DNA of 64,000 nt from Telopea speciosissima (lineage: Eukaryota; Streptophyta; Magnoliopsida; Proteales; Proteaceae), in assembly GCF_018873765.1 (NCBI RefSeq), contig NC_057918.1:13152862-13216861 (forward strand), read 5' to 3'. The notes below the pieces were generated by a model. The model saw nothing but the letters and a program-made list of their open reading frames with translations, searched no databases and was not told where the DNA came from. The first letter of the stretch is position 1, and the number at the start of each line of letters is the position of its first letter. The position numbers and the translations under genes are program-made. This document shows positions 1 to 64,000 of the stretch, piece after piece.

Positions 1-72
1 TGAAAAGCCTAGCCCAGGCCCAGTCCGGGCTCAGGGTGGGCTCGGGCTAATTGGGCCAAACTTACACCCCTA
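1..72 (-). mobile_element. hAT-like MITE, one end only
   Basis: The sequence is rich in GGGCC/GGCCC words and ends in CCAAACTTACACCCCTAA, the reverse complement of TTAGGGGTGTAAGTTTGG. This is close to the terminus of the complete hAT-like element at 6839-7395, so it looks like one end of another copy running out of the window. No target duplication can be checked because the other end is missing. Confidence 0.5.
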
Positions 73-1429
73 ATTGGAATCATCGATAAATAATCGTGAA
101 CTAGGAAACGAATTGCTGCATCTACCATGATGTCCTCTTCATTAATATTGACTAGGCAAGGCAGGCAGGTTGTGTGGGTAAGGCTAGATCTGTTGATATA
201 AAGTAATCCATGGGTACAAGGCCCAAAAGTAAGCCCATTATGTTTTATATTTGTTCTGCTGGGCCAAACCCAGGAACAGCTCTAATCCAGGCCTAAGTTG
301 GTGGGCTGAGCTAAGCCAAGAATTTCTAACCCTATCTTTGCTAATAATTATTCATTAGCTTAGGTGATTATCACCTTCTAACAATTAGAAACATGTGAGT
401 TCAAATCCATTCATGGCATCATTATGCTTATATTATAGTTTTTTAGAGATATTCACTCTGATTTGATTCGATTGGATTCGAGCCGATCCGTCCTTGACCA
501 GAGATTAATTAAGATCTCTCTATGCTCCCAAATCAACATTTTAGGGTGGATTTTGACAAACATGAGACTATTTGTGAATAACTGACTCCTCTGAGAATCC
601 TAATCCATTGCTTTAGTCCATTAGTATCAGGCCAAGTTTTGCATGTATTTTATTGGAAGTAGGGAAAAGACAACAAGAACATTACAATTACACATTCTAA
701 TATCCTTTAAATCAGGTGTTATTCTCTCAATATACAACATGAATTTGATGGATAAATATAGTAAACAGTCCAGCCTTTTTCAATTTTAGAATCTTATGAT
801 CAGAAATATTATTACTTTTAGAGCATTCCTTAATCATCAACAAAAAAGGCTTGATTCCTATTGCTTAAAAAACACAACATTCAACTCTGTCAATTTTTAG
901 GTGGGAGAGCACAGAATTTTAAAACCCAAAATAACATAGACAAGAGTTTTCCTTTCCTGACTTTTCACCCATGTTGATTTGATGCTCTCTGATTGGATTC
1001 CTCAAATATTGAATGTCATCATTAACTACCACTACTGTCCCCTATTGTCGAAGGTCCGACCAGACTAATTAGATGGTCAGATCCTATGGATTAAGAGATT
1101 CTCTCTTCACCCATCGTGGGTTAAGAAAAACTCTAACCTTTCAATAAAGTTCATGTAATTTCATCTTAATTAGTTGGCTCATACCCATAAGGTAAGGGGG
1201 CAACCATAGAGTAACACTTTTCTCTTGGATAAAAAAGGGAAAGGAGGTGGGGAAGGTAAAAAGGAACAAGAGCGGCTGAGGATAATTCCCATTTTAGGAG
1301 GCTTTTTGAGATCATTAATTGGTGCTGTCTTTTATTGATGCTAATCTTATCTTCCTTCTCTGTTAAAATTAAAGGAAGTATCTTTGAATCAATTGAAGTG
1401 GCCTAAGGTAATTAAGGTTAGATTCTCTG
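73..1429. other. intergenic, no gene seen
   Basis: AT-rich sequence with frequent stops in every frame. No gene, RNA gene or clear repeat was recognised here. Confidence 0.6.
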
Positions 1430-2045
1430 GAATGCTTGTCTCGAACACTATTAGTATCTAGAGAGTTGAATATGTTTCGAGGAATCAAAGTGACATGCGA
1501 GGAGCACTTGAAATTCATTATCTTCTCTTTGCAGATGACATCATCATGTTCTACAGAGTTAGGGAAGATGACTTTCTTGCTTTTAAAGATCAATTTAAAT
1601 TTATTTGAAGATCTTACATGTTAACAACAAATCAACTTCAATTAGAGTAAGATTTACTTTAGTTGGAATTGCCCCACCCCTTGAGACTTAAAACTCTCTC
1701 ACATCCTTTCTGTTCCAACTATGGATCCAAATTCTAAGTATTTAGAGGTTCCAACATTCTTATCAAGAACTAAAACCAAGGCTGTCAAACCAATCATTTT
1801 CTGAGTCTCAAAGAAGGTCCATGCATGATTGGAAGACTAACCTTCTGTCTCAAGCTGGTAGGTCCATCTAAATAAAATCTGTTCTTAATTAGCTCTATGA
1901 TCTACTTACCAAATTTCTTTTCTCTAAAGATGCATGCAAAGTGCAAACAAGCCGATGCAATGTTTACCCTAAAAAAATAAAAAAACAAGTGGATGCATTA
2001 AATGCCAAGTTCTGGTGGGACATGAAGGCATCTCAAAGTATTAAA
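1430..2045 (+). mobile_element. L1-type LINE fragment (reverse transcriptase)
   Basis: A decayed non-LTR retrotransposon fragment. Around 1510-1560 one frame reads IHYLLFADDIIMF, the FADD box of LINE reverse transcriptase. Further on, other frames read YLEVPTFLSRTKTKAVKPII, then KVHAWLED, LLSQAGRSI and DALNAKFWWDMK. These are the usual downstream thumb-region blocks of plant L1 elements, in the expected order. The frames shift and stops intervene, so it codes for nothing. Neither a 5' end nor a poly(A) tail was found; the 3' edge abuts a small inverted-repeat element. Confidence 0.8.
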
Positions 2046-2049
2046 ATTA

Positions 2050-2262
2050 GGATCGAGTTTTCCTTTATCCACGGTCAAAGGAAAATCCCTTGACCAAAGG
2101 GTTCGGATGGTATCCTTAGGGTATCGCACAATAGTAGAAGTATTTTTGACTATTTGTAATTAGGAGGCAGATATTTATGGCCATTGATGGATATACGGTC
2201 AGAATACGGTGCCTTGACCGTGTAGTCAAGAAAAACTTTTTCCTTACGATTATATCTATATA
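2050..2262. mobile_element. putative MITE with ~30 bp inverted ends
   Basis: The left end (GAGTTTTCCTTTATCCACGG) and the reverse complement of the right end (AAGTTTTTCTTGACTACACGG) are similar, and both continue into a GGTCAAG-like block. The sequence between is short and non-coding. No convincing target duplication was found, so the superfamily is open. Confidence 0.45.
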
Positions 2263-4257
2263 TCGACCAACAAATAAAGATGGTTTAGGCTTTAGGTTAA
2301 ACTACACACATATATAATAGGGTTCTCATTTTAAAGTTAGTGACCCAAATAGAACAACTGTGGACACTAATATTGAAAGCAAAATACTTAGGAAATCACT
2401 TTTTTCTTGATGACGTACTTTACATGTTAGAAGGGCTTTTCTTGGACTTGAAACAGTTTAGTTTCAATTAGAAGTGTGACCTTAAAAGCCTGCTTTGACC
2501 AAATAAGAGTTGGTGATATCCCTTCATTACCAGTTTTCCATTTCTCTTGCCTTCTTTCTCGTGATGATTTCTTCTTTGATAAGGTAAGTGTAGTAAATGT
2601 CAGAATATTGAGAAATCAAATATAATTGTTACTTTTAAGGTAGGAAAACTTTCAATCTATCACTTGCACGAATTTTTGTCAAAAACCTGTATAACATGAA
2701 TTATGTTAGAAATATTGACGGGTTTAATCGAATCACTTGATAGTCTCCCAAAGAGTTTAGGCACCCCTATAGTGCAATTGGGTGTGTTGTAAATCGACCT
2801 CCAAGATAAAATAGTCCACTTGTACCCCTAGTAACTATTCACTCTATTACTAGACCCCTTTGAATACTACATAGAATATAGTTGTCCTCAAACTAAAAAG
2901 AAATTACTTGCAAGTATAACTTAAAAATAAAAAGAATAGAGTTGCAATACATACATACGGTTTATAGTGCTAGAAATACATTAAGAAGAGACATTACGGA
3001 TCTCCCAAAACCGAAAAAAATATTATCTTAAGAAGCTTTCATGAAGAGACATAAATCTCCAAAAAAAAGTAAATTGACATAAAGTGTTAATGAAACTTCC
3101 TTTGTATTCGGGGAAATGTTGTCTGTGGAGGAGCATTGTCCCTCTGCCCACATGTGGGTTAGTAGAAGTACATGCAAAAGCATCACTAGAGGTAGCATGT
3201 TCGCCTTACATTGGGATGAGGCGGTCATTTTGCCCCCTCTATATCTAGACGTAGACATCACGTTCCCCTAAAAAGTTCTTTTTCCCTTAAAACTAATTTG
3301 AATTTTCCCTTGATTTAAACATTTATATATATAAAAGTAACAGTGGATGATGTTATCACCAACCAAAGGAAATGCCTCCTCCAATTTCTTTTTCCAGTTA
3401 ATATAATTGAAGATATTCTTAGAATAAAGCTACCATTCTTCCTACATGGTGACCACTGCAAAACCTCTATAATTTGTGCAACAAGTGCCCGGCAAACCCT
3501 ACGGCATATTTCTCTCTTCGAAGTGTTGAGTTAGAACTGAACACATTGTCATCTTCTATTATGACAATTAATTGCATTTTTATTGGGCATTGCTACCATT
3601 ATATAGACTGGAAACAAGGATCAATCTTGTCAGATTGAACAACTGATGCGTCTCTCATAATGGGCTTAGTTGTTAGTAGACTCCCACATAAAAAAACAAG
3701 TTTTACACATTAGAGCGGGTTAATTGAAAAACCCATTACCCATATATAGATGCAAACAAACACTACTTTTCCTTTCAATTAAGAAGGAATATAAGAATTT
3801 AAGAAAGGGATAAATAACACCAACCATCTCTAGACAATAGATATATATGTGGTCAGAAACATGGGTTTTATTAATTGCATGAAGTACCTTCACCCTCTCA
3901 ATATAAAGTATTATAGGTCCACCCCCACAGCTCTTTTTACTGATTGAAATTTATGACCTCAACAGCATAGGAAATCCTAAGGAGGGTAGCTGGACTGTAC
4001 AACGGGCACTTTCTGATTCTAGAGATCTTTGTTTGTTACTACTCTTACTCCTGCCCATTTCAGAATCACATCGTACCAGGCTGCTTGGTAGTTAATGTAA
4101 CCCATATTTTGGTTGGTTAGTTGATTGTGTATAACTCTTCTTCTGGGTGTTTTTATTGAAAGGGATTCTTCTTTCTATTCCAAAATAAAATTAAAGGGAC
4201 TGTCCAAATGACACCTCTGTAGTTATATTTAGAAATTTGAGATATTCGGTCGATTAT
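2263..4257. other. intergenic, no gene seen
   Basis: AT-rich, stop-dense sequence. The short open frames in it have no recognisable domain or plausible splice context. Confidence 0.6.
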
Positions 4258-4877
4258 CCTTTGTCTTTTTACAGAGAGTGTGTTGTTGGTGAAGCCTGAT
4301 TTGGTCCAGAAAGTGCGGTTGAGACCTTCGGAGGACCATTTCGGCCTCGAAACGACCTCGGAATGCCGAAAAATAGTGGGGCTCCACGCCAAAGGTCATG
4401 CGTTATGTTTTGGTCCGGTTCTGGTTTTTTGGCAATTTTTTGGGTTACGGGCATTTGTGTACTTTCTAGGGTTAGGGCTTCCCTATATAATGTTCTTATC
4501 TCTTTGAGATAGGGTTATGAGGGTTTGTAACATTTTCAGAGAAAAATAGTGAAACCTGTTCTACTGCTCGACCGTGGATGTAGCTTCCATTTTGGAGGTG
4601 AACCACGTAAATCTCTGTGTTGTGCATTGTGTGTGCTCACTCAATTTTCGTTTTTCTTCTGCAAATCGCCATTCTGGGTGTTGTTTTCTTAACAGGGTGG
4701 ACCTTGGTGCAACGGTTAGGTTGCTCCATAATGACCAAGTGATCACGGGTTTAAATCTCTGGAAACAACCTCTTTGCGAAGCAAGGGTAAGGTTGTGTAC
4801 ATTATGACGTTTCCCAGACCCTGCAATGGTGGGAGCCTCGTGCACTGGGTACGCCCAAAAAACCCTTTGTCTTTTTA
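4258..4877 (+). mobile_element. Au-type SINE interrupted by a solo LTR
   Basis: A tRNA-derived SINE body lies at about 4695-4863. It has an A-box region (CCTTGGTGCAACGG), a B-box-like segment after GATCACGGGTTTAAAT, and the 3' block GGGAGCCTCGTGCACTGGGT that marks the angiosperm Au SINE family. The 14 bp repeat CCTTTGTCTTTTTA occurs at 4258-4271 and again at 4864-4877, as expected of the SINE's target duplication. A solo LTR sits between the left repeat and the SINE body, so it inserted into the SINE head after the SINE arrived. Confidence 0.75.
4281..4694 (+). repeat. solo LTR (LTR retrotransposon fossil), copy A
   Basis: A 414 bp sequence beginning TGTTGTTGG and ending TTCTTAACA. It contains the block CGTGGATGTAGC...GGTGAACCACGTAAA often seen near the 3' end of plant copia LTRs. 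It is flanked by GAGTG (4276-4280) and GGGTG (4695-4699), a 5 bp target duplication with one mismatch. A second copy lies in opposite orientation at 22898-23350. No internal coding region is attached, so it is a solo LTR left by recombination. The two copies differ in length and at many sites, so they are not recent. Confidence 0.8.
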
Positions 4878-5977
4878 TATAAGTCTTTTAAGTCCAGGGT
4901 AAAAAAACCTTTCAATTCTTAGGCCCAAAACCCTTAGATTCCATATTCTGTAAAAAAAAAAACTCACAAGCAAAACATATATGCTATAAACGATTTATAC
5001 TCCTTGTTATAGAGAACACTACTATCAACAATAGTTAACATTTAGAGAGACAAGCTTTAGTAAGAACAGGAATCTAGCCAAATTTTGGTATTTGAACTGT
5101 CTAATTTCTTAAGATATGGCAGTACACTAACAGTACTATTCCAAATCCATGAACCTCTTTTTTACTCGACAGAGTCATCCATAGACTAGAAAAATTGTCC
5201 AAAAATCTTCATCCAAGCTTAATAAGAAGAGTCTTATTTTGAGGGATATCATCACCAAAACCAAAAATGTGCAAAGAGCTTTCCAAGAAACTAGACTAGC
5301 ATTACATTTATCAGTAGCCCCTCTGCAAAGAATAATTAGAGCTAATTGAATCAAACTTATGACATGTCTATAGAGATGTCATTTAGACAATCCCTTCTTT
5401 AAAACTAGACAAAAAAAGTTTGTTTATCTCTTGGCTCGCATGCTTTCACCCCTTCATTTGGCTCCCATGATCTTTCCATTTCTTATCATTTCTTTTGTTT
5501 TTTTGGTAGACCATTTCTTATCATTTCACATCCCAAGTTTAATAAGAATATTATTACCTCACTTCCTAGCAAGGGAATTCAAAAGTTGGAATATATACAC
5601 ACACACTCTCTCTCTCTCTCTCTCTCCCTCTTAATCCCTCTTCTCTCTCCCTCTTTAGGCTAGGCATGAGGAATGAAAAATTATGCATAATGAATACGAA
5701 CCAAAATAATGTTTTGCCCTGCATGCTCGTAAAGAAAGCTCATATTGACCGCTTAACACATTTAGTTGTTATATTTAGTTTTGAAGTTGAGATTAATGGG
5801 TTCACCAACTTTTGAATTTTGCAAACTTCAAAAGTTACCAGAGAAAAAAAGAATATTCTTGTTGAACTCCTCTCTCATTTCTGTTTTGATACCACTTAAT
5901 GATGTTCAATCTACAATGCTCAACTTCAGAATGGAAAAAATCCTTCTAAGATCACCGACACCGTGAATTAAATCCGA
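4878..5977. other. intergenic with a microsatellite
   Basis: No gene seen. A compound microsatellite, (AC)n followed by (TC)n, lies at about 5596-5626. The rest is AT-rich and featureless. Confidence 0.6.
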
Positions 5978-6262
5978 TTCCATTTGGTTGCAAGGAGAAT
6001 TAAAGGGTAAGGAAAGGAAAATTTTCAAACCTAATAAAAAAACTTTTGTAATATTTACCCCATGTGATTGTATAAATTACTTAAATTGCTTATCATATTT
6101 AATAATGATACATTTTACATGTAATATTTATTTTAAACCAAATATGGAATGATTTGGAGTTACTGATATTTTATCACATGGGGTAATGATTACAAAAATT
6201 TCTTTTTTAAGTACGAAAATTTCTCTTCCCTTCCCTTTAATTCCCCTTGCAACCAAACGGAA
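5978..6262. mobile_element. MITE with ~45 bp terminal inverted repeats
   Basis: The left end reads TTCCATTTGGTTGCAAGG, then GAATTAAAGGG. The reverse complement of the right end reads TTCCGTTTGGTTGCAAGG, then GGAATTAAAGGG. The match continues for about 45 bp. The interior is AT-rich and itself holds an inverted ACCCCATGTGAT / ATCACATGGGGT pair, so the element could fold into a long hairpin. A diverged relative lies at 60172-60473. Confidence 0.75.
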
Positions 6263-6690
6263 CCTCCATGATTGAATGAAAAATGAGCTTTTACTTGAAA
6301 GCTTTTTTGGATTCAAATGCTGAATTTATCTTTACTATGATGATCCTTACCACTTTGGTAACTATGATTTCCTCCAAAATTATTACCTCTCATGGGTCCC
6401 AACTTATTGAATGGCTTGGATTTAAGAGATATGTGTTTTCTGGGGCCATTCATCAATAAGTATGAGAATCATGGAACGACCTAATGTTTGCTCATCTTTT
6501 ATTATATTCTCATATCTCTCTTTTATACTTTATAGTCTTTCCAAAAATTTGACCGAATCTTAGGCTAATCAAATCCGAACATACTCCAAAGACCAAAACT
6601 ATTCTTATTCTAATTTTTTTTTTTTTTTTTAGGGTTAATATGCCCGAATCACGAATTTATTTGTTCGGATTCAGAACTAAAGGGATTGGT
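6263..6690. other. intergenic, no gene seen
   Basis: AT-rich sequence with a T-tract near 6615. No gene or repeat was recognised. Confidence 0.55.
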
Positions 6691-7473
6691 CCATGGTTTT
6701 AGTGTACAGTATCGAAACGGGTATCAGCCAACCCAGAAATCGAAACGATATCAGCATGGATCGACAGTATCAAACAAATTTTCTCCTGATTCTCCTTAAA
6801 AAAAATTATTTTTTAATCATTTTACCCTTTATCTGTACTAAGGGTGCAAGTTTGGTCATGTCGGCCCAAACCCGCTCTGAGCCAGAATAGGGTCTGGGCT
6901 GAAATACCTAACCCTAAGGATGGGTCAGGACTGAAAATTACTGACCCTGAGTTAGGGTGGCGTCGAGTTAGGGTTGAGGCTTCGGGCTGAGCCCGGCCTG
7001 GCCCAACCCGACCATGTTTTAAGTTATACTAGAATATATATATTGATATACTAAAAATATTATAAACTTTTAATGTCACACATATATTGTTATATGATAT
7101 ATTATATATGAAGATAATAAGTGATAATATATTTTATTATAGTGTTATTTTATGTAAAATAGATAATTTTCTCCCAGACCCTGTCCAACTTAGTCCAGTC
7201 CATGCATCTCTATCTTCCTCCAGTCCGTGATCAGGGCCAATCAGGGACAGCCCAGCCCGATCCTGAGGACGGGTCAGGGTTGGATTTTCTAGGCTCTGAT
7301 TCAGAGTCAAGTCGGGCCTAGGCCCAGCTAAGGGGAGTCAGGGTTGGACTGGACTTTTAAAAAACCCTGCCCAACCCGATCCTGTTGCAGCCTTAGTCTG
7401 TACCATATCATTAATATGGTATCGGAATCAGCAAGGTGCACAACCGGTATGGTTGCCCGACTTAGAACCATGG
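6691..7473. mobile_element. hAT-like MITE (outer), interrupted by another MITE
   Basis: The outer ends are CATGGTTTTAGTGTACAG on the left and ...TTAGAACCATG on the right, in inverted orientation. The inner flanks are full of GTATCG/CGATAC words. The same terminal word, CATGGTTTTA, bounds the element at 9022-9272. The outer flanks GATTGGTC and GACGGTCG could be a decayed 8 bp target duplication. A complete hAT-like element (6839-7395) sits inside it. Confidence 0.6.
6839..7395. mobile_element. hAT-like non-autonomous element, complete
   Basis: A 557 bp element beginning TAAGGGTGCAAG and ending with the inverse of TAAGGCTGCAAC. It is flanked by the 8 bp repeats ATCTGTAC (6831-6838) and GTCTGTAC (7396-7403), the target-site length used by hAT transposases. 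Both arms are rich in GGGCC/CCCAACCCG words; the middle is very AT-rich. It has no coding capacity. It lies within the outer MITE at 6691-7473. Confidence 0.75.
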
Positions 7474-7740
7474 ACGGTCGACTGGTCCTATTCTTCTTCT
7501 TCCATGGTTGACTGGGTCGACTCTTCCGAGTCAATCTGAAATCTCAATCACAAGAAAGATATTTGCCAAACAGTCTTGATTGTTCATTACGGCTATCTGC
7601 CATCTAATCACTCTGTTCAGACTGTCAGGAGGAATTCCGCGGCGCTATATATGGACCCCATTTGCTTCCAAACAAACATACACTAACTAGATCAATGTTG
7701 TGGAAAAAAAGGTTTTTGTTATGTGGATCAATTATATAAC

Positions 7741-7954
7741 AGGGTTTCAGGTATCGGTATCAAATTGGGTATCGGTCATTTTCAAAATTGATATGATATA
7801 GATATGTATTAAATCAATATTGATCTTGTATCGATCAAATTGATTGAAAATTAAAAAAAAACACCTTTTTTGGCTGATAACACATGTTTCGGTCACAATT
7901 GATATTGATATCAATATGGATTGTTCAGTAGGACCGATACCTAAAACCCTAGGA
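7741..7954. mobile_element. MITE of the TATCGG-rich family
   Basis: The left end CAGGGTTTCAGGTATCGG mirrors the right end CCGATACCTAAAACCCTAG. The interior repeats ATTGATATCGAT-like words. No clear target duplication was seen. It is one of several related elements between 6.7 and 9.3 kb. Confidence 0.55.
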
Positions 7955-8016
7955 TCAGAGTTAGTTACACTAAAGCCTCCAATTATATCGAAACAGTATA
8001 GTTTTCACTTGGTTGC

Positions 8017-8145
8017 ATGGTTTTGGATCAGGTATTGACATAGATTAGCCCAGGTTTTTTTTTTATAAATTATTTTATCCCTTGTTTTAACCATTTCATT
8101 GATAGAGTAGGTCAATTATCGATATCGATCACCTTCAAAACCATG
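8017..8145. mobile_element. MITE of the CATGGTTTT family
   Basis: Short inverted ends: CATGGTTTTGGATCAGG on the left and the inverse of CATGGTTTTGAAGGTGATCG on the right. The 129 bp interior is AT-rich. The termini match those of the elements at 6691-7473 and 9022-9272. Confidence 0.55.
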
Positions 8146-9013
8146 CAGTATCAGCCATATCGGACCATTTTATAACGATATCTCAAACCATGCTTGAGAT
8201 CGGAATCAACACTATAATCGATTGTCGTTGATTCTGATATGATTTCAATCTAAATTGGTAGAATCGGCTGGAATCGCCAAAAAAGAAAAAACCCTAATCT
8301 GGATCATCTAGAATCGGGATCAGTCTTGGTCAATTCTATCCGTCAGATCCCAATTACTCAAACCCTAGATCTGAGAATATTTCTAAGGCTGTAAGCTAGA
8401 ATCTGCAAATCGTACGAATGCTTGTGGGTACCTGTGTTGCATTATAACATATCTCTCTAAGGGTTGAAAAAGGCAACCTTTGTGCTTTGACGAGAATCTG
8501 AGGGAGTCTTTGGCTGTTCAGCCTTTTTGTTGGGCTCACCTCAGTCACGTAAAGTGAAGGGATTTGCTCCGACTGGAAGAAAACTAGAAAGAAAGGGACA
8601 CCCGCGTTATCCTCCCAAGGGCAACGAATCTTTATAATAAGATTTTAGGGCAATTTCGTCTCATCAAATTCACAGTGGCATTATTCGTTATTTTCTTGAA
8701 AACGGAATCCGTTTATGCGGAAGTCAGAGTTGTTTTTATAGAAACCCAAGATTCATGGACGTGAAATCGACATCGGGATTGTAAAGATGGATAACTTGAG
8801 ATTTAGAGAGAGAAAGAGAGAGAGAGGGACACAGAACAGGAAGTCGCAGGAGGAATTTGTGCAGCATCGTACGGACAATCCAATGGTACTTTGCCATTCC
8901 CTAATAAATTTACGTACTTGCCCTTACCAAATAAAATTTATATCCCCTGATCCGTTGTCCTTTTAGAAGTACTCATATGCCCTCAAAGCTACTCTTTGTT
9001 TAGACATACTGGT
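8146..9013. other. intergenic, diverged MITE-like sequence then unique DNA
   Basis: 8146-8340 keeps TATCGG/AATCGG words like those of the neighbouring MITEs, but no clear ends. From about 8400 the sequence looks single-copy and non-coding. A GA-rich run lies near 8800-8825. Confidence 0.5.
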
Positions 9014-9021
9014 CGTGTGGG

Positions 9022-9272
9022 CATGGTTTTAAGTATCGCTATCATATCGGGCGATATGTATCGGTTTTGTTGATTGTTGATACCAATATCTTGCCAATAC
9101 TGTATCGGTAGAATAATTTAGACAAGGGGTAAAATGATCTAAAAACTCAATTTTTAAGGAAATCAAAGGATAATTTTATCCGATACAATCGATCCAGGCT
9201 GATACCGTATCAGTATCATATCAATTTTCCGTGTTGCTGATAACCGTTTCGATACCATACACTAAAACCATA
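9022..9272. mobile_element. hAT-like MITE with perfect 8 bp target duplication
   Basis: A 251 bp element starting CATGGTTTTAAGTATCG and ending with the inverse of TATGGTTTTAGTGTATGG. It is flanked on both sides by CGTGTGGG (9014-9021 and 9273-9280). Perfect 8 bp repeats plus inverted ends point to a hAT-type transposase. The intact repeats mark it as one of the younger members of this local cluster. Confidence 0.8.
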
Positions 9273-9280
9273 CGTGTGGG

Positions 9281-10640
9281 TATCATATAGGAAAGACAAG
9301 GGAGTCATTTCAAAAGGAAGAAGAGAGAGACACCATAGATGCTAGTTTATGGTAAGATGGCGGTGTAACCAAACTTTTCTCATAAAATAGTAATGGGTTG
9401 TAATCAGTTCCCCCAGAAAAGAAGGAAGTAAATGGGCCCACCCCAACAGATTTAATTCTTAGTTTGGTTGAGCAATGTCAAAGAGAATTTAGGTTAGGGT
9501 TAGGTCATGGATTACCATTTTACTCTTTGTTTCTAGGTGTATATATCTATATTGTATTCTCTCTCTTATTCATGATCAACAGAATTGATTGAAAATTTTG
9601 CTTTGCTGTTTCTTGGAATCTGTTTGGCTTACAGGATACCAAACTTAATTACACAAAGGATGGACCACATCAAGAAATGGAAACTACAATAAACTCTGGC
9701 AGATTTGGTGGTTCAGCTCACAATGGCCATCAAAGTTGTAACCTTGTACCAAAGATCTCTATAATAAGAAGAAGAAAAAAAAAACCATTCATGTGGCCCC
9801 CATTTAATCAATGCTGCTGGTAATAACCACAAATAGAGATATATAAATACCTTTTTTTTTTCTTCTTCTTCTTCTTAACCATGGACATGAACCAAACTCA
9901 ATACAAACCCTACATGGGTCCCTTCAGATCTGGATAGTTAAAAAGTCTATTTTAACCACTTGGGAAGGCTTCACACATTTTCTATGATAATGACTTCTTG
10001 TGGGACCACTTCATTCTTATTAAGACTTTGAGACCAGCCAAACTTTAAATGACAAGATTAAACTCAGCTTGACTCAGGCATCACAAACTTTAAATGTTTC
10101 ATATTTGTCAGACTAACCCACTATCTTATATTTTTTAATTATTTCTTGTTAATAAATTTAAATAATTGTTTCTGATACCTAAAACAAGATATAGAGATTA
10201 TGATGATGTTGTTGTTGTTGTTGATGATGATGATTATGATAATAAAGTGCTACTTTCTTTTCATCAAACCTTAAATCTTAGGTTAAAATATATATATCAA
10301 ACATGAACAAGAAGAAACCTCAAGCTTGATTTGAGGAAGTATATCAATGGGTCCCATTTAATTATTCCAATCCAATGGTCACCCAAAAGATAACTCACAT
10401 GAAATGGGCCTCATGGGAATCTCAATCTTAAACTAATAATCTTTAGGCATTTGGGATTTTTGGGTAAGAGTGAAGAGGTATCACCAAAACTGTGGACAAG
10501 AAAGACAAAGGAAAAGCACCAATCAAAGTCTCTGTAATTGTGGAAAAGATGAGGGGTATTTTGTGAATTGGAAAAAAGAACCTCAACAAACCACATCTGT
10601 TTTACGATGAAGTGGGTCCCACACTAGAGGTTTAACCAAT
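9281..10640. other. upstream of the DUF863 gene, no gene seen
   Basis: AT-rich sequence with simple repeats, including a GTT/GAT trinucleotide run at about 10200-10240. No open frame here has a recognisable product. Confidence 0.6.
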
Positions 10641-10648
10641 ATAAAAAG
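10638..10648 (+). promoter_or_regulatory. possible TATA box of the DUF863 gene
   Basis: ATATAAAAAGG lies about 200 bases upstream of the GA-rich segment proposed as the leader exon. It is a reasonable TATA-like site by sequence and position only; no transcript start is visible. Confidence 0.3.
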
Positions 10649-10849
10649 GAATAAATACTTTAAAAGGAAAAATCTCAGCAGTAATACTTGATTAATCAAT
10701 GTAAAAGATAACTGGATTTGGAGATTGTTGATGTTTGAGTTTGTCGTTGCAGTAAAGCAGGTGTGTCTGAATTTTCATTTTTTTATAAATAAATTTTTTT
10801 TTTTTGGTTTTAGATTTTTGTTTTTAAAATTTCTGTACCCAAAAGCAAG

Positions 10850-11392
10850 GAAGGTGGAGAGAATCTAGAAATACCCATTTCTTTCATATCCCCAAACACC
10901 CACAAATAAATAAATAAGAAATCAAAGAGAAGAAGGAGAAGAAGAAGAAGAGAAGAGAAGAAAAAGCAGAGAATAAAAAGAGACCGGATGTTGACAAATT
11001 TCATGTCACTGTTCTTAGAAGATTGTTTGTTTTGTAAGGAGATTTCTTATCTGGGATCTCTCTCTGCCCTTCTTCTTTCAGAGACTGGCCCAGCAGATCG
11101 AAATCTCCATCTTTTCTTCTCCCTAATGACGATCTAAGCTCTTCCAATGGCGTTACAGAAATACCCACTTCGTTGTTTTCGCTTTTCAAGTTGTTATACT
11201 TTGTTTTTTTCTATCTGTGATTCGTTGGGTTGTTCTGGTTCTTATTCTGCTAGAGGTGCGCTGCGACTGCGAGGAGTAGACTATGAATTTTCATGGAGAT
11301 AGTCGGATTTCTGGGTTGTCTTCGGGTCGTCGAGTTTCTGTTAAATCTGCGGCTTATTTTCGACGAGGGTTGATATAGGATGTCGGTCTGAG
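10850..11392 (+). other. probable non-coding leader exon of the DUF863 gene
   Basis: The start is approximate. The segment has the look of a plant 5' leader: a purine-rich GAAGAAG tract at 10920-10970, then more GC-rich sequence to a donor-like CTGAG|GTACTT at 11391-11398. The matching acceptor would be the TTACCAG ending at 16864, just before the start codon, giving an intron of about 5.5 kb. Later donors are possible. Confidence 0.4.
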
Positions 11393-13417
11393 GTACTTCC
11401 AATTTTCTTTGTCAGTTTATGATTAGATTTTTTGGAACTTGATGGGTTCTACTTTAGTGGTATGGTTGATCGCTTTCGAAATTATTTTTGTTTGTTGAAT
11501 TAACGTTTTTTCTGGTCTCACTGTGTTTTTCTGGTTGATGATTGGGTTAATTGAATAATTGGGTCTATGCATTCGTGTTTCTCATTAATCTCTGATCATT
11601 GGTTGTTATGTTATTGCTTGCTGCCGTCTCTGTTGATTGGGGTTGTGGGGTGATTTGATTGTAGGGGTTTGGGCTGTTCTTTTGTTTTGATTTCTCTCTT
11701 TTCTTTTTATTTTTTTTAATATAAATTTCCTGGGATCTAATTTATATTTTTCCCTTCTTGATAGGTAGAGAGAAAAACAAAGAAAGAATTTATATTTCCT
11801 CTTGTTGATAGGAGTCATGAATTCTAGTGTGTGGTGAACTGTGATACTGATTGTGGCATCTCCCCCCCCCCCTCCCCCTCCAAAAAAAAAAGGCAAACAA
11901 CTGTTGTGGGATTTTTCTCCACTTTTTCTAAAGAAGCTTACTTTTCTTGTCATGTTTATTGTTTTGTTCCAATGACGACAATATTTCAGTGTATATGCTT
12001 ACTGAAAAAAGGACAAGGGGAAAAAAAAATCTGAAACTGAAATGGTTAATTGGGTCAGTTATTGTTAGGTTTTGTGTCAGTTTCTGGATGGAATTGGATT
12101 ATTGCCTTGCTAAATATCAAATAATTTGCAACTCTCAAACTTTAAAGCCAATAAATTGCTTATTTGGTGCAAATTCAAGGTTGGATTAGCTGATTCTGCT
12201 GTAGACACCTCACTTATCTTGGAAGTGTAAAGGCATGGAAAACTTATTTTATTTCATTATGCTCAAATTGTTTACTTGAGTTCGGTTTTGACACTACATT
12301 TATTTCATGCTTTGAGCAGCTGCCATCACAAGCTATATCAACTCTTGAAAGTTGTCATTAATCATGATTTAATGCAACCGTTTTTCTAGTCACTTGTGCC
12401 TTATCTGAATCAATAATATCTGGAGTTTTTATTTTCTAGTTGTGTTATTCAATATCGGCATTGTAATTATATGAACGGGTGTGGTTGCATACAATATATG
12501 TTTCTACCATGGAATGTGTGCAGAAACGGTCTGTTATAGAACCTTTTTACTGAAGCTAGTGTTAGATAATAAATTTGGCTACAAGAGCTTCGGTGTGTTC
12601 ATTATTATATATGCATGGAAGGTGGGTTACTCTAATTTTTCCTAGTTTTGAATTCGTTAATGTGAAGGTTTAAAGTATATTTATGCATACTCTGAAAGCC
12701 CATCAATGAAGGAAAAATTCCTGTTAGCTTGGTTAAGAGGTACTTGGTAGGCTGGAATTAGATTAATGCTCAGAAATTTATAACTATTATCATTTTCTCA
12801 GTTGTGCTTTTGAAAATTTTATTGAAGTAGTTAGTGACAATTCCAAAGTATGTGAGGGTCTGTGCCATCAAACTGTACTTTATAAAGTGGTTTAAGATAA
12901 ATTACTTGTTAAGTTTACTTAAAACCCTTTTTAAATGAGATTTTTGTTATGTAATATTTCAACTTATGTGTTTAAACTAAAAATTATGTTCTTAAATGAT
13001 TATCATGAAATTCAACTGCTGGTGCTGAATTTGTTCCAAAGTGAAGATTAAATGTGCAGTTTTGAAGGAACTTTAATTTTAATCAGTTTAACAAATTTTA
13101 TATCTTGCTAAAGATACAACGAGAAATTTTGGAGGCATTTGTTAGAAAATTTCCTTCCCGGTATCTACTCAAAAGCATGTTGAAATTTAATATATTTTGA
13201 AACATTCACATGACCTGTACGGCAAACTGAAGTTCTATTGAACGGCATTGGGTGTGTAATTAATAGTGAAGATAATTTTGAGGATTCTCTTTACAACTAT
13301 AAGGAAAATTTTAAAGCTGGTCTCATATACCTATCGCAGTTTTCCATTATGGAGAGAGAGTACTTCACCAATGTTTCCTATTTTTTCTTTGGTTTATAAT
13401 ATATTCCATTTCCTTCT

Positions 13418-13586
13418 AAAAAGAGCAACTCAGTGCATGAGGCTCCCGCTATTGCAGGGTCTAGGAGGGACAATTGTACACAGCCTTACCCCCGCTTTGC
13501 GGAGAGGCTGATTCCATGTTTCGAACCCACAACCTGATGGTTGCAATAGCGCAACTTAACCGTTGCGCCAAGGCTCGCCCACTATG
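13418..13586 (-). mobile_element. Au-type SINE
   Basis: Read on the minus strand it has an A box in GAGCCTTGGCGCAACGG, a B box in GGTTGTGGGTTCGAA, a middle block GGTAAGGCTGTGTACA, and a 3' block close to GGGAGCCTCATGCACTGAG. It is flanked by a perfect 14 bp direct repeat, TTCCATTTCCTTCT (13404-13417 and 13587-13600). Structure and duplication length fit LINE-mediated insertion of the angiosperm Au SINE family. It is inside the proposed leader intron, antisense to the gene. Confidence 0.9.
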
Positions 13587-14216
13587 TTCCATTTCCTTCT
13601 CTCTCAGAAAAAAAAAAAGGTGTCAATAATGATTGAAAGAGCTCTATGTAGGACAAATTAGTGTTTGAAGCCTTCAAATGGAAAACTGTTGTCTCTTTTC
13701 TCCGCTCTTCCTTGTGGTTTTGGGCTGCATAATCTTATGATCATAATATGGTATGCTTATTGGCGGGGGTGTTGATGGGGTCTTTTCGGCATTCAAGATT
13801 CATTGTTGTGTCGTCCATATGTTCAGTAAAATAGGCTGGCAAACATGTTTATATGAGGTATGGAATTGGTAGTACAGCCTACCTTATATGGTAGGTCCAG
13901 CCTGGATTTTGGGTGGACCTAAGCCTGAATTTTGCATGCTGGACCAACCAGTCCCAGCCTGAACTGGCACGGTCATTTTTGTATATAACACATATTAAGT
14001 GGTCATATACTAAATTACCAACCATGTATACCTCTTGTTATTTATTCTCTCTTTGAGATTAAACACCAAATATTTTAATAATGTGTACTTTATCATTTTT
14101 TGCTATTTTTATTCTTGGTCGAAATTACACATTTAACAATTATATTCTCAGTTGAATACTTTCCATTTATATTCTCATTACTTCCCATCTATATTCTCAT
14201 TTATATGAAATACTTA

Positions 14217-15999
14217 CCATGTTTGAACTGATGATAATAGATGGTAAGTTGTACAGCATATTATCTATATATAGGGTACGTAGTATAGATTTGTAGCTGT
14301 ATATAGTACATATAGATATATGGTTATCTATGTATGTATGTAGTATGTGCCTAGATTTATAGCTGTATATAGTATGTTTAGATATATGATTATATATGTA
14401 CATATATTATGTGCCAGCTAAGCTTAATGTTTATGCTCCAGCTTGCGCTGAAGCCCTTTATATCCTGTGCTATGCTTGGTCTGAGTCCAGTCAATGCCAG
14501 TCAAATTGACACCCATCATGTTCACAATATTTGTTCAACAAAAAAAAGAAAAGTGAAAGAAGAGGTACTTAAATAACAAAACCTTGGAGCTATCAAGGGA
14601 AGGTAGAATCCGGAATTTACGGTACTCTAAGACGGGTGCAATTCAGAAGCCATCCAGCCTGATTAGGTCAATTATGAAAAGGTAAAGTAGCCTCCCCTGA
14701 AGCCCTTTATATCTTTGCTATGCCTGCCCAGTCCATGCCAATCAAAATGACACCTATCATGTTCTCAATATTTGTTCCCCAAAAAAAAAATGTGAAAGAA
14801 GAGGTACTTTAATTATAAAACCTTTGGATCTATCAAGGGAAGATAGAATCCGGAATTCACGGTACTCTAAGACAGGGTGCAATTCGGAAGCCATCCAGCA
14901 TGATTAGTTCAATTCAACATGCCAGGATTGGTTGCTATGAGCACATGTCTAATTTTCCCTTGTGAGCTCCACTATTGGCTCCAAAAATTGGTTTCTTTTC
15001 CATGTGATGCAATGATTCCAAGACCTCATATATGTGCATATCTACGTGCATTTATAATGCATATTTGTATGTATCAAACGTTAGCATGTTGCATCAAACA
15101 TACCATGTTTGAACTGATCATAATAGATAGGTTTACAGCATATTATCTATATATAGAGTGTGTAGTATATATTTGTAGCTGTATATAGTACGTATAGATA
15201 TATGGTTATCTATGTGTATGTGCCTAGATTTATAGCTGTAAATAGTATGGTTAGATATATGATTATATATGTACATATATATTATGTGCCAGCTAAGCTT
15301 AATGTTTATGCTCCAGCTTGCGCTGAAGCCCTTTATATCCTGTGCTATGCCTGGTCTGAGTCCAGTCAATGCTAATCAAATGGACTCCCATCATGTTCTC
15401 AATATATGTTCAAAAAATTAAAAAAAAAATGTGAAAGAAAGAGGTACTTTAATTACAAAACCTTGGAGCTGTCAAGGGAAGGTAGAATCCGGAATTCACG
15501 GTACTCAAAGACAGGCACAATTCAGAAGCCATCCAGCCTGATTAGGTCAATTATGAAAAAGTAAAGTAGCGTCCCCTGAAGCGCTTTATATCCTTTGCTA
15601 TGCCTGTCCAGTCCATTCCAATCAAAAGGACACCTGTCATGTTCTCAATATTTGTTGAAAAAAAAAATGTAAAAGAAGAGGTACTTTAATTACATAACCT
15701 TGGAGCTGTTAAGGTAGAATCCGGAATCCACGGTACTTTAATATGGGCGCAATTCAGAAGCCATCCAGCCTGATTAGTTCAATTATAAACAGGTAAAATA
15801 AGAATTATAGAAAACTGTCTTGCTTGTTCTATTCAACATGCCAGGATTGGTTGCTATGAGGACATGTCTAAAATTCTCTAGTGAGTTCCACTTTTTTTTT
15901 TTCTCCCCATTTGATGCAATGATTCCAAAATCACATATATGTGCATTTCTACGTGCATTTATAATGCATATTTGTATGTATCAAATGTTAGCATGTTAC
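14217..15999. repeat. 886 bp tandem duplication with inner ~250 bp repeats
   Basis: Copy 1 spans about 14217-15102 and copy 2 about 15103-15999, both beginning CCATGTTTGAACTGAT. Each copy has the same order: an AT-rich TATAGCTGTATATAGTA tract, two ~250 bp subunits beginning TGAAGCCCTTTATAT (14449 and 14699; 15324 and 15577), and a segment with CATGCCAGGATTGGTTGC and TGCATTTATAATGCATATTT. Similar short open frames recur in both copies only because the DNA is repeated; there is no sign they are genes. Confidence 0.85.
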
Positions 16000-16866
16000 A
16001 TCTCCCCCCCCCCCCCTCCCCATTTTGGAATAGATAAAAATATCAACCACGCTCACCATGGGGAACGTTAGCATGTACATCTAAATTAAAATGACTTCGA
16101 AAGGGGATTAAAGGAATGGAGAATGGTGCACCACTTATTGGATTTAGGTTTTTACATTCGCCTTTATGGTTGTGAAGAGGACATTCCATTTGGTAGATAT
16201 TTGTGATGGGGGTTGAGTTTTAGATGGTTTTAGCTTAGTGTGTACTATAACTTCACCCGGAAAAAAAAAAGCTTAGTGTATTATAACAGTCTTTGGTACA
16301 ATCTCAGTATGCCCTTGAGATGCATCTTTGAAGTCATGGTTCATTATTCGTGTAACACATTCATTACAATTTCTTAATTTGAGTATTTTTAAGAATAAAA
16401 TGTAGCTCTACACGTTCATTGTAGGATCTACCAGAGCAATAAATATCGTAATTCCATAACCAAAATTTTAAATACTAAAGTATGAAGTTTTATTTTTTGA
16501 ATTAATTCCAATTGCATCTTTTACTTTGATGGGCAAATGCTGTACATTATGTTGGTAGGAGTTCCTTTTTTTGATTGGATCTTTCTTTTTGTTATTGCTT
16601 CCTGATGATCTGCTAGGTTCTGCTACAGCTTTTGTTAAGAGTTCTGGATGGATTTTTTTTTCTCTCTCAAGAAAAATAAAGTGTTCTACTTTTTGAAAAT
16701 AAATTCACTGGCTTTCCTTAGACAGAAGCATCTCTGTTACTGAAAACTACAATTCTTTGAATTATCTTAGCTTCGTGCTTAAGGTTTTTTTTTCTTGTTT
16801 ATTCTGAGGAAGTCTTATCGTATATTGTGTTTTCTTCTTCCCTTCACAATTGAGAAATTACCAGGA

Positions 16867-19800
16867 ATGGGAACAAAAGTACAGTGTAAGAGCTACTTGC
16901 CAGGATATTACTCCATGAGGGACCTCAATGAGGATAACAACGGTAGCTGGCCTCTATATTATGAAGACAAAACCTTGAAGAGTGGACAGTACTACAATGG
17001 TTTCTTGCCAAGACCTTATACGGATGTATATCTGGGTTATGAGAAGGAAATGCTGAAGCAGACAATGCTTAAGCATGAAGCTATATTCCGGGGTCAGGTA
17101 TGTATGATATCAACATCTCATAATGAATTAATAACCATGACTTGCAATTCCTAGGATACACCATCTGGTTTTCTGATTTTTCAAGTTGAAAGGTGGATCA
17201 GACGGACTTGTGTTGTGCTCAAATCAAATTCACTCCATTTCTTGAGTTTCTTGAACACTTAAAATTTATTTGAATTTGTTATTGTCATCCAGGTCTATGA
17301 ACTTCATCGTATTTATAAGATACAACGAGACTTGATGGATGAACTTAGAAGAAAGGAGGTCAACAAATATACTTTATCTGTGGAGCCATCACAATCAAGT
17401 CTCTTTCCATCTCAAATGCCATCAGAAGTTGTCCAGAAAATGTGGCAAAACCCTACCATTAGACCATCTGTTTCAGGGACTGAAAACATGCAATCCACTT
17501 TCAGTTCTGTAAAGGAAAAGAACAAGCAAGTAGTAGGTCCTGTTCCAGCTCAAAATGGAGGCAGTTCAAATGAATGCAAGCTCCCAAGAAAAATGATTGA
17601 TCTCCAACTTCCAGCCGATGAGTATATCGATAGTGAAGAAGGGGAACCGACTGAAGAAGAGAAACTTTCTAATCACAGGGATGCACCTGAGAGTGATGTA
17701 AAGCTGTGTCTCGGCAATGGTGGTAACCCCAATCACACAGGATGTAGTTTGAGAGATGATTCATGTTTACGGAGCAGTCATGGATTGACTGACTTGAATG
17801 AGCCCATCCAGGTCGATGAAGCAACATCTTCGGCTTCCATTGATTTTTTGGGCCCTATAACCAGCCATGGGGAGGTTCATATTCGTGAGCTGCCTGGAAA
17901 ACCAAAATCAGGCATCCTAGAGATGCCAAAGGAATTTTTCCAAAATCCGCAGAAGGGAAGGGGTAATGGTATCTGCGCAAGCATTCTACATTTAGAGAGT
18001 GAAGGAAACAAACCAGAATGGCTATCCTATAATCCTGAAGCTGGTAAGGATTCTTCATTATTTACTTCAGTATCTCTTACTTAAATTCAGCGTCATTATT
18101 CTGATCTTGATTCCATTTGCAGTAAATTTAGTGGTTAGAGGCCTTGGTGCAACGGTAAGGTTGCTCTGTTGTGACCAAGAGGTCATGGGTTCGAGTCTGG
18201 AAACAGTCTCTACACGAAAGCAGGGGTAAGGCTGCATACATTATTACCCTCCCCAGACCCCACAGTGGCGGGAGCCTCGTGCACTGGGTACGCCCTTAGA
18301 GGTGTTGCATGAGTCTAATTTCCTCCAAATCTTTTTTTGTGGGCAATTATATTTTCAAACTGAAATAAGACAAAGAAGTAGAGAGCCATGGCTGCCAAAA
18401 CAATACCCGAAAATGGTATCTGATAACTACCAAAGAATTATGTGAAAATGATTAGCCAGGAAAGTGTTACCCTCATATTCTAGATTGTGAATCAGACTGC
18501 TTATATACTTGATAAGGAAATTATTCCCTGTTCACCTTCAAAAACTACATTTTGTCTTGTCTGTGTATTTTGTTTGTGTGTCTGTCCATGGGAAATATTT
18601 TTCTTTTGGACATTTCCAGGCTACGTTGAATGTAGGTGATGCTCTGTGGTGGCTGTGTATATTTCTTTACTATGTCTTCCACTTTTCAATTATTAGTCAG
18701 ACTCTAAATGTTTTTGGACATTTAAATATAAATATGAAGACCTTTCTTTGCCTTCTGGCAATGATATTAGGTCAAAGTTGCCATGCTGTAAAAGGGCCAG
18801 ATGATGGAACATGTGGACCTCTTTTATGCTGCCGCAGCAGCTGCCATCTGTAACCATGCCACCCCATCTGGATTTCTTTTCTCAGGAATGGTCCTGTGTT
18901 AGTTCAGTACTTCAGTTCTCCTTGGAGTTCATAGGCTGGTTTAGGGGACTGCTAAGCCAAAAATTGATCAGTTTTCAACTTTTATTTTAAAGATATAAGT
19001 GGACATAATACAAGTACATACAAGTAAAATTTCTTGTTGGACTTTTCTTGATTTTTATCTTCTCGTCTTCTTTTTCTAAATATATTTTTTGACATGATGA
19101 TCTTGTATTGCTATGCATCCGTTTACAGGGCTAAGTAGAAGTAATTCAAGTTCTTTACCTCAGAGTTTCGGTCCAAAAAAATTGCCCTTGGTTTCTGAGC
19201 CAGTACAAGTTGACCTTAAGAGATCTTATGAAATTCCAGCATTTCTCCGCTCTGATCAGATTTCAAGAGAGCCATGGAAAGAAATGGCAAATTGTAGTGC
19301 AGAAATCTCTGAAAGAAATACTACTACTGCTAATAACTATCCTGGATCAGTGGTGGCTTGTCATGTTCCTTGTCAATATCCAACCATCCATCAGTTTGAT
19401 ATGTCTCAACCACCATCAATTTCGTCTTGTAGAAAGCCGGTGAGTAGTCTGAGCCAGAATGCTGTAGCAGTTCAAGCACTTCCATGCATTGACCCATCTG
19501 CTTCATCAAGTAGGAGTTCCAATGTGTCTATCCAAGGCTATGGGATCTTCGGAGATAAATGGAGTCTCGACAGAAATTTGAGATTGAACCCTAGTTTTGG
19601 AAGTGAAGTGTCACACTGTAACGGCTTTTACCAGGGATCCCAGTTGGAGTCCAAACAGGTTAAGTTCTCTAAGGCTGGCTTTGATAATCTGAACTGTGGT
19701 GATGGCAATACTTCAGCCACTAAATATTCAGAAAACCATTCTGCATTGAAGTATTTTAAGGGTTCAGAATGCATGGATGTGAAGTCCACAAAGGATATGA

Positions 19801-21338
19801 ACCTGAATGTGGCACTTCCAATTGGCCTCCAAGATGGGGTGGTTCCCCAACAAAATCTTTCCATTGATGGAGGGGGAAAACATGAGGATCAACCTAGGGG
19901 CTTGCCTTGGCTCAGAGCAAAACCAGCTAGTAATGATGGGCCTGCCAGAGGAAAGGGAAGTTCATCTCATTTGAGATTGGGTTTCTTAGAAGAATCTTCC
20001 ATGCAGTCTCTGAACAAAAGTGAAACTAGAAGCAGTCCTGCTCTAAGTTTTATTCAGAATCTCATGTCAGCTTCATGTCACCATGATGCTGGGCCTAAGA
20101 AGACTGAGCCCGAAGGCTGTTCAAGTGATAAGAAGATCGTTGGGCTTCCCATTTTTGACAAGGTTCACATTTCCCACAACCATTCTTCTTTTTTAAGCTC
20201 CCCTGCCAAGTTCCGTCATGATGCGTCTGAGGTTGAAGACACTGACAATAGTGGGAAGTTGGGAGTGGTTCATATTGATTTGTCTCTTGATCCTAGATTC
20301 CAAGACTCAGGAGAGAAGTCAACCACAGAGGATGAGATTGTCAAGAAGGGACTCGATAACAACCGCACTAGCTCTAGGAATCACATTAATTTGAACACTT
20401 GTACAAATGTAGAAGAGATTCTATTGGAGTCTTCTGTTCCAAGAGACAAAATGAAAATTGCAGTTGAGATAGATTTGGAGGCCCCTCCGATTCTTGATAC
20501 CGAGGAGATTCCTCCTACGAGAGACGACTGTATAGGAGACCAACCTGAGGAACTTGTCCAGTCATCACATCATGAAGCTGGAGAGCATCATGAAGAACTT
20601 GCCAGGATAGCTGCAGAGAGTATACTCTCCATCTCATCAGCTACTGTTCGAGTGCAGTTGGAGCCATCCAATTGTCAACCACCAGAACCTTCTCTTGGAG
20701 ACTCCTTGTATTGGTTTGCAGAGGTTGTTACTTCAAACATGGGTGACCTTGAGAGTAAGGTTAGGGTAACTTCAAGGGTTGAGGGTGGTTGCGATCATGA
20801 GGGGTCATTTTCTGAGGGGGTTGATTATTTCGAGTCCATGACATTGCAGCTGATAGAAACCAAGGTGGAAGAGTACTGGTGTAGGCCTCAGGCTCCAGAG
20901 AATCTGAAGGAGGAAACAGTTGCAATTTCAAAGCCGAATCGACCTCGTAAGGGCCATGGGAGGAGGGGAAGGCAGCGAAGGGACTTTCAAAGGGACATCC
21001 TACCAGGTCTTGCTTCTCTCTCAAGGCATGAAGTGACAGAAGATCTCCAAACAATTGGAGGACTGATGCGAGCTACAGGTCGGCCTTGGGAGACAGGGTT
21101 GGCAAGGAGGAATGCTGCTAGAAATGGATGGGCAAGAGGGAGACGGCGTTCGAGGGGCCCTAGTCTCACAGTGGAAGCAACCAATGTCTGCCTACCTCCA
21201 GTGCAACCACCCATTAATAGTGAAGTAGGGCTGGATGAAAGGAACCTAACAGGGTGGGGGAAGACACCTAGACGACCCCGGCGACAGCGATGTCCAGCTG
21301 GTAATCCTCCTCCTATTCCTTCTTTAACCATAGTATAG
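16867..21338 (+). CDS. DUF863 family nuclear protein, three coding exons
   Basis: Coding exons are 16867-17097, 17293-18043 and 19129-21338, giving 1063 residues. Every junction has GT-AG ends and the reading phases agree. The N-terminus (MGTKVQCKSYLPGYYSMRDL) and the block EAIFRGQVYELHRIYKIQRD, which spans the first junction, are hallmarks of plant DUF863 proteins. A DLNEP motif lies near residue 244. The arginine-rich C-terminal block RRDFQRDILPGLASLSRHEV and what follows (about residues 940-1010) is the most conserved part of the family. The biochemical role is not established. The closest Arabidopsis relative I can recall is At1g69360. The start fits because it follows an acceptor by two bases. 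The second intron carries an Au SINE. Confidence 0.92.
18142..18295 (+). mobile_element. Au-type SINE in an intron of the DUF863 gene
   Basis: A full SINE body runs from CCTTGGTGCAACGGTAAGG through the B-box segment GGTCATGGGTTCGAGTC to GGGAGCCTCGTGCACTGGGT. It is flanked by TTAGAGG at 18135-18141 and 18296-18302. It lies in the second intron, same orientation as the gene, about 100 bases after the donor. It does not disturb the splice sites. Confidence 0.88.
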
Positions 21339-22217
21339 AAAGAGGCCTCGCTTTGTGATTTGATAATCTTATAGAGGATATTGAGTTGAGAATCGGCAGT
21401 TGTTTCTTTGGCTTTTGAGGGAGGGGGGGGGGGGGGGGGAGGGGGGATTGCTTCCTTGTACATGTCTTGAGCCCAAATTTGGGGTGCCATCGTTTATTTG
21501 TGTTCGAGTCTACAAACTTGTATAATTCAGAAATAATGTTGCAGTATTCTTCTAAGATATGCATACCTTCTCCAGTTGGGCAGTGAGGTTTAAATCTTGT
21601 AGGTGTGGTACTTGGTTGTGCTGTGAGGAATTTTTGGAGGTACAGATCTCACATATTCTCATTTCTCAATGGAAAATTTCACAGATGTTCTATTTGAGGG
21701 TTCAGGCCGCGTCCCCAGCCCCCAAAAAACTTCCTTTTGGGGAGGAGTTACTTCGGTTTACTTTTATTCTGTGGCCTTCTTAACTTGGAAGAATAGGCTG
21801 GCATCCCTCGCCAAACGCCTCTTGGGAGTAGCATGGTTTGGATTTTGGAACAACAGAACAACTCAAGCTGTTGGTTGGTACCCCTTTGGTTTCGGGGTGG
21901 ACCCTCTCACTCTATTTTATTATATACACGTAGCGAAAAGAATGTTTTTTGATATACCTAGGACATGGATTTTATATGAACCAATGGATCGTGACAAGTC
22001 ATTACTACTAGCAATGACTGCCACTTTCATTACTTCATCCTTTCCATATCCCTCTCCCTTGTTCTCAGTGACTCATCAAATGGCACTCAGTCCATAAGTT
22101 TAAGTTCGATCATTGACAAGGTTCAAAGAAAGGGTGGGCGAAGAATCCCCTTATGAAACTGGTTTCAAATTTTCTAGGAAGGTAGGAGCACAAAACTGTC
22201 AAGTAGTTCAATCAGAG
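21339..22217. other. 3' flank of DUF863 gene and spacer
   Basis: Probably starts with the 3' untranslated region of the DUF863 gene, which includes a long G-tract at about 21419-21446. The end of the transcript cannot be fixed. One open frame in this stretch is listed separately. Confidence 0.5.
21669..22097 (+). pseudogene. possible retrocopy or small membrane-protein gene
   Basis: An uninterrupted 142-residue frame. Its C-terminal half looks protein-like: a hydrophobic stretch (DPLTLFYYIHVAKRMFF) is followed by RTWILYEPMDRDKSLLLAMT and PYPSPLFSVTHQMAL. This tail gives an impression of a conserved plant membrane protein, but I cannot name the family with confidence. The N-terminal half looks arbitrary. 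No intron, upstream promoter or poly(A) remnant stands out, so a truncated processed copy fits as well as a real gene. Confidence 0.3.
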
Positions 22218-22228
22218 CCCTTTTTATC

Positions 22229-22374
22229 GAATTAAAATCCTCTGCAGTACCGGCGGGGCGGCAGTGCACATCTGACGGTACAGCAGAGGCCTTGTGTGCC
22301 ATGTGTGCCACATGGCCTTTGCTGTGCCGTCAGATGTGCATTGCCGCCCCACTGGTATTGCAGAGGATCCTGGT
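22229..22374. mobile_element. fold-back MITE
   Basis: Two arms of about 55 bp (TCCTCTGCAGTACCGGCGGG... and its near-perfect inverse) are separated by only a few bases, so the strand can form one long hairpin. The 11 bp direct repeat CCCTTTTTATC flanks the element at 22218-22228 and 22375-22385. A 9-11 bp duplication would suit a Mutator-like transposase. The GC-rich arms contrast with the AT-rich surroundings. Confidence 0.8.
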
Positions 22375-22815
22375 CCCTTTTTATCCCAAAAAAAAAAAAA
22401 CAAAAAAACACTCAGCCTTATCCCAATTAAATGTGGTTGGCTACATGGATCTTTGCCCTACAATAAGCCTCTTAAACTATGCCTGTCTTTCCTCACTACT
22501 TCTAGGGTGTCGTTTTAGGCCTGCCTTAGCGCTCTTAGTTCCTTCAATCTTGAATCAAATCCCTCCTCCATAAGCCGCATAGATTGGAAGAAGGCAAAAA
22601 AATTTCTCACTAGGTTCAACTTTGACAGCGTTTGAGGGTGCATCTAAATAGCGAACTCTCCATGAATTCAACCCCAAGCAAGATTTGAAAAATCCCACTA
22701 TTGAACATGGGATTGGCCTCCATCAATAATGATTCGAAATTGGAATCGATTGAAACCTTAGAAAATAGAATCAAGAAGAATAAAGATTTTCATTGATATA
22801 TATGTATGGAAAAAA

Positions 22816-23402
22816 GATCTCTACTTGGTGGTGTTTCCTACGCTCTCCAATGGGTGAGCAAGTCTGAGTATCTAACTAAGGGGTAGAGACAACATCTTGT
22901 TAAGAAAACAACGCCCAAAATGATAATTTGCAAAAGAAAAACGAAATTAGAGAGAGCACGCACAACACAGAGATTTACGTGATTCACCTTCAAGATGGAA
23001 GCTACGTCCACGGCCAAGCAGTAGAACAGATTTCATTATTTTCTTTGGAAATGTTACAAACCCTCATAACCCTATCTCAAAGAGATAAGAACAATATATA
23101 AGAAAACCCTAATCCCAGAAAGTACACAAATGCCCCTAGTCCAAAAAATGTCTAAAAACTTGAATCGGACCAAACATAACACATGGTTCAATAGTATTCA
23201 TTTCGAAGATCTCGATGAGCCTAACAGAACTCCAACTTTAGGCATGGAGCCCTGCCATTTTTCGGCATTTCGAGATCGTTTCGAGGTTGAAATGGCCCTC
23301 CAAAGATCTCTACCGCACTTTCTGGACCAAATCAGGCTTTACCAACAACACATCTCACGGTGCCCTATGAGAGGGCGTAGGAAACACCACCAATTAGATA
23401 TC
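22816..23402. mobile_element. small MITE interrupted by a solo LTR
   Basis: The left end (CTACTTGGTGGTGTTTCC, then TACGCTCTC) and the inverse of the right end (CTAATTGGTGGTGTTTCC, then TACGCCCTC) match over about 30 bp. Without the solo LTR at 22898-23350, the original element would be only about 130 bp. No clear target duplication for the MITE was found. Confidence 0.65.
22898..23350 (-). repeat. solo LTR (LTR retrotransposon fossil), copy B
   Basis: A 453 bp sequence of the same family as copy A at 4281-4694, in reverse orientation. On the minus strand it runs from TGTTGTTGG to TTCTTAACA. Perfect 5 bp target duplications flank it (CATCT at 22893-22897 and 23351-23355). It has no internal region, so it is a solo LTR. 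It landed in a small MITE, which is therefore older. Confidence 0.88.
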
Positions 23403-24464
23403 TCTAGTCCTACATATATTTTAGAACTTTTTATTAAAAAAAAGCTTATATTATATAGATCGGTTTGCCCAAAAAAAAGATAATCTTCTAATTTGAATCA
23501 GCCGATTGCACCGATTTCGATTAATGATTTGGATAGACCGATTCTGTTGATTCTGATCCGATTCTTTGAAACCATTAATATATCCCTAGAAAGAGCCAAA
23601 GACTACTCCTCCTCAAAGGCTCTAAACGATAAGGTTGGGACACTGTTCTGTTTTGTTTCTGTTCCTGTTCTGTTCTCTCTTGTCCGGTACAGAGATTTTG
23701 TCCTGAGATACTCTGACATGTTGAGGCTAAAAGCTCTACTTTTTCTCTTCTGTCTTCACTCTTTTTCTTATTTTTGGGGGAGACCAATCCATGAAAGTCA
23801 TGTGTACACTCATGTACTTATCTCAAACCCACTGGCTACTGCCACCAATAAAACCAATAATAATTGTGTGTACTTTTCTTGACTATAAGATTGTGCCAAA
23901 AGATTCTTATGACCCCAATCAAAAATGGGTAGAGATTCTCAAATGGGCCTTCTTAACAAGGCCCAATAAATTAACCAAATATAGTATGAGATTCAAGTGG
24001 GTTGGGCTTGGCCATGGATTTTAGCTTTAGAATTATAGAATGACCTCCTTGATCCCAAAAACCCAGATCTCTCTTATTTCCTGAACAAACCAACCCAACA
24101 ACTCTTTAGTCTTTACAATATCACAGGAAAAAGGTTCAACAATGCCTCTACTAGAAATTTTATTAGAAATTCTCCTCTCTCTTTTTTTTATTTTTTGCTT
24201 CAATCCCTGCTATGTCTATTAATGCTCTAGAGAAGAGCATGAGAAGGGTTTACAAGGGAAAGCTTATGAGTATGTTCTAGCTAGATTCAATGACAAGAAT
24301 AAGTTGGGAAGTTAACATAAATACTTGTCCAAGGATAATGGAATAACCTCAAATGCTGACCCTCTACAATCCCCCCAAAGGACAGAATGTGAGGAATGAA
24401 AGATGAAGGAGGCTTTTAATTAAGCCTTGTTGAAACGGTTCCCCTTTTTTTCCTGAAATTGAAA
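23403..24464. other. intergenic, no gene seen
   Basis: AT-rich sequence. The short open frames in it lack recognisable domains. A stretch with CCGATT/GATTCC words at about 23500-23570 resembles the AATCGG-rich repeats near 8.2 kb. Confidence 0.5.
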
Positions 24465-24560
24465 CATGAGCAAGGGAACTTGGGATCTGCCTGTCCACAA
24501 AGTTTCAGACTCGTTTAACTTGTCATGTGGCACTAAACGAACACAGACTAATAAGAAGCC
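24465..24560 (+). mobile_element. fragment of the MITE family seen at 61.7-62.1 kb
   Basis: GAGCAAGGGAACTTGGGATC followed by CTGCCTGTCCACAAAGTTTCAG is similar to 61973-62040. No ends were seen, so this is a diverged fragment. Confidence 0.45.
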
Positions 24561-24723
24561 CTTACTCTGCATTTTGTGCAGGAGGTTGGCCATGAGTCAA
24601 TAGTTGTGGTTTGCCCCTTTCCATACTCCCATCTCTCACCCCCCCCCCCCCAACCTCTTTTTTTGTTTTTGTGCAAGGGGCCTACTAGGGGCCATACAAG
24701 GGACTCACATAAGGGTCAGAATG

Positions 24724-24872
24724 AGTTTGGATCAGGTCCCCACATGGGAGCCATGGGGACAGATCTGGACCCTCCAGGGGTGTGAGACCCACCTCTGGTG
24801 TGTAAGACCCATGCGCCATGGAGGGTTTAGATTTGATCGCACACATCCCCATGTGGGGACTTGATCCAAACT
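24724..24872. mobile_element. fold-back MITE
   Basis: The arms AGTTTGGATCAGGTCCCCAC and the inverse of AGTTTGGATCAAGTCCCCAC face each other, and most of the 149 bp can pair. The flanks AGGGTCAGAATG (24712-24723) and AGGACAGAATG (24873-24883) look like an imperfect 11-12 bp target duplication. Like the element at 22.2 kb, this suggests a Mutator-like origin, though the two differ in sequence. Confidence 0.7.
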
Positions 24873-24922
24873 AGGACAGAATGGGGGCTAAGAGGACCAC
24901 ACTTCTTGGAAAACAAAAGTGT

Positions 24923-25118
24923 GTCAATACTTAAATGGTGCATATGCCAAGCACGGGTGAATATTAAGCCCTGTCTATTTGATGGTGAGAATGGGATGGG
25001 AATGTTATGAGACTGGATCCGTCGATACTTAAATGGTGCATATGCCAAGTACGGGTGAATATTAAGCCCCGTTTATTTGACGATGAGAATGGGGTGGGAA
25101 TGTTATGGGATTGGATCC
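24923..25118. repeat. 98 bp tandem repeat, two copies
   Basis: 24923-25020 and 25021-25118 are the same length and nearly identical. Both begin GTC(A/G)ATACTTAAATGG and contain GCATATGCCAAG and GAATATTAAGCCC. No ORF of significance. Confidence 0.85.
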
Positions 25119-26106
25119 CACAGTGTAGTAGGTTTGGGAATTGGGTGGAATTTTTACTTTTTTATTAATAGTAATCAAAGTCCTTTGTTTTTTATGAGAC
25201 TTGTATATACGGGTGAGATCTTCAAGTGTCACTTCAACGGTCAAAGTATTTAATATTGTTCCATGAAATGAGCTTTTGTAAGTTCACCATTGAGTTATAC
25301 AACAATTGAAATGAAATTTTAGAATGCGACATCAACACTTTTCCACCCTAGTATGCTATATAATTTAGGTTAAAAAAAAGTGCATTACAATCAAGTACCC
25401 GTCATACCATTGTACTATGTACTCTATATGCTATATAAAACATGTATCCTTTTTGTCTATTATTTTATTTCTAAAATTATTTAAGTTAAGGGTAAAAATA
25501 TATATATATATATTTTTAACATATATTAAAAAGGACTAACCATCAGGATATTCTCATGAGTTGTTTTATTTTTCATGTTTTCAAGTACACATGTGAAATA
25601 ATTAGATGATATCATTGTTGGATTGCACTCAAAAAAAAAAAAAAAAAATTACAAATTATTTGACAACCTCAATAAAAAAATCGCACTCTTCTTATAATAA
25701 TAAAAAATAAAAAATAAAAAGATAAAGAAAAATGAAAAAAAACCCCTTCTCTAAAGATTATACAATCTTTCACTAACGTTCATATGGTAACCGAGAATAT
25801 CATAATGGATTGTTTGGAGCTCCAGTGAATTTGTAATTAAGGGTGTTAGTTTAAATTTAAATCGGGGTTTTCCGATCTAAATCCAAATCTGCTGCAAGAA
25901 GTTGTTTTCAGACTTGAATCGGTGACCACTGAAAACTGATTCGGTTTCGGTTGACCTATTTCGATTTGCCAATTTTAAAATCGTCACGAATGCACTTACG
26001 TCTTCACCGAGTCACCGACACGATTGAGTTTTAGCGCCGCACCGCAGCCCTACGTAGTGGCAACGGAAATTCCAGGAAATGATAGTAGTAGTGTGGAGTG
26101 ACTCAA
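25119..26106. other. intergenic upstream of the E-class PPR gene
   Basis: Very AT-rich with A-tracts near 25630 and 25700 and a TA run at about 25500. The last ~200 bases become more GC-rich and probably contain the promoter and leader of the PPR gene; no motif could be assigned. Confidence 0.5.
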
Positions 26107-26160
26107 ATGGCGAACATGTGTTCGGAGGAGTTGTGGGAGCTTCTGATCATAGAAGAGTAA
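26107..26160 (+). promoter_or_regulatory. upstream ORF of the E-class PPR gene
   Basis: A 17-codon frame starting MANMCSEELWEL and ending in TAA six bases before the PPR start codon. If the transcript begins upstream of 26107, ribosomes would meet it first and could only reach the PPR start by leaky scanning or reinitiation over a very short gap. The transcript start is unknown. Confidence 0.4.
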
Positions 26161-26166
26161 AAAAAG

Positions 26167-28302
26167 ATGAAACTCATCTCTCTATTGCAGAGACATGGCC
26201 TTCGCATCCAGAAATATCCTCTTCATTGGAGGTCTTTTTTTAGCAACTCTACCTTCGAACAACAACTAGAAACTCTCGATATCAATCGAACCATTGCTTC
26301 AGTTAATTCCATCTATTCGAACCCCTGTTTTTCTCTGTTGGGTCTCTGCAACACCCTCGGCTCTCTCAAGAAAATCCATGGTTTGCTCACCGTCCATGGT
26401 CTAACAGATGACCTTCTCTGCCAAACCAAATTAGTTAGCTTGTATGGTTTCTTCGGGGATGTCAAGTGCGCCCGCTCTGTCTTTGATCAAATAAGAGAAC
26501 CGGACCTTTACTCATGGAAGGTGATGATCAGATGGTATTTCTTGAGCGATTCCTATCCAGAGCTTATTCGGCTTTATACCCATATGAGACAATGCCTCAA
26601 AGAGCAAGACAACGTTGTTTTTAGCGTTGTGTTGAAGGCTTGCAGTGAACTGCATGATCTGGATGAAGGGAGAAAGCTTCACTGCCAGATTGTTAAATTT
26701 GGGAATCCTGATAGTTTTGTAATGACGGGTCTGGTGGATATGTATGCCAAGTGTGGAGAAATCGTATGTTCTCGTGCTGTGTTTGAAGAAATTCCCGACA
26801 GAAATGTTGTTTCTTGGACTTCAATGATCGCGGGCTATGTGCAGAATGATTGCCCAGAAGAAGCACTAGTGTTATTTAATCGCATGAGACAAGGGATGAT
26901 TGATGCTAACCAAGTCACCATGGGAAGCTTGCTTACGGCATGCACAAAGTTAGGTGCTCTGAATCAGGGAAAATGGGTCCACGGATTCATAATAAAAGAA
27001 GGTATCGTCATGAATTCATGCTTAGTAACTGCCCTGCTGAATATGTATGTAAAATGCGGGATGATCACTGATGCTCGTTCAACATTTGATGAGCTGCCTA
27101 TAGTTGATCTTGTCTCATGGACAGCAATGATTGTTGGATACACTCAGAGAAACTACCCGGATGAGGCATTAAGGCTATACACAGACAAGAAATGGGCTAG
27201 TCTCTTGCCCAACTCTGTTACTATTGCGAGTGTTCTTTCTGCATGTGGACAGTCAGGTAATTCAAATTTGGGAAGGTCAGTTCATGGCATTGGGATTAAA
27301 CTAGGCCTAGAAGATGGCACTGTGAGGAATGGTCTTATTGATATGTATGCAAAAGGCCATATGATTGGAGATGCTTATTACATATTCCGGACAGTTTCAG
27401 ACAAGGATGTGATTGCTTGGAATTCAATGATTACTGGGTATGCCCTGAATGGGTCTGCTCATGAAGCCATGACACTTTTTCACCAGATGAGATTGGATTT
27501 TGTCGCACCTGATGCAATCACAGTTGTTGGTGTCCTCTCTGCCTGTGCTTGTATGGGTTCCCTGCATTTAGGTTGCTCATTACATGCTTATGCTATAAAA
27601 GAAGGCTTTTTATCATCCAATGTACGTCTTGGCACTGCCCTTCTCAATTTCTATGCTAAATGTGGAGATGCAGGATCTGCTCGCAAAGTTTTTGACGGTA
27701 TGGAAGAGAAGAACACAGTGACATGGAGTGCGATGATGGGTGGATATGGCATGCATGGTGATGCCAGTGAGTCCCTCGCACTATTTACTGAAATGTTGAG
27801 TAAAAATGTGGAGCCCAACGAAGTAATCTTCACAAGCATTTTATCTGCTTGTAGCCATACAGGGATGGTTGGGGAAGGGTGGAGGTATTTCAATTCCATG
27901 TGTCGAGAGTATCAATTTGTGCCTTCCATGAAGCATTATGTTTGCATGGTTGATCTACTGGCTCGGGCTGGCAGGATAGAAGAAGCCTTGGCATTTATAG
28001 AGACAATGCCAGTTCAACCAGATGTCAGTGTTTTTGGAGCTTTACTCCATGGATGTAGACTCCATTCAAGGTTGGATCTTGGAGAGTTGGGAGTGAAGAA
28101 GATGCTGGAGTTGCAACCTGATAGTGCAGGGTACTATGTGCTCATCTCCAATTTCTATGCTTCAGATGGGAGGTGGAACAAGGCCAATGAAGTGAGGGAG
28201 TTAATGAAGCACAGAGGATTGAGCAAGTCACCAGGGTGTAGCCTAATGGAAATGGACAGTGGCAACCATTTCTCTGCCTTGAGAGTGGCATCTCTCTCAT
28301 AG
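26167..28302 (+). CDS. PLS/E-class pentatricopeptide repeat protein, organelle-targeted
   Basis: An intronless frame of 711 residues. The N-terminus (MKLISLLQRHGLRIQ, basic, no acidic residues early on) suits a mitochondrial presequence. From about residue 60 to 600 it is an array of PLS-type repeats with typical blocks such as GLVDMYAKCGEI, NVVSWTSMIAGYVQN and NTVTWSAMMGGYGMHG. It ends in an E domain (ALLHGCRLHSRLDLGE ... YYVLISNFYASDGRWN) and has no DYW domain. Such proteins bind specific organelle RNA sites, usually for C-to-U editing together with a partner deaminase; the target is unknown. The closest Arabidopsis relative I can recall is At2g03380, of similar layout. The chosen ATG is the first in frame. 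Confidence 0.92.
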   Translation: MKLISLLQRHGLRIQKYPLHWRSFFSNSTFEQQLETLDINRTIASVNSIYSNPCFSLLGLCNTLGSLKKIHGLLTVHGLTDDLLCQTKLVSLYGFFGDVKCARSVFDQIREPDLYSWKVMIRWYFLSDSYPELIRLYTHMRQCLKEQDNVVFSVVLKACSELHDLDEGRKLHCQIVKFGNPDSFVMTGLVDMYAKCGEIVCSRAVFEEIPDRNVVSWTSMIAGYVQNDCPEEALVLFNRMRQGMIDANQVTMGSLLTACTKLGALNQGKWVHGFIIKEGIVMNSCLVTALLNMYVKCGMITDARSTFDELPIVDLVSWTAMIVGYTQRNYPDEALRLYTDKKWASLLPNSVTIASVLSACGQSGNSNLGRSVHGIGIKLGLEDGTVRNGLIDMYAKGHMIGDAYYIFRTVSDKDVIAWNSMITGYALNGSAHEAMTLFHQMRLDFVAPDAITVVGVLSACACMGSLHLGCSLHAYAIKEGFLSSNVRLGTALLNFYAKCGDAGSARKVFDGMEEKNTVTWSAMMGGYGMHGDASESLALFTEMLSKNVEPNEVIFTSILSACSHTGMVGEGWRYFNSMCREYQFVPSMKHYVCMVDLLARAGRIEEALAFIETMPVQPDVSVFGALLHGCRLHSRLDLGELGVKKMLELQPDSAGYYVLISNFYASDGRWNKANEVRELMKHRGLSKSPGCSLMEMDSGNHFSALRVASLS

Positions 28303-28466
28303 TTGAAAGCATGAAGTGCACAGTTGAGAGTATCATAGTTATGAGAGTTTTGATGATGTGGAATTGTCCCTGGCTTTAAGTCTGTGGCTGCCTTGAGGTC
28401 CTTGAGGACAACTTGGAGGGGTGATAATTGAACTACTTGCATGCTTCCACGAATGACAGATGATTT

Positions 28467-28680
28467 AAGTCACCAAGAGGTAGCCTACTGGAAATGGATG
28501 AGTATGACAGCAACCATTTCTCTGCTTTGAAAATGGTATCTCTTCCCTAGCTAAATGATTGAGTGCAGATGGAGAGGATCACGGTTATAAGAGCTGAGAT
28601 GAGGTAGAAAGGCCCCTGATTTAAGTTTGTGGCTTCCATAAGATGATTGCTCTAATCAGGGGGCTGATGATGAATGAGTC
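28467..28680 (+). pseudogene. tandem partial duplicate of the PPR gene's 3' end
   Basis: From AAGTCACCAAGAGGTAGCC onward this repeats 28225-28430 (the last ~25 codons and the 3' flank of the PPR gene) at an offset of about 242 bp. It includes the GCAACCATTTCTCTGC block and the downstream TTTAAGT(C/T)TGTGGCT block. There is scattered divergence, and it cannot encode a PPR protein. Further weak echoes (ACATGCTTCAGA at about 28696 and 28882) suggest more rounds of duplication. Confidence 0.7.
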
Positions 28681-29094
28681 CCCCTTTGCCATGGACATGC
28701 TTCAGAATTAAACTGCATTCAAGGGGTGATGTCCATAGCTGGCATGTGTGGTTATGTTCCTGGAGTCAGGAGGATAAGAAGAGGTAATGGCTCCTGAAGC
28801 TGCAAATTTGTAGCCAAATGTAAGATACTTCATGATAGTCCAGATGGGTCATCATCAGTTGAATCTATTCTTTGCTGCAGACATGCTTCAGACTGCCCTT
28901 GATGGAGTGGTTTCCTCTACAATGCACATGCAGGAATTGACAGTTGATGGTTTATCAGCTTGCTTTGTGGGTTCTATATAGATGGTTAGTGTCATCGGAC
29001 TAGAAACATGCGGGAGGAAATTGAACACACCTGGGTTTATGTGTATAGACTGAGAGAATACATGCTAACAAAGCTCACTGTTGGAAAATCAATT

Positions 29095-29210
29095 ATTGTT
29101 GGTCTTTTGATATGTACGCAAAATGCCATGGTATTGGAGATGCTCAACACATATTCCAGACAGTTTCAGACAAGGGAGAGATTGCTTGGAATTCAATGAT
29201 TACTGGGTAA
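29095..29210 (+). pseudogene. PPR gene fragment
   Basis: About 110 bases closely match 27332-27446 within the PPR gene, from GGTCTT(A)TTGATATGTA(T/C)GC to GGAATTCAATGATTACTGGG. A single-base deletion near its left end and the lack of flanking PPR sequence show it is a dead fragment. It lies 0.8 kb downstream of the functional gene, so it probably remains from a local duplication. Confidence 0.75.
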
Positions 29211-30209
29211 GACTAGAATGGGATACCCCATATTTTTGGTAAACAACGAGTAACATATCCAAGTCATTTACTGCTTTATCTAGAGGTTGGTCTGAACTTG
29301 TAGATTCATCTGGTTGCAAATTTGAATGCTTAGGATTCTCCATTTCCAGATGCAGAATGTACTAAGCTATTCTATAAGAGTACCAGCTGGTATGCTATTC
29401 TTTCTACCACATTCAAAGACCTTCTCCTCCCATACGCAGTCATATAATAGCATGGAACCATTGATCTCCAGTATAGCCTGATGGTCTACAACATGTTGCA
29501 CATGAGAACATGTTTCTCAGTCACTTTCCTATTTATTACGATACTGTACTTCATTGAGGAAAGATAGATGTAAAAGTTATAATAGGATAGTACACCAGAA
29601 CTATTATACTAGTATAGTAAGTAAAAGTTAATAGTATTAAACAAAACCAGGACAGAGTATAGCAATGGTATTCAGTGATACCTGCCATGGCTTTCTTATT
29701 TTTTGTTATTTGTCAAGGTTTGGCAATCATTCAGTCTTTGTTGTTTCACAGGGTTGATGCCAGACAGGAATGGCGAGTCACTAATAGACGGGAGGACTGA
29801 GTTTCAGTGTTTCAAGCACATACCGTATCATAAATAGATGGCCCAGATTAGAAGATTCCATTTAAACGGATTCTGTGAAGGTTCAAAAGTTGGGGCGGTG
29901 TAGATACCATCGCGAATGTTCCTATTGGTACTGCACATCGAGCCTTGGTACGCCGTAGAGCACTGTATGATCCGTCTGATACAGCATGTCGCACATGCAG
30001 TTTTGCTGTCTTAAAGGTTCTAGTTGTGCGCCATCTATGAGCCTAAATCTAAGGAGTTCGGTTGCACGGCTGATAGTAAAGAGGACCATTCAGCCTCTCG
30101 TAGTCTAAGCTTTGACACTGCAACTTCTTACTCATGAGAATGGTGAGACAATATTAGATGAATGGAAGATCAGAATAAAATCTATTCCTGCTGTAACTAG
30201 TACAACCCC
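29211..30209. other. unassigned spacer
   Basis: No gene recognised. 29880-30100 is less AT-rich than its surroundings but no frame stays open. The sequence resumes at 36832 after the copia element. Confidence 0.5.
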
Positions 30210-30214
30210 TAAAG

Positions 30215-31236
30215 TGTTATACTAGACATATACTGTAAGACAAAGCAGATATACAGAAATAGAGAAATACCTGTTATCGCACACCAGTTGCAGAGTGAAA
30301 TGAACCAGAAAGGAAGAAGCACGGACAATCGAGTTGAGTCGTATCTGTAAGATACTTTCCTTAAGGATTTAGATGCCCCCTCTTCTGCAACGGGGTTGAC
30401 CTTGCACCTTACCCTCCAAGATAAATACAACTCCTAAACGTATAGGTTGCAGAACCTAATACGAGTACCAAGGATATCAAACGGCTATACAACCCTCTTA
30501 TTACTTAAATGAAAATACAGTATCTGTCTCTGGAACGGACTGTTGCAGGGACAATACGTCTCTGTTGTCTATATCAAAAACAGGCATGACATGGTGTATA
30601 TATATAATACTGGAGTACCCTTTCATGAAGGGATACATCCGTATGAATACAGGTGATATACGTACAGGGGTGTAACCCTTACATGGGAGGTGTGACCGTA
30701 TGTATACCTCCACGTACAGGGAGGGGGTGTAACTATTCATATATATGTACGAATAGACAAGTGTGGTTCAACCGTATAGATGAACCACGGGTGAACCAAA
30801 TCGAGTTTTAAACAAAACATTAAAACTCCTATAAGGTTTTGTCCACACCCACACCCACACCCCGACCTCGACCTCGGCCACGGCCGGCTTGGCTCGGCTC
30901 GGCGCGCGCGCGCGATTCAAAAGCACCCCAAGGACCCCCCACACACTAGAGAGTAGGGTGTCTTCCTCTCCAAAAGGCTCACACCTTAAGGAAACAATCC
31001 TATATATATACCCCTCAAGTAACTCTCCCACAACCAATGTGGGACTATTCTTGAGCTCAATTCTAGCCTCTTGCACACAAGAGAGTACAACCAATTTCAA
31101 ACAAAATAGAGGAGGGAAACAAAAGAAGAGGGAATGAAACAAAACACAATTTTGAAACTTTGACACACACTTGAAAAAGTGCTTTTTGAAACAAGTGCTT
31201 TGACCCAAAGTGCTTCTATAAAATAATAATACAACA
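30215..31236 (-). repeat. 3' LTR of the copia element
   Basis: A 1022 bp repeat beginning TGTTATACTAG and ending ATACAACA on the + strand (on the minus strand TGTTGTAT...TAACA). It is nearly identical to 35813-36826. The largest difference is in a CACACCC/CGACCTCGG low-complexity tract near 30845-30910. Confidence 0.95.
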
Positions 31237-31819
31237 ATTCCCCCACAAGTTTCAAAATAGTGATACATATCGAGTGATAAGTATATTAGACATAGTAGGA
31301 CACATCGTTGCAGGTGTCTTCAGGACTTGAACCTACACTAGGTCTGATGAACTACGCCACAAAGTACAGGTGAAGTCAGACTTCTTGAACCTTTCCTCAT
31401 CGGTGTAGCAGACTAGTTCACCAGCCACATCCTACTAGTCGACCGTTTGTGATATCCCTTTTATAAAGATGGACATTTTTTAACTGGCCTTGTCCCCTAT
31501 CCTGGTCTCATAGATGCTTAGAGAATTCGCCTATAAAATTCTCATCGGTAGGCGGCCTCACCTCCTACATCTATTTAGGTCAGTCCATAGTGTGCACCAC
31601 AGTTAACACACCCCCACTTTACATGAGATCCGACTAGATTAAGAGTCTATAAGACTCATCCTCCTTCCTTTGTGGTGGTACTACTTTTCCTATCTACCTA
31701 GAATGAGCAAAAAATGTAGTAGTACTAGACAGGTCATCCAGTGACTTCGTTTGTACCCTTTGAACCTAATTCAGGAATTTACCTTTTCACATAGGTTGGG
31801 TGTCCATCACATGACCTAT

Positions 31820-34800
31820 GTCACAGGCCTTAAGCTCATTCCCTTAGATGAATCATGAATTATTTTTGTAGGCAACGGTTTTGTGAAAACATCAGCTAAG
31901 TTGCTTTCAGATTTCACAAAATCAATAGCTATTGTTCCTTCATTAATATACTGCCGTACAAAATTATGTCTTAGGCGGATGTGGCGCTTCTTTCCATTGT
32001 ACATTTTATTCTTAGCTTTAGCTATTGCCGCTTGATTATCACAATGAAGTGATATCGAAGGCAATGGTTTTGGCCACAATGGAATATCTGCTATCAAAGT
32101 TCTGAGCCACTCTGCTTCAGTTCCCACCTTTTCCAAAGCTATAAACTCAGCTTCCATGGTGGATCCTGTACCACAGGATTGCTTTACCGATTTTCACGAA
32201 ATCGCTCCACCGCCTAGTGTGAAAACATATCCACTAGTTGCTAATGTTTCCTTGGTATCTGAAATCCAATTAGCATCACAATAGCCCTCTAACACGGCTG
32301 GTCTTCCACTGTAGTGAAGGCCATAGGCTATCGTTCCCTTTAAATATCGCAATAATCTTGTCATGGCATGCCAATGCTCTATACTTGGATTATGAGTGTA
32401 TTGACTCAATTTCCCAACTGCTAAAGCGATATCTGGTCTGGTGCAGTTCATTAGATATGTAACTGAACCAATGATTTGTGAGTATTTCTTTTGGGAGACA
32501 GGTTCCCCCAAATTCTTTTGTAAAAAACAATTAATGTCCAAAGGTGTTTTAACCGATGATAAATCATTATAACCATACTTCTTTAGTATGGTTTCAACAT
32601 AATGGGATTGGGATAATATAATCTCTTTTTCTTTTCTGATGATCTTAATTCCAAGAATTACATCAGCCTCCCCCATGTCCTTTGTATCAAACTTAGACAT
32701 TAAGAAACCTTTAGTTTGCTTTACAATGTCTAAACTCGTTCCCATTATCAACATGTCATCTACATAAAGTACGATGAACACACATTTGCCTTTATGGAAC
32801 TTACTATACAAGCACCTATCAGCATCATTTATGAGAAAACCATTCGATACAAGTACCGAATCAAGTTTTTCATGCCACTGTTTTGGAGCTTGTTTGAGTC
32901 CATAAAGTGATCTAACCAACTTACATACCTTGTGTTCTTGTCCAGGCACAACATAACCTTCAGGTTGCTTAATGTATATTTCTTCTACCAAGTCACCATT
33001 TAGAAACGCTGTTTTCACGTCCATTTGATGTATAACCAAATTATACATAGATGCAATAGCCATCATTACTCGTATAGTAGTTATTCTTGCTACTGGAGCA
33101 AATGTGTCAAAGTAATCTATATTCTTCTTTTGTCTAAAGCCTTTTACTACTAACCGGGCTTTAACCTTATCTAGTGATCCATCTGGTTTCAATTTCTTTT
33201 GAAATATCCACTTAGTGTCCAACACTTTGGAACCTTTAGGTAAGTCAACTAATATCCATGTGTGATTGGCTAAAATGGAATCTAGTTCACTTTTGATGGC
33301 CTCTTTCCAAAACACGGCATCTAAAGATGTCACCGCTTTTTATACGATAAAGGATCATTGTCTAAAAGATAGACAACCCAATCACCATCCGAAAAAGTAG
33401 TTTTCTTTTGCCTTTTACTTTTCCGTAATTGACTTGAATCACTAGATATAGGTGCAATATTCTTTGACACTTCTTGGCCAAAAGATGATACACTACTATC
33501 CACCTTCCCTTCTAATAGGTTAGACTTAAGAGGGAATACATTCTCAAAGAATTCTGCATCCCTTGATTCAATGATATCATTTTCGTCAAACACATCATCT
33601 ATGGTTTTAATAACCATAAATCGATATGCAGTACTGTGAGCTGCATATCCAACAAAAACACAATCACATGTCTTTGGTCCTAGTTTCCTTTTCTTTGGTT
33701 CTGGTATAGCCACTTTGGCTAGACAACCCCATACCCTTAAATGCTTTATGGTAGGTTTTCTTCCATACCATAATTCAAAGGGTAACAATCCGGTTTTCTT
33801 GTGCGGAACTCTATTTAAAATATAACATGCCGATAACATGGCATCCCCCCACATGTCTAGGGGTAACCCTGAGCTTATGAGCATTGAATTCATCATTTCC
33901 TTCAATGTTCGATTCTTCCTTTCTGCCACCCCATTAGACTCAGGTTGATAAGGGGCGGTGGTCTCATGAATAATACCATGGTCCTCACAAAACTGAGAAA
34001 GATTAGAGTATTCAGTACCTCTATCAGTTCTAAGCCTTTTCACTTTCCTCCCTAATTGATTTTCCACCTCTGCCTTATAGGATATAAAAGCATTACTTGC
34101 TTCATCCTTGGACTTAAGAAGGTAAACCATGGTAAATCTAGAGTGGTCATCTATGAATGTAACAACATATTTTTTACCTCCTCTAGATTCAAGTGACTTA
34201 TAGTCACAAAGATCACTATGCACCAAATCAAGAAGGCCACTTTGTCGTTCCATTGACCTATGTGGTCTTTTAGTGAATTTTGCCTCCACACATGTGGGGC
34301 ACTTTGTCAATGGTTGCTTAATATGATTGTCTATTAAGCCTTTCTTATGCATATAAGAAATATAAGATGCATTGCAGTGACCTAATCTACCATGCCATAA
34401 ATCATAATAATCAATAAAGTAAGCAGAAGAAGCACTAGGCTTTTCTTTTATTATCTCAGAAACACTTAGTACAAATAAACCATCGCTAAGATACCCCTTG
34501 CCCACAAATACATCATTTTTCAGAACTACAAGCTTGTCAGACTCAAAAAGTAACTTCATTCCTGCCTTGTTGAGAAGCGGCCCTGAAATAAGATTGCGTC
34601 TTATTTCCGGCACATGCAGCACATTGTCCAAAACAAGTGTCTTTCCTGAAGAGAGCTTCAAAGTAATTTTCCCTTTGCCGATAACCTTGGTTGACTGAGA
34701 GTTGCCCATATAGACCTTATCATCTAAAATAGAATAACTCAAAAAAGAGTTTCGGTCCCCACAGATGTGCCTCGTAGCACCTGTGTCTATTATCCAGTCA

Positions 34801-35780
34801 TTTGGTTTTTTCAACCAAAAATACTTCGGTTATCATTGCTGCAAAGACTTCCTCTTCAGCAAGATTGACTTTTGCCTTATCTGGCAAAACCTTCTTCTTG
34901 TTCCTGCAGTCTTTCTTGAAGTGACCCGGCTTGCCGCACATGAAGCAATTTCCTTTCTTCCTCTTTGAGTTTGAACTTTTCTGAACAGGATTGCCTTTCC
35001 TCTTAAGATTTGGTTTCTTCTCTGTTTCCACCAGATGGGCATTGGATCGAATGTATCCAATGGGCTTTTCACCTTTGTCTTTAATGCGGTTCCGTTCCTC
35101 TATTTTGATGCGAACTACCACCTGATCAAAAGACCAGTCCTTCCTCTTGTGTTTCATTGTAGTTTTGAAATCCTTCCAAGAGTCAGGTAGTTTATCAATT
35201 AAAGAACTCGTGACAAACAGATCTGGTAAAATCATGTTCTCTTTAGCCAAATTCCCAACCATAACCTGGAATCTGTCTACTTGAGAAGAGATGGTTTCAC
35301 CTTCAGTCATCTGGAAGTTCAGAAAATTTGACACCACATACTTCTTTAAGCCAGCATCTTCCAGAGTATATTTGTTGACCAAAGCATTCCAAATCATGTA
35401 GGCATGATCAAAGGAATTGTAAACATTATACAATTCATTCGATAGAGCATTCAGAATCCTGTTCTTGCATTGAAAGTCTGCTTCGATCCAAGCAAGCCTC
35501 TTCATATCGAGATCAATATCCTCACTATCCGGAGGCTTGGGATCAGTCAATGCAAACGCCACCCCTATTTGCGTTAATGCAAATAGCATCATCTGCTTCC
35601 ACCGTTTAAAATTCTGCCCGGTGAACTGTGCTATCTTATCAAACTCTGAGACTATTCTCAGTTTCTCCATACTCGGTTGTATGGTAGCAGCAGTATTTTG
35701 GGCAGCGGCAGCAGTAGGGGGAAGGTCCACAGTAGCAGTAGTATCCACAGTATTATTCCCAGCCGTAGTCTTACATAGAA
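31820..35780 (-). mobile_element. copia internal region: gag, protease, integrase, RT, RNase H
   Basis: Limits and part positions are approximate. Gag (about 34.9-35.7 kb) has a UBN2-type core and one CCHC knuckle, CFMCGKPGHFKKDC. Protease (about 34.75-34.8 kb) has WIIDTGATRHIC. The pre-integrase zinc region (HGRLGHCN) and integrase core (about 33.9-34.45 kb) show the expected D, D and E surroundings, including LRTDRGTEY and NGVAERKNRT. Reverse transcriptase (about 32.5-33.25 kb) has [13 protein letters not shown] and the catalytic LYVDDML. RNase H (about 31.85-32.15 kb) has HCDNQAAIAKAKN. The region is fossil: its parts are in several frames with about three interruptions. The lineage within Ty1/copia was not settled. 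Confidence 0.9.
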
Positions 35781-35812
35781 AATAAGCCAAATAAGATCTA
35801 AATCCTTAAGAT

Positions 35813-36826
35813 TGTTATACTAGGCATATACTGTAAGACAAAGCAGATATACAGAAATAGAGAAATACCTGTTATCGCACACCAGTTGCAGAGTGAAATG
35901 AACCAGAAAGGAAGAAGCACGGACAATCGAGTTGAGTCGTATCTGTAAGATACTTTCCTTAAGGATTTAGATGCCCCCTCTTCTGCAACGGGGTTGACCT
36001 TGCACCTTACCCTCCAAGATAAATACAACTCCTAAACGTATAGGTTGCAGAACCTAATACGAGTACCAAGGATATCAAACGGCTATACAACCCTCTTATT
36101 ACTTAAACGAAAATACAGTATCTGTCTCTGGAACGGACTGTTGCAGGGACAATACGTCTCTGTTGTCTATATCAAAAACAGGCATGACATGGTGTATATA
36201 TATAATACTGGAGTACCCTTTCATGAAGGGATACATCCGTATGAATACAGGTGATATACGTACAGGGGTGTAACCCTTACATGGGAGGTGTGACCGTATG
36301 TATACCTCCACGTACAGGGAGGGGGTGTAACTATTCATATATATGTACGAATAGACAAGTGTGATTCAACCGTATAGATGAACCACGGGTGAACCAAATC
36401 GAGTTTTAAACAAAACATTAAAACTCCTATAAGGTTTTGTCCACACCCACACCTCGACCTCGACCTCGGCCACGGCCCGGCTCGGCTCGGTGCGCGCGCG
36501 CGAGATTCAAAAGCACCCCAAGGACCCCCCACACACTAGAGAGTAGGGTGTCTTCCTCTCCAAAAGGCTCACACCTTAAGGAAACAATCCTATATATATA
36601 CCCCTCAAGTAACTCTCCCACAACCAATGTGGGACTATTCTTGAGCTCAATTCTAGCCTCTTGCACACAAGAGAGTACAACCAATTTCAAACAAAATAGA
36701 GGAGGGAAACAAAAGAAGAGGGAATGAAACAAAACACAATTTTGAAACTTTGACACACACTTGAAAAAGTGCTTTTTGAAACAAGTGCTTTGACCCAAAG
36801 TGCTTCTATAAAATAATAATACAACA
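35813..36826 (-). repeat. 5' LTR of the copia element
   Basis: A 1014 bp repeat, the upstream LTR in the element's own orientation. Near-identity to the 3' LTR is the basis for calling the insertion recent. The gag region begins very close to its inner edge. Confidence 0.95.
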
Positions 36827-36831
36827 TAAAG

Positions 36832-38420
36832 CCCCCATGGATGTAGCAGATCTTCTTGTCAGTGATGTTGGATTCACAATGAGACAATGGAGTTACTGAA
36901 ATGGGAGTGTTTATAATCTGAAACCAGATCCTTGTATTATATTTTTACTCTTTTGCTTTGTATACTGCATAGTAATTAATTACAGGAATTAATTAGGTCT
37001 TAAGCTAATTTGTTCATTTATTGTAGTAATTTATTACAGGAATTAACCTCTCATACATGCCCACTTTAAATATTAGCAAATTGACTCATGATGCATCTAT
37101 TTTGACTATTAGATAAAGAAGTCATGGTCTATATTATCCACATGTCAAATTTCAGAGTATAATTCAATCAAATACCCCGTGCATATTGGCATGTATGCCC
37201 ATTCACATCTATGGTAATCCAACCATTACGACGCACTCTTCCATAGCCTTAGATCTTCAAAGCTTAGTTTTTCACATGGCAAACTCTAATAAAGTTGAAA
37301 CTTGACATGTGAGTAAGTGACCTAAGGGATCTACATGCCCGCAAAATTGATTGTGATGTGTGAATGACACCCCTATAGGTATAGGTGTTTTTTTTGGGGG
37401 AGGGGGGGTTATGAGTGTATTTTCCCAAAAGTTCTTTAAGTTTTGGGTATAAATGGGGTTTCAAAATAATTTGAAAGTGACTTATCATTATGTCATTATA
37501 AAAAATCGTTATTATCTTACACATATTTTTCAAGCACACATGGGAAATGACATAATTTACTCTCATTGGAAATAATGTGTTATACCAAAAGGACAAAAAA
37601 ATAAGGCTACAAATTATTTGACACCTTAAAGGATGTCAATAAGAAAGATGCCAATAAGAAAATCTCTATATAGATATAGGGGACAAGACTCATACACAGG
37701 AGATTCCCTCCATCGAGCCTATTTTATAGGGGGTGGAGGATTTTCGATTATTTCAGTTGGGCATTTATGTCGATCCGTGGGACAAAAAAGTAAGATTACA
37801 ACTTTTTAGTTCACCTACTTAGTGACAACAAATGCACCCAAAATGTCAAATAATTTGTAATTTTACTTTTTCCCCCATTTTGGTAGGATACAATTTTTTT
37901 TCTAATGATAATAATTGTGTCATTTCATACGTGAAAAATATGCATGACAATGACACGCTTTTGATAATGACATAATGATACGCCATTTTCAATTTATTTT
38001 TAAAAACCCTTTAAAAAAATATGTATGACAATGACACTTTTTTTATAATGACATAATGATGTCACTTTCAATTTATTTTTAAAAACCCTTTTATACCCCT
38101 ATCTTAAAAACCATCTGATAATTAACATGGGGCAATTGAAAGGTGTTAGGTTCTAAATACTGGTATAGAGGTGTCATTCAGACACTTCTTTATTTTATTT
38201 TCTAATAGACATGCATGTATTTGTAATATGAATCTCTTGTGTACTACTAGATTGGCCAGCAGGAGTAGAACCGAAGGGTTTATTCTTCTAATTTGGATTC
38301 TATGATTCCAAATGTGTTCAAATTCACTGGGATTTAACATTAATGACACTGTACCATCATATTTGGGGTGGGAGGGGGGGTATTTGTCCATTTTTGTATT
38401 CCTATTTGTAATCAGGCTTG
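36832..38420. other. spacer downstream of the DYW PPR gene
   Basis: No gene. It holds a G-tract near 37400, AT-rich sequence with TGACATAATGA words, and an ~81 bp tandem repeat listed separately. The 3' untranslated part of the PPR gene on the minus strand must lie at its right edge. Confidence 0.5.
37939..38098. repeat. ~81 bp tandem repeat, two copies
   Basis: The units start TATGCATGACAATGACAC (37939) and TATGTATGACAATGACAC (38020). Both continue through ATAATGACATAATGAT and CAATTTATTTTTAAAAACCC. Confidence 0.8.
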
Positions 38421-41042
38421 TTACCAATAATCTCTACAAGAGCAACTCCCATTTATTAAATGATGGAACCGATTCAAATCTCTCATGATGATCTCTCTAC
38501 CTGTGATCTTGGACACAAATTTTGCAAAAATATGGCAGTCCACGCAAACACGAAGGTTCTTTGAGATGCGTATTGTTGTCCCCGCAGCAGAGCTGATAAC
38601 TCCAAATGCAATTGCCAGCTTCTCACTGTGACTCTTAACATTGTTGCTCCTGGGTCCTAGGCTTGTACCATGGATTGCAGCATCCAAAAGATAACCTTGT
38701 TCTTGAGCTAAAGTTATGAGATTTTCCAAAGACCTATATATTTCCTTTGTTTGTGGATGGAATGTATCTCCTGCTCCAAATCTGTAGATCCTTCTATTTA
38801 TCTCAATTGTACTGTATCCAGGAACCTTCCTCAGACCAACATGTTTCATTATTGATCTTACCTTCCCAAACTCATCCCACTTTTCTTCCTCAGCATATAT
38901 ATTAGATAGTAATATATAATGCCCTGAATTAAATTTTTCTAGATCCAAGAGGTTTTCCTCAATGCTTCTGATGAGGTCTATTCTGTGATGAATACGACAT
39001 CCATTTAGAAGAGCACCCCAAATACTTGCATTTGCAGGAACTGGCATTGATTTGATGAATCCAAATGCTCCATCAAAATCACCGGCTCTGCTTAGAAGAT
39101 CAACCATACAAGCATAATGATCCAAGCTGGGCTCCATGCCGAAATCTCGAATCAAATTAAAATAGGATTTCCCCTTTTCCACAGATCCCGCATGACTACA
39201 GGCTGATAGAATATTCATGAAGGTTATTTCATTTGGTTTTATTGCTGAATCTACCATTTTGGTGAAGAGGGAAATTGCAGAATCAATGTGACCATGCATT
39301 CCATAGCCACCTATCATTGCACTCCATGATACCACAGTCCCATCTAACATGTCATCAAAGACTCTTTGAGCCATCTGAAGATCACCACATTTTGCATACA
39401 TGTCTGTGAGAGCCGTTTCAACATGAGAATCTTTCTCCACACCATAGATTATGAGCTTATGATGGATCCATTTTCCCTTTTCTAGATAACCCAACTGTGA
39501 ACAAGCTTGAATTACATTTAAGAAGGTCACCTTATCCATACTAAGACCTTTGGAATGCATGCAATCAAATAGCCCTATTGCTTCTACTGAATAACCATTT
39601 TGAGCAAATCCACCAACCATGGAGTTCCATGTTACAATGCTTTTCCTCTGAATGTTGCTGAATATTTTGTATGCAGTGCTCACAGACCCACATTTGGAGT
39701 ACATATCTATGAGAGAGTTCTGGACATATTCATTAGAATCAAAGCCTGTTCTGGCAATATGACAATGGATCTGATCCCCAAGCCGTAAGAAACTGACATT
39801 TCCACATGCTGATAGAGAACTTGCCAGGGTGAACGAGTCTGGAAACAGTCCTTGTGCCAGTAGCTGAATAAAGAGTCTCAATGCCTCCTCTGAGAACCCA
39901 TTCCTAGCATAGACCGTTATAAGTGAATTCCATGAGACTATTTGTTTCTCTTGGATTGCATCAAACACCTTTTGGGAATCTCCAAGCCTCCCGCAACTTG
40001 CATACATATCGATTAGTGCTGGTCCTACAACATCAAAATTAGGGTCTATACCTTGCCTGATAATTGAACCAAACACTGATCTACCCTCTTTGAGCCGAAC
40101 CAACTGAGAACAAGAAAACAGAATACTACTCATGACTACTGAACTGGGTTCCACTCCATACTCCTGCATCTTAACGAAAATGTCTAATGCTTCTTGAAAG
40201 CGGCTACTCTGGTTGTAGGAGGAAACTATTGCTGTCCATGAAACATTATTTCTCTGAGATGCCTTCTCCAAGAGCTTCGCTGCACTATGTAAGTCTGCAC
40301 ATTTGCTGTACATAACAATAAGAGGAGTCTCCAATGAACTGGCATTCTTAATCTCCGTTCTCACTATATAGCCGTGAACTGCCTTAGCTAGTCTTAAAAA
40401 CCCCAAGTCGGCACAAGCTTCAGTTACACCAAGCATCACAACGGAATCCGGTTTGATGCCTTGGTAGACCATCCTATGGAACATCTCCAACCCCTTGAAG
40501 GGTTGTCCATCCCGAACATAACTGGAGATGATCGAACTCCAACAAACCACATCTCTTGTAGACATATTATCGAATATTACACGAGCAGCTTCCAATTCTC
40601 CTCTTTCTCCATACATAGAAAGCAACGCAGTCTCCACAAAGCCATCAGAGTCAAACCCACTTTTAATGATATTCCCATGGATCTTACCACCCACACCCAC
40701 ATCACCAAGACCTGAACAAGCTCTAAGAAGAGATGGAAGCAAGACACTACTAATTTGGGCTCGCTGATACAGCATTTCATGATAGAGTGTAATGGCTTCT
40801 TTAAAGTAGAGATTCCATACGTAGCTCTTTATCAGTACACCCCACATAAAAGAATCTGGTTGTGAGAAGGTATCAAAGACCAGTCTAGCAGATTCGAGGC
40901 TACCCATACTGGCATAAGATTCAATTAATTTGGTGGAAACAAGTGCGTCTCTGTCAAGCCCAGTGATTAAGAGATGGGCGTGGAGTTGAAACAGCATTCT
41001 TGGGGTGGTGCAGGATCTGAAGAGGGGCATATAAAGTGTCAT
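38421..41042 (-). CDS. DYW-class pentatricopeptide repeat protein
   Basis: An intronless frame of 873 residues. The start (MTLYMPLFRSCTTPRMLFQL) agrees with what I recall of the family, so the first ATG is chosen. About residues 15-690 are PLS repeats (for example SLIDMYSKCGSV, SIVTWNSMVGGFAQN, TVVSWSAMIGGYGMHG). Then come E and E+ domains (VPGYSTIEINRRIYRFGAGD) and a DYW deaminase domain with the zinc-binding HSEKLA and CVDCH motifs and the terminal SCSCRDYW. DYW proteins carry out C-to-U editing of organelle transcripts; the RNA target is unknown. The closest Arabidopsis relative I recall is At1g69350 (mitochondrial). The DYW domain looks complete here. Confidence 0.93.
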   Translation of the reverse strand: MTLYMPLFRSCTTPRMLFQLHAHLLITGLDRDALVSTKLIESYASMGSLESARLVFDTFSQPDSFMWGVLIKSYVWNLYFKEAITLYHEMLYQRAQISSVLLPSLLRACSGLGDVGVGGKIHGNIIKSGFDSDGFVETALLSMYGERGELEAARVIFDNMSTRDVVCWSSIISSYVRDGQPFKGLEMFHRMVYQGIKPDSVVMLGVTEACADLGFLRLAKAVHGYIVRTEIKNASSLETPLIVMYSKCADLHSAAKLLEKASQRNNVSWTAIVSSYNQSSRFQEALDIFVKMQEYGVEPSSVVMSSILFSCSQLVRLKEGRSVFGSIIRQGIDPNFDVVGPALIDMYASCGRLGDSQKVFDAIQEKQIVSWNSLITVYARNGFSEEALRLFIQLLAQGLFPDSFTLASSLSACGNVSFLRLGDQIHCHIARTGFDSNEYVQNSLIDMYSKCGSVSTAYKIFSNIQRKSIVTWNSMVGGFAQNGYSVEAIGLFDCMHSKGLSMDKVTFLNVIQACSQLGYLEKGKWIHHKLIIYGVEKDSHVETALTDMYAKCGDLQMAQRVFDDMLDGTVVSWSAMIGGYGMHGHIDSAISLFTKMVDSAIKPNEITFMNILSACSHAGSVEKGKSYFNLIRDFGMEPSLDHYACMVDLLSRAGDFDGAFGFIKSMPVPANASIWGALLNGCRIHHRIDLIRSIEENLLDLEKFNSGHYILLSNIYAEEEKWDEFGKVRSIMKHVGLRKVPGYSTIEINRRIYRFGAGDTFHPQTKEIYRSLENLITLAQEQGYLLDAAIHGTSLGPRSNNVKSHSEKLAIAFGVISSAAGTTIRISKNLRVCVDCHIFAKFVSKITGREIIMRDLNRFHHLINGSCSCRDYW

Positions 41043-41714
41043 GGCTGTGTAACTTGGGTTATCTGATCAGAAAGATGGAACCCAAAATCATTTCGATCGA
41101 AAAGGAAAACTGCTCTGTAGATTCCACGATCCCGTCCAATGATCGATTGCATACTTGCGTGAACCTCGAACCAACAGTGCAGAATTATAGTGATTTTGAT
41201 TACAATTCAGATCCTCTACGTGTGCTGCCCGTAACGGTCTTGGGCAGGGATAAGGCGGACAATGCGTGCGATAACGCACAGGCCACTACGCCGTAGACGA
41301 TCACAATCCTTTTGATTATCAGACAGGTGCAAAAAAATAAAAATGAAACTTATTATACCAATGGTTACAAAAAAAAATTGTACTGATTCAATTTTTTGTT
41401 AACAAATGAACAAGGATTTACTTGGATATAGACATAGAAAGTCTTCCGGTTTGTCAGACCTGGAAAGACTCTTTCGGAGAGATAGATTCATCAGTCTATC
41501 AAGTGATTCCGAAGTATAGAAGGTTTGCATCTATGAAGATGTGGAATATCAACGGCTAGATGATAAAACCTCGTGCACCTTAACTATAGAGCTTTACAGT
41601 AACATCCTTGATCGAATGTGTAGAATGGATGGGAGGTGATCCGTAGTAGGTGAGAAAATCACCCATTTGATCGAGTATGCTACTTAAGGTTGGTTGGGAT
41701 GGGGGATGGAACTG

Positions 41715-41984
41715 TAGGGGTGTAAATGAATAGCCGAAATCCGTTTCCATATTCATGCCCATATCCGTTTAGCACTATCCGAATCCGTCCGAAAGCTAAA
41801 CGGATGCGGATACGGATAGGCTATAACTATCCGAAAAACTATATGTACACGTAAACGGATAAAATATCCAATCCGTATCCGTTTAGTACTATCTGAATCC
41901 GTCCGAAAGCTAATCGGATGCGGATGCGGATGCGGATGCAGATATAGCACTGTCCAAGCCAAATCCGATCCGTTTACATCCCTA
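41715..41984. mobile_element. hAT-like MITE with internal CCGTTTAG repeats
   Basis: The termini TAGGGGTGTAAATG (41715-41728) and CGTTTACATCCCTA (41971-41984) are inverted and of the type seen at ends of plant hAT elements. Inside, an ~110 bp module occurs twice: ATCCGTTTAG(C/T)ACTATC, GAATCCGTCCGAAAGCTAA, then GGATGCGGAT. The right module has extra GCGGAT units. No convincing 8 bp target duplication was found. Confidence 0.6.
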
Positions 41985-43279
41985 GATGAGAGGTGACAAC
42001 GGTTACGGTTAGATAGGAAGTGATTCATCCAGTAAAGTACGTTGGGAATGTGGTTTCTAACTTCTATTCATCTCATAAAAAAAAAAAAAACTTCTATTCA
42101 TCTCAACTAGATAAACCCAAACCATACATCATTCAAATTTTAAGCCCTAATTCAATTTATGGTCAACTTTCAACAGCGTATTGATAGGATCTCAGGATTG
42201 CAGTGTTGGTCACGCACCGAATGGGGTCAATCCAGAGTCCAGAGTCCAGACCATTAGATGAAAAGGGCACACGGCCAAACATCCAAGATGTTTCACAATT
42301 TTAAGGTAATCCCATATGAAGAAACTGCTGAAAGTTCTCTTCAATATCAAAATTTTTTGTGTATTCTCAATATCGAAATCTCAGTAGATAGGCACACACT
42401 TGTGCTATTCTCTTTTCACTTCCATCACCAAAATTGCCAAAGAGAATCACCATGACCTCGCATCAAGGCTCTGAGAAAAGGGTCTGAAGACTCTGAACTC
42501 TTAAGGGGTTGGAAGGATCAAAATCACGGGAGGAGCCTGAGTTATTTTTTTGAAAAAAAAAATTTGAAAAGAAGTCAGGGATCAGTTGTATGCGACAGTT
42601 AACATGCCAGAACAAGCTGATAAACAAAGCAGCATGCTACCGAGCGCCCTAACAGATTCTAAACCAAAGAAGCAATGATGAAAAGGCCGTTAGTGCTCCA
42701 TTTGATAGTAGCTCCTACATTTTCTCCCTAGGGCTAATCTTGTTGCTTGTACCTGTAATGATTGGCCAAGCTGCAGCTTTGCTGCTTTGCTGAAAATTTA
42801 AATAACAGTTGAACTCATGGATACTTCATTCATCCAGGCTACATGGTGTAACAGTCGCATCAGCCTTATTTAGGACAAACATAAAATTGCAAACAAAAAA
42901 ATAAACTTAACAGGGTTGGAGCGCATAAGATTTTAAATATACAAATATCTTGATACTATGTAGCCTTGGCTGGTAAATAAAATGTAGAAATATTCTGTCA
43001 ATTTTCAGCATTCACCTCCCAAAAAAATCACTCCCTAGAACTTCTCTCTCTCTCTTCCCCAGCTCCTAGCTTTAATTCAACAATCTTTTTTTTTGTTTTC
43101 TTGCAGAAATTGTCCACCTAGAGGGGAAGATTCCCAGTTCCAAATAGAAGATATTTACACAGCATTATCACGTAGAAGTGAGCTCGGGATAGCGGTTAGG
43201 CTGTATAGTTATATCATTTAATGTCTATTGTCCCAGTTTCCTGCAAGGACGAATAATTTAACAATAAGTAAAAACAAAA
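41985..43279. other. spacer between the DYW PPR gene and CLPF
   Basis: No gene seen. The right part probably contains the 3' untranslated region of CLPF. Confidence 0.5.
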
Positions 43280-43325
43280 CAGAACCTGCAGTAGCAGGAG
43301 CCTCATGCACCGGGACGCTCCTTTA
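43280..43325 (+). mobile_element. 3' fragment of an Au-type SINE
   Basis: CAGAACCTGCAGTAGCAGG followed by AGCCTCATGCACCGGGACG matches only the 3' domain of the SINE copies at 4.8, 13.4 and 18.3 kb. The tRNA-like head is missing, as often happens in 5'-truncated insertions. It is just downstream of the CLPF stop codon, perhaps in its 3' untranslated region. Confidence 0.65.
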
Positions 43326-43405
43326 AAAAAAAAAAAACAAAACGTACTTTTGATCAAGAGATCACGTTGGTAATTTTTTGGACACAGGAAATAAAGCATC
43401 CCACC

Positions 43406-46400
43406 TTAAGAATTCTCCCTACCATCCTCTTCATTTTCTGGATCCATAGGCACTTCATGACGGGGTCTGTTGTACTTCTCACGCAGCTGCTTTATTGGAA
43501 TAAAATCGCCAGCTGTGTCCATTCCATAAAATAGGAAGGAAATATATGGATGATCAAACCTTTTCTGCACAAATTTGGCCATATGAGGTCTTAAGGAAGC
43601 TCATAGGAGCATGAACAGAGTACCTGAGGACTTTTACTAACCTTGCCTGGTTGATCAAGGGCTAATAAGTTCTCCTCCGCAACTGCAAACAAGAAAATCA
43701 TTGAGTATCAGGTGATATTCAGATCAGAACCAACGAAATGGCCAGAGTAAACTTTTCACGGAAATGGCATGCACAAAATGAGAAAGGGGTGCTAGGAGCA
43801 TGAGCATCATTTGCAACAGAAACAGATGAGATCCTTCTGTAGGTCCCACAGGCCACAACCATACATTGGTGCGTCCTATTGCAAGAGTGGATCCTTTACA
43901 AGGGTGTCATAAAAGTGCTTAGTATTTACAACATGAAAAAATAAGAACAGGGTAACCAGAAATGTTTAAAAGAACCGGTCTTAGAACTGTAGCCTAAGAG
44001 AGAACTGAGATGCATCGGAGAATATAGTTCATGAGATATACAAATGTTATCTTCCAAAGGAAAGAGAACCGCAGAGTACTTTACCGTAAGCTACAAGCAG
44101 GTTAGGGTCTGCATGTACATCAACCAAAACCTGTGACAAAAGACCTCAAATTGTGAATGCTTTCTTGCACAATGGTAGCTCATTCAGCTCATCTAAGAAA
44201 CTTGGGGAGTTTGTAATGGTTTGGGATTTCTTGCATCCATGTAAAACATAAATCTTATATCAACCAAGTCACTTAATTATTACAACCCATATTGTACTAT
44301 ATTAGCACATAGAGTCAGGAAACATAGATCAGTGTTACCTGCCTCCCTTTGACAACTTCAAAAAAAATTCTGATAGGGAGAAAATTTTGAGGAAGACAGT
44401 GGAGCTGTTTTGAGTTTTGACCTGATAAAATGGCTGATTGGACCCGTGACGCAACTTTTCAATACGTGCAGTCTCCATCCACGAACTAGATTCACAGCAC
44501 AAAGGATCCATTCCACAAACAACAGCTTGATAGCCTGAAAAGCCATGATCTCAAGTTCTCAATGGCTTATTAACCAGGAAAAGAACTGTCTTCTCATTCA
44601 TTTAGTGAATAAGAGCACGAATCAAATATAAAAAGAATTATTTTTCTCATTCATTTAGCGAATAAGAACAAGCAAATATATGTAATTCCTCCCAGTCCAT
44701 CTTTTCTCTCGTTACTTTTTTTTTAATGCACTTACATCCGTGCCCTCATCACCGTCTTCCAAAACAAACCTTCTTGCTCAAGAACTACACTCCACACCCT
44801 ACAAACCCACAGACAAACACAGAAAACTAGAAGTAACGCTGCAGTAGGAATGGAATTAGATACCAAATATCTTATGCTTCACTTTCTGACCCAGACGAAA
44901 TGCATACTGGGCAATTTCATATACTAATGCTTTTGCTGAAGCAGCCAGGGATTCTGCCTCCAGTTTAGATATTTCATCACGCAATTCAGCTGCTAAAGCA
45001 TAGTTCTCAGTCTCAATTGCTTTCTGCATGTCTGCACTGGAAAAACAAAAAAAAACCCAGAGGCATGGTGATCTAACAAGATTTGACAAGACCTTATTAC
45101 TAGCAAGGGAGGCAATCTCAAGTTCGACTACCATATAAACTCTGAATTTAGAAGTAACACTAACCATCTAACACCTCAAATAAATAAGCACCCACTTTTG
45201 CCTAATTGAGGATTATACAAAGTCACATGATTCAAATCTTAAAAGCTACTTGTAGATAAAAGGATGGCATGACGCAAGCCTCACCGCAGACGCAGAATAC
45301 TTATGCCCTTATCTTGTGCTTCACTCTTTGAGGTCAATCCCTTTTTATCTTCTTGTTGCTTGATGACCTCTGCTTCAACCTTTCACAAGGAGAATATACT
45401 AAGAATGCAATGACATTGTATGTTTCGTTCTCAAGGAAACCATGTAACTAAGATGTGGACATGTGAGTTGGAGACGGACATGGACTTGCAATGTTATACA
45501 TGACTTCAAAAAAACCCAACAAGGACATCCATCTCCACATCTATATAAGTGCATATGAGCATTAACATACATTTAACATTCACTTATTACATTTATGTTC
45601 ATCAAATGGCAAAGAAAAAAACAAACATTTGAGGGGAGGGGGAAAAAGAAAGATAAAGCCTAAAGCCTTGGGAAAATTACTGCAGAATATACAGTGTGAG
45701 ATATGTTAAGTTGTAAAGTAGTACCGGTAGTGGTATTCTTGGTATTCTTTTAGTTAGTAGGGTTAAGTAGGGGCAGCAGTGTAATTTCATATATTTTGCA
45801 TTAATAAAAAAACCCTACTACTACTAGAGAGGTAATTCCATTCTCTCTATTGGTAGCTCTGTTATCCCCATTCTCTCTTTTTTAGGTTTCTTCTTATTGT
45901 GGTTTGCAGCAACCAATGCTGCCCCGTCTTACCTGAAACCCTAGTTAGAAGAATATGAAGAACAAGGGTTTTGTATGTTTTTGAAGTCTACTGCCTACAT
46001 CAATGTGCTTCTGTTGCTTATCCTTAAGGATTGATTTCTACACCTAACCCTTATTGCGCAAGAGATTCTTTAACCTGCACAGAAGGTTTTCTCTCCATAT
46101 GCAGGGGTTTTCTTTCCCTGTGAGGCTGTGACTGATATTTAACGTGTTTGCTAGATTTCTCCTCCTGTGGACTACATATGATGATTTGTTCAGTATATGG
46201 AAGTGAGATCTTCTATTTTCTTGATCATCATATCACTTTTCTATGTTCTTGAGAAACCCTAATTTTGGAAGATTTTTTCAAGAAACCCTAACCCTCTTAT
46301 TTTAAGTTCTCTGGTTACCCGTACATGGCACTTTCTGTCTCTCTCCTGGTTTTTTTTTATCAGATCACTATTATTATTGATGTTGGTTTTGCCCTGTGGA

Positions 46401-49400
46401 TTGAGCTATTGTGGTCTGCGATTCAGAGGGATCTTCTCTGTGCTCTACAATTTGGTCTGTTTTTGTGATTGATTTGGTTGCTGATCTTCTATCTTTATTG
46501 CTACAATGGGTGACTCTAAACCTTCCATGGACAATGTTAATGTCCAAATTACTTCCATTAAGTTGAATGGTGCTTCCAATTATCTGCTCTAGGCACAAGC
46601 TGTCAAGGTATATATTAATGCCAAAGGTAATTTGGAATATCAATTGTCATCTTCACCATCAACAGATAATGTAAGACACAGAGAGTGGATGAGTGAGAAT
46701 GATACTTTACTTGTTTGGCTATGGAATAGCATGGAACCCTCAGTGGCTGCTAATTCCATGTCTCCAACACTGCAAAAGGTGTCTGAGATGATTTAAAGGA
46801 GAGCTTTTCCCAAGACAAGAACATATTCCGAGTGTATGACCTTCATGAAAATATTTTTTCTTTCAAACAGAACGGAAAATCTGTGTGTGAATATTATAGT
46901 GTGGGAAGAGTTAAATGTTTATCAACCACTCTCTGATGATCTTGAAATATTAAAATCTCAACGTGCATAATTTCCTCTGTGGTTTGGTTATGAATTGCAG
47001 CCCATTAAGAGCCAGATGCTTACAGGTGAGAAAGTTCCCTCTATGAATGAGGCCTTTTGTCGTATCCAATGGATTCTCTCCTTTCCTTGCTAAATCTGAA
47101 ACCTCCTCTTTGACTAAGGATAACTCTGCATTTGTTACTAGTAGCAATGGTCGTGGACGTGACTTAGGTTTTACTGTTTGAGGCTGAGCTTCAGGGGGAG
47201 GAAGAGGACATGGTGCTAGTGGTCGAGGAGGACAACAGCCTCATTTGCCTTTACGCTAGTGTTTTCATTGTGGTAAGCCCATACTGTTTGCTGAGGCAAA
47301 GAATGCCACAAGTACAATTTGTGAATATTAATTGCTTTTATGTTTTGGTGATTACATTCTATTTGTGTGTGAAAAAAGCTATTATGCTCTTCCAAGTGCT
47401 TTAATGAATATATAGTTTCCAAGCATTGAAAAGCAAGTCCTTGAGTCCAAGCACTAAACTAGAAGATACCAAGTCAAGCCATCCATGATGATTCAAGCAA
47501 CTCAAGCCAAGATTGGAAGATTTACTTTAGTTTGCTAGAATGTATCCCAGGTGTTGTTTTTTATCTTGTAATATCTCGATGATCCTAAGATGTAATTATC
47601 CCAAGTGCTCAAGCTCAGCTAATCACCTATGGACTTCATCTAGAAAACCTAAGATAGGTGGTTCATAGTGTAAACTAAGTCAAACTAGACCTAAAAGGTT
47701 AGCATCTATCATAAACCTTGACTTAGCCCTTTTGGTAACCTGAATAGACCTTATATTGGTTCACTTGGCATGACATGAGAGCCTACTGAAAAATATGTCC
47801 AACTGATGTGCTTCAATTTGTGAAAAATATCATTGACAGCACTGGCGGTCGATTAAGTGGCCGACCGGCTCTAAGTAGAGTGGACGATTGGTACATGATC
47901 CACTGGTTACTGTGAGCACCCTTATGCAAAAGGACGTTAGATCGGTAAGTACGAGAGGTATTTCTTCGCAGTCTACATGGCAGCGACCGACTGACTCCGG
48001 ATAGTGGTTGACCAGAGTTAAAAAATTAGATCCATTTGAAATCATAACAGTTAATTTTATTACTGTTGGAATCTGATCTATAAATAGTGGAATAGCCTGA
48101 GGTTCAATAAGAGACTTTTGAGCAAATACGTGAAAACTCTATCGAGCTAAAAAATGTGAAAAATTCCACCACCTATGTGCTTCAACTTGCAAATCTAATG
48201 AGCTATTGAGTAGAGAGGCTGAGAAGAAAAGAGCCACAACTTGCAAATCTAAACAGCCATTGAGCATGAGCCACTGAGCAAAGGGGATCAACACATGTGC
48301 TAGAACTTGCTAAGCTACCTGTAAATTAGATAACTTGTGTTTTGGCTTTGGGCCATTGTGAATCACTTTTTAGTGATTGTGTGGCGAAGGGTATTGAGGC
48401 CCTGAATCTTAGTGAGGTGTTTCTCCTACGTTGCAAGGAGAGTGTGGTTGGGTGTTTCTCCAACCCTACAAGGAGATTGTGGTTGATCTTGGGGAGATCA
48501 TTGTTGGAATCTGGTTTAAATATTCGAATAGTCTGAGTTTCAATAAAAGACTTTTAGGAAAATACGTGGAAACTCTATTAAGCTAGAAACGTGAAAAATT
48601 CCACTGCCTATGTGCTTCAACTTGCAAATCTAAATGACTTTAAATAGTGGAATAGTCTGAGTTTCAATAAGAGACTTTTAGTCAAATATGTGGAAACTCT
48701 ATCAGGTTAAAAACGTGAAAAATTCCACCACCTATGTGCTTCAACTTGCAAATCCAACGAGCTATTGAGTAAAGAGACTAAGAAGAAAATAGCTACAACT
48801 TGCAAATTTAAACAGCCATTGAGCATGAGCCACTGAGCAAAGGGATCAACACAAGTGCTAGAACTTGTAAATCTACCTATAAAAGAGGTAACTTGTGTTT
48901 TGGCCTTTGAACCATTGTGAATTACTTTTTAGTGATTGTGTGGGAAAGGATATTGAGGCCTTGAATCTTAGTGAGGAATTTCTCCTACGTTGCAAAGAGA
49001 GTGTGGTTGGGTGTTTCTCCAACCCTGCAAGGAGACTGTGGTTGATCTCGGGGAGATCATTGTTGGAATCTGGTGTTTAAATAGTCGAATAGTCTGAGTT
49101 TCAATAAGAGAGTTTTAGGCAAATACATGGAGACTCTATCGGGCTAAAAACATGAAAAATTCCTCCGCCTATGTGCTTCAACTTGCAAATCTAAATGAGC
49201 TATTGAGCAAAGAGGCTGAGAAGAAAAGAGCTACAACTTGCAAATCCAAACAGCTGGTAGAGAGGTAATTACATTCTTTCTATCGGTAGTTCTGTTTTCC
49301 CCATTCTCTCATCTTCTTGTTCTCTCTTTTTTATTGTTTCTTGTATAGGGCTGGTTTTTCTTCTTCTTTGATGTTGTCACAAAAAATATGCCGGAAGTCA

Positions 49401-50902
49401 GAAGTAGATAATCCACATGATATGCTACCAAACCAACAACATTATAAAAAGATACTGTAGAAGCGTACGAAATTGCACATTTTGTTCTCTAAAATTGAAG
49501 CATCTTCCCTTGAGTAATGGCTTCCTATTTTGTATATAATGGAAGGGGAAAAGGGTGGGCACGCCGCCAAAGTGCCCAGCATGTGTCATCCTCTCTCCTC
49601 CCCCTTTGTAAAAGACCCCTTGCCCTCTTGTGTCCAGCCCTGAGATTGGTGAATACCGCTAGCTTACCAAAAGCTGGCGGCATGCCCAACCCTTTCCTAT
49701 AATGAAATGCTATCAGAATGTGTTTTCTAGCATAAAAGTTCAATGACATTACCTCAGTAAGCTTGTTTCTCAATTGTTGTGCTATGTCGTACTGCTCCAT
49801 ATTCAGAGCACACTGTCATCTCAGAACAGCCAAATAAACAAAAATTAGAGATAACAATACAAACTGTTGTAGAGAAGAAGAATCAGAGACTGGTATCGTT
49901 GAAAGCTAATGAGTACAACAGAAAGTTGAAGTGGGAATTGTTGCAAAGATAAACACTTTTTGAGAAGGAACCACTGAGTAATTCTAACTATTTTGTTGCT
50001 ACAAAGAGAAACCTGGCCAATGGAGGCATGCTTCATTTGTTTTTATAATACCTGCATCTGCCTAAGAGACCAGAAGACATTGAATGAATCTGTTTTTCCT
50101 ATTTAAAGCATGTTCTTGTGAAATCATTGTTGTTGATAACTAATCAACAAAAAAAGGTGCAAGCTTATTTTGTCAGTATTGAACAGAGTACAAGTAATCC
50201 ACGTATAGGGGCAGAACCCATCACCCCAACTAGGAGATGTCATAACCAACAAGTGAACAAAAAAATACGATCACATAAGTACACATATAATCGGCGTCAT
50301 TTGGAAGGCCACTCTTTCTGACCATCCAAACTAACTGATTGATTGATGACAGTAGTCAGATTTGATTAATTTTTAGCCCTTTTATAGGTCCAATCCCCAC
50401 CAGTACCCAAACCATGGACAATCCCGAAGTTCTACCACACTGATAGATAAGGCTGCCTATTTAAAAGGCAGTTATTGATCCAATCAGAAGGCCATGCAGC
50501 ATGAACAGGAAAACTTGCTAAGCCATTTTGGCAAAGAAAAAACTAAGTCAAGGAACTCGGAAGTCAAACCTGTACACGAGTTGCTAAATCAAGCTGGAAA
50601 AAGAATATCAATATGTCCTCATTCGCACTCTCACTGCGTTCTGAACTTGCATCCATCCCCTCTTCACTCTTATTAAACAGCCAACCAGCTTCAACCCTCA
50701 ACCCCCTTTGTTGTGATCTATTGAGCTGACTTGTTGGGAATGATTTGAGGACATGCTGGCACCAGAGGGATTGTCTTTCAATCATAGAGGCCCTATGGAT
50801 TTTGGTTGTAAACCTGTATTCACTTCTCCACAGAGCAGAGGAGCCATAAATCCCACCATTTCCAGAAGTTGTCAAAGTGCTCACAGATGTACTCTGTACC
50901 AT
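43406..50902 (-). CDS. CLPF: CLPF: chloroplast Clp protease adaptor, eight coding exons
   Basis: Coding exons in gene order: 50902-50570, 49812-49753, 45379-45285, 45036-44864, 44534-44422, 44130-44085, 43682-43642, 43564-43406. All have GT-AG borders, the phases agree, and they give 339 residues. Residues 1-60 look like a plastid transit peptide. The conserved block GLRVEAGWLF ... ERSESANEDILIFFFQLDLA follows at about 75-110. A UVR motif (ADMQKAIETENYALAAELRD) lies at about 164-200, and a YccV/HspQ-like domain (YAFRLGQKVKHKIFG, VVCGMDPLC, HPYISFLFYGMDTAGD) runs to near the end. In Arabidopsis, CLPF (At2g03390) works with ClpS1 to hand substrates to the stromal ClpPRT protease. The start matches the family N-terminus MVQS. 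Confidence 0.93.
45697..49340 (+). mobile_element. degraded Ty1/copia fossil, Ale-like
   Basis: The left part begins TGTGAGATATGTTAAG and includes AGAGAGGTAATTCCATTC at 45828, repeated as AGAGAGGTAATTACATTC near 49259. Parts of both LTRs therefore seem to remain. A gag-like stretch at about 46.5-46.8 kb starts with wording typical of Ale/Retrofit gag (ITSIKLNGASNYLL, LLVWLWNSMEPS). A knuckle-like remnant follows near 47.26 kb. Protease, integrase and reverse transcriptase were not recognised. It is broken in many places and clearly old. It lies antisense to CLPF within an intron. Confidence 0.7.
48064..49254 (+). repeat. ~430 bp tandem repeat with partial units
   Basis: Units begin at about 48064, 48502 (short, to 48636), 48640 and 49061 (partial, to 49254). 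Three start TGTTGGAATCTG. Shared blocks include GTGGAATAGTCTGAGTTTCA, CACCTATGTGCTTCAACTTG, AACTTGTGTTTTGGC and GGGTGTTTCTCCAACCCT. The TATAAATAG-like word and TGTTGG start resemble an LTR, so these may be tandem LTR copies. Two units carry a similar open frame of 62-65 codons, which alone is not evidence of a gene. Confidence 0.8.
49541..49697. mobile_element. MITE close to a CLPF splice donor
   Basis: The left end GGAAGGGGAAAAGGGTGGGC and the inverse of the right end GGAAAGGGTTGGGC pair, continuing to ACGCCGCC / ATGCCGCC. TATAAT flanks it at 49535-49540 and 49698-49703. It lies about 55 bp inside the CLPF intron from the donor of the second coding exon. Confidence 0.65.
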
Positions 50903-53900
50903 TTTCAGCAGCTGTATATTTTTTATCAACTCTATTCTCCTTCCGCCACAACCTTTCAGATCAAACCCTTCTTGGCATCGAATTCTTCAAGATTGCAACT
51001 CCAGCAATAGATCCTATGAACAATGAAAGAATGCATGACACTAAACTCTTCCAACATATATATACAACCCTTTAAGAAAATAATGTGATACAACCAAGAG
51101 ATACAAGACATTCTATACAGCCACAACCAAAAGTATCTGCAGAGCCTTCACAAGATAGGAAACCATATAGCAACACAAGATAGCGAGAGAGAGATTAATG
51201 AAGTAGAATGAAAAGACCCAAATGCAAGCAATAATGGAAAGCAATCATCTACAGGAACGAAGTATGAACAAGGAGGTAAAAGGCTTAGGGCTTTAGTCTC
51301 TCTATGAGGGGGATGTATTCAAATAGTAACATATTTAGAGGATCCCTAGGTCCTCTAGGAAATGGACCACTGAAGTGAAAATTGACACTTGGATTTCAAT
51401 TTTTTTTTTTCTTGTAAAGCATCGGGTTAAATAGACAGCTCATATCCAAATAACAAAGTGGACCTATCACAGTAAGAGGTCAGCTAGGCAGCAGAACTTG
51501 TGATCCTCATAGCATTTCTGTTCAAACTATATCAAGAGGTCACAAGGCAGATGCATCAGTTCAAAATCTAATGCATGTCAGCATTATTAGATGCCCCCAA
51601 GTACTCTGAAAAATTATTTAACTTAAGGCATGAGATTATAAACTGTTATCAGGGGCATGTTGGCACTTGAATGCAAAATATGATCAGGCACCAAGTACCA
51701 TGATTAAAGGTAAGCAAATCAATACACGGTCTAACATGCTCCTCACTTGAGAAAGGTGATGTATATTGGTAGTTAATGAAGGGAACATGGACAGGGTACA
51801 TCATACTGGACAATTAACAGCAAAATTGATTAGATCTTTGACCAAGATGCAAACTAATTTCGATTCTTCTCACAACTCAAGATCTGATGTTTTACCCATA
51901 ACTTCTATAGCAACTGTCCAAGGAAATGCAATTGCTGATCTTTAAGATTGTCCAACTGGACGAAGTTTTGGGCTAGAAAATCTGTGTCATAAGTCCTTCT
52001 TAAGCAATGGAATCTGCCCCACGTGCAAGGTAGAATCCCTTTCATAAGTAATAAAAGAAACACTTCTCTGGTAAAACATACAAGCTCAATAACTCCATGA
52101 CGAAGTAAGAATATATTGACTTGGACTAAATAACGATATAAGGATACTAGTGTGACATTCCCAAGGCCTCTCATAAAACACCTAACTCTCCCAAGTCCTA
52201 AATACTTGGGGTCACCTACACATATTTTTCTCTGATTCTACAGAAACTGAAATAAAGAATTAGAATTCAATAAATACTTGACTTATTTTATTTACTTTAA
52301 ACCCAAGTAACTATGGATATTTTTCAACCAAAAAAAAAAAGAAGCTGGATATCAAAAAGATACTTTGAGGAACAAATTTGTTCCATGGTATACAATAGAC
52401 TCTCCCTTATATTCACTAACTATAGTTATTTTTAGCAGAATTTCTGCCATCATTGGATATTAAAATGTACTTTATAAGCAGGCAATGCAAGTATAATATG
52501 CCATGTATGCGTAGACTTACATATACATCACTTATTCTCTTAAAATCTTAGACAACTAATCCAACTTGGAAGGACTCAGAGGGTGTATTTAGAGTTGCAG
52601 GTATCTATCTATTTTAACAGACTTGACCCAAAAAAAATAAGAATAAATAAAGTTTGGACCTTCGTTATTTGCTAAGCTAAGAAACTGAGGATATAAAGGA
52701 ATGTTCCCCTTACATCAGAAACAAAAGGAAAAAGCTCAGCACATGCATGTAAGCTATATATGTTCACATATACATGATATTGTAAACGAAGAAGCTAAAA
52801 CAACAATTAATTATAAAAAGAAAAATTCCACATGCAGGATAAGGCCAAAAACTTTCATTGTCTTACCAGCTTTTTTTTCCTATAACACTTGCAAGATTTT
52901 TATTTAGATAAGTATTTAACACTTGCAAGATTAATTTATACAAGTACTTTTTTGTACAACCAAATACACTAAGTCCTATTCTAGTCAATATTTTAAACAA
53001 CACTGTCTCTTACAGATAATTATGTTTTGAGGAAGACAACTGCTTGCTCAGTTGGTTGGTGCCTTGCCAGTTGAGTGCAGACTCCCGGGAGCTCATGGGT
53101 CCGACTCTTCTGTCTTCACCTTGATAAGGCCCTCCCTTCCCCCCCCCCCCTTTTTGTCCTCATATATCTGCAGTTAAAGTTCCATTGAATAGTTAGATCG
53201 GATGGAACCCCTCCCCCTCTCCCCCCCCCCTCCTCACAAAAAAAAATGTGTGTTTTGAGGAACCAAGTTGACGTTTCAGTTCATAACAATTTCTTGTAAC
53301 ACAATTCACAATAATCCCTTACATATGTTTGAATTTCAGTTTTCATAAAAAAAACAGTAAGTCTTGCAGTAAGACCTCATCATGTTCATTCTTACTAACA
53401 TCCCATACAATAAAGATTTTAATTTTTATGGTCTTGGACTCTTGATTTATTCAATCACCTTAACGAAGGAGGTGGACTTCAATCAAGCCAGACCTTCTTA
53501 TGAAGTGGCTATGGAGATTTCCTCCTTCTACCAGATAAAATTTCTTTCCAAGAATGACTGTTAGTTATAAGAGGGTCCTCTGTAGTGAAACATATTTCAA
53601 TTTCCACCATGATTATTAGTTATTACAAGAACCACGGAAAGTGGGGATTTGGGGAGGACTTGGAATCCATCCCTCGCACATATTAAGAAGGACGAGAAGC
53701 AGCAGCAAACCCGGAAATTCACCTAAAGAATTCAGTTTTTTTTTTTTACGAATCGCCCCAGCTTATAATGATCAATGAAACGGAAAAGAATGATAAGGTA
53801 AACCAGGGTATTAAAGGCGAAATCGAAAGGTAAGAGAGCTCAATCGAAACTATGACTAAAGAACTCAGGACATGATAAAAGTGAAACATTATAATGTCGC

Positions 53901-53922
53901 AGCAGAGGTTTTGCAGAATTAC
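50903..53922 (-). other. leader exon remainder and leader intron of CLPF
   Basis: Nine leader bases (50911-50903) precede the ATG. Just upstream is a good acceptor (ATATACAG, AG at 50913-50912). The intron would run to a donor TCAG|GTAATT at 53923/53922, about 3.0 kb. It contains a SINE-like sequence and C-tracts near 53145 and 53225. The small open frames inside look accidental. Confidence 0.55.
53030..53215 (+). mobile_element. possible tRNA-related SINE of another family
   Basis: CTTGCTCAGTTGGTTGGTGC resembles an A box, and CATGGGTCCGACTCTTC about 45 bases later resembles a B box, the spacing of a tRNA-like pol III promoter. The order and 3' part differ from the Au SINEs in this window. 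The C-tract and the AGATCGGATGG-containing tail may belong to it. No target duplication found. Confidence 0.4.
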
Positions 53923-54085
53923 CTGACTTATACGCTATACTTAAGAGGTGGAAAGACAGACTTCTCGGCGAATTTGAAGCTTCAAGAAAGAGATTTTGGA
54001 GCATTCGGCAGGAGAGATCATCAGACTTCACAGATGAGCTGACAGACAGTGTCGCACTGATTGATTGAAGAAAAACGAATGAAAC
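53923..54085 (-). other. probable non-coding first exon of CLPF
   Basis: The upstream edge is approximate. The minus strand is C/T-rich and ends ...TATAAGTCAG|GTAATT, a strong donor. It pairs with the acceptor nine bases before the CLPF start codon. If right, CLPF transcription starts under 500 bp from the start codon of the divergent oxidoreductase gene. Confidence 0.5.
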
Positions 54086-54567
54086 CCGCGACGAGGAAGT
54101 TTGGTTTCTAAAAATTGCCTGCCAAATGATTCGGATATGAGAAAGGGAAGGGATGATCATTTTACTTCACATGCCAAAGCCTGGCCCGACCCGGCCCAAC
54201 CAAGTCAATCAGACCGGGCCGATTTTCTAAATAAATATGTATTGGACCCTAAAAGCTGCAATCCCACGGCCCAACTAATCAATGGGTCACACCAAGAACT
54301 GCTTGCTACCTTCTGTCATAGTTTGCTTGCCATGATTATCAATTTTTATTTTTTTAATATTAATACTAAAACCGTGATTAGGAGATTAGTTAACCTTCCT
54401 AAACTCACTCGGCGATCAACTGCTGCTCTTCTCTTCGGAGCTTCTTCCACAGAACAGAAGTGCTTTTAATTCATTTCGTAGTAGCTCCTCCTCTTCCAAT
54501 TGTTCGTTCTCTCCCATCAGCTCCGGATCCCAAATCCCAATTCGACCAAATTCTCCTTAGATTAGAC
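54086..54567. promoter_or_regulatory. shared divergent promoter region, CLPF / oxidoreductase
   Basis: About 480 bp separate the proposed CLPF first exon from the oxidoreductase start codon. Two GGCCCA words (54193-54198 and 54268-54273), the inverse of the site II core TGGGCC, lie here. Such sites are common in plant promoters of organelle-protein and housekeeping genes, and short divergent spacers often act both ways. The function is inferred. Confidence 0.45.
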
Positions 54568-57500
54568 ATGGAAGTGCATCAACAACAACACGAAGAGCAC
54601 AAGCTCGATAACTATTATGACTTGGTAATCCTCGGCGCCTCTGGTTTTACAGGCAAATACGTAGTACGGGAAGCTCTGAAATTCCTCAACACCCCTTCAT
54701 CTCCCCTCAAAACCATAGCCCTCGCTGGCCGGAATCTTGGCAAATTGGATGATGCTCTGAAATGGGCAGCTCACCCGGCATCGCCTCCTTCCATTCCCCT
54801 CATCAAAACCGACATCTCCGATCCTGCTTCGCTTCGAGAGCTTTGCATCAAAACCAAGCTCGTCCTGAACTGCGTCGGCCCCTTTCGCCTTTACGGAGAG
54901 CCCGTCGTCTCTACTTGCGTCGAAATGGGTTGCGATTACCTGGACATATGTGGTGAGCCTGAATTCATGGAAAGAATGGAGGTACTGTACCACGACAAGG
55001 CAGCGGAGAAGGGCTCCTTGGTGGTTTCCGCATGTGGGTTTGATTCGATTCCGGCGGAACTGGGTTTGATGTTCAATTCTAGGCAGTGGGAACAACCGTC
55101 GATACCGAACAGGGTTGAGGCATATGTGAGTTTAGAGTCGGACATGAGGATAGTTGGGAATTTCGGGACCTTTGAGTCGGCCGTTTTGGGTGTAGCCAAC
55201 ATGAAGCAGTTGCAGGAATTGCGTAGGTCTAGACCTAGAAGAGCTAGGCCGGTGGTAAGACCTTTTCTTCTGTCTCCTTTATTTCCTGTGTTTCAACTTT
55301 CAATGTGAAATGTTACTGTTGACTGGACTTCTCTGAGAGTATTGAAACATGTCAGATAACATCATGCCATGGATAGAGCACAAACCTTTTTATGTGCAGA
55401 CCTGCAGCTTGTGAAGCTTGGCATTATTAGCCCTTTTCAGATTTGGATTCTTAGTCTTCTTATTGCATTGCCATACTCATTCCTTTTGTGAAGGAATCTG
55501 TATAACATTGGGTAGATATACAAGTGAAGCAATAATTATTGAAAGAAAGAATGGAGGGGCTTCTGCTTTTGAAACCCTCTTTGCATGTCTGTATGGACAT
55601 GGGTTTTCTTGATTTCCTTTGATGCTTCATATGGGTTGCTTTGTGGTATGATTTTACCCTCTCGACATTTCCATGGTTTTTCTGTTGCTTCCTTCGTTAT
55701 GCAACTGTAAACTCATGTTACTTACTGATCTAAAAGAGCACTCCCATATATTTGATTCTGAATTCTCTTTCCATCTTGGAAATATACTGGTTCATTACAC
55801 TGGAGAATTTTCTTTTCTGCGAGCAGGTGTCATTTGTCCTTTCTTTGTCCATACTAATAGTTGCAGATTTTGAGTTATGGGTATCAGATTATATTCATTA
55901 GTGTTGTCATGGAGATTTTGTTTTGATTATTTCAGATGATGTGTGGCCTGTATGTCAGTTTTTTGGGAGGGGGATTGGTTGTTGCCTCCTGGACCCATTT
56001 TCTTGTCTCTTTTTGTTTGAATCGAAGGTAGTATTTGTGCATTACACTAGGAAGAATGTGTATTAGTGCATTGCCTCTAGCCCTACTGGTTTCTTAGCAA
56101 CATTGTCAACAATGCAACCAGTCCAATTCTTTGTTACAGTGAGAGGCAATTTCGCATGTGGCTGTCAATGGCACACAACCTATTTATAAGCATTGAAAAC
56201 TTGAACGTGAACATGGCTTGTTTATTGACCTTGTAGCATGAACATGACACCTCTGCCTGTTTATTAAATGGTTCATGTTCTGTTCAACATATTCAACATG
56301 CCAAGGTGATTAACTCAACATGACCTTTTCGAGTAGCCTGTAAAACTTGACAGCCTAAATTGATTCACACCATTTAAAAAAATATATATATAACTAACCT
56401 CAGTACTATTAAAATTTTATAAGGTAAAGAGGGGTTGAGAGGGTTATGGACCCTCAACAGCTGAACCCAAACATGACCCTTTCAGAAAAAGGGTTAGGCA
56501 TTTTGAGCTGAACTGGACCCAAACATGATTATGGCTGACCTGAACCTGCTATCCATTTGTTATATTCATGTCAAGTTAGTAACTTGTGTCAGGAATCGCC
56601 ACCCCAAGCTGAACTTTTATTTTCGGTTTCTAATTACCCTTTTTTTTTTCTGGAATGTTATATTATGGTGTATTTAGAAATATCTTAGTTCAGGAGGCAA
56701 TGAGGTATACTTAACATCAGGGTGGAAGCAGTTGTCTAGGTCTCCGGCAATGGACAAGGATCAAGAACCATTGTCTGATGGATCCCAGATTAGAGATTTC
56801 TAAGGTCTGCTCCTCACATAATTTCAATCAGTTGTAAAAATGAGGTAGACATGAGATTTCAAAGGTCCGCTCCTCACATAATTTCAATCAGTTGTAAAAA
56901 CAAGACAGCAATCATGGTACAAAATCCCATAGTTCAAAACTGAGGAACTGAGAACAGGATGTCTCTAGCTGCGCTAAATAATATGAACTGGAGCAATCTT
57001 TTGTAAGTATATTTGTTATGAGTACAGTACAAGAAGAGGAAGAAAAATTCTTCGTACTTCTATTGTAACATACAAAAGGAATCCATTAATGGTTTAGGTT
57101 AAGTTGGTACTCACCATCAACTTTATCCTCTATTTATGTAACTTAGTCATAATGGGCATTCACATCTGATGTTAAAAGCTGTTTTTCTGCAGATTCCTGG
57201 GCCCCCTCCTCCGAATGGACCAACAATAGATCACCAGAAGACACTTGGCCTTTGGGCTGTTAAATTACCATCAGCAGACTCCATTGTTGTACGAAGAACA
57301 CTTGCAATTTTAAAGGATAATCCACATGGCCTTCCTGGGGTTGATGAAACTGAGGAGCAGATGGAGTATAGAAAGAACTTCTGGTCAAAGGTGAAGCCAA
57401 CCCATTTTGGGGTGAAGATAAGCTCCAAGTCTCTGTTGGGCGTTCTACGATTTATCACTGTTGGAATCTCCATCGGTCTCTTTGGAAGAACTGCTTTTGG

Positions 57501-57885
57501 GAGGTGGCTACTCTTAAAGTTTCCTTCTGTTTTCAGCCTTGGGTGGTTTAGGAAGAAGGGTCCGACTGAGGAAGAAGTTGAAAGTGCTACATTCAAAATG
57601 TGGTTCATTGGACATGGTTACAGTGATGCTAGTCTTGCATCACAGGGAAACAGAAAACCAGATACAGAGATAATTACCAGAGTTATGGGACCAGAAGTCG
57701 GATACTTGACCACTCCTATTATCTTAATTCAGTGCGCTCTTCTTGTATTAAACAAGCGTAACGACATGCCCAAAGGAGGTGTCTTCTCCCCTGGGATTGT
57801 TTTTGGCCCAACTGATCTCCAGGAACGACTACAGCGACATGGGATATCCTTCGATATCATATCAAAGAATGCTGTTCCTGTCTAG
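54568..57885 (+). CDS. saccharopine dehydrogenase-like oxidoreductase, two exons
   Basis: Exons 54568-55254 and 57193-57885 join in phase 0 (GT-AG) to give 459 residues. The N-terminus has the Rossmann nucleotide-binding fingerprint YDLVILGASGFTGKYVVREA. It is followed by AGRNLGKLD, the NCVGPFRLYGEPVV block and SACGFDSIPAELG, all typical of the family of Arabidopsis At5g39410. Near residue 310-340 a hydrophobic segment precedes RWLLLKFPSVFSLGWF, and ESATFKMWFIGHGYS follows. Plant members are named after saccharopine dehydrogenase and annotated mitochondrial, but their substrate is not known. An in-frame ATG at 54460 would add 36 residues; the later ATG fits the family length better. The 1.9 kb intron carries no clear repeat. 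Confidence 0.93.
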
Positions 57886-60037
57886 TCTCTACAATCTTAA
57901 CTAGATGTTTCATCTTTCAAGCAGTTTTAACAGTAAATGGAAAGCCAAAGAGTTCTGAGTGTCCAGTTATGAACTTCTGATAGAGGCAGTGCAATAAATA
58001 CAGGTTTAAATTTAACCATTCCCTTGTGGTTGTATTTGTGGGAGCTTGATGAGATTATGCCACTAATTGATGTGTGTCTTGATAACAGTATGTCACTGAT
58101 TTTATTTTTTTTCTCAACTTCTCCTCTCAACCAAGCCTTGAACCTTGGACCTCAAGGCTGCATACATGAAAAACAAAACATTCAAGATACCAAGGGGTTG
58201 GTTATGTCACTGATTCTCTAAGAAGACTAACAAGCAAAAATGTGCAAGCCTGCTGCACCAAACATATAAGTTTTCCCTTCTTTTTCTGCATGAACTATGG
58301 AGAGAAATTTTTTCACGGCTTGATTACCTGGCTGAAGGCGTAAGTGTTTAATTGGCACTATAACAGGGCAGGCTGGAAGGGCCTCTAGCTGAACATTGAC
58401 ATATTAAGTACTCGAGCCAAGTGTAGACCTGATGGGGCTGTAATTATGGGTTAGGCAGGAAGCAAAAGTCATACAAGATAACAAGACCAGCAAAAAAATC
58501 CGGGGCATAATTCCATAAAAAAAGAAAAAGAAAAAAGGAGGTCTTAATAATGTTCACCATTGTTAGTTAACATTGTTGGGTTCACAAATCGGAACTTGCC
58601 AAACAACTGGTGGGTCTAAATGTTTGCTAGGCAAGCATCATGTAGTAGACAGAATAGTTATAAACCCTATAGAGACCATCCCATTGGAGGTTGGTGAAGG
58701 GAGGGCCCTAATTGGTAGAACCCCCACCCCCAACTTTTACCCTCTCACATTGCACCCGTAATACTACACTCTCTTATTAAACACCTACGATTAGATCATC
58801 CACACTCTCTCACAAGGGGAAAATTACATTTAGGCTTTGTACCAATCCCTCTTTGATTTTTAATTGCCATACTAAATAGGAAAGAAAATAGAATATCTTT
58901 TTAATCTTTGCAACAGAAAAAATATATATATACAAGATGAGATGGGGAGACAGAACCCTACAGAATATCCTCGCAATACTTGTTCCAATGTTCCTTTCTC
59001 CATCTCCTCAGCTTCACTAAGAAAGACAAAAAAAAAACAATTTTGCTGGTATTGAGGATATATTCGAACTTCTAACGAAAACAGATGGGCCATTGGAGGA
59101 AGTTGGATGAATGATTTAACTCTGCAAGTTTTACGACTGGCCATAGTTGGTGGGACTAAATACGGGATGGCCTCCCCATGCCAAGCAGAAGAACCACTAC
59201 ATCTCCACCGTTAGACTGCTACAACTGCACTATCACCACAAAAGCTTACCCTAACAGAGCACCAACTATGCTTTCTCTCTTCATCTCCACCTGAAGTGCT
59301 CGGTGGAGGAGAGGGGGGTTTCGAAAAAAAACTATTCACTGCACTCAAAGAACCTCGTGACCTTTCAGACAAGGCATCATCATGGGCACTAGCAGTTTTA
59401 AAACTCACATTTCCTGAGATGAAAACCTCGTATTTCATTAAATAAAATCCCACACAAAAATAGAAGTCAATCTCAGATGCTCCCTCTGGCTCTCTCTGGA
59501 AATCAAAAAATTGAGGGATACTCCTGGAGCAGAGAACTAGCAAACGTTATGCCAATTATGGTCATGACAAAGATGCCAGATACCAAAAGCATTCTGGTAA
59601 ATTCACTTTCCATTAATTTTTTCTGCACCACACACACACACACAACATAAGGGAAGATTGAGGCCAAGGAAAAGCAAATAAGTATAAATCAAATAAATGA
59701 GAAGATATAATCCACTTCCTGTTCTACCCCTGTACATTTCTCTTTTTTTTCTTCCCAGACATAATAAGTCAGAAAAACCAATCTTCAACATTCAACTATC
59801 CCCGTACCTAAAGTTTGGGGGACGAGGAAACCATCTAGTATACAAAAACGAAAAGACATTTATTCCATCTTATGATATGAAATTATAAAGAACATTAAAT
59901 TTTAAGAAAAAATTACAGAAAAAAACCATGCAGAAAGCTACTAATGGTACAAACCCCAAACTCAACCTACAAAAAAAAAACAGAGAAGATAGCAAATAAC
60001 TGAAATTCAGATCCTGCTTATGCTGTGAATGACATCT
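57886..60037. other. spacer between convergent genes
   Basis: Both flanking genes end here, so both 3' untranslated regions fall within it. A CA run lies at about 59629-59644. A 110-codon frame at 59211-59543 (minus) shows no recognisable domain. Confidence 0.5.
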
Positions 60038-63000
60038 CTATGGTCGCTGATATACATATTTTGTTCTGGGGTCCACAATAAGACCCTTTCCTCCATTGAC
60101 TTCAAGATCATGCCTGCAAAAACCAGCTCACTCACAGGTTGTAACCCACAACAATTCCCTAACTTCCTTATTGTTCCATCTAGTCACAAAATAAAGGGAA
60201 GTGAAATCAGTTTAAAAAGGAAAATGGAAACTTTTGTCATCATGATTGATATCTACCTTAAACTATTGCTAAATATGATAAACAAACTTTTCAAGTGGAA
60301 TCTTTATTTTCCTTCTTAAATTTTAAAGAATTTGATTCCAAAATGTAATAAACTTTTATATTTAGTTTTGGAATGTCTAGTTACACAATGACAATGATTA
60401 CAAAAGTTTCCATCTTAGTTTCACTATAATTTCAGTTCCCTTCCCTTTATTTCTCTTGCAACCAGACAGAGTCTACATTTTGGTGTGATGATCCTACAAT
60501 CTCTCACCCTTCATCGGAGGAGAGAGACATACGGGATCAATGAAAAAGGTCTGGGAATTGAATCATTTAAGGAAAAAGGTCCGTGATCTGAATGATCCGA
60601 TGATCCAAATGGATTCAAAACAGGAATGTTTCAGTTTATGAGAGTATCACTCAAGAACTGCAGTAAGATTGTCCAGTCCGACAGTACTTTAATACACCGA
60701 TATGTATCTTAAGCAGTAGGTTGCAACTAGGCCCCACCCACAAACGACTGGGCATGTTAAAAGACATCAATTGTCCATCCAGCCCTGTTTGCACCCCTTT
60801 AACAGCAATAGGACATAAGCCCAACCAATTATATGAAAGGAAAGAACAGAAAAACTCAACTGGAACACAAAATCAGGGATTGACAACTGCTCACGAGGAA
60901 CATATTTGAATAGCTGCAGAAGTCGATCAACATATACTACTTTCTTCCAGACCTAATGAGAAAGACATTAGCTTCAGGCTCATACTGAATGCAGGAAATT
61001 CTCTAATCAATTGATAAATAAGGGAAACATTTCAAGACGTACCACAGAATCTACAAACAATTGCAGAGCAAAAATTGCTGTCTTCAATCCAAACGTTGGA
61101 TGAAGAACATATATTGCCTACATCAAAAAAGAAGAAATCAGATTCAGAGACAAAGTGATCCTAGACAGATGGGATAATTAAGTTGCATACATGCAGGTTA
61201 CGCTGGTGCTTCCGACCAAGTATTTGTTGCAATCTCCTCATCCATCCCAGGTCTGGTTGACTGTTTAGTCCACAGAAAATAAAAGAAGAATCATGCGATG
61301 AAAAGCTCTAGAGGATTTCACATATTTAGAACCAAACTGCAGATCTCTCTCCAACTTAAATGGTAATAAGAAAAAATATTCAAAGGTTCCCTCAGATTTT
61401 TGTCAGGCAGTATCACTTGATAGCATTTCCCAGTAACAACTACATATCAAGTGGAAGCAGGGAAACATCAGTTTTTTTTTTGTGTTTTTTTTTGGTCGAG
61501 GGTTGCCAGGGGGAGCACCGCAGGAAGGAGTTTGTGTTGAGAGATTTTCATGTTGGCTCTTCCAAAATTGAACTATTTCCAGGAAAACTCAGATATATCA
61601 TTTATCAATAGGAGTAAAAAATAAATGCACACTAGCAATACTCATCACACTGGGAGACAGAAGCTCCAATTTTTTTTACGATAAATGACAATCATTACAA
61701 AAAGTTTCCCACACGGCTGTTTAGGAAAGGATCTCCTCATGGGCAGACCTAGTTTCAACACATGGAAGAGTGATGTAGCAAATCTGACCGTTGGATATCT
61801 ACGAAATGGTCTGAATAGGCCATGTGTCAAATCTCGCATCAAATTCAAACACTTCCCTCCATGTAAGTCAATGCACCCCCATTATAGTCCTGTTAACCCT
61901 CTTGGTAGTCCCAGATCTTTCATTTCCTTGTTTTGCCACTTGGAAAAACCAGATTGGTCTGAATTTGGCATATGAGCAAGGGACCCTAGGTCTACCTGTC
62001 CAAAAAATTTCAGCCCGATCTGACCTGCCAATTACCATGTGGCAGAACTAGGTGCACATTATGGAGATTCTTTCCTAAATGGCCATTTAGGAAATCCAGG
62101 TCCACAATCTTATGTTATATACAAGTTTCCAGAAGAGATCTGTCAGCAATTATAATCGATCTATGCATGACAAACTTAGTTACACAATTCATGTAGAAAT
62201 CAATAGCCTGATTTATTTAATGTTACTGCAAGACAATCATACCATACTTACAGCTGTAAGGACGCTGCAGAGTGTAAATAAACAATAGTGTAAGGCTTCT
62301 GTACTATGGGCTCAAACTCCTGAAAATTTTTATGGTCAATGGAACAGTTTAAGTCCAAACAGACCAACAGAAAATTAGCATAGCAATGGAACTTGAACCA
62401 CAAGGCAAGAATCAAAGAATCAAGAAGAAAAACATGCATTTGGAAACATTAAATCAAGCAGGAAAGAATAGGGGGGGAAAATTTAGGAATGTATGGGGAT
62501 TCAGCAATTTATGGATCTAAGACGATTGTAGCCATTAAAATTTTCAATTGGGACAGGAGAATTTCACAAGCTAACAATCCTGCAATGAAGCAAGACATAA
62601 TTTGATACCTTTACTACGTAAAGCACAAATCGCTCTAGATCAAGACAACGAAGCAAAAAATGAGCTCCCACAACAACCATTACTGGACGCCCCTCACTGT
62701 CTACACCACCACGATATCTGAAATAGCAGAAATGAAAAGCTATATAAATACCAGAACATCAAAATAGCACTAGAGAGCACTTAAACTGGCTGTAAATTAT
62801 TCAAAAACAGGAAACTTACACATATTAATAGAAATCATATTGCACAAAAAATGATGGCCTATATAACCAATGACATTAATTACACAGTATAAGAAGACTT
62901 CCAAAAGGAATGCGAATTAACATAACATGATGTCTGAAATCAATAAAAATATATAAATTTGCAAGTGAAGAGAAATATTACACAGATACTTACACAATCT

Positions 63001-63245
63001 TCATTTCTGCAATTTCGGAAACATTAAGAGAATTTGCTTTAGCGAGATATCTAGAATGAAGTGAGTATTCTTCAGCAGCAGATAAAGGAGGGCCACCAAG
63101 GTCACCAAACCCAAGCAATTTAGCACAATTAAAATTGTTCTGTGCTTGAGCAGCTTTCTCCCACTGTTCCTTGCGCCTCTGATCAGGATCTTTAATTAAG
63201 GACATAAATGCAGGATCCAGATAGGAATCCAAATAGGATGAATTC
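60038..63245 (-). CDS. macro / CRAL-TRIO protein (GDAP2-like), 3' seven exons
   Basis: Exons in gene order: 63245-62994, 62717-62609, 62319-62252, 61260-61191, 61117-61043, 60952-60861 and 60113-60038. They encode the C-terminal 246 residues with consistent phases. The linker SSYLDSYLDPAFMSLIKDPD leads into a CRAL-TRIO (Sec14-like) domain: RPVMVVVGAHFLLRCLDLER, YTIVYLHSAASLQ, WMRRLQQILGRKHQRNLHAI, and the end VDPRTKYVYQRP. Relatives such as human GDAP2 and Arabidopsis At1g69340 carry a macro (ADP-ribose-binding) domain ahead of this. Those exons are not seen before 64000 and should lie to the right. CRAL-TRIO domains usually bind lipids; the role here is unknown. Two introns contain MITEs. 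Confidence 0.9.
60172..60473. mobile_element. MITE related to the one at 5978-6262
   Basis: The left end TTGTTCCATCTAGTCACA then AAATAAAGGG, and the inverse of the right end CTGTCTGGTTGCAAGAGAA then ATAAAGGG, match each other loosely and match the 6.0 kb element. It is in the last intron of the GDAP2-like gene. Confidence 0.55.
61720..62079. mobile_element. 360 bp MITE in an intron of the GDAP2-like gene
   Basis: The terminal inverted repeats TTTAGGAAAGGATCTCC (61720) and the inverse of TTTAGGAAAGAATCTCC (62079) differ at one position. Extra TTTAGGAAAT sequence just outside the right end hints at a nested or repeated terminus. The interior is not protein-coding. A fragment of the same family lies at 24465-24560. 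Confidence 0.7.
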
Positions 63246-64000
63246 CTGTCAACATTATAATCTTCCAGTGAGAAGTCGATGTAAAAGGAAAAGAGACCAA
63301 GCAATAAAATACAGATTTCCACTACAGAAGAACCAAAAGACCACTATGAGTAATATAAAGAAAATGCTCTTTGGAGCAAGAGATATACATCTTTGAGCGC
63401 ACTGTAAGCTAAACTGCGCAGAGAGAGAGCAAGAGAGAGCGGGAAGCCATGTGAGTCAATTACACAAATATTTATTTATGTGATGGAGAGGGTTAAAATA
63501 TCCATAAAGAGAGGAATCAACAACTGGGGAGAAATTAATTGGCCAATAAGCACTGCATGTCTGCTGCAGCTCATCCTTTCATTGCAATGCATCCAAAATC
63601 CCCTGAACAAATGTGCTGCAGGGCTAGTTTTGCATCAGAAAGTAAGGTCATTCAGGAATTGTCATTTTGTGCTCAAGGTCTGAATGACCTGCCTAGTAAA
63701 CCTGATATAATTGGCCTCTCTCACAAACCAATACAATGACCACAATGGTTTATTTTGCCAGTTTTGTGGGAACTAATCTAGAGAAACATTATCCCAGATA
63801 TCATAACATAAATGTCCAGATAAACAATTATAATTACCAAGACTCATAAGAATCCTCTAGAGCCCCACATAAACCTATATTTAACGAACCAGCTACCTAT
63901 AACCCTCAGATAAACATTTCCACCAAACCCCTTCATCTACTTTAAACAAAACTTTCTTGATATATTACAGCCCTATATCCCTACTATATTCTTTAGCTAG
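63246..64000. other. intron of the GDAP2-like gene (minus strand)
   Basis: No macro-domain exon could be recognised here on the minus strand. The first exon seen begins in phase 2 after an acceptor (TTGACAG), so the gene must continue to the right and this stretch is most simply an intron. Confidence 0.55.

Follow-up and report, generated by a model that had tools for sequence, protein, structure and literature searches.

Apparent interleaving of genes from two Arabidopsis segments in a gene neighbourhood of Telopea speciosissima that has a partly decayed second copy

The 64,000-nucleotide window analysed here lies on contig C3, and the searched genome comprises 823 Mb. Taken together, our results indicate, with a probability of about 85%, an old gene neighbourhood that was duplicated to give copies on C3 and C8, lost genes from the C8 copy, and passed through further polyploidy in Arabidopsis, where its survivors are scattered. 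The initial annotation listed six genes in order between positions 16867 and 63245, and Pfam matches to predicted exons confirm this order at the family level. The left limit is exact, being the ATG of the DUF863 gene; the right limit falls short of the end of the last gene.

16867..21338, + strand: DUF863 (HDIP family) gene, PF05904 in two exons (E 1.1e-44 and 9.9e-208)
26167..28302, + strand: E-class PPR gene (At2g03380-like in the initial annotation), PPR repeats and E motif, DYW match absent
38421..41042, - strand: PPR-DYW gene (At1g69350-like in the initial annotation), DYW_deaminase E 3.7e-32
43421..50902, - strand: CLPF-like gene (AT2G03390), spliced protein with YccV-like and UVR parts
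54568..57885, + strand: saccharopine-dehydrogenase-like oxidoreductase gene (At5g39410-like in the initial annotation), PF03435
60041..64000, - strand: 3' part of the macro/CRAL-TRIO gene, CRAL_TRIO_2, extending to ~74.2 kb

The protein encoded at 38421..41042 has an E motif in addition to its DYW domain, with an E+ match below the cut-off, and the UVR exon of the CLPF-like gene is at 44859-45167 on the - strand. In the oxidoreductase gene the Pfam match is confined to the N-terminal exon, the second exon being without one, and zero matches are seen to NCBIfam. The Macro exon of the last gene lies outside the window at ~71.6-72.0 kb.

We take the HDIP family to be DUF863, a name that the HDIP paper itself does not use, At1g69350 to be a DYW-PPR gene, and At5g39410 to be an oxidoreductase gene. 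All Arabidopsis identities combine family-level matches with gene numbers. In the accessible portions of the printed sources, CLPF is AT2G03390 (PMC8889267), HDIP1/2/3 are the trio AT1G69360/AT1G26620/AT1G13940, At2g03380 is an E-subgroup PPR, and At1g69340 is listed by accession among SEC14-type proteins. If these identities hold, five genes of At1g69 type alternate with four of At2g03 type and each series keeps its Arabidopsis order; the monotone order of both series has a chance of 1 in 720 for order alone. These nine family-level genes, drawn from both segments and in kept order, include members to the left of the window (group I WRKY, MinE and DUF538), so the proposal of one ancestral neighbourhood is well supported. 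It is unlikely, in our judgement, that one or both PPR genes are not orthologues of At2g03380 and At1g69350. PPR families are large (at least 110 matches with 52 of 1215 candidates scored, and at least 123 with 63 of 1208), and At1g69350 has reportedly been listed in the E class without a DYW domain, unlike the window protein. Nevertheless, the E-class PPR gene lies between the group I WRKY and DUF538 genes and the CLPF-like gene, which corresponds to the position of At2g03380 between At2g03340/350 and At2g03390, and even when both PPR genes are left aside, MinE, DUF863 and macro genes still alternate with WRKY, DUF538 and CLPF genes.

Among the flank markers predicted beforehand, MinE and DUF538 were borne out and Mo25 failed. 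MinE (At1g69390) has a single match genome-wide, at C3:13070087 on the expected side, with the Pfam MinE model above its cut-off and NCBIfam MinE models matching only below theirs. DUF538 (At2g03350) genes are found at C3:13087211 and C8:18335761, both within the expected intervals, a placement for which ~0.02 would be expected by chance for 40 clusters. In a further comparison that had not been predicted in writing (150 WRKY matches scored from 201 candidates), two-domain (group I) WRKY genes occupy the left flank at C3:13.000-13.005 and C8:18.42 Mb, and one-domain WRKY genes the right flank at C3:13.615 and C8:17.517 Mb; the WRKY and DUF538 genes on C8 are placed by family and position, not by sequence comparison with C3. 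Mo25 (At2g03410), expected on the right, has zero matches on C3 or C8 and 21 elsewhere. Moreover, no AP1/SEP4-type MADS pair is present near the block, the lone MADS match on C3 (12193916) being 0.96 Mb to the left and the nearest on C8 (15967440) 2.2 Mb away on the opposite side. To the right of the macro gene are UDP-glycosyltransferase and SpoU methylase genes, which are not known as neighbours of At1g69340 or At2g03390. Together with the Mo25 and MADS failures, and with the report that PPR genes often change position (PMC1892557), these unfamiliar neighbours cast some doubt on the ancestral block.

An inverted second copy of the block is present on C8 of the same genome, and three of the six genes are common to both copies.

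C8:18178221-18182127, - strand: second copy of the DUF863 gene, 79% amino acid match to the 745 aa exon
C8:18155240-18158596, - strand: second copy of the oxidoreductase gene, 82-83% match
From ~C8:18145996, + strand: second copy of the macro/CRAL-TRIO gene, exon matches, CRAL-TRIO part 93-97%

Collinearity, read from blastn, extends from ~6.3 kb to 87 kb in window coordinates against 18.193-18.099 Mb on C8, with some repeats out of line; unfiltered tblastx gave many weak linked fragments and was set aside. Ks between the copies, calculated by a simple NG86 procedure with Jukes-Cantor correction, is even across six chosen stretches of the three genes (0.28-0.44, pooled 0.33). Collinear gene order on two chromosomes and similar Ks of the kept pairs are what characterizes a whole-genome-duplicate pair, and the C3/C8 pair most likely has this origin, the genome-wide scale being extrapolated from the one region compared. 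A local segmental duplication is a very unlikely source of the C8 copy; the comparison covers this region only, and evidence for an ancient whole-genome duplication in the related Eidothea is called limited in the accessible part of one report (PMC13080361), but the WRKY pairs, if true pairs, make the block span ~0.6 Mb of C3 and ~0.9 Mb of C8. Judged from the C8 copy and from the markers in the flanks, the clustering of these genes is beyond chance. In addition, a conserved stretch to the left of the DUF863 gene (10532..11895) is 82% identical to C8 and apparently non-coding. A coding gene at 10.5-11.9 kb was considered and rejected, 14 of 18 gaps not being multiples of three, and the stretch has no Rfam match at gathering cut-offs.

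Because the C8 copy has some of these genes and is without others, duplication and loss are seen directly. The DUF863, oxidoreductase, macro and DUF538 genes keep a matching order on C8, as do WRKY genes of the two types and the remains of a DYW-PPR gene, so much of the arrangement predates this genome's own duplication. Loss is seen mostly on the C8 side, where the E-class PPR, CLPF and MinE genes were not found; a PPR gene on C8 is absent from the window and may have arrived on C8. Only distant PPR matches to the E-class gene are present in the 200 kb of C8 examined, and no close second copy was found in the genome (best other match 40%, among the 63 of 1208 candidates scored). Similarly, no second copy of CLPF was found in the genome (9 of 9 candidates scored). 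The pattern is that of fractionation: the 14.8 kb holding CLPF (39750-54555) has collapsed to <1 kb on C8, and the DYW-PPR has been lost there as an individual gene, leaving in its proper place a relic with stops (18159588-18160173 and 18167011-18167219). Neither the E-class PPR nor the CLPF gene leaves a trace on C8, so it is Arabidopsis, and not C8, that speaks for both having been in the block before it was duplicated.

The PPR genes between DUF863 and the oxidoreductase are non-orthologous sets, E-class and DYW genes on C3, and on C8 a broken DYW gene, interrupted by a transposon-like insert, adjoined by an unrelated, intact E-class gene at C8:18167423-18169834. That this last gene is a diverged copy of either window PPR gene was rejected, its identity being 33-35% as against 79-97% for the kept pairs. 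Broken pieces also occur on C3.

28467..30213, no strand: mosaic of broken copies, with pieces of the E-class PPR gene and of the macro-gene interval
30214..36826, - strand: Ty1/copia retrotransposon inside the mosaic, with ORFs and LTRs

The PPR pieces of the mosaic are at 28467-28544 and 29109-29258, with 29107-29222 being an 86% repeat of 27338-27453, and those of the macro-gene interval (29285-29774 and 30134-30213) match C8:18147129-18149559. The retrotransposon is flanked by 30134-30213 and 36827-36885, which are contiguous on C8 with a 4-base overlap, and its insertion is recent because two 300-base stretches of its LTRs are 99% and 100% identical. The broken PPR pieces on C3 suggest repeated gain and loss of PPR genes at this site, and we advance, as a tentative and rather doubtful idea, that the middle of the block undergoes PPR turnover while the genes around it remain in place.

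It is highly improbable that Arabidopsis has the older arrangement and that two separate neighbourhoods were mixed here by insertion before this genome's own duplication. PPR genes are termed "nomadic" in what is accessible of PMC1892557, and movement of pieces in this region is evident from the mosaic at 28.5-30.2 kb, but several separate insertions would have had to preserve the order of both series, the shared genes stand in the same order on C8, and, in the source portions available, the At1g13 segment has an HDIP/DUF863 trio member two gene numbers from WRKY4.

The initial proposal is supported as regards a single ancestral neighbourhood, but At1g69 and At2g03 need not be the only partners in reciprocal loss, since the polyploid partner of At2g03340 is given as At1g13960 in the accessible part of PMC3850935. 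At1g69 and At2g03 are therefore probably linked by an older round of polyploidy. At least At1g13, At1g26, At1g69 and At2g03 seem to be involved, given this pairing and the trio that At1g13940 forms with At1g69360 and At1g26620. A direct At1g69/At2g03 duplicate pair was not found in the literature searched, block maps being outside its scope.

The window would represent one copy of a duplicated, old neighbourhood of angiosperm genes, with an ancestral order of roughly WRKY3/4-like, MinE, DUF538, DUF863, E-class PPR, DYW-PPR, CLPF, oxidoreductase, macro/CRAL-TRIO and, lastly, WRKY57-like genes. Duplication in a Proteaceae-type lineage, most likely of the whole genome, would have produced C3 and C8, after which C3 would have retained the fuller gene set and C8 would have been left, through deletion and decay, without E-PPR, CLPF, MinE or a functional DYW-PPR. 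Deletion is the presumed cause of the gene absences that, like the relic, are observed on C8. Further polyploidy in the Arabidopsis line would then have given at least four copies, with different genes surviving on At1g69, At2g03, At1g13 and At1g26, as judged from gene numbers.

Block splitting after duplication is a textbook process, of which the window is a clear example. It provides a worked case of an early-branching eudicot block ordering genes that seem to be dispersed in Arabidopsis, allows orthologues of PPR and chloroplast genes to be assigned by position, and shows on C8 three fates of duplicates together (kept, decayed and missing). Synteny between core eudicots and less reduplicated genomes (grape, Nelumbo, Amborella) interleaves separate Arabidopsis segments, and genes from separate segments are likewise interleaved here, although our comparison uses one genome and gene numbers rather than whole-genome alignment. 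As in blocks fractionated after plant whole-genome duplication (At1g13960/At2g03340), two collinear segments hold partial gene sets and a decayed relic lies amid kept genes; the differences are a Proteales-type duplication, Ks of ~0.33, and loss mostly on C8. Finally, the unrelated intact PPR gene beside the DYW-PPR ruin on C8 resembles the PPR genes without conserved location described in the accessible part of PMC1892557, whereas the DYW-PPR gene, in place before the duplication, stayed.

The initial annotation read this block as an ancestral neighbourhood whose duplicates were reciprocally lost on two Arabidopsis segments (At1g69 and At2g03). Its first element, a single ancestral neighbourhood, is well supported and is extended by the MinE, DUF538 and WRKY families. 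The observation of six genes also stands at the level of gene families. Pfam identifies, in the stated order, a DUF863 gene, an E-class PPR gene, a DYW-class PPR gene, a UVR-motif gene and an oxidoreductase resembling saccharopine dehydrogenase, and domain searches of the spliced products give YccV-like plus UVR, the make-up of CLPF, for the UVR gene and CRAL_TRIO_2 for the last gene, which runs past the window edge and has its macro domain outside. The patch at window 28467-30213 holds broken pieces of the E-PPR gene, itself upstream, followed directly by a broken copy of a section of the macro-gene interval located about 36-43 kb rightward; the copia element found between the E-PPR and DYW-PPR genes was inserted into this patch afterwards. 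Local repeat arrays are present at window 14247-16002 (intergenic, copy spacing about 0.88 kb) and 48078-49254 (inside a CLPF intron, about 0.56 kb).

Along the contig carrying the window (C3, with the window at 13152862-13216861), the At2g03 gene numbers increase throughout and those of At1g69 decrease throughout. The chance of this order alone is 1 in 720 if the identities hold, a figure that serves as a guide and not a test because the list was partly put together post hoc.

Table. Genes along C3, with family-level Arabidopsis numbers.
WRKY group I; 13.000 Mb; At2g03340
MinE; 13.070 Mb; At1g69390
DUF538; 13.087 Mb; At2g03350
DUF863; 13.170 Mb; At1g69360
E-PPR; 13.179 Mb; At2g03380
DYW-PPR; 13.191 Mb; At1g69350 (putative)
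CLPF; 13.196-13.204 Mb; At2g03390
Oxidoreductase; 13.207 Mb; At5g39410 (putative)
Macro; 13.213-13.227 Mb; At1g69340
One-domain WRKY; 13.615 Mb; At1g69310

The interleaving was checked using marker families with known Arabidopsis neighbours. Placements of MinE, GT61 and Mo25 were predicted in writing beforehand, and that of DUF538 later, likewise ahead of its search; WRKY and MADS were searched earlier, on a prior idea, ahead of the written predictions. Three of the five families searched agree and two disagree. The arc12 locus is taken to be MinE, and the two terms occur together in published papers. MinE has a single genome match, C3:13070087-13070290, on the predicted side (left of DUF863), as expected for At1g69390, the arc12 locus in PMC3728212. 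DUF538 matches at C3:13087211 and C8:18335761 each fall within the predicted interval, and PMC6693388 gives At2g03350 as a DUF538 gene. On C3 and C8 alike, a two-domain WRKY gene lies to the left and a one-domain gene to the right. The one-domain gene presumably resembles WRKY57; no chain named WRKY57 is among its 13 matches. The C3 two-domain protein agrees with WRKY4 at 62 of 71 residues and with WRKY33 at 59 of 71 (counted by eye from alignments), the longer WRKY33 chain comes first by score, and a slightly closer relationship to WRKY4 is only suggested. Published work names AT2G03340 as WRKY3, AT1G13960 as WRKY4 and AT1G69310 as WRKY57. Contrary to the prediction, Mo25 has no match on C3 or C8, and no AP1/SEP4 MADS pair lies near the block, lone matches being 0.96 Mb left on C3 and 2.2 Mb off on the opposite side on C8.

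Protein searches of the whole genome (822.9 Mb, 1287 contigs) with part or all of each of the six proteins (a 745 aa exon for DUF863, a 120 aa piece for macro) locate second copies of three of them on contig C8, where the genes keep the C3 order but inverted.

Table. Second copies and relic pieces on C8.
DUF863; C8:18178221-18180410; 79%; sole close copy, with two weak matches elsewhere
Oxidoreductase; C8:18155240-18158596; 82-83%; single, with three short fragments elsewhere
CRAL-TRIO piece; from C8:18150783; 93-97%; single
DYW-PPR relic, piece 1; C8:18159592-18160173; residues about 542-725
DYW-PPR relic, piece 2; C8:18167013-18167219; residues 723-803

CLPF has no second copy genome-wide (nine of nine candidates scored), and the E-PPR and DYW-PPR searches gave distant family members only, the best-scoring at 40% (63 of 1208 candidates scored) and 38% (52 of 1215), respectively. 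Compared directly, 104 kb of C3 and 200 kb of C8 share matches that are collinear over about 6.3-87 kb in window coordinates, running in the opposite sense from 18.193 to 18.099 Mb on C8. A number of repeats fall off this line, and the matches leftward of the collinear part do not clearly follow it. Six stretches taken from three genes give Ks values of 0.28-0.44 and a pooled value of 0.33. Left of DUF863, window 8449-16334 contains long conserved stretches common to C8; at 10532-11895 the identity is 82% across 1301 sites, and the reading frame is not conserved. This part may be regulatory or give a non-coding transcript. Beyond the macro gene to the right, in two stretches outside the window, lie a UDP-glycosyltransferase (L031:6863-8353) and a SpoU methylase (L032:2568-5252); both have matching DNA on C8, the glycosyltransferase at two places with about 66% identity.

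The C8 DYW-PPR is a relic with stops in both pieces, split by an insert of about 6.8 kb (C8:18160174-18167012, within stretch L017). The insert has the nine bases ATAATATAT, A and T only, at each end, weakly similar inverted ends and a STOP2-type zinc-finger ORF; it may be a Mutator-like element that has captured a gene piece. The CLPF-bearing 14.8 kb (39750 to 54555) has a counterpart of less than 1 kb on C8. Beside the relic is an intact 804 aa PPR frame with an E motif and no window counterpart (33-35% to the window PPRs). The C8 flank holds two similar incomplete PPR frames (C8:18218746-18219747 and C8:18236457-18237494) about 18 kb apart, with a DUF179 gene and, judged by eye, ankyrin-like frames close by.

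The other element of the claim, a reciprocal loss that involves just two Arabidopsis segments, is probably too simple, as At1g13 and At1g26 seem to be involved too. PMC3850935, on the authority of Blanc et al., gives At1g13960 as the polyploid partner of At2g03340. Two gene numbers from At1g13960 is At1g13940, which forms one protein trio with At1g69360 and At1g26620 in PMC12170880. Because of these links, this neighbourhood seems to have given rise to four or more Arabidopsis segments, and the event linking At1g69 and At2g03 is likely older than that linking At1g13 and At2g03. The round behind the At1g69/At2g03 split may have been the gamma triplication, mostly placed after the split of Ranunculales and core eudicots in PMC3334584, or a later one. 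If At5g39410 is the true orthologue of the oxidoreductase, it is the displaced copy, because the oxidoreductase already belonged to the block when C3 and C8 diverged. Duplication and loss of such a block is an already well-known process.
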